Shown in pieces: positions 1-64,000 of a DNA stretch of 64,000 bases. A model generated the notes under the pieces. It saw only the letters and a program-made list of their open reading frames with translations. It was not told the DNA's origin and ran no database searches. This DNA comes from Macrocystis pyrifera. Its lineage: Eukaryota > Sar > Phaeophyceae > Laminariales > Laminariaceae. How positions within the stretch are numbered: the first letter of the stretch is position 1; every line of letters starts with the position of its first letter. The stretch lies in assembly GCA_031763025.1 (NCBI GenBank), contig JASSKH010000014.1:9352563-9416562 (forward strand), in the 5' to 3' direction. The position numbers and the translations under genes were made by a program.

Positions 1-17
1 TGGCGCTGACAGCAGCA

Positions 18-33
18 GCAGCAGCAGCAGCCG
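18..33. repeat. (CAG)n microsatellite
   Basis: A short perfect CAG run near the window edge. Confidence 0.8.
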
Positions 34-3000
34 AAACGAGCAAAGGGGGTACGTAGGGTCACCAAAACATGTCGTGCGCACCGAAAATGCACCACAGTAG
101 CAGCAGCACTCACATCGTTCGGTGCAGCGGTGACGGCGACAGCTGAATCCTTCGTTCCTTCGTTCACGTCCCGCAAACAGTTGTGCATGTGCGCGTTCGC
201 GTGCACTGTGTAAGAGGAGCCGACGCAACGCACGAAGGGGAAAGAACGAGCATGGATGAGTCCAAAAAACAATAAACGCTTTGAGGTAGGTTTGTATGCA
301 AAAAGGCAATTGAAAACCCCAAAAAAACGTACTGGCAACAGACAGCATTCAACATTAGACCCAAGACACTCACCACTGTCAGCAGTCTCGAGGGAGTACG
401 ATACAGTCCCTTCCTTGATCGGGCGAGCACATAACTCGCAGTTGGTTGCCCAATACAGGATGATCCCGCCACCATCGCACATGAGATCCTCGCAGGTGGC
501 GAAGGCCACGTTTTTGCCACCAGGCGCGGAGTTCTTGGGCAAGTAAGTAAGTGCTGGTCCGTGCACCGGTCGCAAACAACAGTCGGCACCAGGTCGGTCT
601 TTGTCGTTGCCGCTCTCTTGCCAGAGGGCGAGGACCACGCGCCTCTCGACGAGGAGGGGGAGGTGAGCTTAGGGGGCGTGGAGAAGGGAGAGGCGGGGGT
701 TGCAGCACCAGCAGGTTCGCCACCGACAGCAGCAAGCAGCTTGGCCGCCTACAGCTGCATCTAGATGCCGTTCGTCGAAGGCGAGACGCCTCTTCTAGGC
801 GTTGTGCGAAGAGCTGTCTATTGGTTGCAGTTTGCGAAGAAAGAAGAAAGGTTGTTTGGCTGTTTGGCTGTTCGGCTGTTTCAAAGAAGAAGGGCTGTTT
901 GCGAAGAGCTGTCTATCAGTCGGTCTGTCTGCCAAGAGCTAGCAAGTGACAACGACCTCAAAAATCGTAATTATAGTTGTATCTACTTACAAAGTTGAGT
1001 ATCAACTATTTAATTAGTCTAACTCATAGCAATATAGGGTATCGTCAATCGAAAAAAAAAAAAAAAAAAAAAGTGGAGAGCAGGATGATGATCATGAAGA
1101 TTTCCCGCTGGAATACGAAAGCCTTCCGTTTGCCGTCCAGGCAAAAAACATACTTTATATACACGAGCAGGGGCAGGTTTCGGCTCCCCTCGGTTCCCAC
1201 CGGCAGAAGACACAGAAGGCGGAGTATGCGGGCTAGCTGGATTGCAAGCAGCTTCGCTGTGGTGATACTGCAACAACTCCTTGAAACTGAGCAGTGTGGG
1301 GCGTACGTGTCGGGGCCTTTGATGAAGGTACGAACTAGTACGAGTACACCTGGTGTACCTGATACAGCAGTAACTATTAATAGTTACTACCTGTAGGTGC
1401 CAGCAGTGATTCAGACTACAGCAGTACGCGACAGCAGATAAGCATTTCCTGTTGTGGCCGAAGGCTTGCGGCTTATTGTGACATCAACGTTGATCATAGG
1501 CTCCTAATGGCTGCCTGATACTATATACTCGAGATAGGAGTAGGAGTCATGTTCCTCGCTGAGCTTGCGCATCGCTGTGAAAAAATCTAAAAACCTCAGT
1601 CTGAAACTATTGACTCCCAACGAGTGCAGCAGTAGGGGGTGTTGGGGTTAGCAGCAACAATGATAACGGTTTCTTCCTAAACCGGGCCCAACTCATGACG
1701 GGTATCATCATGGAGAGGGGAGCTCGCATAACGTGAGCCGACGCTGTGCGACGTCTGGGGTGTTTCTGAAACTGCTGCAATGAATGAGTGAGTATCTGAT
1801 TTTCCCAACCAGTCCGTTTCAGCCACCTTGCAAGGACTTACTAGTAGTACCTTACGCCTCACGCACTGGTGCTGCTGCTGCTGTGCGCAAAACTCGTTTC
1901 GTTGTTTCTGTCGTACGGGACCTGATCCTGCTATTGATAATCAGTTGACTGGTACTGTTTGCTGCCAACAGGTACCTGACATTGGGTATGTAGAGCTCTG
2001 TCCGATAAGGTGGCGTCGTGGGTTTTTCCCATCTTATCTTGGAACCAGTGCAATTAGTTACAGCTTGTATGTGTGTAATAGGGTTTACTATTATTAGTAA
2101 TGGTAGTGCAATATAAATAACAGGTTCCTCAACTCTCATTCCCCTATACGACGAAAACAGTACAACCGTAGATAACGTGTTCGCATGCTACCATGCTTGA
2201 TATTCACGGAATTTGGAGCTTGGGCTGTTTCTGAAGCTGTATACTGCTGGCTGTGTCAAGCTTGAGCATTTGATCTTCCAGTCAGTCCCACGATGCAATT
2301 TCAAGGAGCCTGCGCTAGTGTCAGGTGCCTTGTGTTAGGGATGACACCTATATATTACTCTTTTGTTAATAATCGCTGCTGCATAACAGGGCTACCAGGT
2401 ACTGCTGTAGCGACCATAGTTCAGGTACACACCCATCTCGTACAAGTAGTATTAATAGAACAGAACGATTCTATGTTCGGTTATCTTGTTGTCCTCCAGC
2501 CTCTATGTGTTGAATTCACCCTTTGGAACTCATGTCAGAGGTACATTACGTACAAGTGTTTGTACCCAATAAGTACGAGTACATCACTACTCGATGTTGC
2601 ATGCGTTTCTTTTTAAGAAGTTTTAGCATGTAACGCAGACTAAGAACGGGTATGCTTAACGGCAGGAAGTATTAGAGATGATACTTGTCGGTAGCCATCA
2701 TAGTCGTTATTCGATAACGCTTAGGTCATCTGGTATACTTTTACGCATTTCTGAGTACAACAGACAGTTTTCCGGCCTATGTGTTGTCGTTTGCAGTATA
2801 CAGCAGCAGCCGTCCTTTTACACTATCTACTGCACCTGTGCACTCGTACACAGAATAGTCTCAACAACAAGTAGTATCATAGGGATCTGTAGTAGTACGT
2901 ACGTACGGAAGCTACGACAGCACATTATAGAACGTGCTATTGGTAAATAACTGGAAAGGATATCTTCAGCTCTCTCCGGAACCAGTAGAATAATTTTTGT

Positions 3001-3885
3001 TCTGGTTGAAGTAACAACACACCTGGTAGGCTACACGAGGGTCATGAGTACGTACTCCAAGACTTACTGATTTTTGCAGTAGAACTGCGAGTCTCCGTGT
3101 TGTTTTTACTGAATTCAATACGAGGGTACATGTTTCCCTTTTTGTTTCTGTTTGAACGAAATGTAAGGGTCGTCCTTTGTTACGAGCTGCGGGCGCACAC
3201 GCGCACCGCCCCCCCTTTGAACTCACTCTTCTTTTGCTCACCATCAGCTTCCAGCTGAGCATATCAATCAACACTGTGGCTTGAGGTCACCACACCATCT
3301 TCTTCTCTTTTATTGAAGGTTCACGTACAAGTCACCTGACAGTGGCTATACGTTTGCCTCGATTATCGAGTGTGTATTGACCGGCCATCGGCAATCGAGT
3401 CTCGACGCACACATCAGCTACGCGCTGGTACACACGTCTATCGCCATACCTAATACCTGGGAGCAGCTGCTCAAGACTGCCATGACGAGATAGGGAGCGT
3501 TTTTGGAGCTCGTAGTCCTACCATGCGAGCACGTACATGTAGTCTACATATGCAGCAGCAGTGGTATCACAATGCCACAATGTTCCTTAGATATGCATCA
3601 GCATGTGTGCGCAGCGTTGCTCACTGGTTACTCGGAGTCTGGCACGTCCTCTGTATGGTTACTACTACGAGTAGCTCAAGGTTTCTGCAGCAGACCCCTC
3701 CCGCTCATCAAAGCAAGCTTAAGATCCTGATAAGAATGGTGGCTCCTAACCCCATAACCCAAAATAGTAAGGACCAAACAATAATTACCAGTACAACAGC
3801 AATGACAGTGAGCCTCGGACATTAATCTGCAGTGCGTTTGTTGGACAGATCATGGGCCGATATATAACGTGTTCGATGATGGTTA
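34..3885. other. Intergenic stretch, no supported gene
   Basis: A low-GC region with short ORFs only. It contains an A tract at 1053-1073 and many GTAC-rich words. I see no splice-bounded coding exon, no domain and no repeat family shared with the rest of the window. Confidence 0.5.
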
Positions 3886-4728
3886 TCCATGGCTTGTACC
3901 TGATCAACCATGGACACCCGCCATGGAACGATCCTTAGGATCGTTCATGGATGAACCCATGGTGTATCCCATGGATCAACCCGTGGACACTCACCATCGG
4001 ACACCGATGGCATAGTCCATGGATTAACCCATGGGGTACGCCACGGTTAACGACGGTGTGCGTCATTGTTAACCCCACGGACTGGCCCATGGTCGATGCC
4101 ATCGCTTCACCATGGCACGCATCACCGCATGCCCCATGGTTAGGGTTAGAATTGAGGTTAGGGTTGAGCCATGGCCTTCTTCGTGGAGCACCCCATGGGT
4201 CGCACCATATACTCAACTATCCGTGACCCACATGATGGAGGTTTCCATGCCGTGGGCTACTCCATGGTGTGTACCATGAAATGCTATGGTGTCTGACATG
4301 ATGCAATGGTATTTTCCCATGGTGGGCCGAATGGTGATCCAGTGTCCCATGCGCTCTCCCATGGATTGTGTTATCAACGAATGGTCCTCGACACGTGTCA
4401 TGGGGCAGACATGGACACTCCACCTGTTCTTTCCATGTAGCGACCATGGACACCCCACCAGCTGTGTCCATGGAACAGTCCATATGACCCTTCATGGAGT
4501 GTCCCATAAAGCCGCCATGGATATACACACAATGGCACCATGGCATTCCCCTCCATAGGCGGTTTCGATTCATGGGGTGTACCATGACATATATGCATTG
4601 GAGCCAACAATGGGTTTCGCCATAGCATTTTACGTGGTATCGACTATGGACGCACTATATATGCCATGGAGGCACGTTTTTTTCGTGGGTTGATATATGG
4701 ACAAAATGTCCACGCTGCCATGGTCAGG
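3886..4728. repeat. CCATGG palindrome array, block 1
   Basis: About 21 CCATGG hexamers occur in some 840 bases, spaced roughly 12-60 bases apart with variable filler. Many have a longer half-site such as ACCCATGGGT or TCCATGGA. The filler is not a fixed repeat unit. ORFs on both strands here (Trp, His, Met, Pro rich) are by-products of the repeat. Confidence 0.85.
4139..4171. repeat. Interstitial telomere-like TTAGGG words
   Basis: Two GGTTAGGGTT words sit between CCATGG sites. They are too short and imperfect to be a telomere tract. Confidence 0.5.
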
Positions 4729-4739
4729 AACAGGCTGGT

Positions 4740-4870
4740 GCTACGTTAGGGGGGGGGTGGGGTGTACTCATTATCGTGCATGGCCGTAGTCATATGACCA
4801 TAGACCCATCACTACAACGCCGGGACGGAGCACGTCGGGTTTTCACCGACCAGGCAGGCTACGTTAGGGG
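4740..4870 (-). mobile_element. Dispersed retroposon-like repeat, copy a, with 13-bp target duplication
   Basis: The element body (about 4753-4857) is flanked by identical GCTACGTTAGGGG at 4740-4752 and 4858-4870. Read on the minus strand it starts near GTCGGTGAAAACCCGACG, passes GGCCATGCACGATAATGAG and ends in a C-rich tail. It interrupts the CCATGG array. The family is shared with copies at 27.9, 35.4, 46.1, 57.2 and 58.1 kb. Confidence 0.75.
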
Positions 4871-5161
4871 ATTGCTTTCAGACCCTTTGTTATCAGCCGG
4901 TCAGAGTCACTCGGCCGAGTGACTACATACCTTTTTTGTTTGCAGTCTCAAGCTTTAAGCCCTTCGTTTTTGCGCTAGGTACCACCCTAACATAGTTCGT
5001 CAGTCTGCGGCAAAACGTTATGTGTAGATTCAATTCCGGGCGGGGTACATACCCACTCGCTCGAGTAGCGTCACCTCGGCAATGAAAATGGTGGCATCAT
5101 ACATGCCCCCCTACCGTACCACCAATCAGCCATTAAATGGTTGGATAAGCCATGCGTAATA
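4871..5161. other. Spacer between the two CCATGG blocks
   Basis: Mixed sequence without CCATGG sites or a recognisable gene. Confidence 0.4.
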
Positions 5162-5353
5162 ATCCATGGTGTGCCATGCACTACTCCATGGGTGACGTAC
5201 ATGGCCTGGAAGGGTCCATGGCACAGTCCACGGGTCCATGGTTGGTGCCATGGAACATACCATAGGCGAACATTTTACCATGTGTTGCACCATGGGGTAT
5301 GTCATGGTTCACCATGGACTTACCCATGGTTCACCATGGATCGGACCATGGGC
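5162..5353. repeat. CCATGG palindrome array, block 2
   Basis: Ten CCATGG sites occur in about 190 bases, denser than block 1. Confidence 0.85.
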
Positions 5354-8130
5354 TGTCCAACTAATGTAAACCCTTGGAAGGCGTGTGTGTGGACAGATAA
5401 AGTAGAGTAGAGCGAAATGCCACCATTTATTGCGTTATCATGGGCATTGGAAAGAGCGTTCGACCAGCGAAGTGGTACCACTATTCATTGCGTCATTAGT
5501 GCACCTGGTATGTTACAGGGATACAAAGTGTCGAAAGACATGTGCTGACAGATAAAAACCGAGCGAAGGCGAAACACCACCAATGGGCATTGCAGTCTTG
5601 CAGGAAACAGCGGAGGTGTGCGTGATTCGCACCCCAAGCACCCAGACGAAAACTGGAGTTGCGGGTGGGTAGCAACATTTCTTGAGACGAAAGCAAAATG
5701 TGACTGGTACTGGTAGTAATTAAAGTTGCGGGTGGGCAACAGCTTTTCTTGGGGCAACATACTGGTACTATGTATAGTATGCCTGTGGTGCTTCCACTAT
5801 TCATCATTTGAGGACAAAAAACCTAAGTTGTACAACCCGCAAAATATCGCTGCCCAGAGATACGCCGGTTGAGCCCTACGAGTAGTGAAATGGATCGAAA
5901 GTAAGGCGTGGCCAAAGCTGCGTGCCTGCTCACATATTTACGGCTTCGTCACTTTGCACGGCAGGTGTGCTTCATGTGCTGTAGAAACCAAAAGCATCAC
6001 ATTCCTGCTGTTGCCCAGCGCGAAAGCGGCGAAATATCAGTCTAACTTGTACAATAAAAGCACACATACCAGTATTTAGGCTCCACCTTAATGTACAACA
6101 CAAGTCAGGCACTCCCCGAGGCCTGTCGTGTCGGTTACTTGTGCCAAAGTACTCGAGGTGACGTACGACAATGGTCGGTGTCGATGCGCCCCATTTTAGT
6201 TCTCGCGCGGACCGCGATTTGACCATGTTTGGTGCTCAAGTGGGATCTTGGAGGACGATCGAGAGACGCGAAAGGTTACGGTGGTTGGCGCACACGTCTC
6301 CTAGACACTCGACAGCCGTTTCAAATGTTGTTACGATCGAAATTGTGGAATATATAGTACACACCTGTTTGGTCTGTGTTTTTATGGTACTCAACCGCAA
6401 CACATGAAATCCTGCATACCTGTTCGGTATGTGTTTTTCAGGGAGTGCTGATTTCCGATAGAGCTGCAGTACGAATCGATAGACTGTAATAACCTCATAC
6501 GTACAAGACACATGTAACTCTTGTGTGACGTGCGTTTCAATGACCTGGGTGGATTTTGCGGTATTCCCTGTTCATACGAAACCCTTCTTAAATTGCGCAA
6601 GATGCCCTCGCTGATTGCTCCTCCTTGCGCTACTGCTGTTTGTAGCCGAGGCTACACGCGCAGGAGCTTGGTCTGTCGTCCAAAACGCTCCGAGTTGGTG
6701 AGTCTCCCAGAAAGAACCAGGTCGGTATTAGATTCTGAAGAATATGCCATACTCGCATATCGTGCAGGCAGAGTACTCGTGGTTCTTATTGCAGTATGCG
6801 AGAATTGCGGGATACGTGCCTTGTGCGTTTTATTGCTACAGTTGTCAGGGAAAACTAATACTTGGTACAGACGTTTTTGATTATAGTCAGGAAAGACGAA
6901 AATAGACCTTTTTGTACGCATATCGAATATCGACCATACTGGGACCCAGAGATGGCGAGAAAAATAATTAGAGTGTCTATTGTCAACCCTTGTGAACTCG
7001 CAGCAGTGAAAATAGTACCATACTGCAACTGCGTCGTTCAACCCCGTGCATTGTTGTAGCTCGGTTGATGATTTCCCACGCGCCCCGCAAGCAGTGACCG
7101 CGGCGTTGATAGCCGTTTCATTTCGTCGTGTTTCCCTACTAGTACGAGTGGGAACTCTTGAAGGGTTAATACTGTAGTTAATATCGGGTTCGTGCTTCTG
7201 AAAGGCCGGCTGATACTCTCGACATTGGTTTGTCTCCTCGGGAACGCAGGAGAGAAGGGGGCTGTGCGCCAGAGCGTGATAGGAGTCGCACGATCCAAGG
7301 GGATTCGGCGTCTCCAACTCAGTTCGGTCGAATGCTGTGAAGGAGAGTTTGAAGAACGCATACAGGCAAGGTTTTATACATGTGCGTCTTCTGATCGATG
7401 TATGAGGGGTGACGCACAGTCATGAGCCCGCCTGATAAGTATTCGTCAGGCAGTGAATGATGTCGTGTGAATTGGCGCTAGAAAGCGGTCGGCCGCAACC
7501 CTTTATCTTGCGCAGAGCATGACCATGAGCGTAACTCAAACTACGATAGTTATGTGCATCATCTCTCGCCGTGCGATTGCTGCAGCGTTTGACTCGGGTT
7601 CTGGAGCAAGACCTGCCGTTGCAGTACGAGAAACCGCAAGACTTGTCGTGTTTTAGCGGCAGCATCGAGTTCGAGGATCCAGTCACGTCCCTTCGCGGCA
7701 AACTACTATATCGTGGGATGCTCTGTGAGTGAGGGTTGGATCTACTGTACTATATCAGGTACCCGGTATCTGACAGGCTCTTCATTCGGGTATTGTTATC
7801 ATGCATTTATGGTCCCGCCCCACTCGGACATGAAAAGCTGGTACTTGGCGTTCCAGTTTGTGCCGTGGTCGATAGGATACAAGGCGTGTCATGACATGGT
7901 TCCCGCGTGGTATGTTGCACTCACGAGATGCATTGTCTTTTCTAACAGCTACAACTACATAAAAGACACCAGATGGGGTGAGCAAGGCGTCGGCAAACAC
8001 ATCCTGAGCGCCTCGGCTACACCTCAAACCCTTGGGACAACGAACTTGAATTGCAAGTTGCTTCCCACGCGATCTTCCCACGCGATGCGCGATGGGAAGA
8101 GCACCCGCCGAGTATTGTGACCGCATACTC
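5354..8130. other. Intergenic stretch, no supported gene
   Basis: The longest frame is a 221-residue minus-strand ORF at 6652-7317 with no motif I know and unremarkable composition. No exon or repeat family is recognised. Confidence 0.4.
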
Positions 8131-8138
8131 CACCAAGG

Positions 8139-8374
8139 TACACCCCACCTCCTGGAAACTCAAACCGTGGTATCACCTTTGGCGCCCGCGTCCTTGTGTT
8201 GATTCTCAATACTGGTTTCTCGCCCTTCCAAGCATCACTCGTACTCGTACGCCTCGCTGACATCGATGTCGACGCCTTGGCCCTTTTCTCGGTGCTGCCC
8301 GCAGTTTTCACCATGTTGTTTTTCCGCGTGGCCTGCAAACCGGGCTCCTACTTCACCGTGAAATCGATAGATAG
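8139..8374 (+). CDS. Orphan exon-like ORF with strong donor, unknown product
   Basis: An open frame on the plus strand reads FGARVLVLILNTGFSPFQAS, then LADIDVDALALFSVLPAVFT and ACKPGSYFTVKS. It is hydrophobic, with one possible membrane segment around LFSVLPAVFTMLFF. It ends at an excellent donor (GATAG/GTGAGTGGG), though a stop follows in frame. Its third positions are richer in GC than the surrounding DNA. I do not recognise it, and no partner exon is certain. It may be a relic or chance. Confidence 0.25.
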
Positions 8375-8978
8375 GTGAGTGGGCTTTTGGCTCAGGGGGC
8401 CGTCGTGCTTCAAGTTATGAATTGCAACCTTAGAGGGTAAGATCGGATGCATAAGCTGTTACAAGTTGGCTCAGAAATATGTTATAACTGAACTCGCCCG
8501 TGCCTCGCCATCCCTTTCAAGTCTGCGTGCGTAGCGAAATCCTGCAAAGCCCGTGCTGTGCTCTGTATGATGTATACATGATGCATGTTTGCACACCCCT
8601 TTAAATGTACGCTGCTGGAGATCCCTGCTGGTGGCGGCCGTGCTTCGGCGCTGGAAGGCTTGCTTTTAGTTTTATTATGCGGTACGAGATCGTTTGTGTA
8701 TCGGCCCGAGCAACACGTCGAGACTTACGCATGTCCATCCTCACAATACTTCGGTACATGTTCCCGGCGGCGGCCGCACTCTACCAGCTTTATTATTCTC
8801 CTACAGTCTACGACCTGTTGGGTTCTGTCGCCATGTCGCCATGAGGGCCTCCGTGTAGACCTATGCCGCCCTGCCGTATCACACCAGCGGAATACTTAAC
8901 ACGCTATCGTGATATCCGGCCGCTTGAATGGTTGTATGATTGGGGGTCGTCGGTAATATCACGAGGTCGGCATAAATT

Positions 8979-9190
8979 TCTGGCACCATGTTTGTACTGC
9001 TTCGGAGTGACAGCTCTTATTGGACACAGCAGAGCAGGTCGAGGCGGCCGGTAAGTATGTATATCAAGAGGTCCCGGAAGAAGTGAACCGCGGAGGAGCG
9101 CAAAATACCGCTCAGCTGGAGGGCGGAGCTGTCAACGAAGATGAATCTTCCTTCAAGAATGATGCACGTGTCGAAGCTCTGTCTCTGTGA
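8979..9190 (+). CDS. Possible relic coding segment, unknown
   Basis: After an AG at about 9018 the plus strand reads DTAEQVEAAGKYVYQEVPEE and then an acidic stretch to a stop at 9188-9190. A strong donor-like GTAAGTATG lies inside. The composition is protein-like but no family is recognised. Confidence 0.2.
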
Positions 9191-10660
9191 AGAGAGATGC
9201 CAGAGATGGCACCGAAATGTTTGTGAAGATCACGTATGAAGAAAAAAAGAAATGGTTTGAAAAGGCACTTATGTGGCCATTGTGAAAAGAAGATTGATTC
9301 TCAGAAATCAAGAGGAAAAGAGAAGAAGAGAAGCGGACTGGAGACGTGGAAAGGAGAGAGGAGGAGAGAAGAGGAGTGAGAAAGTGGGCGTAGCCGACAC
9401 TTGATCATCTCGGGGCAATGTCCACACTACAGGGAGGTGTATTCTACCGTAACCTGTTGCGTTCTCCGTACTGTTCTTTAGTGACATGCTAGCAACGTTC
9501 TCAGCTTCGTTACTGATGGTGGTGGATGGATATATTATTGACCAAACTACGAGTAAGACAGGTTTGTAATGTATCCTTACGTTGCATTTACCCGAATATC
9601 CAAACTACGTAAATCACATCCGTACGTAGCGACTACACATCGAATAGATACGTACGGATATCAACGCCCATATGCTAGCATGCCTCGTAAGGACGCGAGA
9701 ACAATTTGGGCGGGTAATCAGCAACGAGCTGGATTTATCAGAAGAAGAGGGGACCGCTGCTTATCCCCAAGCCCGTTTGGACGCAAAAGCCTCTGAGAGA
9801 GCCACGTAGGCCGCTGTGGCTGCTTAGGTGACCGTCTTGGCAGCCAAGATAGAGTCCCTGAAACATATGGAGCGGGTGGGGCAGGAGATTCTGCCCTGCT
9901 AGAGAGAGTGGAGCCACCATAGCAGCGCACGGGTAACCCAAGAACGCCGCCCCTTGCAAAAGACCAGGATCCTCGTCGAGGCATGCGGGTCGGTGAACGC
10001 ACGAGACGCTACCCCGCCATCCAACTAGAGAGTGGAGGTGCGTGCTACGGTCAAGGTGTCACGTAGAAGGTACGAGGCTCCGCACTTAAGGAGGTATTTA
10101 TAACTGTACCTCACTCAACAACCGAAGTTTGAGAAGACTTGTGACATTAGCCCGATGCACAACCCATGGGCTAGGTATCTCACAAGAGATACTGTGAAAA
10201 TATACCTCAGGTCTACCAAAGGTATTGGGTAGCTCCTCAACAGCTCCTCAACTACGATGGTTGAGGATCCCCATCAGTGAGAAACGCTTGCGCTCAAAAG
10301 TGCAACCCCTACCGTATCGCGGCTCTGGGTCGGCCATAGTACCGCCGGGATGACGCAGGAGATGCCGTGCATGGTACGCATCGAAGGCATGCATGTCGTT
10401 GCGGACGCAGGAAGGTTTGCCCCGTGCGCGAGAAGGAGCGCACCAAAAAGTGTGCTTGAGCAGAAGATTGCGCCTGGAGGGCAGGAGCCGTTGCCAAATA
10501 AGCTAGAGAGAGAGGAGGGGGGGGAAGGGGGTTGCTTACTAGTTCGTTGCTTGCGTTAGTCATTCGGCCATTGACCACGTATCCCTTTCGAGACGGAGAG
10601 ACGGCGGAAGCCGTCAGCCTAAGAGCGCGAGAGCACGAGAATGAATAGCCAGTTGCGTTT
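9191..10660. other. Intergenic stretch, no supported gene
   Basis: Contains a purine-rich GA/AG patch at about 9300-9390 and short ORFs only. Confidence 0.4.
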
Positions 10661-10668
10661 AGATTTGC

Positions 10669-10846
10669 AGGTATATGGAATCACAGGGACCCAGTTTGCG
10701 TTCAAGGCAGCTAAAACAATGTCAGTTTATACTCAAAATACCATTCGTCGTGGAAGACAGCAGTAACGTCTGGAGAAGGTTAAAATCTGTATCTATCAGG
10801 TATATGGGATGGCAGGTGCCCAGTTTGTCTTAAAGGCTGTAACATC
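10669..10846. repeat. Two-copy direct repeat, about 50 bp each
   Basis: CAGGTATATGGAATCACAGG and CAGGTATATGGGATGGCAGG open two similar segments 128 bases apart (10674 and 10798). Both run into CCCAGTTTG and then a related AAGGC/AAGGCTG end. Confidence 0.6.
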
Positions 10847-11819
10847 TGGAGAGCGCTGGTTGAGATGATACTGAGTAGACACGGAATGACGTATACCGGC
10901 ATTCGGTTGTCGTGAAGTAGATACTCCGATACGTTCGGACGTACGTGTGATATAGCGATGGATTCGTGCGGTTAAATGGAACTCCAAGCGGTATACAAGG
11001 AATTGGTAGATTCTTCGTATTCGATTCCGTACTGGATGATACCGTTTTTCATCCCCGGCAGTAGAAGATTGAACTCTGAGCATTTTGTGCGTTCCAAATA
11101 GGGAGTCTGTTGTTTCTGGTTAGTGGTTTGTTCTTGGATTCAGTATGGACTACATCTTGAGTGTTTTTCTCGCAAACCGATAAGGGGGGCTGTTTAATGT
11201 GCTCGGCGTACGAGATGAATATGTAACGATCATAAGAATAATAAGGACAATAGGCTTGTACTTCCTGGGGATACTTCGGTATATGCGGCCGTGCTTTATC
11301 GCTGCGTACGCGACATTACTAACTATTAGGAGGGCCTCCCCGCCCCATTGGCGAATCGGCCACACTTCGCATTTAGCAGTACGAGTACGTCCGAAAGTAT
11401 ATACTATGAAACGTATAAGGTGTCGGTATAGGATATGCTGTATACCAGGTATATAGTAATCATGCAATATAAGAATAAGACCGAGGGGGTATCCATGCGA
11501 AAACCAACCTCAGAATGCAGCCAAAGACTCGATCTTCGATGTAGCGTCGTCACAGTATAGCGAAGAAACCCGAAATAATATAGTATTTGCCTGATTTCCG
11601 GGGTGGGGGATTGGGGGGGATTTGCCAGGAATTAGAAACAGCGTATGATAAACTAACACTCAAATGTAAGAAACACTGGTTGTGGTTTGGGCACAATGCA
11701 TTGTATTGAGCCTGGGGCCAAAATACGCATTTTTGTTCAGAAGGCTCTGCAAACTGTTCTACCGTGGACGTCGGGAGGAACTCGCCCTGGAGCCGTAAAT
11801 CATCACTTGTGTTTGTTGT

Positions 11820-12228
11820 ATGCGGAGACGGGAGAAAATCCTTCTGTTTTATTCCTTCTAGCTCTACTCGTACTGAAGGCGGGGGCGGGGGAAAGCCATC
11901 CACATGTAATCCATTCAGCTCTACTCATACTGCAGGCGGGGGCGAGAGAAAATCGTCAACATCCACTCCATTCATCTCAACAGCAGAAGGCGGGGGTGGG
12001 AGAAAAATCATCCACATGCACTCCATTCATTTCTACAGTAGTAGCCGGGGGCGGGAGGAAATCAACAATATGCACTCCATTCGCCTCTACAGATGTAGAC
12101 AGGGACGGGAGGAAATCATCAACATGCACTCCATTCGTCTCTACAGTAGGAGGCGGGCGCGGGAAAAAGTCATGCACGCGCGCTCCAATCAGCTCTACAG
12201 TAGCCGGGGGCGGGACGGGGGGCGATAC
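11820..12228. repeat. 57-bp minisatellite, about seven imperfect copies
   Basis: Units begin with a GGCGGGGGCGGGA-like core and contain ATCATCCACATGCACTCCA and TCTACAGTAG. The period of 57 bases is 19 codons, so frames stay open on both strands and yield repetitive ORFs. On the minus strand the unit reads NGVHVDDFLPPPATTVE. It abuts the copia fragment. Confidence 0.75.
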
Positions 12229-13440
12229 TGGAAGAGGGTGCTGAAGTGACTGCGGCTATATTTATTGGGTGTGAGGGGGACAGCCAGGTAGCACGTAAAG
12301 ATGAACCTCTGATACCACGAGGGAACGTGATTTTGCCTCCCAAGAGGTGCAGTCCAGTCGAATCTAGTGTGACAGCATGTTTGCCCTGAACTGCGTGCAG
12401 AGAGGAGGTTGATTGCAAGACCGTCCACTATGTATACTCGCGGCAGTTGTACGTCTACCTCGGTAGCACAGGGCGACTTCAAGTTCAAACTCTCTACGAA
12501 AATAACCTTGGCTGTAACATCATCAATCGTGACCCATTCATTCCTGACCCTCCGAGTGCGCCTTGCGATTAAATACGTTTGCAGCATCTACTGTCATGTG
12601 ATCACTCGCACCGCTATCGCACATCCATACACTTCGATCAAAGATCGCTACAGCCGGTTGGCCAGTAAATACGTGCTCAGACTTCGTTCGAAGTACAAGA
12701 TGTGCCGTTAGTGCCGTGTGGCCTCTACCATGACCACTACGGCCAGGCTCGCACCACCCCGGCTGCCACTGCTGTTGGCCCCCACCACTCCAGGTCGTTC
12801 CATGCCGGAGCTGGTGCGCCTGTTCCTGCTGCTGCTAATACTGTTGATGCTGCTGCTGCTATTCCTCCTGGCTAATTTCTCGGTTCCCCCATCCTCTCTT
12901 TCGGTGCCGCCCCCAGCCATTGCCCTCATCGGCACCACCCGCCATTCCACGTTCGCCACTAGCGATTCGTCCGTGCGCATACTGCGCCCTTTGCTCTACG
13001 TTTCCTTCCTTCTTCCGCTTCATCTTATGCAATGACTCCAGCACCATCCGCTATTCAAGGTCTGGGCAAATCGGCGCAGTCGTGGACGAGGTCGCTCCGA
13101 CGGGTCCTCCGCAGCTCGTCTGCCGCAGTTGCTCGATAACCCGGCCGAGTAGAGCTTCTTCTCTATCGAATACAGCGATAACAGGGCTCACAGGTCCTTC
13201 CCTGGCCTCCGCAGTCTCGCCTCTCCGATAGGCTTGCTCTTTCTTTCGTATGCCGTTGCCTGCATGTAGCGGGAGTCTGCGTCCACCCGTCCTTGTACGA
13301 CCTCCATCTATGCGCGATGGAGATCGATCTAACCGCGGCCCCTAGCCCATAGCGTCCTGAAATACTCCGCTAGCGTGATCGATGTTCTGGGGCGTGACAG
13401 GTCTTACGCAGTTGAGCGAGGTAAATAGCAGTCATGATGA
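12170..13440 (-). mobile_element. Ty1/copia retrotransposon fragment, broken fossil
   Basis: A minus-strand gag-like charged region is followed by a protease core with CDSGASDHMT, and then by a strand pair ending YIVDGLAINLLSA. This is typical of the copia gag-protease part before integrase. No integrase, reverse transcriptase or LTR pair was found. The piece is incomplete and broken in several places. It looks old. Confidence 0.6.
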
Positions 13441-13449
13441 AGGTTGGAA

Positions 13450-15671
13450 GGACTCTCGTGTTGTATTATAGCGGGGAGTGAACGAGGGTTCACCTCGGAT
13501 GTCGATCGGGGCCGAAATGACAGTTGCATCAAGGACATAAATATCCCCGAACTAAACATGCCTCCTACCATACGTATTCCACGTGTTCCACAACCGTACA
13601 TGATAGTGCAACACTTACAACTCACAGCTGTACCCCGAGCATACCTAACATATCCGGGTGGTTGGAAGATACACACGTGTGTTGTACGATGGAAAGATCA
13701 TGGGGTAATACCCAGATTTGGCACCAGGGCATCTGGGTACACAGCCAGGCCCGCAAATAAATGTTTGATCTTTGAACATACCGCTAGGCCCTCAACAATG
13801 CTCACTAAATGTTAGATTTTATACAAACATAGAGGCAGGCCGTTCCAGGTGTTAAACAAAGCCCCCTGAAAAATCAGTGGAAATCCTATATATAGCTATA
13901 TTAGATAGTACCTGGTATCGAGTATCGGATATTCTCTACAGTACTTGAGTACTACGACCATGCATGCCTGCATGTAGACCTGTGCCGGCCTGCCCCATTA
14001 CACACAAAGGGATACTGATGCCTGCTCCATGCTCTTTTCGCTCGTCACAATCTCCATCTGGTTCAGACCAACCAGGCAAACAATTCGGACTGTGTGGGAA
14101 ACGGGAGCGGTGACAAAATGGAACGGGCGAGATATATTCATTTCTGGGGTCGACACGTTTTCAGGTTGGTGGCTCTCTACGGTTAGGAATTTGGACCGCC
14201 TTTCACTTGCGTATGTATCACAAGGACGACCGAACACACCCTGTCTGCGGGGAGCCTTGTTTCAATATCCGAACGAAATTCGAAGCGTTTCCGAGAAAGA
14301 GGATCCCGGGGGTTTTAATTTAAGGTGTGAGAAATGACTGTGCAGCACTACGTATGCTTTCGAGGTTGCATAACTATTTAATAGTATGTCACACTTTGAC
14401 CTTGTATCGCTGACCCTGATTCACTGCGTGCCCCACTCGCAAGTCGTCGCCTACATAGAGTAGTAACTGAACCTCGTGAGGTGTTCCTCAACGTTAATTG
14501 TGTATACACTGCTATGATCTGATTGGCTAAGCTTCTTCCGTAGTAACGTGCAAGCCCATATCATGTCACACCTCGACAATAGTACGCGAATTATGTGCCA
14601 GAGACCAAACGAAAGTGTATCGTATGTTAGTGGGCGGTAGCATGCGGTTACGATAACGGCGTCCGCCGCCACGTGGTGAACTTTGCAATGCCTGGTACGT
14701 GTTACGGTGATTTCATTCCATTGTGTATTTCTTGCTCCTCGCGTCTGATGCAATTCAACCTCAACTGCACAGTGAACGACGAGGGTCGTATAGGGCGGCA
14801 TGACAGCGCCTGGGATCAAACATGGGAGGAAGTAAAAGGGCAAGTCGTATGAGCAAGATGGAGAGGGTCCAATATTGCGACACTACAGCTGTGCCTGAGA
14901 TTCAGGCCGTGGAAAGGAAGTGCGAGAGAACGCCAACAGAGGAAAACAGTCAGAGTCGGATATGGGGACACGACAAGAGCATCTGCAATCAGACATGCAA
15001 AGGTCAATCCTCAACTTCCCTTTTCACGGCCGTTAGAGCAGTAAGCGCTGACTATGGTCCATGACGCAGAGCCGCGCGAGCATATGCGTTGGACGGCCTG
15101 TGCACCAATTCCTAGCTGCTGGGCAGGAGGGGGTGACGAATGTTCCCGTGGGGCAGAGGGAACGGCGTTACGCAGCCATAATGAGGCTCTTCGCCGCGTG
15201 CGAAAGCGATGCTACCGAGCAACCTGTTCAGGTCTTACATTTTACTTGACTGCACGAGTTTCTGCGATTTTGATGACACGCAGCTGTGCAGCACTGCGGC
15301 GGCCGAGGTACGCCATAGTGGCAGGTTGAGGCGGACCAGAAATAATGAGGCAAAGAAGACGTTCGACACGACGCGTGAAATATGTCATATTCGTACAATA
15401 GTAGCCATACACACACTCATATACTCCTATACAACACGTTCTACCTTGATATCTGACACATAAGGTCCATTCAACGGAACTCTACTCTGGACGCTGGCAA
15501 ATGCGACAAATATGCGCCGTCATTTTCCCGAAGGGGTTGTTCAACGACTTCGAACTTCACGCACATCGATCAATACACCCAACACTGCTATAACTGGGGT
15601 TCGAGTGGGCCCCGTCTGCACAGCCCAAAGCTGCACCATGCGTAGACTTCAGCTTCACAACTTTCAGGTCG
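13450..15671. other. Region downstream of the BLTP2 stop; no supported gene
   Basis: Presumably it holds the 3' UTR and end of the large transcript at its right edge, but no clear polyadenylation signal could be fixed. A word near 13972 (TGTAGACCTGTGCCGGCCTG) is similar to one at 8853 and may mark a short dispersed repeat. Confidence 0.4.
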
Positions 15672-16616
15672 TCACGAGAGTTTACCCTCTGCTTCTCCCG
15701 CCCGCTTTAACGTCCCGCCCGCCGTACTATTGCCACCTCCACCGCCCCCTTTCTTGCCCGAGAAAGCAAGCCTTTTTATGCCCTGGGGAAGCCCGATGGA
15801 CAAGAGAGATTTTCCTGTGGTGCCGCCCGTCGGTGCGCCGACCCCACTAGCGCCCCCGCCTCCAGCCCCGCCCAATCCGCCTCCCAGCTGCCGCCCGAAC
15901 AGGAGCAACTTGGCATCATGTTCATCCGCCCGCGAGCGCGCTGCGGCCCCACTACCGCCCGCGACACCAGGACTCCTACCAGCATCCATTCCAGCCAGCT
16001 CAGCGTCAGCAAAGGCTTGGGCGCTAGCGGCTTCCGCTGCGGCCGCCGCTGCCGCCGCGGCCGGGCCTATCGTAATCGGAGAGTTGTCAACCTCGTCCTG
16101 CGAATTACTGTCGGAATCAAAAATATCGCGTTGTCTCGGCGCCATTGTGTCAGTCCGAGGCGAGGCAAACCCCGGCGATGTCACTTGGCGCCTCGACGAG
16201 CCCCACCCGACCCTCCTCCTCGCGCCCCCACCCGGTGTACTTGCTGCACTCCCTCCATCCTCCCTGCAGCCCTCCCCCCCGTGCGGTTCCCGCGCTCCCC
16301 ATTTTCTCTGGGACTTTTGGCGCAGAGCGGGGGATACCGATCGCGACACTGCATTAAGAGTGTCCGTCAGGAACTCGGACGCGAACGGCCGTCCGAAGTT
16401 CTTTCCTAGCGATGTGGGGATTACGCTTCCCGTTGCACCGCTATTTTTACCGCTGGCGGCGTCGTTACGGCCACGGCGCCTGCCGCCGCCGGCCAAGCCG
16501 GCAGCAGATGACGTCGTAGCAGATGCCGAGGACGAGGGGTTCGTGGATACGCCCGATTTTGGCGCGACACGTGTGTTGTTGAGGAAGTTTCCGAGGTTAT
16601 TGAAGTTGCGGCTAAC
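15672..16616 (-). CDS. BLTP2: BLTP2 last exon with stop codon
   Basis: The acceptor CTGATTTCAG opens VSRNFNNLGNFLNNTRVA. The tail is disordered, with poly-Ala and Gly runs. Near the end come DEHDAKLLLFGRQLG and LLSIGLPQGIKRLAFSGKK, echoing the short L-L-x-G ... K-K tail of animal BLTP2. The frame ends at a stop at 15672-15674. A longer ORF on the opposite strand here is an antisense shadow. Confidence 0.9.
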   Translation of the reverse strand, partial: VSRNFNNLGNFLNNTRVAPKSGVSTNPSSSASATTSSAAGLAGGGRRRGRNDAASGKNSGATGSVIPTSLGKNFGRPFASEFLTDTLNAVSRSVSPALRQKSQRKWGAREPHGGEGCREDGGSAASTPGGGARRRVGWGSSRRQVTSPGFASPRTDTMAPRQRDIFDSDSNSQDEVDNSPITIGPAAAAAAAAAEAASAQAFADAELAGMDAGRSPGVAGGSGAAARSRADEHDAKLLLFGRQLGGGLGGAGGGGASGVGAPTGGTTGKSLLSIGLPQGIKRLAFSGKKGGGGGGNSTAGGTLKRAGEAEGKLS

Positions 16617-19600
16617 CTGAAATCAGGGCAATGAAAAATAATTAAGACCCGTAGCCGATCCATCATTGGCGGGGTGGGGCCAGGGGTGGGGGGTTAAGGT
16701 TTCAGAGGCGTGGGAACGACGCTCATGATTCCGCACAGCAGTTCATTTGGAACAGCCTAGGCGCATGAACGCCATGTACTGCGTCTGAAAAACTCGTGTA
16801 TGTGGGATTTTTTTGCCCATCACGGGCGCGTTGACGGTTTTCCGCTGAGGACAACGTTACATCATGCCCGCCACAGAATCATACAATCGACTGTTTTCGT
16901 GATAATGTGAAGAACGTACCGGTATGATTTATGGCAAGGGGGGTCACGACATAACCTGAAAACGTATGTGGTAGATATTGGGAACGCAATTTCACGGTGT
17001 ACTTGACGGTCTAATAACGTCGGCCGACTTTAGTTTTTACGCTCTTGAAGTTGCAACACGCAGACGCTGCACCCACCAAGCTCCAGTCTGATACGACAAG
17101 CATCGACACATAGCTCAGTGCGGACTTAACGCATCATGGGAAGGCCACACATGCGCGCAAACATACACAGTAGACGTGGATTCGCATGCTTACACCACAG
17201 AGTTTGCGTAGTAGCCTATTCCAACCTAGAAGCGTTGCTGTACCACCCGCTACGATGCGTCCCACAACCACAGAGCTTGTGGGAACATTCTAAACTCGTA
17301 ACCATTGCAGTACAAGCTCGACGATTGCCGTGCACACTATGACCAACCTGTGAGAGGATGTCAAGGATTACATCCCTTCTTATCCGTAGCAGAAGCTTCC
17401 GGGGGGTCCACGTTTTGTTGGTGTAGACCATGGGATGCAATTTGAGGTGTACATTGTCCACGTCCTCGAGCTCCATGTAATGGTCTCCCATGTAGGTCAG
17501 AAAAATGTTCACCTGGCTCGTGGCAAGTGAGCAGCAGCGTGAGTAGGAAGTTCCAACACAAGCGTAGCCCGCAAGCGGCAAGGGAACAAGGACGCGGCAC
17601 ACTAAACGCCTCCTCGGCACTGCCTAGAGTACGTCTGACGATCGTTGCGGAGACAATAGGTGTGCACAAATATGGCCGCGGTATATATGAGCCTATCAAT
17701 GGGTGGGAGGCGATCACAAAAGTGGCCTCACGATTGAAAAGCACATTCGTTGACCCGGTCTGACTAAACCCTGATACTTCACAGGCAAGGTCAACACACA
17801 AGCAGTCACGATGGCAAATGGGAATCCTCGATGAAGACATGGTGCTCTCTATTACATCACCAAATATCGGCATCGCCGGCGAATACGCGCACGCCAATTG
17901 CATTATTGTCGCTAAAGGAAACTGACTAAGAATAACTATGAACAACCAATTATAAAACGTTTTGTTTAGGAGACGATATCATAGTCAATTTAGTAGTATC
18001 GTGGGGCAGCAAGAGAAATGTCGCAACACACGTATGTAAATGACGTGGCGACAAAAAACAAGAGCTGAAAATCAAGGAGTCGCTGCAACAGAAAACGTTT
18101 GTGGAGTAATACCCACCCTACGCTCGCACAGCTTACCACGGCGAGTAAGGACAGCCGCAACAGAACCCACCACCAGGGCGGCTGTGTGTGCCTTACCAAC
18201 ACGCCATTCCTTACCTCGCCCAGTCGAAGATGCTTGACCGCCATAGGCTTCTCCATGATACCAGTGTCGTCCTCCCTTACCACAGTTGCCTCCTGTTCGG
18301 CCGAAGACCAAAATCATCGCGTTTAAGGCTTGTGAGTCAACGAGCTGCAAGGCCAAGAGCGAACAAACTCAACCTCGTCCAGTGCTTCCTCGCTAAGAGA
18401 GTCGCAACAAATCATAACAGGTTCCGAACGTTTTCTAACCGCAGCCGCTCGGTTCGGTCGGGTAATGTTTATCGCTGCCGTTTTCAGCACGCGGGGCGAT
18501 TGCTCTAGCTATAGGGAGGCCGAGTCGGACATGGTGCAGCCACTCCGCGGGAACGACCCTTTACCACTAAAAGCGGAGCCAATCGCCCCTCCCTGGCAGG
18601 TGAAGGAGGACCACTCGAAGCGCCAAGGAAGGCAAAACTGCACACACTTTTATTCGCCTATTCCCATCACAAACGGGGCTCAAAACTGTTTGACCTGGGG
18701 TGCTTGCGGGTGTCAACAAATTGCGCTCGTCAATATATACAGGCCGATAGTTAGACGCCGCGCGAACCCTCTCGCAGAGAGCTTCTTGGCAAAAACTACA
18801 TTGAACGTATCGACAGAGGCATGCGAGCACAACGAACGACATCGTAAGGCAAGCAGTCCTCCCTCCGCGGAGGTTGGACAGTACACCCCTGGGCCGTTTG
18901 ACAAGCTAGTGCTACTTGCGCAAATCCGAAACTGCGCGTCCGCCGGTTACGTTCCACCCGCCCATGCAACCCTCGGGTTCCGCGAGAATAACGCCGCACC
19001 TTTGCTGCCGGCTCCGAGTAAGGCGAGGGAATGTTCCTTTCTCCTGTATCCACCGCCGCATCACCTGTAAGCGATAGACCGTATCAACCAAGCGAGGCAT
19101 GTGCGGGTAGACGCAAATAGACGCGAGTCGACGAGGGAAGAAAGGGTTGAGGTATTGTCGCGATAAAAACGCGAGGCACGAACCCTAGTGGAAAGGAAGA
19201 AGGAAGACCCCTTTGTTATGTGACCCCGGGTCTAAGTTGCGATTATAAATAGAGCGGGAAGAGGAAAGAAGGCCGAAGAAGGGAGGGGAAAACTAAACGC
19301 ATGCATTGAACGAAAAGGAAGGATCGTCAAACTGAACAACGAAGAGTACAGCGAGGTCACGAGGCGGAAGATCTTCGGCTCGTCGAAGAGGCGGATCTTC
19401 ACGAAAAGCCATCAAACCCCCCAGCGACAGTGGATGATACCGGAAAAATACCGAACGGGAATCACCGCAATGCGGGTAGGGTAGTCGGAACTGCAAAAAC
19501 AAAAAAATCACCTACGGCACGGACTGCACGAAGTTCTTCGCGCCTCTCTATCCCTGGCATCTGTTGATATCTGCTGACGTACCGACGTGTTTCCCGAATC

Positions 19601-22600
19601 CCTCATCACCACTATAAACCCAGATAGAGTGAATGACGTTACGAGGGCTCACCGACGTCGGAGGCCGAATCCCAATTAGTTGACGGTCCTACGACCATGT
19701 TGCCACCACTCCCAACGCTCGGATCACCGGAGCCTCCCGCACGAGCACCAACGCCCGAATCGGCTATAGGCATTGGCCAACGGAGTCAAACACAGAGCAC
19801 ATGATTGGTGCAGGGGGGCAGTGATTTCTTCGTTCGTTAGGCGTTAGGCGGGGGTAGGGGGGGAATTGAGGTGAACACAAGTAAACCATTGTACGCGTTC
19901 CGCAAAACAAGTGTCGCCGACGTCGGAGAAACAAACAAACGAGGAAAAAACGGGACGCGGGCATCACGAGGCAGAACCATGTCGCAACATACCGAGGAAA
20001 TCGACGTCAGAAGCCGCTTAATTGGGTAGTTAGATTCCCCAATCTTTCTCTCTTCTTGTGCTACGATTCGTCAAAAAACGACAGAAAAAAAAATATATAT
20101 ATATATATATACATATATTAAAATTGTTGAATAATCGCTGAAATTACGTAGCATCTTCGGTTGTGTAAAGCAGCTAAACAAGCAAAAAAAAACGCTCCAA
20201 ACCCCGAAATACGTACGCGGTAATGAAACCTTTGCTTGGGGGAGTTTGAAGTTCATCAACGTTGGCAGCCTTTTCGGGAAACCAAGCACACCAGGCATCT
20301 TCATCTGTCGGGGGACACTCGTATTCATGCTGTGCGCAAGGAGTTACGGTGCATCGAAAATCGGACAACTCAGGCCGAAATGACGCTTTGTCTACCAAAC
20401 TGGGTCTGCATCGGGCAATGTCTCGCATTCATCCAGATCTGCATGTCGAGCGCTGTACTCCGGGGAGATTGTTTGAAATACGCATCCTGAGGTGCTCTAA
20501 ACATCAGCAGTGACGGACACGCCCTTCGGCCGGGAGGATACTCGCACCGCTGTCCTCCCCGCGTCCCGGTACTACTGCGCCGCTCTTTTCAGTGAGGAAA
20601 ATGTGACCCCCATACGCTGAGGGTCGGGTTCTCCACTCACACCAAAATTATATCGACTCCCGCAAATTCCTGTTGCGCTGTTGCCCATCAGCTACAAAAA
20701 AAGGTATCGAACGTTCGCTCACTGGCCGACCAGCACACAAACAAGCGAAATCTCCTCGGCTCTCATCGGGCAACCTGGGCCAAGGAGGCCCGGTGAGCCG
20801 AAAACCGCGAAACAACTGCCACGAGGCACGATATTTCGACACAAGGGGAGGAACAAGCCCCACGAGCTTCAGTCAGGACCATACCCAGTCGTGTGGTCGT
20901 GTAGATCCCTTGAGGGGCTGCGATGGTGCCGTGCCGACAGAGATCTGGTTGTGGCTCATATCGGGAAGCTACAAGACCTTGTCGATTCTTTTTTTACTTG
21001 TGGCAGAGTCATTCCTACATATATCACGAGGAAGCCGCTCATTGGTCTTTGTACCATAAAAAAAAACGGTTTCAAACAAACAACAACAACAACAAAACTC
21101 GGTATTTTACGTAGAATGTCCGACTTACCCCCTCAAGACAAAAACATGATTCCGAGCTCTAACGCAACATACTTGGAGCCGTCACGATACTGAGCGGAGC
21201 GGACCCACCCCGCAGAAGCAAAAAAGCGCGATATCGCATGCAAAGGCAAAGGACCAAGAAAGCGAGTGCATGCATATGCAGCAAACGCCAAAACATCTGA
21301 AAAAAAGAAAACACGCAAGGCGTGATTCGGCGATACGTACCGCCAACTGTGGGCGTCGTCGATCCCTTCGCTTTCCAAGCCCGGCGAAGACGGGTCCTGC
21401 TTAACGCCGACCTCCCCGACTTGGGGAATGTTTTTTTCGACGTCAAGAAGGTCGCCTTAATCTGTCGCGTTCAACCACCGAAGGGGCGGAAGCCAAAGGG
21501 CAGAGGTGGGACGGAGGCCGTGAAACGAACACAGGGTTTGCTACTGATAAAGTTTTCGGCGTTAGTGACGCACTGCCCCGCGCCACTGCCGCTGCTGTCG
21601 GACGCTACAGAAAATACAATGGAGGCATGTTTTGGGAGTGAAGCCTGTTTTCACGTGGAGGCACCAGCAGCACCCCTTGTAGGGGTGTCAGCTTCACTAA
21701 GGAAGTTTCACACTGGCTAGAATAAAAACCCGCTATGGGTATGGGGAATGCGCCAGGGAGGGGGCGGGAGAGAGAGTAGCCACAATCGACCGAACAGAAG
21801 AGTTGGGACGATCGTGTGCCGGCGGCCGTACGAACTTTCGACGAGCCTGAGGCGCACCCCGCCTAATACCCCAACACAACCGCTTCATGTCCCGATGAGC
21901 ATGACTCCCCCCCCGTCCCCTATGCTCCGGGGCAGCCCCTATGCTTCACTTCGCCACGACTCGCCTGCTCTTCTCGCTGCACCGTCGCCGAGTCCGGGCC
22001 CGCCCCGCCACTCGTAAGCGCCGACACGGCGTCAGAAGAGAACGCGGATAGATCAGCAAACAAGGAACGCCGAAGATGCAGCACGAGCGGGAAGATGGCT
22101 GCCTCGAAATGCCGCACCAAGGTCATTTCCCTGGAGGGGGGAGAAGAGCGTGAAAGGGTGGAAGGCAAGGGGTTGTCTCAGCGGGTCCTGCCCGGGGAAA
22201 TCACGGGTGGTACAGTAATATGTTTTACCCCCTCCCTGTCGTCGATGCCGTCAGTATACGCGATGTCCATGAAGTACAACAGCACGGCCGGATTAGCGGC
22301 ATCGAAAGGGTCACAGTTCGAAAACGACGGCATCACGCCGGCAGCGCGCGAAACCAAGAGGCCGCCCATGACGTTGTCGGGCCATGACTGGGCGGCATCG
22401 GTACTCGCTTACCCGATAGGAGATCCCAGCTGTGCCTGAACGTGCACGGTTATCTCTCGGGGAGACCAGCCGCGAAGGTTCCCCTGCGGAATGTCAAATC
22501 ACGCGGCACACGCGCACCGGTGGTGAAGCAGGGTCAACGGACAGAAACGTATCGCGGCGTGGGCATGAACCCCGGCCTGATAGCACCACAGTCCAAGAGG

Positions 22601-25600
22601 AGATACCCTGAATAACACCGCAACGTTTTACAACAGCAGAATTTACCAAGACTGAGAGAGTTGTTCAACGATATCGGATTTTTCACGCTGCTGCGTCGCG
22701 AAAACACATGAGATTAACCTCTCCGGTTGGCCCCAAGCGTCAAACCATGGGGGGGGCATCATCGGTTGGTCTCAAGCTTCAGGCAAGCCCCGAAATGTAA
22801 AAAAATCACAAACGTATGACGAGATTATTAATTATGGAATATTCGCCGACGATATATGTATCTCTTTTCATCTCCGCCGGGGATCCGGTAGTGTTTTGTG
22901 CGAGCGATCGGCTGGAAAGCTCTTGAGCTAGTTAACTTCACGTTGGCGACTGTCGTTATGCGTTTTTCGTAAAAAAGGGGAGCTTGGGTGAACGGCCCAT
23001 TCCGCGCGGAGGTATCCTTACGCCACAACTCGGCCCACCTGGTCCGATCGTCGCTCTAGGTCCTGCCGCATCAGGGGCTTGATAACCTCGAGGGCGTCAG
23101 CGTTTGTTGTCCCCCGCCCCCTCCCCCGGCCCGCCACCATTCTGAGGCCACGTCCGCCGCTGCTTGGCTTTCCGAGGCAGCTTCCGGAGAGCTTTTGCTT
23201 CTTACCTGACTCGCCCAGAGGGACCCCACCTTCGACAAAGCGTGCGCAGGCCCAACCGCGATATTGAGACAAGCATGAAGGGATTTGGTATCAAGGTAGC
23301 ATTCCAGTGACAACATTCGGGCACATGGTCGATGTAATAGATACATCATGGCTCTGGTCTTTTAAAAGAGCGCGAATGTCGATCCTTGTGAACACGCACG
23401 ACGGAAAAACCCATAAATAAGATTTTTGAAAATGATCAACCCTTGTTTCGTGAACCAATTTAGTGTTTAGGACTGCTTTCCCGTTGTGGGAAAGAAATAC
23501 TTGGGATTAGAGTCGGATTTGGGTACGTGTACACTGCAGTTTTTTTAAGGGTTAAGCACTTATCACTCATACGCACGCCGGCGGCTGGGCGCCACCGGGC
23601 AAACAGTTTTGTTCGTTCGTCAATTCGTGAGTTTGACTGTGTTGAGCATTTTTTCGTGGCATGCTGCATATATCGGTCGGCGCTGTCGCTTGGCGATTAC
23701 GTCTATTAGGCCCTCAGGGAAGGTGCGCTTGGCAACGACGTCTGTAACCACCCGCGCTGGCAATGCAGAGAATGCATACGATAAGCGAACAAATACTGGT
23801 ACAGCAGTAACTGTATAACGACAACTTCGGTCGGTTTAGCGGGCAGTTTTCGCTATCTGGTACCACTCATACCTGTTGACACGTTGCACTGCACATCGAA
23901 ACTGCCAATTTAGCGTTGCCGGCCGGTTTCCGCTGGGCTGTGTCGTGTTGACCATGAAATAAAAAAAAATCTACAGCAGGATAATCATGAGTTTGCAGTC
24001 GGCAAAGAGCAGCGAGCAGGGCTCACAACCGGGGTCGGTACCCGCTGTTGTTGCATGGTCACGGGTAGCTGTAAATCGAACCGTAAACGCAATGCCACAG
24101 TCTAGGTACTACTCCCATCAGTAGGACAACGATCACGCGAAAATCCCTCCAGAAAACGCCATCTCTAGAGGAACGTGAGCAGTGCAACCTAAGCGTATTT
24201 CGACAAGCTGACGACGACATCAGCATACGTAGCTTCTATCAGCATAGTTCCGCCCCTGTCTGCCACCCCACGGATTACATGATCATCACACTGGCACAAA
24301 ATAAATCCTCGCCCGAGCATAAGCGTCACCTGCAGGTCCAGGCTTCCGGAGGCGTCGTCGTACACCATCACATCGGCCGTTATTCGGCGAACCTCCGCTC
24401 TGAGGAAAGGGCTGCTGCTCTCATCACGCCACAGCTCGAGCTTGAGACGCTTCAAGTGTAACACTGACACACGTAAACACATGGGGACAGGCAAGAATTG
24501 TGTGGGGACAGGTGCGGGTATCGGGACCGATATCGGGTTTCGATGAAGTCAAGCACAGAGCAATGGCCACACGATAAACTTACACCCACCACCACACTAC
24601 TGAGCACCAACAACATCAGCAGAGCGTACACCACCAGCACCAGAACTAACCCCAACACCACGCAGAGCAGAGCCACATAGACCATAAAGACATAAACTTT
24701 TCCGGCGCCGCGCGAGCCGACCCCGGTGTGTACTGTCGCGCCCACTCGCAAGCCCCCGCTGCGGCCGTCGCAATTTTGCAAGGGCATCATTTCCTCCGGC
24801 TAATACATACCTCGTCTCCAAGGTAAAATAGAATGTTCATAAAAGCTCCATATCTGAGGAAGAAAGTTACGTCCTTCGTGCAGATAAGGCGAGACGCTGA
24901 TGGTGCGCCTTTCCCAATAACAATGAACGTGCGAAAAATCTTCCTCAAGAAACGGCTTGAAAACGGTTAACCGGTCCCAACGGTGCCAGTATTGGCCGAT
25001 GCTTTTAATCGGCGGATGGCGATATGTACGTATCAATCCCCCGAATACCAAATGTCGCGTCAATCAATGATGCCCATGTCTACTTGAGGGATGCAGGGGG
25101 ACTCGCGCCCGAGACAAAGGAGAGGAAGAAACGGGACGCCTTTCAGAACAAACGGTCGCTAAAACGTCTGTGCTACAGATGGATCTTGAAAGTGAACGCA
25201 AGGCGCTGTGAGCTACGGTGCGAAAATAGTGAGGAGCACGACAGACCGTGTGTGGCAATGGACCCCGTGACACTTCGCTGGTCGAAAAACCGATCGGCCA
25301 ACGTTCCTGTCTTGCCGCGGCCAGTATAAATAGCTCAGCGACAGAGCAACGTTTCGCTAGCCACACATGATTCGCCGTTCCACTTCGAGACACTTCCGAA
25401 CTCGGGCTGCCCGCCCCCCGCTCAATGCTGTGCGGCGCGTAAGATCAGTTGACTTACTGACGAACCCGATGCTCGGTTATAACTTAGCTTTGGGCAACGA
25501 CCAAACGTCCGCAAACCGCCGTACCCTCGCGCGTTGGAAGAAAACCCATAAAACGCACAAAAACCCAGCACACCCCCGCCTCGACGACGTGCACGTCATC

Positions 25601-28128
25601 CAGGGGCGAAAGGAACGCGGGGGGCAACCCAAATGTCGCGAAACGCTTTACCCTGCATTCCGAACGACAAATCCCGCGAGCCTCCCGGTATCAGCAGGCG
25701 GTATATATCAGCTCTGGATCGAGGACTCCACCGACGGGCCGGCCGCGTCCGGTCCCCTGACGCCGGAGTTATACTCAGCGAAGAAAACAAGAGCTCTAAG
25801 CGGCAATACAGTTGACCGCATGACGTGTGAAGAATGGCAAACGTGAGCGGGATACGAGCACTGCCGAGTCTCTGTCCCCCTCCGCAACAGCAGGAAAAGC
25901 GGAAGCTCTCACCTAGGTGCGTGTTCGGTCTCTGCTGTAGCTTATGCTTGAGCAGTCGCACAGCTCTTCGCAGGCGATGGGACGCCGACAAGCTCCTGCG
26001 CGGCAACGCACAGCGTAAGGCACACAACGGGGAAACCACACGTCAAACCTGCCCAACGATGCTAGGGCGCCTCTACTGGCACTGACGGCGCACACAACTT
26101 CCTTCGACGTCACAACAAATGCCTCCAGGCCTGGAAAACGGCGAACATCTCACAGAGGCTCAGGTGAAATCCCAAAGGGCGACGTAACGTTTCAAAACAC
26201 GGTTCGGGAGGCGCCGAGCGTAGAAGGCTTTAACATGCCGAATCGTCGCGTGCTGTATTGTGGGACTCAGTTAGATGTCCTGCACTTGATACTAGGCGCA
26301 AGGACGACAGGGTAATAAGCAGTCACCAGCCCGCCCGCCACAATACATGACGTGTGGTTGCCGAGGCCGATAAAACTAGAAAAACAAGAACGAAATTAAA
26401 GGCCACAACCAAGCCCGGCCACAGACATTTTGCGGGAGACGACATCATACACGAAAAAGTCGAGCCCAACAGGGGAATACCTTTCAGGCCTTCACCCACC
26501 CATCCACCCTCGCCGACAAAAAAAACTACCGCTTCTGTTTTAAGTTCCAAGCTGCGGATAGTAAACATATACCAGGTATATATAATATATATATATATAT
26601 ATATATTCACTCCACAACTGTCATGTTTAGTTCATGGCTAAAGAGCAAAACAGGGGGGAGATTCTCCGTCAATGTTGTACGGGGGACCATAGTAGATAGG
26701 ACCAAATATTGTTAGTAAAATAGGCGAATATATAGGTTTTGAGGTGTACCGTAGGTTCTATTCACTATGGTCCCCGGTAAATAGTCCGCAATGCGCAACC
26801 CAGTATTTACAGAAGGTTCTGTGCATGCTTGTGCCTTTGCTGTTGAAAAATAAGGTTGACTGAAGCACTGCAAGAGCGACCGTCTCGTGCCCCGTGGAGA
26901 GACCATTCACACATGGGACAGATCAGATAGATCATATCCAAACTTCTTCATCTAGGTCTTTCAGAGCAGACATACCTGATCTGTGCTATCTAGCTCATAT
27001 TCCGGGGTGGGATCCGAATAATCTGCCTGATCTAGCACAGATTCCCTGGGATGGATCTGTACTATATGTAGAACCTGCACAACAGCTTATCACACCCGAA
27101 GGTTAGGATCTAGATCATCGATATCATCTAGCTCGTGATCTGCCCAATGTGCGGACTATTCCTTCCGGAGCGCCTCTATTCCGCGCTACGCCGTGACTAG
27201 ATCACCGGCAGGGGGTGCTCTCGGCACCTCCTGTGCTACCATACCCTAGAACAGCGTCTTCCTGCCGAAAGGTAGGTGTCTCGACCCGCCCTTGTGTCTG
27301 TCAAGGCCTCGCCACGATGCATACAACAGACGAAAGGGGCGAAGTGCTTCAAGTCACGCCAACGTTCTGATCCACCCTCAGTCCCCACTGTACACAACCA
27401 TTCAGCGCCAGGCATCGAGCGGCTACTTCCTCGTCCACATGCAGACCTATATTCCCGGGCTGGATTTGAGGGAAATGAGCCAATGTGAGAACATCACAAT
27501 CATCACCACCATCACCATCCTCATTGTCGCCATCACTAATATCACCATCATCGTAATCATCAGCAGCAGCATCATCGTCAGCATCATCATCGTCATCCTT
27601 ATCAGCATTCTCATCGTTCCCAAGCCCCTCACCTGATGCTGGACGCGAACGCCTCCTCTTCGACCACCGTAGCCCACTCTGCTAAAGGGTCCCTGTCGCT
27701 CTGCGGAGTCACCTTGTAATGCCGCCGCAGCGACAAACTAGGGGACGACATGCCATCGTCCCCGGTTTCTCGCAGGCCTTCGGACGCAGCAGAGGCGGAC
27801 GCATCTCCGAGACCACGCGACGCCTCAGCAATACTGTGCCGAAGACGGCGGAGCTGACATCACGTGCGGAACGGTGTTTACGCGTGCGGCGGGGGGGGGT
27901 GGGGGGGAGTGCACTCATGTCATGCATGGCCGTAGTCGTATGATCATAGACACTCGTATCCCTGCAATATCGAGACGGAGCACGTCGGGTTTTCACCGAC
28001 TAGGCAGACATTGCTTGCACCAAGCGCGAAGCGCCGTAAGGTGCTGGGCAAGCCGCGTAAAGGGTGAGCCGAATCCTAATAAGAACCAGTTGTGAGGCGG
28101 ACTTTCTTGCATATGCATGAAACCGTCA

Positions 28129-28165
<37 letters not shown>

Positions 28166-31100
28166 TACAAAAAAAAAACACGAGAACATGCTGTCGTGGT
28201 CACAAAGACATCACCACACACGGACTGACTGAATCGTCGCGTTCGCCCAAAAAACTTGAGAAGGACAAGATAGGGTGCTGCCGTGGTCCGAACGACAGCT
28301 TCGGGCGGAACCAATCAATCCCCGTGATAGCCCCCGAAATGTCAAAAAACACAACACATCCACACCCGAGATAGATACTTGTAAAAGCATAGATACTTGT
28401 AGAAGCAAGCCAGAGCGCCGTCGAGATGGCGCCATCTGCAAGCGCACAATTGCTACAGTTCGGGTCCCTTTATGGTGACGGTAAGCGCCCGCTAGCAACA
28501 ATACCGGCGCTATAGCGGCAACCGGCACTAACCCCTCCGCACACTGCCGCACTGGCTAATCCCATATGTGCAAAGCGAGTTCACAGGCACTACAGCACTA
28601 TAGCGGGCAGCCGGCACTACTTAACCGGCACTTATAGCGAGACTAATACTTTACCTCCAAGGTTTCCCAATCGGCGTGACGTTTCGATGCCCACGATTTG
28701 GTCACGGTTGGAGTCGGGAACACACCCCATTTCCATCCCCTGCCATGCCCTGCTGGCCGCCGCCGAAGCCGAAGCGTCTGCCGTTCTCCCGGCGGCAGCC
28801 CCCGTCGCCGCCGTCCCTTCAGGTGTCCATCCTTGCCGTCCGGTGAAGGTAGCGTCGGCCGACTGCCTCTGAGGCTTCAGCATGCCTAGCGGCGGGAGCG
28901 GACTGGCGAGAACTTCTGATACAACCGTGGCCACGAGCTTCAGTTGGAGGCTATTCAAGGTGGCCTGTTTTCGTGTAGAGGGCGGACAGGGGCAAGGCAA
29001 GAGCAGCAGGAAGACAAACAGGGGTAGGAGGTGTTGGACAGAACCAAGGCGATGTTCGACGCGGCAGACGCGAAGCTGTAGAAGGCGTTAATGGCAAAGC
29101 TCCACCCCGATACCGAAACGGGAGGAGTGGACTCGATGGCGACGCGCGCTTGCAAAAACGGGCAACCTACCTTCATTGCGTCTAAATCGCGGAACATAGG
29201 AAGAGGCGGTAATGCCTGGCACAACTCTCTCAAACCTTCCGCCGTAGGCCGTACCACATACCATCCACGCCAGTGCCACTCGAGCTCGTAAGGCTGCTCC
29301 GAAACACAATACTGCGACTAATGATACCGTCATGGGCTGATTGCTATTACAGGGGACCATAGTAAATAGGACCTACGGTACACACAAAAACCTATGTTTT
29401 TACCTCTTTTCACTAACAATATTTTGGTCCTAATATACCATGGTCCCCCGTAATAGCGATCGAATGGGGTTGCTTGCAGCAGATACCATCGGCATATGAT
29501 CCTCTGCGGTGTCAAGCCTCGTCGCTGCTCAAGCCCATCTCATGCGGGCAGATGCCGCCCAGCTGTCGCGGTTCAAAACACCGGAAAGCCGCCTCTGCGC
29601 CACACTCTCGTGGTTCTATCGCTTCACCTTTATCTCGGGGAGATCGATCTTGACCACATTATTTTCCACGGCGCCGTGATGAGCCAGAACCTTGACAGAA
29701 CACACACGTTTCATCACACAGGGGTAAGCGATGTAAAGAAAGCGCGCACCATCCGTCCTTCGTCGAATCACGACGATGCATTAGCAAGCACAAAGTATTC
29801 TCCCGACCTCTCATCAATCTTGACCGCTTGCTGGAAACGCTCTCGCCGCGTTCCGCGAGGAGTACGGTAGACTGCCGACGCCGTCGATGCTGCCGGTTTG
29901 CGCAAGGCCAATCCGGCAACTACAGAACTCGAGCGCTTGCTTGACGTACAAACAAAACCCCTTTTGCCTAATTCTAGGGTCCGTTCACCAGCTAAAGACG
30001 GTTTTCACGCGAAAATGGCATGGGTGATGGCAGAAAACGATCAGCGGAGAACGACGTAAGTCAAGCGTGGACACGTCATAATTCATCCCACACGCCCATC
30101 ACGCATCGCCCGAGGCACCAGCCCCACCGTCAACAACAACGATACCAACGAAACAGTGTTTCATGCTCTTCGATTGTCGCCACTGACTGGTACTCGTAGC
30201 TTGTACAGAGTATCCCGGCCAAAGCCACCCTCCCCCTGAGTCCACACCTGAAGTTCGAGAGAGTCGATCCGGTCTACCACGGGCTTGAACACGGCACGGG
30301 TGCTGGCCAACAGTGAGCTCTTACGCGGAAAATGTTTTCCGCGGCTGTCGAGGCGAGTTCCGGAGTCGCCAGCGCCCACTCCTGTGCCCAGAGAAACTCC
30401 TGCTCCAGAAAAGACAGACGAAATACCTTGCGGAGGCGGGAGCCACCACGCACGACGGGCGGGGAGGTGGGAAGGGGAAGAGGGGGGGAAAGGGTAAGAC
30501 ATTCCCTTGACTAGATTCAATGGTCAATCCGTCCACCTGCGCAGTGCCCCCCCCGCCAAACAACGTAACACGCTCTAACCGACATGACTAACTCTACCGC
30601 CGCCGCCGTCACACACTCACCCGATTCGCGCATCAAGGACTCTCGCGCGGCGCGCTCCCTTGCCCGTGAAGGCGACTCCTCACGTAGACCCGCTCCTATT
30701 CCCTCCGCGCCCCAGTACCCGCCGACGCTACCGCCGGCGCCGGGAGAGGTTGGCGACAGAGGAGAGACGGGAAACTCTACCGCCACCGCTTCACACTTTG
30801 CCGCATCATCGTCCCCAATAAGGGGCGACGCCTCTGCGTGGTGCGGTGGAAACCCTCCCGCCGCCCACTCGCCGCTGCCGAAGAAGGGAACGGCCCGGCG
30901 CGGTCGGGGGCGGACGCCACCGCTTGGGGTACGAGAACGTGTCGGGAAAGGGGAAGAGGGGGTTGCAGGGTCAACAGACTCTTCACGGTCTCCAAGCCTA
31001 GCTCGTATCTCGTTGCCGCCAAACCCCCCATGACCATCGCTCGCGGCAAGGTCAAAACCAGCACCAGCAGTGATGTCGACAACATCGTCAGGCACGGGAC

Positions 31101-33665
31101 TAGAACGGCCCGCTCCCTTTCTATTCAGCGCCGGGGGGGAACCTGCCTCCGCCGGGGAGGCCTGGTGCTGCTGCCTTCGCCTATCCCGCCGCTTGAAACG
31201 GTCAGCCACAGACGAAGACGACGACGACGCCGAACCACGGCGAGGCGGCGCCGGGGTCGGCGCCGGCGCTCGCGTACGTTCTCTCGGGCTAGCGGTGGAA
31301 CCCGGCGCCGAAAGCGGTGGGGCGAACGCTGAGTCCGGCAGCCACTGCACACCGGCGTCCACGTCCACGTCTGCAATCGGTCCGAAAAGAAGAGCGGGGT
31401 TGCGATATGCGAGGGAGTGAGCGCGTCGCTCCCGACGAAATATACCCACTGACGGCCGTCCACCAGGACACAAGCAACGGTTCATGGGCGTACGACCGTG
31501 GTCACCCACCGTTAAAAGTTACCATTCTGTCACGAACTGAGGACCGTTTGTCCATCGCTATTCAATCCAAATGCTCCCTGTGTTCAGGGACAGAGCGGGC
31601 CAGAGTGGGCCAGGGAGTCGTCCGTCGCGCCCCTTGTTTCGAACGTTTCCGTCCGTCACCGGCCCCATCGTACAGTAATTAATTTTTGTTTTTCGGACAA
31701 ATTGCAGTCCGTGACGCCCCTGACTTGCCGCCAATATACATGTTTGCCCCCCGACGTATGTGTATGCACTGGAAACTCGGTGGGGGGTCGACAAAAGCAC
31801 ACGCCTACGAGGACGCCACTATTTGAGGCGGAGAGCGTTGACGATCAGGCAGAGACTGCAGTTCCGTAACAAGTCCTTGTTCCACAAGACTGGCTGTGCC
31901 CAGAGCCGTGGCTTCGATGCTGCCAAGTTAGCGTTCGGGACAATGTGAGGCGACTTAGTACAACGTATACCGGGCTAGAGCTTTCGTGTGCTGTTAGTAC
32001 ATGATAGAGCATGATTATATGCTACTACGGGCGTCCATAGTTAACGGGACCAAATTTTGTTTGTAAAAATAGGTAAATATATAGGTTTTTATGTATACCA
32101 TAGGTCCTATTGACTATGGACCCCTGTTATAGCCTTCCCACTGAACATTTGAAAGACGGGCTGCAGCAACTTATTGCGTCTGTCCCCGTTCTTGGACAGG
32201 ATATATAGATGATCGCGGACGGCATCTGTATTGTTTCACCCAGCGTAATAATGTGGTGTTGCGACTGCCGCGCCGCCGACTTCAAAAGCTTTTCTGAGGA
32301 CGGTTAAACAAGACGTCGTCAGTCGCCTGCCTTCTTGTGCGGGAAGACTACTGTAACTAGCGTTCTTGCTGCTCAATCGCGTCTATATACTGCAGGTTCC
32401 CGCAGTCGATGCACGACTACAGCACTTCAGTGGACAAGCGTGAGGGAGCGATTGTCGACCGGCCCGTGTGGCAAATCAACCAGGAGGCAGGGATCAGGGC
32501 TTCATCGCCGTACCTATTCAGTGTGTGTTAAACCAATAGATTTCGGTCACCATGTCTTGCCAAGGATCTCTCGTTTCATGTTTATTGCTATCAATAGTCT
32601 ATATATATACACAGATTGCATTCGTCTAAACCAGACCCGCGTGTCTTCTCCGTGAAACAGGTTCGTATTTGAATTATCATGGTCAGAGAGAGAGACTGTG
32701 TGTCGGTTGCGCCTCCTTCCAGTTTGCCCTTCATGCGTTTACGGCTGATTAGGCAAGTCCTACTTATTCACTAGCTATAGCTCCCCTGCTCTTGTTTCCC
32801 GATATTGCCTTTTGGGAAGAACCATTCTAACACACGGGCTGTTGGCGGGAAAAAAAAACTGGAAAGAGCGAGCCAGGTGGAACTTACTTAACACACAGAT
32901 GCTGGGGGCGTGGCTCCAACCGCCCCATCCTCGCCGTCGCCAGAGTTCTCCACCGCAGCGTTTTCTACTCCTGCTCGACCGCCGGAAGCATCACCCCCCT
33001 CGCGTCCTACCCCCCCGTCGTCGGCAGACTTCCTACTTTCTGCGTCGCTTTGCTCGCCGGCACTGCGTCGCTTTGCTCGCCGGCAGAGTTAGCCTCCCCG
33101 TCACTCGACGTCTCCGCGGCTTACTCTGCGTCCCCGTCGCCGACGAGGAAAGCGACGCAGAAAATGGGAAGTCTGCCGACGACGGGGGCGCAGGACGCGA
33201 GGGGGGTGATGCTTCCGGCGATCGAGCAGGAGCAGAAAACGCTGCGGTGGAGAACTCTGGCAACGGCGAGGATGGGGCGGTTGGGGCCACGCCCCCAGCA
33301 TCTGTTAGTGTGCGCTCCGCAGACTAGAGTAGTTCACAGATCTCCCGCCATGCGAGCGTCTAGAAATAATTGACGTCTCGAACGCACATAGTTACCGCAG
33401 AAGGGCGAACTGTAGGTCCTGGTCCCAGCTACGCAGAACGTTACGTGAAGAGACTTTCGACCAAGGCTGCGCTATCGTAGGGGAAACATTTTTAGAGCTC
33501 GTGATAGTGGATGCCCTACTTATTCGCCGTTGTCATATTTTGTGATGTTTGGTGTGAATACCGCACATGCCAACGTGTACTTGTCCGTTACGCTTTGCCA
33601 ACACATGTTTTTCAACTCTGTTCTGCGGACGTGTGGCACAGAGTAGTAGCCACTCGAGAGAGAGA

Positions 33666-33718
<53 letters not shown>

Positions 33719-36700
33719 CCAGATAAAGTGGAAATGGGCGTGCCCCCCACGACCGTAGCTTAGCCTTTCGTAGACCTGTAGCACTGCGATAGGTAGAGAG
33801 AGGAATCAGCGTGCATATGCATATCAAACACGTCTTAAGCGGAAGGCACGTTGCGGATGCGGCGCAACTAGGCGGTAGATCGTGTTTTCCTGCAGTAAAA
33901 TGGGAAGATAGAACGATTGAAGTGTGCTGTCACGTGCGCGAATGTGGACATAGGGGTGTCTGATGGACGGATGTGTAGTATGGGGGTGGTTCAAGGTTAT
34001 TATACATGATGTACGAGAGAGTTTAAAGCTACCCGCATACCATAAATAAAATAGGCGCATGGCCACGTCTCTTCGTGTACTGATTTCAAATGTGTGGCGT
34101 CGGGGCCTGACTCCCCCGCAACCCGATATATTTTGCGATAATACTTGTTTGTTTTGCAGAAGTGCGGAGACTGCCAGTTTCCGTAGGACATTTACGGAGC
34201 CGCCAAAGGGGTTTAATTACATCACTTTTTAAATCTCGAGGTCAATACGCCTATACGCTTCATTCAGAGGCGGCAAATATTCGCCTCTGGTGCGGTAGTT
34301 GTATTGGACCTCTTGTCATTCTGGTGACACCCTTCAGGAGGCTCGGATCCAACTTATCCCACCTGTACAGAGCGTTTCATGTTCCTGTTTTTTTTTACAT
34401 TACCTCCAGAGTACATCACCAACTTCTGGAGTGTTACGGGGTTTGACAGACGCGCTTGCCTTCTGGAGTGTGGTTTTGACAATTAAGGACGCTATATAGC
34501 TGGTATAGGTTACACATGCAGTGACTTCCCCCATACCTGGTAGGTAGGAATGAGCGCTCGAACCCCTGGAGGGTAACAGATCCTGCTGGAGGGTTTTGCC
34601 CCGATTTGCTCTAGAGTGTATGATTTACGGTCTCTAAAGGGATATCCAAAAAAGCTCTGGAGGGTTTGACAACAAGCAGTCTTAAACCCCCTCTAGAGGC
34701 ATTCGCGCAGACCTCTAGAGGGAATGATAGAGTTTTAACCCTCTATTAATAGAGGTTGGTTAATCAAGTTCCTCTGTAAATAATGTAAAAATCTCCAGAG
34801 GGTTCAGGTCATAATTGTTCCAGAGGGTTTCTGAACAGAACTCTAGAAAGAATTGTTCTGATTAGCTCTACAGGGGCGTGCCATAACCTCTGCAAGGCTA
34901 TGTTCACTCCAGAGAGGAATTTTCGCAAACCTTTTCCCTCGGGTATGGTAGTACTGCATGAGTTGCAACCAGTACTATAGAAGGAATCCGTTAAATCCTC
35001 AATAGGTAGCATTGTCCCTTTAAAGGGTACCATCCATCACCTCTAGAGGGCTTTGGCCAGGATACATGCACTCTAGTTTTTTTCACAAGCATTTTCCCTC
35101 AGGTATGGTCGTACTGCATGACTCTAGAGGGGCAATCGACAGAGTACAAGTGATCTGGATTTCCCTCTGGAGGGACGGATCTCCTTCAGAGCATATCAGA
35201 TAATTCCTCTAGAGTGTCTCATATCCTCTAGAGCAGCAATCCGCTATTCCCTCTCAAGTGTCGATTGTCCCTCTAGGGTCATTTAGCACGACCATACCTG
35301 AGGGGAAATATTTGCGAAAAATACTGTAGAGCGAATGGCGTTTTCCTCTAGAGGATTTGGGAGGGGGGCGGGGGGGGGGGGGGGGGGGGGGGGTGTACTC
35401 ATTATCATGGCCGTAGTCGTATGACCATAGACCCTCGCGTCCCTACAATGCCGGGACGGAGCGCGTCGGGTTTTCACCGACCAGGCGATTGCACTCAAGA
35501 TCTCAGTAGCTGCCGTACTATATAAACGTGATGCAGGCACACTACAGCAGACCTGGTACATACCGCCGTGAAAAAAATTCCGCGCCTACAGCAGTAGGTC
35601 CTCCAAAGAAAATGGGGCACACACAACCAAAAAACGGCGGCTTCGGAAATATCTCGACAATGCATTTCCATACGTAGACCCATCGCTTGACGTTTGCACC
35701 TTCCCCGTCGTCGAAAATCCCAGCTTTGGAAATCGTCCGAGGGGGTGTGTTACCGTATCACCCTATTACGGGGGACCATAGTTAACAGGACCTACGGTAC
35801 GCACAAAAACCTATACATAGACCTATTTTTACTGACAATATTTGGTCCTGTTTACTATGGACCCCCGCAATAGCGTGATAGGTGTCATAGTGTCATACGG
35901 CAATCAGATCGTCCCGAGCCGAGCTCCTGTCGGCAGAGCGTGAGCCCCAGGAGCGCACAATCACCAGCGTCGCGAGGGCTATATTCTACCCGGGAGTGGG
36001 CAAACAAACACCCCTGTCCAAAAAGGCACGGAACGCGAGCAAGAGGTCTGGGAGTGCGCCAAAACCCCTGCTCCAAAGCCGAGGAACACAGCCAAGAGCC
36101 TCCAAATAACACCGAGGCCCGAAAAGCACTCCAAATACTATGGTACTGCACAATCAAAACGGAGTTATCTCGCTTGAAATCGGCGAAAAGAAAACCGGGG
36201 ACAGGAAAAAAGGATGAGATTCCACACCTCGGACGTATCACCGATCAGAAAAAATATATATATACGTGGAATATTTTTCCGGGCAGATCACTTCCTGACC
36301 TGTATGATCGGTATGATCTAGCTCATTTGGCCGCGTGGGAGCCGTACATGCTGCATGGTCTAGGACTTAGTTTCCTGGGTTCGACCTGCACTATGCAGAT
36401 CTTGCACAACGTCTCATAACGGCGGGTTAGGATCTAGAGGATCTATCTGTACACAGATCAGATAGATAGATCGTGATCTATCCGAGGTGTGAAAGATTCG
36501 CAACCTCAAATAAGGAGCGAGTCTGGCATTCATTGTGGCCGACGGAAAATACTCATGGCGCCCTACCGTCATACCAATGGTTGCTGAGCGCTCAATTATT
36601 GAATTCAGCAGAGGGAGGAAGGCGCTCGTTCGTTTTGTCACCGGCTTCACGTCCGCAGGTGCGCGAGTATAGTCAATCTACACGGGCGGATGGCACGGCA

Positions 36701-39700
36701 CGGCTTGACTGTCGATAGGCCTACAGGCTAGAGGCAAGGGCTATTGTTGAATTCCCAGCGTACGCCTCGCCTGTTGGAGCGGCCGAGAGCATGGTCCCCT
36801 CGAGCCCCACGGTAACCGCCTCCCGGAACGTGGTTAGGAGACGCTGGGCCAAGCACTGAAGCCTGCAGCTCTCCACCACGTCGTCCTGTGGTCGGGGAGT
36901 TGACGGATAGGAGGGAAACGACGCACGACAGGCACGATTACTCGTAACGACGTCGAGGAGATGAACAGCACAGCACGGCGTGAAAATGCATACCCGTCCC
37001 CTTCCCTGTTAACGACGGTTTGGACAAAAGCAGGTCCTGGGTAGCTGGACAACATCAGGACCACACAACGGTCAGAACGAAGCGCAGTGTCGACGAAGGT
37101 ACTCGGACGGAAATCATACCACAGAGTCACGTCCAAGAGGCACGGGCGGACGGGGGTGTGGGGCGGAGTGTTGTGTGAGCTCGTCGGTACTCAATATGTC
37201 CCCCCTTCCTCTATGTGACCTCCGGCATCAGCACACGTGTTATAACACGGCAAAGCCCCCCGAGAACACCTAAACAGGAGCATCCGATTTAACAACGAGC
37301 GCTTCGCGGAACGACGGACTTGGTCCATAAGCGGCAACACACCCCTGGTGAGCAAGATCGGAAACGATTCCCCCTGCAAATTCGATCATAAAACGCCTCG
37401 CCTGTAGCGTCTGCTGGTGTCTCAGCGCCACGGAGGCTTCTTCGACGGGGTCTAACCCGACCCACCCTTGCACCACCCCCCCCTGCTCCATGGAAAACAA
37501 CAAGGTAGCTTTGGCGGTTTCGGCTCCTAAGAACTGTGCGACGGGGAAACGGCAAGCCAGCGATGGGGAGGAGCGGGCCAACCATGGGCGCGTCAGCAGC
37601 AACAGCGGGCCGCCATGCCCAATCAATTGAAGAGGTCAAATTACGGCATATTCGAGGGTGGTGACGGACGACATTTTTCCAAAATGCTGCCGTGATGGAC
37701 AATTGCTTAACCGCTTTGGTAACCCAGAGAGAGCGACCAAAACGGTGGTTGCTTATCAGTAGTACCTTTTGTTTCACCAACCATCTGCGAGCAGCGAGAG
37801 CGCTGAGCAGTATTGGCGGGGTTATAGGTTGCGCCCATGCCGTACGGCTCCTTGCATTCAACCATTGCGACTCGGTCACCAACCATTGTATAATTCGCCA
37901 ATACGCAGCGGGCGCTGCTATAGTCGTCATTTTTTATCGTCCAATTTTTTCCTCTGCACTTCCAAGAGGGTTAGGCAAAGTTAAGGTTAGCATGGGTCAG
38001 ATGCATGTTACGAGAGGGGTTGCACCTAACACTTGCGGAGGCTTTCGCTCGAGGAGTTCAATACCGTTAGTACTACTATTACGGGGGTCCATAGTTAACA
38101 GGACCTATGATGCACATAAAAACCTATATATTTGCCTATTTTTACTGACAAAATTTGGTCCCGTTAACTATGGACCCCCGTTAGCATAGGTAATATCACT
38201 AGGTCACCTAAACCTGACCTTGATAAAAACGAAAGTGTAATGGTTGATGAACGATGCCCCAGGCACAAAGGTAAACGTTATGTCGAAAAAACGTGCAAAA
38301 CACAAGCGAATTTTTTCCGGCGGTACAACGGTTGAGTAGCATGCCTGCTCAGTCACTAATAGGTTGCAATAAAAAAGGTACAGTACAGAAACATGTGCAT
38401 CAGTCACAAATAGGTTGGCCGAAAAGAAGTGGAGTACTCCTTTCGTAGCATGCGTGAGTACCCCTACAGGAATCAGATACTTATATAAGGTACTGCTAGG
38501 TTTTTTGTTTGGAATACGTAAGCCGTGCGCCTAGCTCGTGACCGATGCTCGGGTTTTTTTTTGCGATGGGCCGTCAACAGAGACACTTGATGCTCACCAG
38601 CGCACGCCAAATGGCAAAAAATCGAAAGGGGGGAGCGGGCAGGCGTTGCAGGTCGGGGAAAGCACTGACAAGACGTGCAAACAGTACACCCACACACCAA
38701 CCGACGTCTCGCATCGCGCGGGCGAGCAAGAAAAGGAAGGGTTTCGATAGGTTAAGGCGGCCGTAATAGAGTCATGGTAAGGGTAAACGCATTATGATGC
38801 TCCTCACTCGAGCAGCTCCACACCCCGCCCCCCCCCCCCTCAAAAAAGTATTGTATATACTTAAAAGAAAAAAACGGAACGCTCAAGGCCAGTCCATCGT
38901 AGGTATCGTTCGAAAAATATTGTGAAACAAAAATGGCCTTAACGATGTTGAGTGGCTTCTTCGACTGAGAAGCCCCCCGTCAGACTGGATAGTTTCTTCC
39001 CAAAGAGGGTACAGTACCCCTAGCGTGGGATGTACTTCTTTGTCGGAGCAAGGGAGAGCGCGCTTCACCGGCCGACCTGCGAGCTTGCCCGTCACGGAAA
39101 TGCCAACCCGATCGAAACGTCGGCGTGGTCAAAGCGATTACCCGCTCGAAACGCCAACTGCTCAAAACAAAACTTCCAACTCCTCGTCCCGGCTCGTCCC
39201 GGCCAGCGGGGCTCCTCGACCGAGGATCTAGCCAATAATACTGTTGAAATACCGTCCGTTGTTTCGCGAGATGTTTCGATGTGTACCTGAGCTACAAAGA
39301 TGGTTCATTGGGTAGAAGCTTTCATTTTAGGTGCAGCCCTACCGTTACATGCCTCGCCGGAGTCCAAGAAACCCACGCACCTGGATCTGCGTCCGCCGCA
39401 GCTCGATCGAGAACAGTTTGTGCATCACTGGTCCGTCCCCTCCGCCCCCCACCGCCACAGACGCCGCCACGCGTGAGTGGGAACTCTCCCCCGTCAGAGA
39501 TTCGATGCTTTCCTCGCTCGGTCTCTCGGCCTTGCTGTGTGGTGTGAGAGAACCGGAGTCTCGTCGCCTTCCAGGCAGAGCACCGGGCTAGAGGCGGTTT
39601 TCAATAGTGGGAAGGAAGGAGGGGGGGGGGGGGGGGGGGGTTAGAGGTGGGTAGCATTGAGAAGGGACGCGACGATCGACGTGCACACGGCATCTCCGAG

Positions 39701-42700
39701 GCTTTGATCAAGTTGACGCGTGGATGGAGCGAGCGGACTAGTGGCCGGCTGGACAAGAGTACGCAGTCAGTGCGGTACCACCCGCATACTTCGAAAACGA
39801 TCATGATCTCGGGCGACACACATGGTGCTTCCAACAATCTATTTCCACCGACAAACAGAGGAAGCGCAAGAAAAAAAACTCGCGGTTTCGGGAGATACGC
39901 CTAGCCTTTCCACTACCCACTTAATTCTCCATACGTATAATATACAACACACGGTCTACTTTTTTTTCATTCTTCTTTCATGTTTTCTCATCCCATCCAA
40001 CGTGTCTTTCCCAATATTTCTCCTGCTCCCTCCCTAGGCGAAGCCAAGATCAACAGTCGCGGCACAGAACAGGCTCTTCCCCCCTCATACACACTACGGT
40101 GCGCGCCTTGCCTTTTCTTCCGGAGACGGGTCCAGCATTTTCTTCCCTCGTCGACAAGCGTCGAATTGCGCTCACCAACGCTACGTAAGCGCTCTCCGCA
40201 GTCGGTGTCTCGCAAGAAGAAAAACATCCATACGTGCGGAGAATCGAACCCGCGACATCAACCCTAGTGTTCGAGGCTAACCACTAGATAACCGGGGGGG
40301 TATCGGCAGGGTTAGGGCGCCACAAAACACGTAAAACAGGCGAGATACGCTGCGAACAGCATACTGCGTTCAACCAACGCTGCGTCGGTGCTCTCCGCAG
40401 CCAGTGTCTCTCGGGAGAAATAAAAAAACTCTAGACCCATAAACGGAAAAATGAAACCCCAAGACACGAAAGCAAGCAGTATTCGAGACTAACCACTAGA
40501 CCACCGGGGGCGACACCGCACCGTGATTCATGAAGCATTGAACCGAAGTATGGTTCAAAACAAAACACGTGCAACAGGCGAGATGCGCCGCGACAAGCAG
40601 GCACCTTGTCAATAAACTGCTTCAGGTCTAGCGACGTACGCTTGTTGGGCTCTCCGCGCATCATCCCTCCTTCCGCCTCCTGCGGAAGCACGCACGTAAG
40701 CCGCCCACCAATGGGGTGGTGATATCCGAGAGGTGGCAGCGGATGGAGTTACGGGGATGGGGGGGGGGGGGGGGGCTTAGTTGCTAGCGCTGGACTTGAG
40801 TGGATTTTCGGCAGCACAGATGTTGTCTGGGCGGCCAAAAGGTGAGAGAGGTTTGAGCGATTAGGCATCAATAAGCTGTGGGAGTGAACTACTACGGGAT
40901 ATCATAGTAAATAGGACCTACGGTATGCACAAAAAACCTATATATTTACCTATTTTTACTCACAAAACTTGGCCCCATTTACTATGGTCCCCCGTAATAC
41001 TGCAAAATACGAACGCGAACAAAACGGGCGAGCGCGTAACAAAGCAGCGTAAGCCTTCGCAACAAAACCGCAGTCGATAAAAGCGCACCGCGAGGGTGTC
41101 AAGTAGGCGTGAAAACAAAGTTCGCAACGTGGAATGAGCGTCAATGAGGTATATCTACCTGCCGACGACGCCAGGGAAAGGCGATGCTCGGCAAACATTA
41201 TTTGTTACCTGGTACATTCTGCCAGGATTTCCCCTCCCGCTAGCGACATTCACTCAATGAAATGCACTATTCATGCCGTTCCCATGATGTTTGAGACATT
41301 TTCACTCGCCGGCTCCGGCTGTCTGGGCCACATCGCGTGACATTGCCGTCGTTGCCTTCGCCCGTGAACTTCGAAAGCTGTTCTAGCTCAGACACACAAG
41401 CAAAAACGTAGAGGACAAAACCCCTGCGCGCAAATTTCCTTGCTAGTTGTAACAGCAAAAACATCACACAACCATCGCAAACACCAATAACCACGACAAA
41501 AACAAACACCAGCAACAACACCAAAAAGCGCGACAGCGATAAGCATCACAACAACAGCAACAACAGCAACACGCCTGCAAGCGCAGCGTCATGCACGCCA
41601 CATGCTCACCTTGACTAGAAGCGCCTTCGACGGCTTGGAAAGCCCGGGCAGAGCGGCGATCGCGACGTCCATCCCGCTCTGCACAAGTAGAAGAAGGCTG
41701 TCTCTGCGCCCCACGTGCGGGCAGAAAGGAGGGGGTGAGGTGTAAGAGGACTCATCTTCTTACAGTCCTGTCTCTCATGGTTTTAATAAAACATATTTGC
41801 CATCGTCGGATGGGATTTTCGTTTGCAGGAAAGCTAACGGCACCCGTCAACGCCAAGCTTCGATAAGGTTCAGCTCCTATTACGGAGGACCATAGTTAAT
41901 AGGACCTACAGTACACACAAACACCCCATATATTTCCATATTTTACTAAGAATATTTGGTCCTATTTACTATGGCCCCCCGTAATAACTCGATTCGAACC
42001 AAGGCCTGATCGTCCTCCGGATGTGAAAGGCCGCGATCGCAACAAGCAGCATGACAATTATAACGATAGGGTAACGACGCGGCGCGGGGGGACGGGAGCG
42101 TGGCTCGCTTAAAGAGAAATTCTGCAAAAACGGATCGTGTAAACCGTGTCTTCCTGTCAAAGCTTTGCTAGAAGAGACTCTAGACCTGCTGTGCGCACGC
42201 AAAGGAGAGGTGTTCGTCACAAGCCGGGTTGAGAGCATCCCGCCGCAGCCTCGATATCTGGCTCTACGCAAACATGTCGGTTGAGCGGGATATAACCAAG
42301 CAGTGGTTATCCCTTCCAACCAACGAAAACAAGCGTCCCGTCCGCCCGCCCGCCCGGCAGACGCAACCTGATCCACACAGTCAACGGCCCCACCGTCCCA
42401 CCCTTCAATCGCCGATCGACGCCTACTACCCCCCGCCCGAATCTTGACCGCTAGTCTCACCAGGGCCTCAAAGTGATGAGCACGTAAAAGCGCCCGGCCC
42501 ACCCAGCGGGGTCGATCCACACAATTGTCCCACCAACCAATCGCCGATCAGTGCCTACCCTCGCCTTGCCTCCTACACTCACCTGAGCTTGAGAGTAATC
42601 AGAACGTTCAGACCGTCGAACACCACTCGATACAGGAACCCGCTCCCGGCTACACGGTCATCGACCACTCCCCCTCCACTTCCCGTCTCCCCCGCACTCT

Positions 42701-45700
42701 CCAAAGTCGCCTCCGCACCCGCTCGAGCCGACTGACGCTCTCCGGATGGCACATCTTCCGCTGAACTATGGCTCTGGGGAGGCAGCTCATCTCCACCGAC
42801 CGTACCCAGTGGCTGGGAAACGGCAGCAGGGCCAGCGCTGGCAACAGCAGTAGCGGCAGAAGCGGAAGTAGCCGCAGCAGAATGGAGAGCAGAACCTCCG
42901 GAAATAGCGTGCGATTGATATCGGGGAGGGGGTGGCGGCGGCGGCGGCGGTAGCAGCGGCTTCGCCCGGCGAACAACGTGAGCGCGGCTCCGGCCGGTCG
43001 AGGAGTGGGAATCGCTTCGCACAAAAGAGCGGAGATGGCTATTGTGACCGGTACCGGCCGCCGCTGCCGCCGCAGTTGCGCTCACGGCGGTCGAAGTACT
43101 AGAGCTGGCCGACGCCGAGGATGCGTTGGAATTGAACCCACGACAGCTGGCCTGCTTGGACCCAAGCCAAGCCGCTCGAGTAATGGCATCCAAATGCTCG
43201 TCCCACCTCCCGCTTCCGACTTCCCTGTGGGTGCGGCGGTCGTCATCTCCCGCGCGTTCGCTGCCGCCACCCTCGTCTCTCCTTTCCGCGACAGCGTGGG
43301 CCCCTTCGGCCATGTCTGTCCCTCTCGCGGCATCTCCAAGGACAACGTCACTTACAGTCTCGCTCCCTTCCGGCCTCTTTCGTCGGCCACTAGGCACAGA
43401 CTCTGGGCTAGAGCAGCTCTCCCCGTCCACTCTCCTCCCCCGACCCCTCGCCAAGGCTAGCAAGGGCTCCATCGAGACCCTCCCCAGGCAGCAGGTCCAG
43501 GTTTGGAGGCACACCGCCGCAAGACGCCCAGCCGCCCCCGGCCGACATCGCTCTCGTCAGCGTCGTACCGGGTCCCGCATTGCTGTCCTCGTCAACATGG
43601 CGGCCGTTGTCGTCGCGGCCAGCTAAGAAATCCGCCGTGAGGTCTATTCCGTCTGCTGCAAAGGATGTCGACGCCGTAGAAACGTGGGTGGTTGCACCGC
43701 GCGCTTTGCGCCGTGAGGAACCACCACCGCCGAACCCGAACCCGAACTCGAAACCGCTACGATTGCCACCGCTGCCGCTGCCACTGCCACTGCTGCTGCT
43801 GCTGCTGCTATCGCTATCGCTGTCATCGTCGTCGTCGTCATCGTCCTCGCTCTCATCGACGTCTGAAGTATCGCTCACCATAACGCCTCTAACGCCGAAA
43901 CCCGTCAAGTCGCCACCGGTGCCGTCTCCGTCAGCAGCTGTCCCGGGGGACACACCTTGAGACGCCACCGCGCCCTCTACCGCCTCCACCGACACCGCCC
44001 TCCCTCCCTCCGTCCACAAAGGCCGAGGCTTCCGCCGCAGACCTTACACCGCCCGCCGCCCCATGCCTGCCACTGTCGTAGTCCGCATCGGCAACCCCCG
44101 GCCCCTCGCTAGTCTCCCCGACCCCCGCGGAAACCGTCGCCGATGGGGAGGGTGACATAGAGCGGGACCTAGAACGCGAGCGTGAATGGAGCCGACCGTG
44201 CCCTCTCGCACCGCCTTTCGGGAGGGCGATTTTGATGCCCCCCCCGCTGCCTTGTTCCAGGGCTACTCGGCGGAGCCGGAGGAGAAGACTGCCGCGACTT
44301 CCGGCGCTCCGGTCGCAGAGCCGGGCCTCCACCTTCCCCGCCCTCAAACGCAGCCCGTGCACCGTCGTCACTGCCAGGCTGGTAGTCGGGATGACCACCC
44401 TGCGCGGCCGGCCGTCGCCATCGTCCGGTGTGTGGCGGGAGAGGGGTGGGGGGGGGGGGGTGGGGGGGGGTAGAGCGGCAAGCACACGGCCGTTGAGGCG
44501 TGCCAAAAAGCAAGGAGATAAGGACTAAGAACGACGGTAAAACATGCATATCGGCGAAAAAGCGTGTCTTACAAGCGAAACCGTGGCATTGTCACATACG
44601 GTCGCCGTGAGAGGAGTAGAGAGAGAGAGGTTGTGGCGAGTCGACGCGACAACGCGAGGGAAGCACCCCACCTGCCCGTGGCGAAGGGGTTGATGGCCCC
44701 GGACTTCTCGACCGAAAAGCCGAGGCTGACCGCCACGCCCCCGCGGATAGAAAGCCGCACGCCTCGCTTTCCCAAATCGGCCGGGGCCGTGTCGTACACC
44801 GACACATCCACTTCAGAGAGGCAAAGAGGTCCCAGCCGCAGGCCTCTCACCTGCTCCACAGGCCAGGGTCAACCCGGCGGCCGATGAAAAAACAAGGCGT
44901 CAAAAGGAACGGACGGTGAGGGGTACGTGGGAGGCGGCAGTTTTCGCCACCCCCCGTAACCTTGTTTATCACTGTAAAAAGACAATCCTACACTGATCCC
45001 AAGCGCATTGTCCCAAAACACATGGGTGTACCGTGGTGCGAAGGGGGTAAAGCACTGCACCCCCACGTCTGTTTAGGTCAAACTACTCGGGATTGGTGTG
45101 GGATAACGTCTGCAATAGTAAAAGAGATGGAAGAGGGAGGGGATCGGTTTGTGGCTTGCGCGTTCGGGGTCGGAGCCGGAGAACGGATTCAGGGGGGGGA
45201 GCGAATCCGAGACCGATAGTAGGCGTTATTTCGACGGGTGTCTGCTGTACTCTCAGAAGGCGCGCGCGCGGACGTCGACGCCATCGGGGCGAAAAAGTCG
45301 CGCCCAGCATATACGACGTATCATAGGTGGTACATACGGCAAGAGGGTGGTGGGAGGCAATGTGATACTCCAGTGACATGTTTCACCACGGCTGGTATCA
45401 GTTTATTGCCGATTGCTACTTGGCGGGCGGACGCTGAAACCACGCGGCACGCTAAAAACTAACCTCCATCGAAGCATCACACACAGCCTACAAAAGAAGA
45501 GTTTCGAGAAAAATATTAAAAAAAAAACTCCAATATGAAAAAAGCACGACTCGACGAACGCAACACCAGGCGACCGAACCCAGCAGCGGGGACGAGCCCA
45601 GCGGATCAGGGCGGACCAGCGACAAGCGGTAGGAGCACCCGACCGGTGAACAAGAAATAAAAAACGCGCAACACGCCCCATTCGTGCAAACTCCGTTACT

Positions 45701-48700
45701 ATCCTGCTTGCACCTCGAAGCTTCACCCACCATATCGGCGAACCCCTCGGGCGGGGTCGTTGACACACGGCGCGAAGCGCGGTGACGATCGTCAAAACCG
45801 AACCCGGCGTTCCCCCCCGCGGCTTGCTCGGGCAGCGCTTTCGCTTGGGAGCCTTGTGCGTCCCTCATCAGCCTTGAAAACACGCTGGCGTCGCTGCTGC
45901 TCCTCCTCGTGATCACGCCGCTCCCCCCCCAGTCCAATCCCCGCTTCCGCTTCCAGAGCGGGACGAGGGCGGGCGACATCTGAGCCGGGGAATCGGCACC
46001 TGCGAGAAAACGAAAGTGTGGCGACAAGAATGCGATATCATGCATGGCCGTAGTCGCATGCATGACCATAGACCCTCACATGCCTACAGTGCCGGGGCTG
46101 ATTGCGTCGGGTTTTCACCGATCACGCAGGAATTGCATGCACCAAGCGCGAAGTGCCGTGAGGTGTTCGGCGAGTCGCATGAAGGGTGAGCAGCATCCAC
46201 CTAAGGACCACTTGTGGGGCGGACTAGCTTGCATATGGACGGCAGCGTCGAACGAATTGGGAGGGGGGTCTACCGTAACGATATGTATATGCCGTCGATG
46301 AAACAGTTGAGAGATATACCGCCGCCGATAAAGAGCGAAGAAGTACGCGCAACGCGGGTCAGGTGCGTGACCGGAGTCTGACATGGATGCCGGAAGACTT
46401 ACATACCAAAAAACGAAGCACTTACACAACGAGTCGACTGATCTATCAGGCGCTGTCTCCACGTGCTTCCCATCAATCATTACAAACACGTGAGCTGCGA
46501 AGGTCGACCGATCGAATGGCCAATACCTCCAGCCTTGCAAGCCGCGCGTATTTTTCGAACGGGACCCACCGGAGGGACCTTGGAGAAGCATGACCCCCAC
46601 TCCACCGCCCACCCAAGGCAACATCCGAAAACGGAAGCCGTCATCCTAGGGGGAAGGCACGACAGATCGGATACTAACGCCTGCGGCAGTGGGAGACCCG
46701 GGGGAAGTGGTGGAGGAGCCCCTCCCGTTGGCCTGTTAGGAAGACTGGCTCGAACCTAAAACGAGAATCGGGGCAAGACGCGAGGGCAAGTCAAAGGTCC
46801 ACCAGTATAAAATCGCACGACAAAGAGTAAGGCCAGCACTTTCGCTGGTGGTTCACCGCAGGTGCCTCGTGACAAAGGCAGCGTACCTGCGAATAGAAAA
46901 ATGTAAAACAGAGAACAAGCAAACAAAGCAAGGCGCGCGGCCGGACCCACAAGGCCCCTCGCCGTACTGGACGAAAAAGGGTCCCACGAGAGTCGAGCGC
47001 GCGCCCCCAGTAAAGGCAGGCAACAGGACGGAACGAACTGATACTTCGCGCTGGAAAGGCAAACCCTTCCTCGTCCCTGCTCGGCAGTGAGTTCTCCCAT
47101 CCGTGTGTATTGCGGAGCCTCTCGAGCTTGATGGCAACCAGGACCTGTCCCAGTACCAGCGGCAATGCTGGTGCTGTTACCCCGGTCAGCGCGACAAGGG
47201 GGAAAAGGGTGGTGCGAGGGCAACAAGAGCGACAGGCGGGGTGCGAGCGGAGCAAGGTATACATCGGCCGAGACAAGTCTGGCTCTGCTCCACCGCGCGG
47301 CCGGTCGCCAGACTCGCCAACAGACGCGCGCCTTCTATCACCTGAAAAGAGACGCCTTTCGCTCTGAAAAGCGCGAACGGGTCAGCGCCAACTCGTCCCC
47401 CACGCCTAGCGTCGCCCCCCTTGCCGAGCTCACCACCCGCGGCAGCACCAACTCCCCCTCCCTCCCCCCCCCTCCCTCCCTCCGTCGACATTTCCGGTAG
47501 CCGCCCCGACCGCCGGTCCCCCCATCCCAATCCCGGCCGCGCTCTTGCCTGCTGCATCTACCGTGCTTTCCCGCGGTGAAGGCTTGAGGCAGCTCGGTGC
47601 CGGGGGGCGCACATAGACCCAGTGGTCGGGAGAGGGGCCTCCTAGAGTGTGCCACGATATTGAAATCGTGCACCTGAGTGAATCGCGCGGGGCGGGCGAA
47701 CAGGGGACGGCCAGGGGAGTGAGAGGCGCCGAGACGAAGGGGGGAGGGGGGAGGAGGGGAATACCCGGCAAAAATTAGTGATGGCACCGGGAATATATGG
47801 TGCACATGTCTTAAAACGCTTTTACGGCACTGCTCACACAGCCTGGCGGGTAGCGCGTGCGGCAGCGAGCCATCAATCGATGCTACTTTGCATTGCACGC
47901 GGCAGTTGGGAGTGTTATCCCGCCGTTCGGAGCGCAAGGCGGTTTGGCCAGGGCGGAAATAGCGAGGTTGCCCTCGGCCCTCGTATTCCTCCCCGCAAGC
48001 ACACACTCGACAACACTACAATATCAAGTGCACGCAAGTAAAACGTACGAGGCACCCAAATATCAAGCGCACGCAAGTAAAATATACGAGGTACACAACA
48101 AAGCAAAGCAAAAGGCCAAAAGCGAGACCCCCGCCAGTCACCGCAACCACCTATTGAAAGACGACCATTATCAACCAATCAAAAACGGCAAAAAAAAAGC
48201 GTCCGACACAACGACCATCCGACCAACAACTGACCAACCAAAACCAATCATCCATCGGCCAGTAAAACGAACCAACCAACCAACGAATAACCCACCAATG
48301 ACCAATCAACCGAGCAACGACCAATCATGCTGCTCTAGAGCAGAGTTAGGGTTGCACAAATTCTTCATCGACTGAGGACCTTCGTACTATTGCTACTTTT
48401 AGCACTTTTAGAGAGTCACCCAAAAGAGTGATGTTGAGATATCACGAAAACGCAAACAAGATGAACAACCTCGTAGGCTACATATAGGTGTATCGCAAAA
48501 TTCGAACGACAATGCATACCTTATTGGGTGGTGTTGTCATCGCTCTTAAGAAACACCGTCAGTCAAAAAAAAAATTGGCAAATATTGCGATACTCCGCTA
48601 TCGTACCACGCGTCTAACCAAGCAACCAATCAACCAACCAACCAACAAATCAACCTCCTCCTCGCCTGAGCGTGGGTAGCTCCAGAAACGGGGCAACCCC

Positions 48701-50928
48701 GGCGCAGGCGACGGCGACGCCTCCAGCCCAAACCCCCGTCACCTCCAGAGCCAAGCGCCCGGCCCCCGCCCATCCAACCCTCAGCACGGCAAAGGTCGCA
48801 GCTAGCACCTTCCCCTCCTGCAGCTCTTTCAGGACGCTTCCGCCGCCCCCACTGCTACCCGAGGCGCGATGGCGGCTTCCCCCAAAGCTGCCGCTACCCG
48901 AGCGTTGGCCTCGCGAAGACGCGGAAGGGAACCTCCCGCCTCTATCCCACGCGCCCTCTTCGGCCGAGCCACTCAAGCCACCGCTACCGCCACCGCTGCC
49001 ACCACCACCACCACCACCACCACTGCCGCCCCCGCCGCCGCCTCCGCGATGTAAGCCCCCGCTGCCTCCTCGGTCCCTCCGCAGAGTAGAGGTGCTAGTT
49101 CTCCACGAAACACGAGTTCCGGAGGACGATACCGACGCCGAGCCTGGGCTCGCTCCGGCCACGCTCCCCACCGCAGGGGGGGCGAAAGCGGCGACACCAC
49201 CACCACCACCCCCGCCATCGCTTGCGTCTTCCGGGAGGAAGGAGCCGCGGCTCGGATGCTTGCCGAAAGGAGCGCCGGGTGAGCCCACCGTGGGGATGCC
49301 GGAAGGGTCGGAGGCCATAGCGGCGGCGGCGACGGCGGCCAAAACTTGGCGAGATGGGAGGCGCGTGGACGGGGGGGCGCATTGAGCGTTCGCCACTAAA
49401 AGAGCGGCGCCTGCAGATCGAAAATGGTTCACCGAGATAAATCGAGGCGGTCAGGTCGTGAGTCAGATCAGGGACGGAGCGAAAAGAGGGGGGTGGGGGG
49501 GAGTCGTGTCTAAGCACAAAAGCGGGGGGAGGGGGGGCGGGTGGGGGGGGGTAAGAGTTTGGCAAAGCCCGGCGATTTCTGAATATCGGACAGCTCAACG
49601 ATCCCCTGAATGCATCTCCGAAGGTCTGTACTCACAGTCAATCGCATGTATCAGTCGAACAAACGCGTGCATCAGGCGCTGGCGTGCGTGGGTGCGTGCG
49701 TGCAGACTCCTTCCCTCTCCCCCCGGAGGACTGGCCCTACGATAGCGTCCTTGTTTTTTTAATTTTCTCGCGGATGGCTAAACACAAACCGCGGAGGAGA
49801 AGCAAGCTCCCAACGGCAACTACCCCGGCCCCGTCAATAAAACGCCTCGCACCTCCGAAAACCGTCGCGTCGAACTTCCCGTGCACCATGCACCTCGCCG
49901 TGTCCCACCAAGCCAGGGGGGGCACGCCCGCCCCGTCCCCTGCCGAAGTCGGTCCCGTCAGCCCCGTCCTAGCCGACGCTACCTGCTTGAAGAGACCCCG
50001 AGGCATCAACAGCTTTCCTGCGTTTGCCATGTCCACGAGAGCGTAGGTGTGGGCGGGGCTGTACTCGAACCGTGGCCGCTCGAGGCACACCGACAAGTCA
50101 AGGTACGCCTGCGACGGCGGTATTGCAAGCGGGGCGGCATCGAGGCGATGGGGGATGGGAGGTAGGAGGTGGGAGGGTGGAGGGCGGGAGGTGCAAGAAT
50201 CGAGAGTCTCGTATGTCGCCGCACAGGAGAGGGTACCTACCGCCGCGGTATGTTCGGTTGTGCCACGCCGAGGCCCCTCTCGACGCACGCTTGAACCGCT
50301 TGAAAAAACGGAAGCGTCGTCGACCGCTCGAAAACAGTCGACGCCCGCCTCCCCGGAGTTACAAAACGGTCTGCTCTCGCAGCAGTCGTAGAAGAGGCAG
50401 CGGACAACGACTAATACATACCAGGCACGGAACAGACGGGGCGCACGGGGCCGGTGTCCAATCGATCGGATCGCTCGAACAAAAAAACTCTGCCGCGCCT
50501 GCCCGCCCCCACCTTCGCCGGGAGGTCGCGGGTCATCACTGCGACAGGTCCACCACCGCAGCCGTCAGTACCGTCAAGGCCGCCCGGCCTCGACGCAAAC
50601 GCCTCCACCGCCGAACCGACGGGAAAAGCGGCAGCCACGCCGTTGCGGAGCCCCTTGTCAGCGATGACGGCGTGTTTGACGCCAGCAAGTTCAAGGGGGG
50701 CTCTGGCCCAGGCCCCCATGGCGGCGCCCCCGGCAGAAACGGTTTCGCAGGAGAAGAGCGGGAGGGGGAACTGCCGCATGCCGGCCCGTATGTCCGCGCA
50801 CCTGTTTTCGGTAGGGGGGCGCGGGTGTGGGCGGAGGAGGGCGGAGAAAGCAGGTGGACAGGGGCTGTGCGTGACGTACACCTTTTCCTTCGGTAGCCCT
50901 GCCTAGTGCGCGGGAAGAGGGGCCATTG

Positions 50929-50976
<48 letters not shown>

Positions 50977-52981
50977 AGTAGGGAGGAAAAGATGATGTTC
51001 TCCTCTATTTGATGGCATGATATACATCTCTCTTCTTTCTGCGACGCGGTTCGTGAGAATAATGTACCCTTCCTTTTGGCATGCTGCTGCCAGAAACGTT
51101 ATTGAGGTTGGTGGTGCGTGGGTGGGTGGTGTCTTCCCAGCTAGCCCCCCTGCTACTGCTACTGCTACTGCTGCTGCCGCCGCGTCGAATCTTCGGGTTG
51201 GCAACAGCGCGTCCATAGACACTAACAGTGGACTATAGGCAGTACAATCAAGTCCGTTCAAACTCTGCGAGGTGTGTTTCTCAACAGTTCAATCTCTGCC
51301 TCCAGAACCAAACACGATTGAACCAGCAAAAGCAGTCGTTTCGAACCATTCAACATACAGATAGTTCATCCGAACAAGCAAACAGGCCGACTCGTAGCCC
51401 GCATGAATATCCACCCGACAGCGACCACTCGTCTCGGCCCATGCAAAAAAAAAAAAACGAAAACAAAAAGGGACAGGAAAACGGCCGCCAAAGTGAGGAC
51501 AGTCAGTACCTCACGGAAAAGTTAATCCTCGCAATGGCGCCGAAGTCCGTGCCGACCGGGGGCGGGTGCTGATCCAGCCGCTCCTGTTAAAAGCGCACGC
51601 GGACCGAAGAGAACGAAAACCAGTACATGCCGGGCGACAATGGAAAATGAAGCGGCAATGACGGCTGAGGTATACGGTTGAGGCACGGCCGAAGAAGACA
51701 CGGGGAAGCGACGAGAACGATGGATCGGGACGAAACGAAACAGCAGCGCACCCCCGACTCCTCCCTTGCCGCCTCCCCAGCAGCCCACCCCGCCCCCCCC
51801 CCCCCCCGACAAACTCTGACCAGTCGGCTTCGGGATTTTTTGTGCGTTTGAAGCCGACGTCTGAAACTGCTCGTTAAAAACGGGGTACTATGCGCGCCCA
51901 ATCAACACCCTCTTCTTTGCAAGGCCTAACCCCTCGATCGCAAGCACCGAACCCGACGACACGATGGGCGCTTGCGCCGAGGGCATTCCCGAGTCCCCCT
52001 CGTCGACCGAGATTTCACATCACCTCATGGGCACGATGGTGAAAACACAAAAACACAGGAAAAAAATCTGAAATACCAAACTATATAAAAAAAATATTCC
52101 TCTTTCTCACCAGCAGACCTCTGCACAGGGCCTCTCCGGAGGTGGGCGGAGTCGCGCCCGCGGACACGTCTCCCACGCAAACCCTCAAGAGGCTAGGGGA
52201 CGAGAGCCCACCGACCCCTCGTTCTCTCCGTCGAAATGCCTCCGTCGTCTGACCAGCCGGCGCTGGGAACGCGGGGGGTGGGCCGCGGTCGCCGAAGGCC
52301 TCCCGCACATGTTCCAGGTAACACCTGTCAGTACAAGCAAAACAATCACATAGCCGGTGCGAGGCATCCAAACGTCCGGACGGTGGTGAAGATGATGGCG
52401 GTGGTGGTGGTGGTGGTGGTGGTGGTGGCGGTGGCGATGGCGTGGGCGGGAGGAGAGGCGGGGGAGGGTGGTCGTTTTCGCTACAGGCTGTGCTACCGCA
52501 GCTTTTCGCGGGGGTACCGCGCGGTGCGATGGAACAACTGGCCACGTGCTGTGACACCTTTAACTACAAAGCAGTTACCGCGGCACCAGCTATGAAAAAA
52601 AAAACACCTCTCAAAATAGATCGGATGCTAAAAACAAACCAACTGAGCCAACGAGAAGAAAAAACGAACAAACGAACTAACAAACACGACCGTAGAATAG
52701 AAGCCCGTTAGCACGCCATGGAAGTCTTGCTCTCCCCCATCGACCTTCCCTCGCAGGGCCTAACGCGACGGGCCTCCCACCCCCCCCCCCCCGTTCCCCC
52801 CTGCCTCTGGCTGTTCAGTCGAGTCCTGTTCAACTTCGCCCAACCTCTTTCGGCGGACCTCCAACGCTACCCTTCCACTCACCAGCCCCTCCGTCTCGAA
52901 AGGCCTGCGTGGTCAATGTTCAAATGACTAAGGCAAGCAACTAAAGAGCACGTCCTCCCTCCCCCCTCCGGACTTCCCCGT

Positions 52982-53036
<55 letters not shown>

Positions 53037-53500
53037 TTCCCGACCCCCCAATGCCGCCTCATCCTCTATCAAACCCCACCTGGCATCTACCGCATCGGCC
53101 TCGCGCTCCCCTCTCTCCATGCTCTCTTCTGCTTCCGCCGGGGGTGACACCTGCTGCACGCTGCGGTGGCGCCTCCGCAGGGCCCGTCGAAAGGCACGGG
53201 TAGCAAGCACTCTCGACCACAACGGGTGCATGGCCCCGAACCATGCTTCCAGCGGGTCGTCCGCGATCTCGATCGTCAGGAACCGGGCACGCACCCAGAC
53301 GTGGGTTCCCCATGCTCTGTTCATGCCCGTCGGCAGGAGAGGGTACGTTGGGAAATGGGGAGGGAGAACAGGGGGGGTGGGGGGGGCGAGCGCGCGGGTG
53401 GGCGGTTGGCGATCTCATGGGAGGGAGCAAAAAAAAAACAAACATGGGTGAGAACGAAATTATCACTATGTAGTCACAAAAATAGCACAATAAGGCGCCC

Positions 53501-53539
<39 letters not shown>

Positions 53540-53966
53540 ATCAATCGTTCGTCCTTACCTATCCTGCGGTCTCGCCGAAGACGACACAAAAGCATTCTCA
53601 GGGACCGGGGGGTTTCCAAAATATCCGGTGGAAGTCGTCGCACGCGCCTCCTTTTAGAGGATGCCACCTGAATCAGCCCCGCCGCCGGAGACGGCAAGCA
53701 ACAGACGGGCGATGGCACGCGGGTCGGCAGCAGAGTGGTGCAGGGGCAAACAGATCGAAAGGTAAAGGGCCACAAAATAATTATACCCGGAACAGAACGC
53801 AGCACCCATCCCTGCTTCGAATGCAAATAGCATGTACCGGTACCGGACACCAAGCTGTAGCTGCGAGCAATGCTTCTCACTCGTCGGCGTGGTCCGCAAG
53901 TCTGAAGCCATCCAGAGGGCGGGACATCAAACGAGGGAAGGGGGTAGGGCGGAGATCCGGGAAACT

Positions 53967-54043
<77 letters not shown>

Positions 54044-55777
54044 CCATAAAAAAGAGACGGCCTTGCACAACTACACAGGTAGGCCGATCCGCAGAACCCA
54101 CAGGGAATTACAATGTGTGTCGCAAGCCGGACCGGACATCCCACAGGAGCTAGAACTGATTTTACCGCTGTGTCGGTGCCATGTCCGGAACCAGGCTACC
54201 CTTAGCGTCGACGTCGTCTACCTGGTACTGGACCCGCAGAAACGAGGAAATCGCGTCCACAATAGGGCTAGTGCGGGAATATAGCTGGATGAGGGTCAGG
54301 ACCAGGCCAGGGTCGGGTCAGGGCCAAACCCACCTGCCGGGTGTCTGCGCGAAGGCTACCGCCAGCGCCTTGGTTTGCAGCGCCAAACAATCAAGACGCT
54401 GGCCCAGCGCCCGGCCGTGACCTGCCCTCAACACCACCCCCCCTCCACCTCTACTAGAAACCCCTCTGGCGCGGTGACGAGAGGCATCAGCCACGGCTCT
54501 AATGACCGCGCCTCCGAAGCAGGTGGCACAGGACGACCGCTCCCCTTCTTCGTCCCGCCACTAGCACCAAGCCGTTCAGTGTCATCGCCGACGTCGACGC
54601 CCCAGACGCTGGCACCGCTGTTTGTCTGGAGCTGGCTTACACCAGACGCGGAGGGCGACCCGGGCCGAACGCCCATGGTGCCAGCCTTCCCGTCGTCATT
54701 GTTACCAGCTTCTTCAACGCGGTCTGAATCCGAACCGCCCCCGCTACATATGCGTGTGTCCTCCGCGCAACCGCCGCCACCATCGTGCGCGAGTCTCTCT
54801 CGTCTCGCACGCCCCGCTTCACTGCCGGCAGCAGCGGCATGTGGCGGACCAGCAGCAGCAGCGACAGCCATCGCGCGCGCCTTGAGCTCGTGGAAGCAGG
54901 CCCCGACAAGCCGCCGCTCCGGGGGCTCCGTCGGAGGGCGGGAGGACAACACAGCGCCCTCCTCCCCGCAGGGGTAAGGGGCGGACGCGGCTGGCGCCTG
55001 ACTCGCGGAATCTCGGCGCGAGGAGGAAGGGAGATCCGCCGGGGCCGGGCAAGCGTCTCCCAAGGTTTGAGTAAGATTCACGCTTGCGACGGACGCCAGA
55101 CGATCTCCGTCCAGGTCTATCGTGGTGCCCAAGAACCTGCAAGCAAAACCAGCAACACGAGCACAGGTGTAATGACGTCGTAACGGGGGAGGGGGGGGGG
55201 GGGAGGGCGGCGGCGGCGGGGGGGGGGGGGGGGGGGGCGTTGTGTTACTTACGGGAGGAAAGTCGTCGGGGCTTGGAAGTCGTGAGGAGAGCCGCAATGA
55301 GGACAAGGCTCGAACGCCAAGTGTTTGCCTGGTGCTGTGCATGCTCCCGAACCCGAAAAAGACAGTTACGATCATCAGGTAGAACGGGCAGCGCGGCCGT
55401 CAAGTCGAAAACTACCCGTGCTCGCTCCATGAGGCGCGCTGCGCAGCACCATCAACCAGAACAAAAATCCAACGGGTACGGAAGCCCCCCCCCCCCCCCC
55501 CGCTCAAACCAAGCTCTATACTTGTAGGGAACACCTGCACCCCATACAAACGCCACGTCACGTGGAGAGGGTGCTGCCAAACCCCCGGGCCCAAAAGCAG
55601 CACTGGCGCAACGCGGTGGTGGCCTGAACAGCAACGCTCGCCTGAAGTGCTCCCCGACGGACTCGCTCGAAAAATCGCCCACGCGCAGCTTCATCCGGAT
55701 CCCATCGTCCCCCTCGCTATTCCGGAGGAACGTTCTGGGAGTTTTCTCCGTGGCTGCACCGCCACCGCCACCGCCAT

Positions 55778-55808
<31 letters not shown>

Positions 55809-57212
55809 CCCGGCGGAGTCGTCTGCACGATCAGCCGGCCGGGGTTGAGGAGGCCACCGTCCCCGGATGGCGACATCGCGCACGTGCAGCCTGCAGAGAT
55901 TGGAACGGAAGCATGGTGGGGGTGCTAACCCTTCTATAATGGCGGTTCGGATCAAATCGTATCGTATCGTATCGTATCGAATCAAATCGTATCGTATCGT
56001 AGCGTATCGTATCGTACCGTGTATTATCGCATCGCATCGCATGGTATCGTGTACCATCGCATCGCATCGTAAGCATGTCGCATCGTAGCGTATCGCGACG
56101 TTCCGTACCGTACCGTACCGTATCGAACATTATCGTATCTTATCGTTTCGTAGCGTTTAGCACCGTATCATATCGTAATTATTATATTCGCGACCGTATC
56201 GTACGTTGTGGTATAATTTTATACAGCGTTGTATCGTCCCTTATCGTATCGTATCGCGCCGTGTCGCATGCCGATTCGCATCGTATCGCTTGCAGCACCC
56301 GCAATGTATCGCATCGCAACATATCGCATAGGAACGATACATCCTATTGTATTGCGCAGCATGCTGCACCGCGCCGCACCGCAAACACCACGCGCCTCCA
56401 GCACCTCCGGAGCCGCCCTCAACCCCCAACCCACAAATCGCTCACCTGTGCAAGGTGTCCCCGGCAGGCCCGGCCGGACCTCCACCCTGCCACGCCCGCA
56501 CCCAATATTCCAATGCCGCCGGGTCTTCCCATGGCGTCGATCTATTTCCTCGTGAGGAGCAGCTATCTATGGTAGAGCCAATCGGACACGACACATCCTG
56601 GAGGGGTGCCGCGGCGGAAGGCGGAGGCCAGCACGGGGAGATCCGCGAGGGGGCCAACCACGCTCGGCGCAAATGTAGCATGACCTTCCACACGCTCAGC
56701 GTTACCTCACGAACCGGCTGCGAAGATATATTGTCGTGGGGGGGGGGGGGGGGGGGGGCGGGGCGGGGGCGGGCGAGAGTGGCGTGTCTGGTTATACTCT
56801 CCTACTCGTACGTACACGCCATCGGCTTGGCGGTGAGAGGAGGTCGGCGCGGCGAGCGCGGCGGGCGGCGGAGGGGCGGCCATTTAACCACAAAGCAACC
56901 GCGTGAAAATGGAGTGGAGGGGCACAGACACGGTCGCCATTGAGTATCACTACGTTGTGTAGTTTCCTATTACAGACTTCAAACCACACGACTATACTTC
57001 CACACATACATTCACGACTAGCATTTCCTTGATATTATACCACACACAGACTGTAGTCTTGAGCTTAAGCATACGTACGCATACAACACTCTTGGAATTA
57101 TCGTTCACCCTCCAACCCGAGGGCACAAGGCGAACGTCCCCCCCCCCCCCCCCCCCCCCCCGACTACGGCCATGCATGAGATCGAGTACATCTCTCTTAT
57201 CGAGTACACCCC

Positions 57213-57254
<42 letters not shown>

Positions 57255-60200
57255 TGGCCTACGATACCTGTCCCCTAAACGACATGCGCACTGAATGCAT
57301 CTTCCGTCCCGCACCGGGTTCATTCGGTCCTCCCAGCGCCCTTCAAAAAGCTGATCGCATCGATGTACCTACTCAAACTCCCTCAAAACACTTCCCCGTC
57401 GGACAGCAAAAACAACAAGTAACCGAGGAAACCGCGTTCGGATACGGGGGAGCGGGATCACTCACACCGAGACACCACACAGACACCGAACCAACCCTGA
57501 AAACAGCGCGCTGACAACCCACACGGGCAGCACTAACTGCAAAGCACACGGTTGCGGTTCGCGGCGGGCTGTCTACATGTATGGGCCACTAAGTGGGAGC
57601 AGGATGCCAAATGGGATTAAAATCCGGGTGGGGTCAGGTCCTGGTGGGATCGGGTGTTCAGACTACACTAAAATAGTGTAGGTGTGGCCTGTTGGGGTTG
57701 GTCCGACCATGCCTTTCGCCCTAAAGCCACGAAGCGCTGATGATATCGACATCGTGTGGGCTGCAATTATTGCTGCAGTTCAAGGGTTGCAATTAGCCAA
57801 GCTTCAACAACAACAACAACAACAACACGCTGACAAACCGCCCCCCCCATCTCAGCACCTTCATTATTTGGAGGTGCATCGCCGGGGTCCAATCGCCGTC
57901 CACCCCCTCCGCAAGGATGTCGACTACTCGAAACCCCGAGCCCGGCGCAAGGCCGTCCCTGCTGCCCGTCGTTGCGCGCGGCGCGCCGGTCATTTGCAAC
58001 ACTGCGAAACGCGACACGCGCAATATTCTGCGCGGAAGACAAGAGGTTGGTGAGCGCATGCAGGAGGGCAAGGGGGGGTGTACTCATTGTCATGTATGGC
58101 CGCAGGGGAAGGGGGGGGGGGGGGGGGTTCGACGGGGTTGCACCGCAGTACCTGGAAATCATGGCCGTTTTTCTTCAAAGAGATGTAGTCGGTGGTTTAG
58201 CCCGAATTTCGCCCGACAAAGGCTCTATGGGTAGGGTGAGGGTCGGTGTTGAGGGTTTAGGGTAGGGTTTATGTTATGGGCCTAGAAACTGTCCCACGCT
58301 AACTCCAAGCAGTATGTCCAAAACAAAATTGTGGGTGCAATCGGATAGGGTTGAGCGCACCTTCGCTCAGATAGAGCCCGCCGTCCACTATTATTATGTA
58401 TATCTCGGAGACTCAGGTGTGGCGAGGGGGCATCGGAAAAAAAAAAAAAAAAAAAAAAAAAAACAAGTTATCTTCCATGCTAAAAGCTCAAGCTTGGGCC
58501 ACGCGCGGAAACCCCTGCGAGTGCGTCATCCTGGCCATGTATAGCCAGAAATGCCCTTGCCACGGGACTGTGCAGCGAAGGCATGATCAGCCTCACCTAC
58601 CACCACGCTACGCCTTCGGCACATATAGAAACCCGCATGTCGCTGAAACCACGTGCCGGGCAATAAACGGCAACCGAAAAGTATGGAACGATCCAAAACA
58701 CAACAGCAAGTTGGGACAACGACTCGAGCTGACCCTGGCCGCTTACTTTTGGCGGCTTTCCCGGCGATACTTCGTGCGGCCCGCAGACGCGGACGAGCGA
58801 AAAGGCGAGGGACCGTGCCCATGCCCCCGCGTTGCGCCCCCTTGAGAACAGTCATCATCGCCCTCTCCTTCGCCCCTGCCCTCGCCATCTTCGGCTCTGT
58901 CCGCAGGCAATCCGCTCCGGCCCGCGGATGCCTCGACATCCTCCGGACGCGTGCTCAAACTCGGTATGAATCGAGGGTACGTTCCGCGGCGACTGTAGTA
59001 GCCGTACCCACCGCCGCCGCCGCGCCTACTGTTGCGGTCGAGAGTGTGTCCTGTACACGACACAGACACTCCCGATATCGCGCAGCTCAAGGACGGTAAG
59101 ACGCCACCACCACCGCTACCGCCGCCACCACCGCCACCGCTACCACTGCCGCCGCTACTTCCGCTTCCCCTGCCACCGCTGCAGCCGCCGCCGGAGCTGT
59201 CACCCGCAACGACCACGCTGAGGTAAAACTCGCGCGCCTCGACAAAATGGCACGACCAAGCCCCGCTGACGACGGACTTCAACGAACGTCCCCTCGCGGC
59301 ACCTCCCGCAGATCCGGGGGCTCCGCGCCCCAACCTCCCTTTCCCGCCGGCCACGCCAAGGTCGCCTACGCCCGCTCGCACGGAGCTTCGGAAGCGCCGC
59401 AGCCACCGGACGACATCTCCGTACTCCATGTCCCCGCAGCATGCGGTCGCCTGGAAAGGGAACTCGACCCGCACATCCTTCGCAGACAACGCGAAAACCC
59501 CCGGGATCTCCACGCCCCCACCTGGAGAATCCCACGCAATGGGCGACGAGAGTCCACCACCGCCGCGCCCGCCCCCGTCAACGCCACCACCACCCCCCCA
59601 CTGCTACCACCCCCACTGCTACCACCGCCACCACCACCACCACCGCTACCACCGGCACTATGGAGCTCCGCCCACCTTCCGGGGCGCCATAGTAAACCCG
59701 CCGCCTCCAAGCGGTGGTCGAAAACCCTGTTTGCGAGGCAGGCTGCGGCGCGAGAACGCTCTCCAACGGGGGGAAGTCCCAACGATTCCGCCGGGAAGCC
59801 TCTCGCGGGTCCCCCTGCCCCCACTCGCGCACCAGACCCTGCTGGGGGTTCCGCCGCTGGAGGGCACGGTGAGCGTGGTGTTGGTGTCGGCGCGAGAGGC
59901 GACCAGTAGTTCAGTGGGTCGTAGCCAAGACCAGATCTAGAGACGTGGGGCCCAAGGAGTCCCGCGTCTTTCAGGCACGATATTATCTGCGCGGCGGGAG
60001 GGTTTTGCCGGGGAAAGGAAGGGCGGGAAGAGAGCGCGACACGCTGAAAGGAGCGACATTGGTATATTTTTGTGCGCTGCCATATCGAGCACTCTTCCAC
60101 GCATGCTGCGAACGGGATTTACGCAAACTCTTTACGCAGCTGCGCGGTTCCGAGCGCGACAAGACGCTCAGACGCGGTGACGGAAACTGGTTCAAGCGCA

Positions 60201-63200
60201 CAACCAACGGGAGCCGAAGAAAATCCACGACACGCTTTTTTCGCTCAGTCTCTTGCGCAGACCTCGCCGTGCTAGCCCGAACCATACCCGCCCGCCCCAC
60301 CCTCCTTCCCCTGACTACCAGCATTGTCTTGAAAAGTATGCCTGCCCATACGGCGTATCTCACCATAGCGCCGGATTTTCCGGCCAAAAAAAACAACGCT
60401 GGACTCCACTCCGCCCACAAGCCCTCAACCGAAACGCCATCTTCTTCCACCCCAGCCGCTTCCACCCCCGGCGTTCGACCAACCGAAGCCGCCCCGCCGC
60501 CTGCCCCTGCCCCCTTTGAACCATCCGACGCGGATGCAACCGGAAACGAGGGGGGTTCTGCCATCCGGAACGACAGCTTGCGGACTGCGAGCCACCGCAG
60601 GCGGTGGGTCTCCCCTCGTGGCGCGCCCAGCAGCGGCGGTGGCGGCCGACTTGCGCCGCCACCCGTCTCGGATGACCCCACTGCCCCATCCTCAGTGTTG
60701 CCGGAGCAGCACACACCTTCCGCGGTGACGGTCGGTGCCTCGACAACCGCTGCGGGCGGTACCGGTGTCGGTGCCGGTGACGGTGACGGTGCACACGCAG
60801 AAGAAGAGTGCGCCTCTTCACAGCAACCTGCACCGATTCCGGGTAGGCCGGATGATGAGGCAATATCGCTCAAGGCGGAGAACGACGGTGAACCTCCAGC
60901 ACCGCCGTCGACGGTTTCGGCGTTACCCAATGTCGATGTCATCGGGCATGACCCCGCGGGAGTGACAGGCGGCGGCGGCGGCGGCGGCGGCGATTGCGAG
61001 GGTGTCGGCAAGGGCGGCACCACCCTCGCGCCGGGATCTTTCATTTCCAGGTGACCCTCCAGCCACTTCGCCGTGACGGTCACCGTGGGCGCGGACGCCC
61101 CTTCCCGGGTTCTCGCGCTGAAACCGGCGCTCCTGCCGCTCGGCATAACCACACTCGACGGCGAACAAACCCGAACCGCGACGCGAGGGACCGTCAGCCG
61201 AATTAGGGTCGCCCAGCCCCCCTGCAAGTCAGCGTCGGCACCAGCGTTGTCGGATGCGAAGGAGTCGGTACGGCTGACCCCGGCCGCGGAAGCAGGAACA
61301 TTGCGTCGACCTCCGACCCCGATACCGTCGCCGACGCCAAAACCGTTGCTGCTACTGCTGCTATTGATATAGTTGTCACTGTTAACCGGGCCACGCGCCG
61401 CCACGCTCAGCCCCCCAGCTTGGCCGCCTCCGCTCGCGGAACGCGTTGGTCGATCGTGTTGCACATCACCACCATCAACACCGCCGCCGCCACTACCGAT
61501 ATCGCTACCGCTGCCGTCGCCGCCACTGTCGCCGTCACCAGCGACCACGATGCCGGCGAGGTCCACCTCAAACACCACAACATACGAAAACCGACGGCGA
61601 AATCCGTCGGTCTTGCGGCACCAGGATAGACCTTCCGTCGGTAACACAGATGGTGGGCGGGCGGGTACCCGAGGCGGTGGCACCGCTGCCACCGCTGCCA
61701 CCGCCGCCGCCGCCGATGACGACGAGGTCACCCGGTGCAACCGCGGTGATGACTGGGGGCGGGGTGAAGACTTTCTAGCCCAGCCACCAGCGGGTACTCT
61801 CCCCTGGTTTACCGTCGACGGCGACCCAACAACTTCCTGCAACTCCCGCCTCTCCTGGTTCTGCGGCGTCTGGGGGGAGGCCGGGCTCGTCCGGGGAAGG
61901 GGTTTCAATGCCCCAGGAGACGGCAACAGCGTGGTCAGTTCTGCGAGCCATAGAAGCACCGTCAGCCCCTCCCGGGAAACGGTGAAGCGCCCGAACGCCA
62001 GACGGCCGGAGGCGGAGACCTGAGGCGAGGGCCCAGCATGCACAGCAGCGGAGGGGAGGGAAAGACGGGGGGGGGGGGGGAGGCGTGATTAAGTGGGAAA
62101 GGTAAATTGGGGGATAACGGGGTCAGCTGCAATACTTTACATTGCAGCGGTCTGAGCGTGTGGTCGAAGTTGCTTATTGAAAAACAAATGCGCGAATGAA
62201 GAGCGTAGAGGCGAGCGCCGGACGGGCGGAGGCGGTGGCAGGCGGGCAAGGGGGGGCTTTTGCGGTTGCACGCGGTCTCGCAATATCGTACGGACCATGG
62301 TGTATTCGCGACCCAGCGAGCAACCTACACCTCTACACCTCTAGCCCTGAACTCAGCAGGAGCCCGGGGACGGCATCGCTGCACATCGGTCACGACATAT
62401 GGACCCATGTATACACATATATAACAAAGAGACACAACGAGTGATGTAATGTGCGTCGTAGTCGGTGACGGTCCCAGGTCTCTGATTTCGGTTACATGTT
62501 ACAGTTCGAGTGAGAACTGCATGCCTACACATCAGTAGCAAACCCTTGGCCGTGCCAGGATGGACCCAGATGCCACAGGACGCCTTGGCTATCACCGCCG
62601 CAACGGTAGGAGGGGGGCAATAGAGCCTGCTCTCCTTATAATTACGCGCTGAGGCCCTTGGGCGTGGTCGACAAAGCACCGCGTGGACAGCGCTTCGCGA
62701 GGTAACTTCACACGACCAAGGGAATTTTGATTGGCGTAGAGAACACTCGGATCAACACGCGATCAGTTCGAAGCGCACGGGCGGGGAAAGGAGTTCCTAC
62801 TCTGCGAACCGGGGCGTGCAAAAACAAAGGCCATGACGAGTGAAACTTGACAATGCGTGCAATGAGCTCTTCGAGAAAGTTTTCCCCCCAAACGCGGGAA
62901 GTCGCTTGCGACGTTCAGGCTGCGTGAAAATCTGAGTCTCGAGTTACGGGTACGAAGGCAACTCCGCTCGTAGCCACAGTCCTGTCAGGGGTGTAACAAG
63001 CAACGCCAAACCTTAACGTTGGTCTCCTCTCAACAGGACAACCGCGTGTAAGAGCGACGGGCCTGCCTACGGCAAAAGGAAGAAAAACGAAAAAAAAAAA
63101 AAAAAAAAAAAAACAGACCAAAACCGAACAGCTCCAGGTAAAGACGCCATTAGGAGTTTACGGTTTGACCCCTCAATAGCCGCCCCCTACACTAAAACCA

Positions 63201-63823
63201 TGATAGCAAGGACAAAACAGGTATTGACGCACCCGAAAACAGCGGACCCGTCTCCAGCTACAGGGTAGCATTATTTGGGGACAAGATGTACTGGTAATAA
63301 ATGTTAAAAAAAAAGCATCAGCTGTGGGATCGAAGATTTCATCGAACCCAAATATTCGCAAGCTGCGGTATGTTCCTTCGATCGCGCGTACTACATACCT
63401 GGTACAGGTTTTGTAAGACTTCATGAAGGCTATTTGTTCCTAATCGACGGCAACAAAAGGTCACAGGGTTTATATAGGCCCGCCTGAGGGAAAAAGACCA
63501 ACAACTCTCACCTCCACCGCTCCTCCCACGTCCCCAGCCTCCGCCTCGGCGCTGCAGGAAAGCTTTCCGAGGTGAACCGGCACACACGTCCGCGTCGCCG
63601 CCTCCCCGCTCCCGCCCCCCCCTCCCTCCACCCCTCGGGACCACTGCGGCGTATTTGCGCCCGCGTTATTCAAGCCAGAGGAGGGCGGCGGGTAGGAAGC
63701 AGGGGCCCCAGCTGATGGCGTGGACGCGGAGCGCTGGTGGCGTTCACCGTCATCTCCCGCGGCGATGTTGGAGTAACTTCCGGCGACAAGAGCGACGCTG
63801 GACCACTTGACCTTGGCGCTCAC
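15672..63823 (-). CDS. BLTP2: Bridge-like lipid transfer protein BLTP2/SABRE/Hobbit/FMP27 homologue, 41 exons assembled, 5' partial
   Basis: The spliced minus-strand product is a giant RBG-type lipid transfer protein. Such proteins form a long hydrophobic groove that moves phospholipid between the ER and other membranes, usually the plasma membrane. Seen in sequence: family landmarks in the right order, including VRVEFPFQ (exon 4), ADDPLEAW (exon 11), PPLAWWDTAR (exon 15, the GFWDK region), FLELPTLR joined to CTISISW (exons 16/17), VDVDAGVQWLP (exon 27), VRHFEAAIFPLVLHL (exon 35), and VNIFLTYMGD with NKTWTP (exon 40). Splice phases match at all but three joints (exons 14/15, 30/31, 34/35). 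Coding length in the window is about 12.3 kb, some 4,100 residues, against roughly 2,200-2,700 usual. The excess is Gly/Ser/Ala/Pro/acidic insertions between conserved strands. The N-terminal anchor exon is not in the window. Family identity is firm; single exon ends vary in certainty. Confidence 0.9.
16617..17347 (-). other. Last BLTP2 intron, nothing else seen
   Basis: A 731-base intron between exons 40 and 41 with no repeat family recognised. Confidence 0.5.
17348..17512 (-). CDS. BLTP2: BLTP2 exon 40 (NKTWTP block)
   Basis: The exon encodes VNIFLTYMGDHYMELEDV, VHLKLHPMVYTNKTWTP and RKLLLRIRRDVILDIL. This equals the last groove strands and the N-x-T-W-T-W helix of the family. The acceptor is CACGAGCCAG and the donor TCACAG/GTTGGT. 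Phase is 0 at both ends. Confidence 0.92.
17513..18214 (-). other. BLTP2 intron 39, nothing else seen
   Basis: About 0.7 kb with no recognised repeat or nested gene. Confidence 0.45.
18215..18292 (-). CDS. BLTP2: BLTP2 exon 39
   Basis: This is a 26-codon exon between TCGGCCGAACAG and GGGCGAG/GTAAGG. It encodes VVREDDTGIMEKPMAVKHLR. Its end joins exon 40 as LRLGEVNIFLTYMGD, matching the I-K-I-x-x-V-x-L-x-V-S-Y-K-G strand of animal BLTP2. Confidence 0.85.
19000..19064 (-). CDS. BLTP2: BLTP2 exon 38
   Basis: The acceptor TCTATCGCTTACAG is strong. The exon encodes DAAVDTGERNIPSPYSEPAA and ends at donor GCAAAG/GTGCGG in phase 0, as exon 39 needs. Confidence 0.65.
19065..20229 (-). other. BLTP2 intron 37, with AT tract
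   Basis: About 1.2 kb. It holds an (AT)n run with a flanking A tract at about 20088-20120 and nothing else I recognise. Confidence 0.45.
20230..20405 (-). CDS. BLTP2: BLTP2 exon 37 (linker)
   Basis: The acceptor TTGCCCGATGCAG is followed by SLVDKASFRPELSDFRCTVT, then an acidic and Pro stretch ending VDELQTPPSK. Phase 2 in and 1 out fit exons 36 and 38. There is no family landmark here. Confidence 0.55.
20406..21340 (-). other. BLTP2 intron 36
   Basis: About 0.9 kb with a (CAA)n patch near 21080. A 170-residue plus-strand ORF crosses it, but I cannot assign it. Confidence 0.4.
21341..21455 (-). CDS. BLTP2: BLTP2 exon 36 (linker)
   Basis: The exon encodes DLLDVEKNIPQVGEVGVKQD and LESEGIDDAHSW, an acidic linker where relatives carry an acidic stretch after the E-H-F block. 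The donor TTGGCG/GTACGT is good. The acceptor CAGATTAAG is weak. Confidence 0.6.
22012..22130 (-). CDS. BLTP2: BLTP2 exon 35 (EHF-like block)
   Basis: The acceptor TCTCCCCCCTCCAG is strong. The product EMTLVRHFEAAIFPLVLHL aligns directly with the V-K-E-H-F-E-V-N-V-V-P-L block of animal BLTP2. FADLSAFSSDAVSALT follows. The donor TTACGA/GTGGCG is weak and was picked for phase. Confidence 0.85.
22229..22387 (-). CDS. BLTP2: BLTP2 exon 34
   Basis: The exon runs SWPDNVMGGLLVSRAAGV, then DAANPAVLLYFMDIAYTDG and IDDREG. It stands where relatives have V-L-R-x then a strand before the E-H-F block. The donor GAGGGG/GTAAAA lies in a run of five G. It ends in phase 0, whereas exon 35 needs phase 2. Confidence 0.85.
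22388..24329 (-). other. BLTP2 intron 33, possible extra exon near 23.05-23.23 kb
   Basis: About 1.9 kb. A segment reading ADALEVIKPLMRQDLERRSD ends at donor GACCAG/GTGGGC and could be an optional in-frame exon. Its acceptor is not clear, so it is left out of the model. No repeat family is seen. Confidence 0.4.
24330..24463 (-). CDS. BLTP2: BLTP2 exon 33
   Basis: The exon encodes VLHLKRLKLELWRDESSSPF and LRAEVRRITADVMVYDDASG. Relatives have I-S-L-R-I-x-x-x-x-W followed by A-E-I-x-x-x-x-Y-D, so the match is close. The acceptor is TACGTGTGTCAG and the donor CTGCAG/GTGACG. Confidence 0.9.
24464..25912 (-). other. BLTP2 intron 32
   Basis: About 1.4 kb. It contains a CA/AC-rich patch at 24590-24680 and a 159-residue plus-strand ORF without recognised motifs. 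Confidence 0.4.
25913..25995 (-). CDS. BLTP2: BLTP2 exon 32
   Basis: This 83-base exon lies between TGCCGCGCAG and ACCTAG/GTGAGA. It encodes SLSASHRLRRAVRLLKHKLQ, matching the basic helix A-S-L-R-M-A-L-Q-K of plant relatives. Its phases, 2 in and 1 out, are exactly those needed by exons 31 and 33. Confidence 0.85.
26583..26608. repeat. (AT)n microsatellite
   Basis: A run of alternating A and T in the intron between exons 31 and 32. Confidence 0.85.
26676..26783. mobile_element. MITE family M1, copy 1
   Basis: About 108 bp. Ends read TACGGGGGACCATAGTAGAT and CACTATGGTCCCCGGTAA, which are inverted copies. It is intronic. Confidence 0.8.
26905..27160. mobile_element. GATC-rich TIR element, copy 1
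   Basis: Begins TTCACACATGGGACAGATCA and ends GATCTGCCCAATGTGCGG, imperfect inverted ends. It shares GATCTAGCTCAT-like words, CTGCACAACAGCTTATCA and GGTTAGGATCTAGAT with the copy at 36.2 kb. It is intronic. Confidence 0.6.
27488..27612. repeat. (ATC/CAT)n microsatellite
   Basis: A degenerate CAT/ATC tract just beyond the donor of exon 31. Confidence 0.85.
27633..27853 (-). CDS. BLTP2: BLTP2 exon 31
   Basis: The acceptor GTGATGTCAG opens LRRLRHSIAEASRGLGDASA. Later come SLSLRRHYKVTPQSDRD and LAEWATVVEEEAFASSI. This is the charged coiled region before the C-terminal groove strands. The donor CATCAG/GTGAGG is strong. Confidence 0.75.
27890..28118 (-). mobile_element. Dispersed retroposon-like repeat, copy b (near full length)
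   Basis: On the minus strand it runs from ATGCAAGAAAGTCCGCCTC through CGCGCTTGGTGCAAGCA, GTCGGTGAAAACCCGACG and GGCCATGCATGACATGAG to a C-rich tail. About 220 bp. A 33-G run (28129-28162) adjoins the other end. Confidence 0.75.
28129..28162. repeat. Poly-G/poly-C homopolymer
   Basis: A run of about 33 G next to retroposon copy b. Confidence 0.9.
28655..28964 (-). CDS. BLTP2: BLTP2 exon 30
   Basis: The exon starts ATLNSLQLKLVATVVSEVLA and SPLPPLG, equal to the helix in plant relatives that reads T-S-x-Q-F-x-V-M-x-D-V-L. The rest is Ala/Thr linker. The donor TTGGAG/GTAAAG is strong but leaves phase 1, which the start of exon 31 does not accept. At least one small exon between them is probably missing. 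Confidence 0.8.
29171..29311 (-). CDS. BLTP2: BLTP2 exon 29
   Basis: This 47-codon exon in phase 0 encodes ELEWHWRGWYVVRP, then LRELCQALPPLPMFRDLDAM. It fills the gap between the F-K-P block and the next helix. The acceptor is TTAGTCGCAG and the donor ATGAAG/GTAGGT. Confidence 0.75.
29344..29457. mobile_element. MITE family M1, copy 2
   Basis: About 114 bp with inverted ends CTATTACAGGGGACCATAG and CCATGGTCCCCCGTAATAG. It lies in the intron before exon 29. Confidence 0.85.
30248..30399 (-). CDS. BLTP2: BLTP2 exon 28
   Basis: The acceptor GTCTTTTCTGGAGCAG is strong. After a linker the exon encodes SSLLASTRAVFKPVVDRIDS and LELQ. The F-K-P string matches the V-F-K-P-C block of plant relatives. 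The donor CTTCAG/GTGTGG keeps phase 0. Confidence 0.85.
30621..31370 (-). CDS. BLTP2: BLTP2 exon 27 (VDVDAGVQWL block)
   Basis: The acceptor TTCTTTTCGGACCGATTGCAG is among the best in the window. The exon opens VDVDAGVQWLPDSAF, nearly identical to the D-V-D-x-x-A-G-V-Q-W-L signature of plant and fungal relatives. About 230 residues of Ser/Pro/Arg/Gly disorder follow. The donor ATCGG/GTGAGT is excellent. The intron before it is the longest, about 5.9 kb. Confidence 0.9.
32021..32134. mobile_element. MITE family M1, copy 3
   Basis: Ends GCTACTACGGGCGTCCATAG and CTATGGACCCCTGTTATAGC are inverted and somewhat diverged. Confidence 0.8.
32891..33312. repeat. Large inverted repeat with coding-like arms
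   Basis: The left arm is about 32891-33061, the right arm about 33141-33312, and the loop about 80 bases. Arms agree at roughly nine in ten bases by eye. Each arm, read outward-in, can encode an acidic stretch such as KSADDGG and ENAAVENSG. The left arm contains a tandem 23-base duplication (33038-33083). Confidence 0.8.
33655..33717. repeat. (GA)n microsatellite
   Basis: About 30 GA units, nearly perfect. Confidence 0.95.
34320..35350. repeat. CTCTAGAG/CTCCAGAG palindrome array
   Basis: Within about 1 kb there are at least seven exact CTCTAGAG cores, usually CCTCTAGAGG, and many one-base variants (CTCTGGAGG, CTCCAGAGG, CTCTAGAAA). Spacing is irregular. A second motif, TTTTCCCTC(A/G)GGTATGGT, appears twice direct and once inverted (34935, 35092, 35283). 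Confidence 0.75.
35363..35489 (-). mobile_element. Dispersed retroposon-like repeat, copy c
   Basis: A truncated copy, minus orientation, from CGCCTGGTCGGTGAAAACCC to GGCCATGATAATGAGTACAC. It then runs into a tail of about 30 C (plus-strand G run 35363-35392). It adjoins the CTCTAGAG array. Confidence 0.75.
35763..35874. mobile_element. MITE family M1, copy 4
   Basis: Ends CTATTACGGGGGACCATAG and CTATGGACCCCCGCAATAG. The interior carries TACGGTACGCACAAAAACC as in copies 2 and 6. Confidence 0.85.
36211..36496. mobile_element. GATC-rich TIR element, copy 2
   Basis: Inverted ends TTCCACACCTCGGACGTATC and TGATCTATCCGAGGTGTGAA. The interior is rich in GATC words and shares blocks with copy 1. 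Too small to encode its own enzyme. Confidence 0.65.
37320..37533 (-). CDS. BLTP2: BLTP2 exon 26
   Basis: The acceptor TTTCCCCGTCGCACAG is very strong. Reading on from exon 25, the product is FLGAETAKATLLFSMEQGG, then ASVALRHQQTLQARRFMIEF and GCVAAYGP. This matches the strand, loop and A-A-P string of relatives just before D-V-D. The donor CCAA/GTCCGT is weak but alone gives the phase exon 27 needs. Confidence 0.8.
37534..39380 (-). other. BLTP2 intron 25
   Basis: About 1.8 kb. It holds M1 MITE copy 5 and a C-run at 38825-38839. A GGTTAGG word at about 37970 is too short to call. Confidence 0.45.
38074..38184. mobile_element. MITE family M1, copy 5
   Basis: Ends CTATTACGGGGGTCCATAG and AACTATGGACCCCCGTTAG. 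The interior has AAAAACCTATATATTTGCC. Confidence 0.85.
39381..39530 (-). CDS. BLTP2: BLTP2 exon 25
   Basis: This is a 50-codon exon in phase 0. An acidic/Ser linker leads to VMHKLFSIELRRTQIQ, the strand that begins the I-E-L-x-x-P-Q block of plant relatives. The donor is ATCCAG/GTGCGT. The acceptor CACAGCAAG is modest but keeps phase. Confidence 0.8.
40165..40370 (-). mobile_element. tRNA-like SINE unit 1
   Basis: On the minus strand it has an A-box-like TAGTGGTTAGCCTC and a B-box-like GGGTTCGATTCTCC (about 40228-40297). A non-tRNA part with GAGACACCGACTGCGGAGAG follows. The arms do not fold into a sound tRNA. Confidence 0.6.
40371..40600 (-). mobile_element. tRNA-like SINE unit 2
   Basis: A diverged repeat of unit 1. 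It has TAGTGGTTAGTCTCGAATAC, a decayed B box, then GAGACACTGGCTGCGGAGAG. Both units are followed on the plus strand by AACAGGCGAGAT(A/G)CGC, so the pair looks like a tandem duplication. Confidence 0.6.
40890..40999. mobile_element. MITE family M1, copy 6
   Basis: Ends TACTACGGGATATCATAGTA and TACTATGGTCCCCCGTAATA. Confidence 0.85.
41610..41676 (-). CDS. BLTP2: BLTP2 exon 24
   Basis: This 67-base exon has acceptor TGTGCAGAG and donor GTCAAG/GTGAGC. Joined to exon 23 it gives TLKLSGMDVAIAALPGLSK. Relatives have a strand, then N-R-D-x-x-F, then a short basic tail here. Phase chooses the second of two adjacent AGs as the acceptor. Confidence 0.8.
41877..41986. mobile_element. MITE family M1, copy 7
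   Basis: Ends CTATTACGGAGGACCATAG and CTATGGCCCCCCGTAATAA. It sits in the intron between exons 23 and 24. Confidence 0.85.
42583..43456 (-). CDS. BLTP2: BLTP2 exon 23
   Basis: This exon is reached across a 58-base intron (acceptor CCCTTGCTAG). It is mostly charged and low complexity, with HLDAITRAAWLGSKQA, poly-Ala and poly-Pro. It ends in the conserved strand FLYRVVFDGLNVLITLKL. The donor AGCTCAG/GTGAGTG is excellent. Confidence 0.75.
43515..43955 (-). CDS. BLTP2: BLTP2 exon 22 (acidic/Ser insert)
   Basis: This exon follows an intron of 94 bases. It has a Gly stretch, then VMVSDTSDVDESEDDDDDDD, a Ser run from a TCG/GCT-type repeat, and GIDLTADFLAGRDDN. It is a disordered insertion between groove strands. 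The donor GCGGCG/GTGTGC is fair; phases fit. Confidence 0.6.
44050..44399 (-). CDS. BLTP2: BLTP2 exon 21
   Basis: The acceptor GCCGGCCGCGCAG opens VVIPTTSLAVTTVHGLRLRA, then KVEARLCD and LLLRLRRVALEQ. Relatives have a W-S-V-T strand, a second strand with L-M, then a third. An Arg/Ser tract and a Gly-rich tail follow. The donor GGGCG/GTGTAA gives phase 1. Confidence 0.8.
44672..44850 (-). CDS. BLTP2: BLTP2 exon 20
   Basis: This exon encodes LGPLCLSEVDVSVYDTAPA, then GVRLSIRGGVAVSLGFSVE. Relatives show a strand, a short loop and a strand with R-G at this spot. The acceptor is CCTGTGGAGCAG and the donor GGGCAG/GTGGGG. Phase 0 in and 2 out fit both neighbours. Confidence 0.85.
45731..45999 (-). 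CDS. BLTP2: BLTP2 exon 19
   Basis: The acceptor TTCGTTTTCTCGCAG is very strong. The exon reads SPALVPLWKRKRGLDWGG, then a Ser-rich basic stretch (VFSRLMRDAQGSQAKAL) and PPEGFADM. It occupies the position where relatives have a W-x-x-x-x-x-P-x-x-R-G-K-L-F loop. The donor ATG/GTGGGT keeps phase 0. Confidence 0.75.
46037..46245 (-). mobile_element. Dispersed retroposon-like repeat, copy d (long, no C tail)
   Basis: Minus orientation, from ATGCAAGCTAGTCCGCCCC through ACTTCGCGCTTGGTGCATG and ATCGGTGAAAACCCGACG to GGCCATGCATGATA. It keeps the head as copy b does but lacks the C-rich end. Intronic. Confidence 0.75.
47045..47144 (-). CDS. BLTP2: BLTP2 exon 18
   Basis: The acceptor GGTACTGGGACAG opens VLVAIKLERLRNTHGW, fitting the strand that follows the R-A-P block in relatives. 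The donor CGAA/GTATCA is chosen for phase 1 and is uncertain. Confidence 0.6.
47562..47673 (-). CDS. BLTP2: BLTP2 exon 17
   Basis: The acceptor is GCGATTCACTCAG. The exon encodes CTISISWHTLGGPSPDHWVY followed by VRPPAP. Relatives have a W strand, then G-N-P-x-x-H, then R-A-P at the same place. The donor ACG/GTAGAT is fair and gives phase 0, which exon 18 needs. Confidence 0.85.
47674..48665 (-). other. BLTP2 GC-AG intron 16
   Basis: About 1 kb. It contains AACCAACCAA-type patches (48225-48300 and 48610-48655) and a short duplicated word CACGCAAGTAAAA(C/T)(A/G)TACGAGG at 48031 and 48070. Confidence 0.5.
48666..49344 (-). CDS. BLTP2: BLTP2 exon 16 (with poly-Gly insert; GC donor)
   Basis: The join with exon 15 gives HGKFDATVFG, VLAAVAAAAMASDPSG, as in relatives where a short strand then D-P follow the H-G motif. 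A long Gly/Ser insert follows. The end is conserved: LKELQEGKVLAATFAVLRV, GRLALEVTGVWAGG and APFLELPTLR. The frame can join exon 17 only through a GC donor (CTCAG/GCGAGG). Confidence 0.85.
49853..50108 (-). CDS. BLTP2: BLTP2 exon 15 (GFWDK/WWD motif)
   Basis: This is the most diagnostic exon. AYLDLSVCLERPRFEYSPAH and TYALVDMANAGKLLMP lead to PPLAWWDTARCMVHGKFD. The W-W-D-x-x-R-x-x-x-H-G string is the signature of the FMP27 GFWDK region. The donor GGAG/GTGCGA matches exon 16 in phase. The acceptor used is CCGTCGCAG. A start at 50236 would match the phase of exon 14 instead. Confidence 0.9.
50422..50801 (-). CDS. BLTP2: BLTP2 exon 14 (R-D-Y-P-like block)
   Basis: The acceptor is CCGAAAACAG. 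The exon opens CADIRAGMRQFPLPLFSC, equivalent to the block in relatives where a strand runs through R-x-R-D-Y-P to an aromatic. It continues MGAWARAPLELAGVKHAVIA. The donor GCCTG/GTATGT is good but leaves phase 1, which does not fit the best start of exon 15. A missing micro-exon or another donor is likely. Confidence 0.75.
50931..50974. repeat. (CTG)n microsatellite
   Basis: About 14 CTG units in the intron between exons 13 and 14. Confidence 0.95.
51510..51583 (-). CDS. BLTP2: BLTP2 exon 13
   Basis: This 74-base exon lies between TTTTAACAG and CCGTGAG/GTACTG. It encodes PPVGTDFGAIARINFSV. The phases, 0 in and 2 out, match both neighbours. Confidence 0.8.
52111..52324 (-). CDS. BLTP2: BLTP2 exon 12
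   Basis: Acceptor GCTTGTACTGACAG and donor CTGCTG/GTGAGA are both strong. The join with exon 11 gives DARCYLEHVREAFGDRG, which matches the helix in relatives where an I-Q-R-S-R-x-x-Y-G motif follows the charged helix. The remainder is linker ending TSGEALCRGLL. Confidence 0.85.
52984..53036. repeat. Poly-C homopolymer
   Basis: About 53 C in the intron just after exon 11. Length in the assembly may not be exact. Confidence 0.9.
53080..53316 (-). CDS. BLTP2: BLTP2 exon 11 (DDPLEAW block)
   Basis: This exon encodes WVRARFLTIEIADDPLEAWF and then a basic and acidic helix (FRRALRRRHRS, AEAEESMERGEREADAVDA). Animal, plant and fungal relatives have a strand ending in D-D-P-F-E followed by a charged helix at the same place. 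The acceptor is GGCATGAACAG and the donor GCCAG/GTGGGG. A run of about 53 C lies just beyond the donor, in the intron. Confidence 0.85.
53502..53539. repeat. Poly-C homopolymer
   Basis: About 38 C in the intron between exons 10 and 11. Confidence 0.9.
53967..54041. repeat. (GA)n microsatellite
   Basis: About 37 GA units, perfect by eye. Confidence 0.95.
54166..54267 (-). CDS. BLTP2: BLTP2 exon 10
   Basis: The acceptor CCCGCACTAG is followed by PIVDAISSFLRVQYQVDDVD. The donor CAGCG/GTAAAA gives phase 2, matching exon 11. A shorter form ending at the internal donor TACCAG/GTAGAC is possible, but it would break the frame into exon 11. Confidence 0.65.
54334..54421 (-). CDS. BLTP2: BLTP2 exon 9
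   Basis: The exon is 88 bases between acceptor GAGGGCAG and donor CGGCAG/GTGGGT. It encodes ALGQRLDCLALQTKALAVAF. Phases match exon 8 and exon 10. The intron that follows is only about 66 bases. Confidence 0.65.
54643..55136 (-). CDS. BLTP2: BLTP2 exon 8
   Basis: The acceptor GGTTTTGCTTGCAG is strong. The exon opens FLGTTIDLDGDRLASVASVN, which continues the strand begun at the end of exon 7. A long Ser/Ala/Gly-rich stretch with an embedded helix (FHELKARAMAVAAAAG) follows. The donor TCTG/GTGTAAG gives phase 1 as exon 9 requires. Confidence 0.65.
55522..55890 (-). CDS. BLTP2: BLTP2 exon 7 (with poly-Ala from a GCT repeat)
   Basis: The acceptor CCAATCTCTGCAG opens the strand LHVRDVAIRGRW. A Gly/Ala linker follows, in which a (GCT)n microsatellite encodes a run of alanines. 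Then come GIRMKLRVGDFSSESVGEHF and DVAFVWGAGVPYK. The donor ACAA/GTATAG was picked for phase 2 and is only fair. Confidence 0.7.
55777..55806. repeat. (CAG)n microsatellite inside exon 7
   Basis: Ten CAG units on the plus strand, read as GCT on the coding strand, give a poly-Ala run. Confidence 0.9.
55945..56335. repeat. ATCGT pentamer array (degenerate)
   Basis: About 390 bases built from ATCGT/ACCGT/ATCGC pentamers, all within intron 6. The regular ends near 55950-56040 are the purest. Confidence 0.85.
56446..56717 (-). CDS. BLTP2: BLTP2 exon 6
   Basis: The acceptor ATATATCTTCGCAG and the very good donor CACAG/GTGAGC bound a phase 0 to 2 exon. It starts PVREVTLSVWKVMLHLRRA, an amphipathic strand and helix. 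It continues through a Ser/Pro linker to EDPAALEYWVRAWQ. Both joints keep the frame open. Confidence 0.75.
57137..57162. repeat. Poly-C homopolymer
   Basis: About 26 C directly before retroposon copy e. Confidence 0.9.
57163..57252 (+). mobile_element. Dispersed retroposon-like repeat, copy e (short, C-tailed)
   Basis: Plus orientation. GACTACGGCCATGCATGAGA, then GAGTACATCTCTCTTATC and GAGTACACCCCT, then about 38 C. Only the 3' part of the family remains. Confidence 0.65.
57807..57827. repeat. (CAA)n microsatellite
   Basis: Seven CAA units in the intron after exon 5. Confidence 0.9.
57859..58027 (-). CDS. BLTP2: BLTP2 exon 5
   Basis: Strong acceptor CTTGTCTTCCGCGCAG and donor ATGAAG/GTGCTG bound this exon. 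It encodes ILRVSRFAVLQMTGA and then FRVVDILAEGVDGDWTPAM, ending HLQIMK. Phases agree with exons 4 and 6. The alternation of strands and the W-x-P motif suit the RBG groove, but I cannot align it to a named landmark. Confidence 0.75.
58069..58133 (-). mobile_element. Dispersed retroposon-like repeat, copy f (short)
   Basis: The plus strand shows a G run, TGTACTCATTGTCATGTATG, GCCGC and a second G run. It is the 3' piece of the family in minus orientation, just upstream of the acceptor of exon 5. Confidence 0.55.
58437..58463. repeat. Poly-A tract
   Basis: About 27 A in intron 4. Confidence 0.9.
59008..59521 (-). CDS. BLTP2: BLTP2 exon 4 (VEFPFQ block)
   Basis: The acceptor ATTCTCCAG is clear. 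The exon carries GVFALSAKDVRVEFPFQ, then VVRWLRRFRSS and CHFVEAREFYLSVVV. Animal BLTP2 has a VEFPYQ block followed by a W-L pair at the same place. A Gly/Ser-rich run encoded by a GGT/GGC repeat follows, then LPSLSCAISGVSVSCTG. The donor GGTGG/GTACGG gives phase 2, which fits exon 5. Confidence 0.8.
59825..59936 (-). CDS. BLTP2: BLTP2 exon 3 (short strand exon, tentative 3' end)
   Basis: The acceptor is GTCTCTAG, and the exon reads PTELLVASRADTNTTLTVP. This matches the strand pair that follows the W-S-P block in relatives. Phase 0 agrees with exon 2. The donor GCGA/GTGGGG was chosen because it gives phase 1, which exon 4 needs. Other donors are possible. Confidence 0.5.
60319..62019 (-). CDS. 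BLTP2: BLTP2 exon 2 (large, includes W-S-P block)
   Basis: Acceptor CGCCTCAG and donor ATGCTG/GTAGTC bound 567 codons in phase 0. Conserved parts are LAFGRFTVSREGLTVLLWL at the start, FSYVVVFEVDLAGIVV, LIRLTVPRVAVRV, and LRWLAVRKLSFRM followed near the end by SVEGLWAEWSPALFFLAG. The last block matches the point in animal BLTP2 where a W-S-P motif follows two strands. Between them are Ser, Gly, Pro and Asp rich linkers of low complexity. The open frame runs on past the donor to 59983, but that tail is Arg/Ser rich and looks non-coding. Confidence 0.85.
62020..63511 (-). other. First BLTP2 intron in window
   Basis: About 1.5 kb with a G run at 62070-62081 and an A tract at 63090-63113. Nothing else is recognised. 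Confidence 0.5.
63512..63823 (-). CDS. BLTP2: BLTP2 exon 1 of window (N-terminal strands)
   Basis: The exon is bounded by acceptor CCCGCATAG and donor GAG/GTGAGA, and is 312 bases in phase 0 at both ends. It encodes VKWSSVALVAGSYSN, a Ser/Pro/Gly linker, then VPVHLGKLSCSAEAEAG. This fits the alternating short strands near the family's N terminus. The acceptor side could also be read as a donor (ATAG/GTGAGC), so the upstream edge is less sure. The expected membrane anchor must lie beyond 64 kb. Confidence 0.65.
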
Positions 63824-63892
63824 CTATGCGGGTTGTGACCACACGGCCAGGCTTCGGCGAAATGAGCTTTTTTGAGAGCATCATGTTTGTCG

Positions 63893-64000
63893 TCATCATC
63901 ATCATCATTGCTAATAGCATCATCATCATCATCATGATCACCATCACCATCATCATCGTCATCCTCATCGTCACCATCATCATCATCATCATCATAATCA
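63893..64000. repeat. (ATC/CAT)n microsatellite at window edge
   Basis: A CAT/ATC tract that continues past the end of the window. Confidence 0.9.

What the first reader, a model, noticed from the sequence alone, without database searches (positions are those of the whole stretch)
15672..63823. One 48-kb gene for a BLTP2/SABRE-type lipid bridge explains most of the window
No single ORF would reveal it, but 41 exons read on the minus strand place family landmarks in order, with phases that chain. About 4,100 residues is unusually long for this family.
Basis: partly seen in the sequence, partly recalled or inferred. Interest (0 to 1): 0.75.

Follow-up and report, generated by a model that had tools for sequence, protein, structure and literature searches.

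The report
Giant-kelp BLTP2/SABRE lipid-bridge gene
The window holds most of one very long, intron-rich giant-kelp gene for a known kind of protein thought to bridge two membranes and carry lipids between them; the family is ancient and widespread, so the gene is expected, while its exact exons, length and start remain unproven.

Summary
The core claim holds: a minus-strand gene of the Hobbit/FMP27/BLTP2/SABRE family runs through most of the window. One exon (17516-17348) matches Pfam Hobbit (PF10344) above its cut-off (39.5 bits against 24.5, E 1.3e-10). It is the only match reported in the window's own 537-Mb, 223-contig genome, figures equal to those published for giant kelp. The WWD exon 32 kb upstream lands on profile 1240-1257, below cut-off. 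Profiles from recalled relatives rank three six-frame hits first, all minus-strand and in family order. Coding signal is far stronger on minus than on plus or simulated DNA.

Not established: 41 exons, 48 kb, about 4,100 residues. Of 48 minus-frame pieces covering 15661-63800, one passes the Hobbit cut-off; spliced alignment to SABRE did no better than shuffles. Two of my predicted exons are a foldback repeat, and much of the model is low-complexity. Coding signal continues past the right edge; a weakly supported candidate start lies 5.2 kb outside. An expected orthologue: new member of a known kind.

The parts
15672..16616 (-). Last exon with the stop codon; low-complexity C-terminal tail
   Evidence: Open frame 15672-16622; exon in both models; the exon 17516-17348 joins it in phase 0
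17348..17516 (-). C-terminal conserved exon, QVNIFLTYMGDHYMELEDVDNVHLKLHPMVYTNKTWTPRKLLLRIRRDVILDILSQ
   Evidence: Pfam Hobbit PF10344, 39.5 bits, cut-off 24.5, E 1.3e-10, profile 2275-2333; only match reported in the own genome
21950..22130 (-). Exon with HFEAAIFPLVLHLRRSLF, resembling the '(F)EVxxYPLxIHLT' landmark
   Evidence: Third-ranked six-frame hit of both recalled-relative profiles, E 1.9 and 1.2; no Hobbit hit in Pfam
22260..22387 (-). Candidate exon before it (MGGLLVSRAAG...AVLLYFMDI), by eye
   Evidence: Splice sites and phase fit; no family hit
24330..24449 (-). Candidate exon RLKLELWRDESSSPFLRAEVRRITADVMVYDDASGSLDLQ, by eye
   Evidence: no family hit
30537..31370 (-). Exon starting VDVDAGVQWLPDSAF, then a low-complexity insert
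   Evidence: 9 of 13 identical to the recalled plant stretch TDVDPGAGLQWLP, E 0.45-1.2; no Pfam hit
39381..39587 (-). Exon ending VMHKLFSIELRRTQIQ, by eye like the plant HFMVNVIEPQFNL stretch
   Evidence: no Pfam hit
42583..43456 (-). Low-complexity exon ending GFLYRVVFDGLNVLITLKL
   Evidence: no Pfam hit
43990..44378 (-). Predicted exon
   Evidence: codon score 42.8
44672..44810 (-). Predicted exon
   Evidence: codon score 14.6
48655..49344 (-). Predicted exon following the WWD exon (AMASDPSG..., Gly-rich insert)
   Evidence: codon score 98.2
49853..49985 (-). WWD landmark exon, GVPPLAWWDTARCMVHGKF
   Evidence: Hobbit profile 1240-1257, 7.8-9.7 bits, E 0.13-0.48, below cut-off; not reported in the long blind piece; recalled plant fragment E 0.002-0.003 over six frames, 1.1e-4 against the model
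54449..55136 (-). Predicted exon, N-terminal half
   Evidence: codon score 57.3
58747..59450 (-). Predicted exon, N-terminal half
   Evidence: codon score 71.5
59522..59856 (-). Predicted exon, N-terminal half
   Evidence: codon score 39.1
60129..62019 (-). Largest predicted exon, N-terminal half
   Evidence: codon score 164.9; Pfam none
63512..63823 (-). Right-most predicted exon of the window; starts at an acceptor, so the gene goes on to the right
   Evidence: codon score 35.7; upstream exons outside the window

Best explanation
The window carries all but the 5' end of one giant-kelp (Macrocystis pyrifera) gene for the Hobbit/BLTP2/SABRE/FMP27 bridge-like lipid transfer protein. It is read on the minus strand from beyond the right edge to a stop at 15672, in short conserved exons and long low-complexity exons separated by repeat-rich introns. 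By family knowledge the product would be held in the ER membrane by an N-terminal helix, form a rod of repeating beta-groove domains and touch the plasma membrane with its C-terminal end, letting phospholipids (phosphatidylethanolamine in yeast and human) move between the two. Shown here: family membership of the 3' end, strand, order of three landmarks, coding signal. Inferred: a single transcript, exon boundaries, groove, membrane partners, cargo and the organism's name.
For: Pfam Hobbit 39.5 bits on exon 17516-17348, the only match reported in the own genome, 20 of 23 candidates scored. WWD exon at the right profile place and best hit of a recalled plant fragment that itself matches PF10344. 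Three best six-frame hits minus-strand and collinear with two recalled-relative profiles. Minus-strand coding score 1057 against 142 on plus and 36-88 simulated. A+T skew positive in 22 of 24 bins.
Against: One of 48 blind minus-frame pieces passes the Hobbit cut-off; the WWD exon stays below it. A hand-shortened whole model hits nothing. Spliced alignment to recalled SABRE is no better than shuffled queries. Some recalled fragments hit best at wrong places: S4 at 11.1 kb, E 0.077, in one of three settings; S3 at 27.8-23.2 kb, E 0.016, in the model; S6 at 25.6 kb with BLOSUM62. The N-terminus is not confirmed.
Confidence: 0.85

Rival explanations
1. Two or more genes: a 3' gene with the Hobbit C-terminus and one or more unrelated intron-rich genes to the right, joined only by the exon model.
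For: Significant Pfam evidence exists only at 17.5 kb. The stretch 31.4-42.6 kb has few predicted exons, and the only two bins of negative A+T skew, 32,001-36,000, fall there.
Against: The WWD landmark at 49.9 kb belongs to the same family, at an earlier profile position that does not overlap the C-terminal hit. Order and strand agree. No other family passes its cut-off in the 48 minus-frame pieces.
Confidence: 0.1
2. A decaying or dead copy of the gene, inflated by repeats.
For: The interior is hardly recognisable by profile and repeats are many.
Against: The best-conserved exon is intact and in phase with the last exon. Coding frames are strong. No second copy was reported in the genome. Loss of sequence likeness with kept structure is described for parts of this superfamily (PMC7613979, passages).
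Confidence: 0.04

Closest known systems
BLTP2/KIAA0100 (human), Hobbit (fly), Fmp27/Hob2 (yeast); Pfam PF10344
   Same: C-terminal block at profile 2275-2333 above cut-off; WWD motif at profile 1240-1257 below cut-off; landmark order
   Different: Interior mostly below detection; long low-complexity inserts predicted; profile length 2,372 against 4,128 predicted residues in the window alone
SABRE / KINKY POLLEN (land plants), same family
   Same: WWD exon is the best six-frame hit of a recalled plant fragment
   Different: The C-terminal exon looks by eye nearer to the animal NxTW form than to the plant one; not tested by a tree
VPS13, ATG2, Tweek/BLTP1 (other groove bridges)
   Same: Would work alike, by family knowledge
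   Different: None of them was listed at E up to 10 in the 48 minus-frame pieces of 15661-63800

Membership tests
Hobbit/FMP27/BLTP2/SABRE (PF10344) | Match to the curated family profile above its cut-off | tested here: met
   39.5 bits trimmed exon, 34.2 in a blind piece, 36.9 in the genome search; cut-off 24.5. One exon only.
Hobbit/FMP27/BLTP2/SABRE (PF10344) | WWD...HG block in mid-protein | tested here: inconclusive
   Right profile place 1240-1257 but 7.8-9.7 bits, below cut-off; best hit of the recalled plant fragment, E 0.002-0.003
Hobbit/FMP27/BLTP2/SABRE (PF10344) | Landmarks in family order on one strand | tested here: met
   Top three six-frame hits of two recalled-relative profiles are minus-strand and collinear; contrary best hits of single fragments exist
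Hobbit/FMP27/BLTP2/SABRE (PF10344) | N-terminal ER transmembrane helix and first groove domain | tested here: inconclusive
   Candidate exons outside the window, at 69237-69102 and 68350-68144 in extended coordinates; no Hobbit hit, mixed shuffles
Hobbit/FMP27/BLTP2/SABRE (PF10344) | Continuous repeating beta-groove rod | not testable with these tools
Hobbit/FMP27/BLTP2/SABRE (PF10344) | C-terminal membrane-binding helix; lipid transfer | not tested
   Needs structure or biochemistry
VPS13 / ATG2 / Tweek | Match to their own Pfam families | tested here: not met
   None listed at E up to 10 in 48 minus-frame pieces; short exons could be missed

The most novel reading that the evidence does not exclude
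The kelp protein is a record-size Hobbit: an ordinary groove carrying a thousand or more extra residues of disordered, low-complexity loops, which would change what it docks to at ER-plasma-membrane contacts of a wall-building multicellular alga.
Probability: 0.25. Interest if true: 0.35.

Novelty: new member of a known kind. Interest (0 to 1): 0.22.

Why it matters
It places the BLTP2/SABRE lipid bridge in giant kelp. That is expected if, as Levine 2022 infers (PMC7613979, passages), the last eukaryotic common ancestor had one protein of each bridge family. SABRE acts in cell expansion and division in plants (PMC7987345, abstract opening in a search listing), so a brown-algal copy would let that role be tested in an independent multicellular lineage. 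Practically, the exon model trained here missed the best-conserved exon and favoured low-complexity ones, so automatic gene models of such loci deserve checking.

Tried and rejected
Pfam scan of a hand-shortened model (2,801 aa, several exons left out): no family. Spliced alignment of recalled SABRE to the minus strand: real 236.7 against 12 shuffles (mean 226.5, max 237.7) and 109.2 (mean 111.7, max 116.6); 21 and 27 of 40 shuffles reached the real score. No support; each exon can restart cheaply in that scoring, so it is also a poor test. Solved structures: no Hobbit relative with recalled queries or a window piece. Viral contigs: 43 stretches matched a peptide pattern of the C-terminal exon, none encodes a relative. 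N-terminus: recalled human 250 aa over the own genome, best E 6.4, elsewhere; recalled N-terminal queries against 63-82 kb, best E 0.044, on the wrong strand. Exons 32893-33075 and 33125-33323 rejected as arms of an inverted repeat. Sub-cut-off Pfam rows such as DMSP_lyase and RCR rejected as chance. Brown-algal literature on this family: searches listed none among the 15 and 12 papers shown, of 1,025 and 1,916 matching; not proof of absence. The published kelp gene models were not looked at.

Full report
What was checked. The finding says that one 48-kb minus-strand gene of the BLTP2/SABRE family, in 41 exons and about 4,100 residues, explains most of the window.

Source. The genome search places the window at C194:9352563-9416562 of a genome of 537,376,219 bases in 223 contigs. 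Both figures equal the published Macrocystis pyrifera assembly (537 Mb; 223 in its table; PMC10498591, passages). An intronic repeat of the window also occurs in L001, a contig of a Flavimaricola bin; bins named in that style, and Flavimaricola, appear in a bull-kelp metagenome paper (PMC9238374, passages). The organism's name is my inference.

Coding signal. Scores: 1057 nats on minus; 142 on plus, or 341.5 under the minus-trained background; 73.6, 36.5, 72.4, 88.1 and 88.4 on five simulated sequences. A+T skew is positive in 22 of 24 two-kilobase bins from 16,001 on, as for T-rich sense introns of a minus-strand transcript.

Family. A Pfam scan of the three minus frames of 15661-63800 in 48 pieces, stops read through, gives one match above a family cut-off: Hobbit, PF10344, at 17.5 kb, 34.2 bits. 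The trimmed exon gives 39.5 bits, E 1.3e-10, profile 2275-2333, cut-off 24.5. In the whole own genome this is the only match reported, 36.9 bits, with 20 of 23 candidates scored, and the exon peptide finds only itself. The exon ends in phase 0 and joins the last open frame in phase.

Second landmark. GVPPLAWWDTARCMVHGKF at 49.9 kb falls on Hobbit profile 1240-1257 with 7.8-9.7 bits, below cut-off; the long blind piece did not report it.

Order. A profile of recalled plant and animal sequences, run over both strands, ranks first 49.9 kb (columns 2-18), 17.4 kb (993-1049) and 22.1 kb (915-947), all minus and in order, with E 0.08, 0.12 and 1.9; the fourth, E 2.4, is on plus. With a fuller recalled human sequence and 103.6 kb of DNA the same three lead (E 0.031, 3.1e-4, 1.2). 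Further likenesses at 42.6, 39.4, 31.4, 24.4 and 22.3 kb were picked by eye; none gave a Hobbit hit in Pfam.

Results against. The shortened whole model hit no family. Spliced alignment to recalled SABRE did no better than shuffles. Single fragments sometimes hit best at wrong places: S4 at 11.1 kb (E 0.077 in one of three settings); S3 in the model at 27.8-23.2 kb (E 0.016); S6 at 25.7 kb with BLOSUM62 (E 0.30-0.45), though at 17.5 kb with BLOSUM45 (E 0.043), where 1 of 100 shuffles reached its score. S2 found nothing in the model. So membership of the interior rests on the landmarks at and around it, on strand and on coding signal.

Extent. The right-most exon in the window starts at an acceptor. 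Further exons are predicted outside, the strongest near at 64648-65275 (70.9 nats); A+T skew is 0.19 and 0.24 to 68 kb, near zero to 72 kb, then negative. At 69237 in extended coordinates an ATG opens a hydrophobic stretch; its donor at 69102 joins in phase an exon 68350-68144. Against it: 27 of 559 M-starting frames, itself included, are about as hydrophobic or more; Pfam gives no Hobbit hit; end-free alignment to recalled human beats 497 of 500 shuffles but to plant only 80 of 500, and the part after the helix shows nothing (213 and 351 of 500 shuffles reach it). If it is the start, the gene spans 53,566 bases. It is a lead only.

Length. The predictions give 4,128 aa, or 4,265 aa with nine favoured exons, two exons left of the gene included. 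By a lax entropy rule 3,484 of those 4,265 residues lie in low-complexity windows. Some predicted exons are homopolymer runs, for instance 52984-53153 over a 54-nt C run; two are a foldback repeat; the best-conserved exon has a negative codon score. So 'about 4,100 residues' has a large error both ways. Length change by disordered loops is described for the related Tweek family (PMC7613979, passages).

How it works. Inferred from the family: an ER-anchored rod of beta-groove domains that passes phospholipids to the plasma membrane; yeast Fmp27 and human BLTP2 sustain plasma-membrane phosphatidylethanolamine (PMC12270902, passages; PMC12066543, passages). Nothing in the window tests this.

Verdict. 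An expected orthologue of an ancient family, in an unusually bulky gene.

Noticed in passing
26678-26785, 29344-29457, 32020-32132, 35763-35874, 38071-38186, 40885-40999, 41877-41986: Seven copies of a roughly 106-nt element with long terminal inverted repeats, in the introns. In the own genome 40 of 1,462 first-look candidates were scored; all 40 hold a copy 98-100% identical over at least 105 of 106 bases, so it looks recently active.
   Followed up: partly
L001 1-8000: A contig of a bacterial bin (Flavimaricola sp.) looks chimeric: its left part carries the kelp element, its right part frames that look by eye like bacterial ribose-phosphate pyrophosphokinase and ATP synthase beta.
   Followed up: partly
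32895-33305: 167-nt inverted repeat, 94% complementary, 77-nt loop; it mimics two coding exons.
   Followed up: no
27925-28127, 35406-35486, 46047-46249, 4809-4855: Second dispersed repeat family sharing CGTCGGGTTTTCACCGA.
   Followed up: no
11877-12203: Six copies of a 54-bp tandem repeat; long open frames cross it on the plus strand without a Pfam match.
   Followed up: partly
52983-53036, 53498-53539, 53968-54041, 55956-56177, 57209-57252: Long C, GA and ATCGT tracts within the gene's span, some counted as exons by the model.
   Followed up: no
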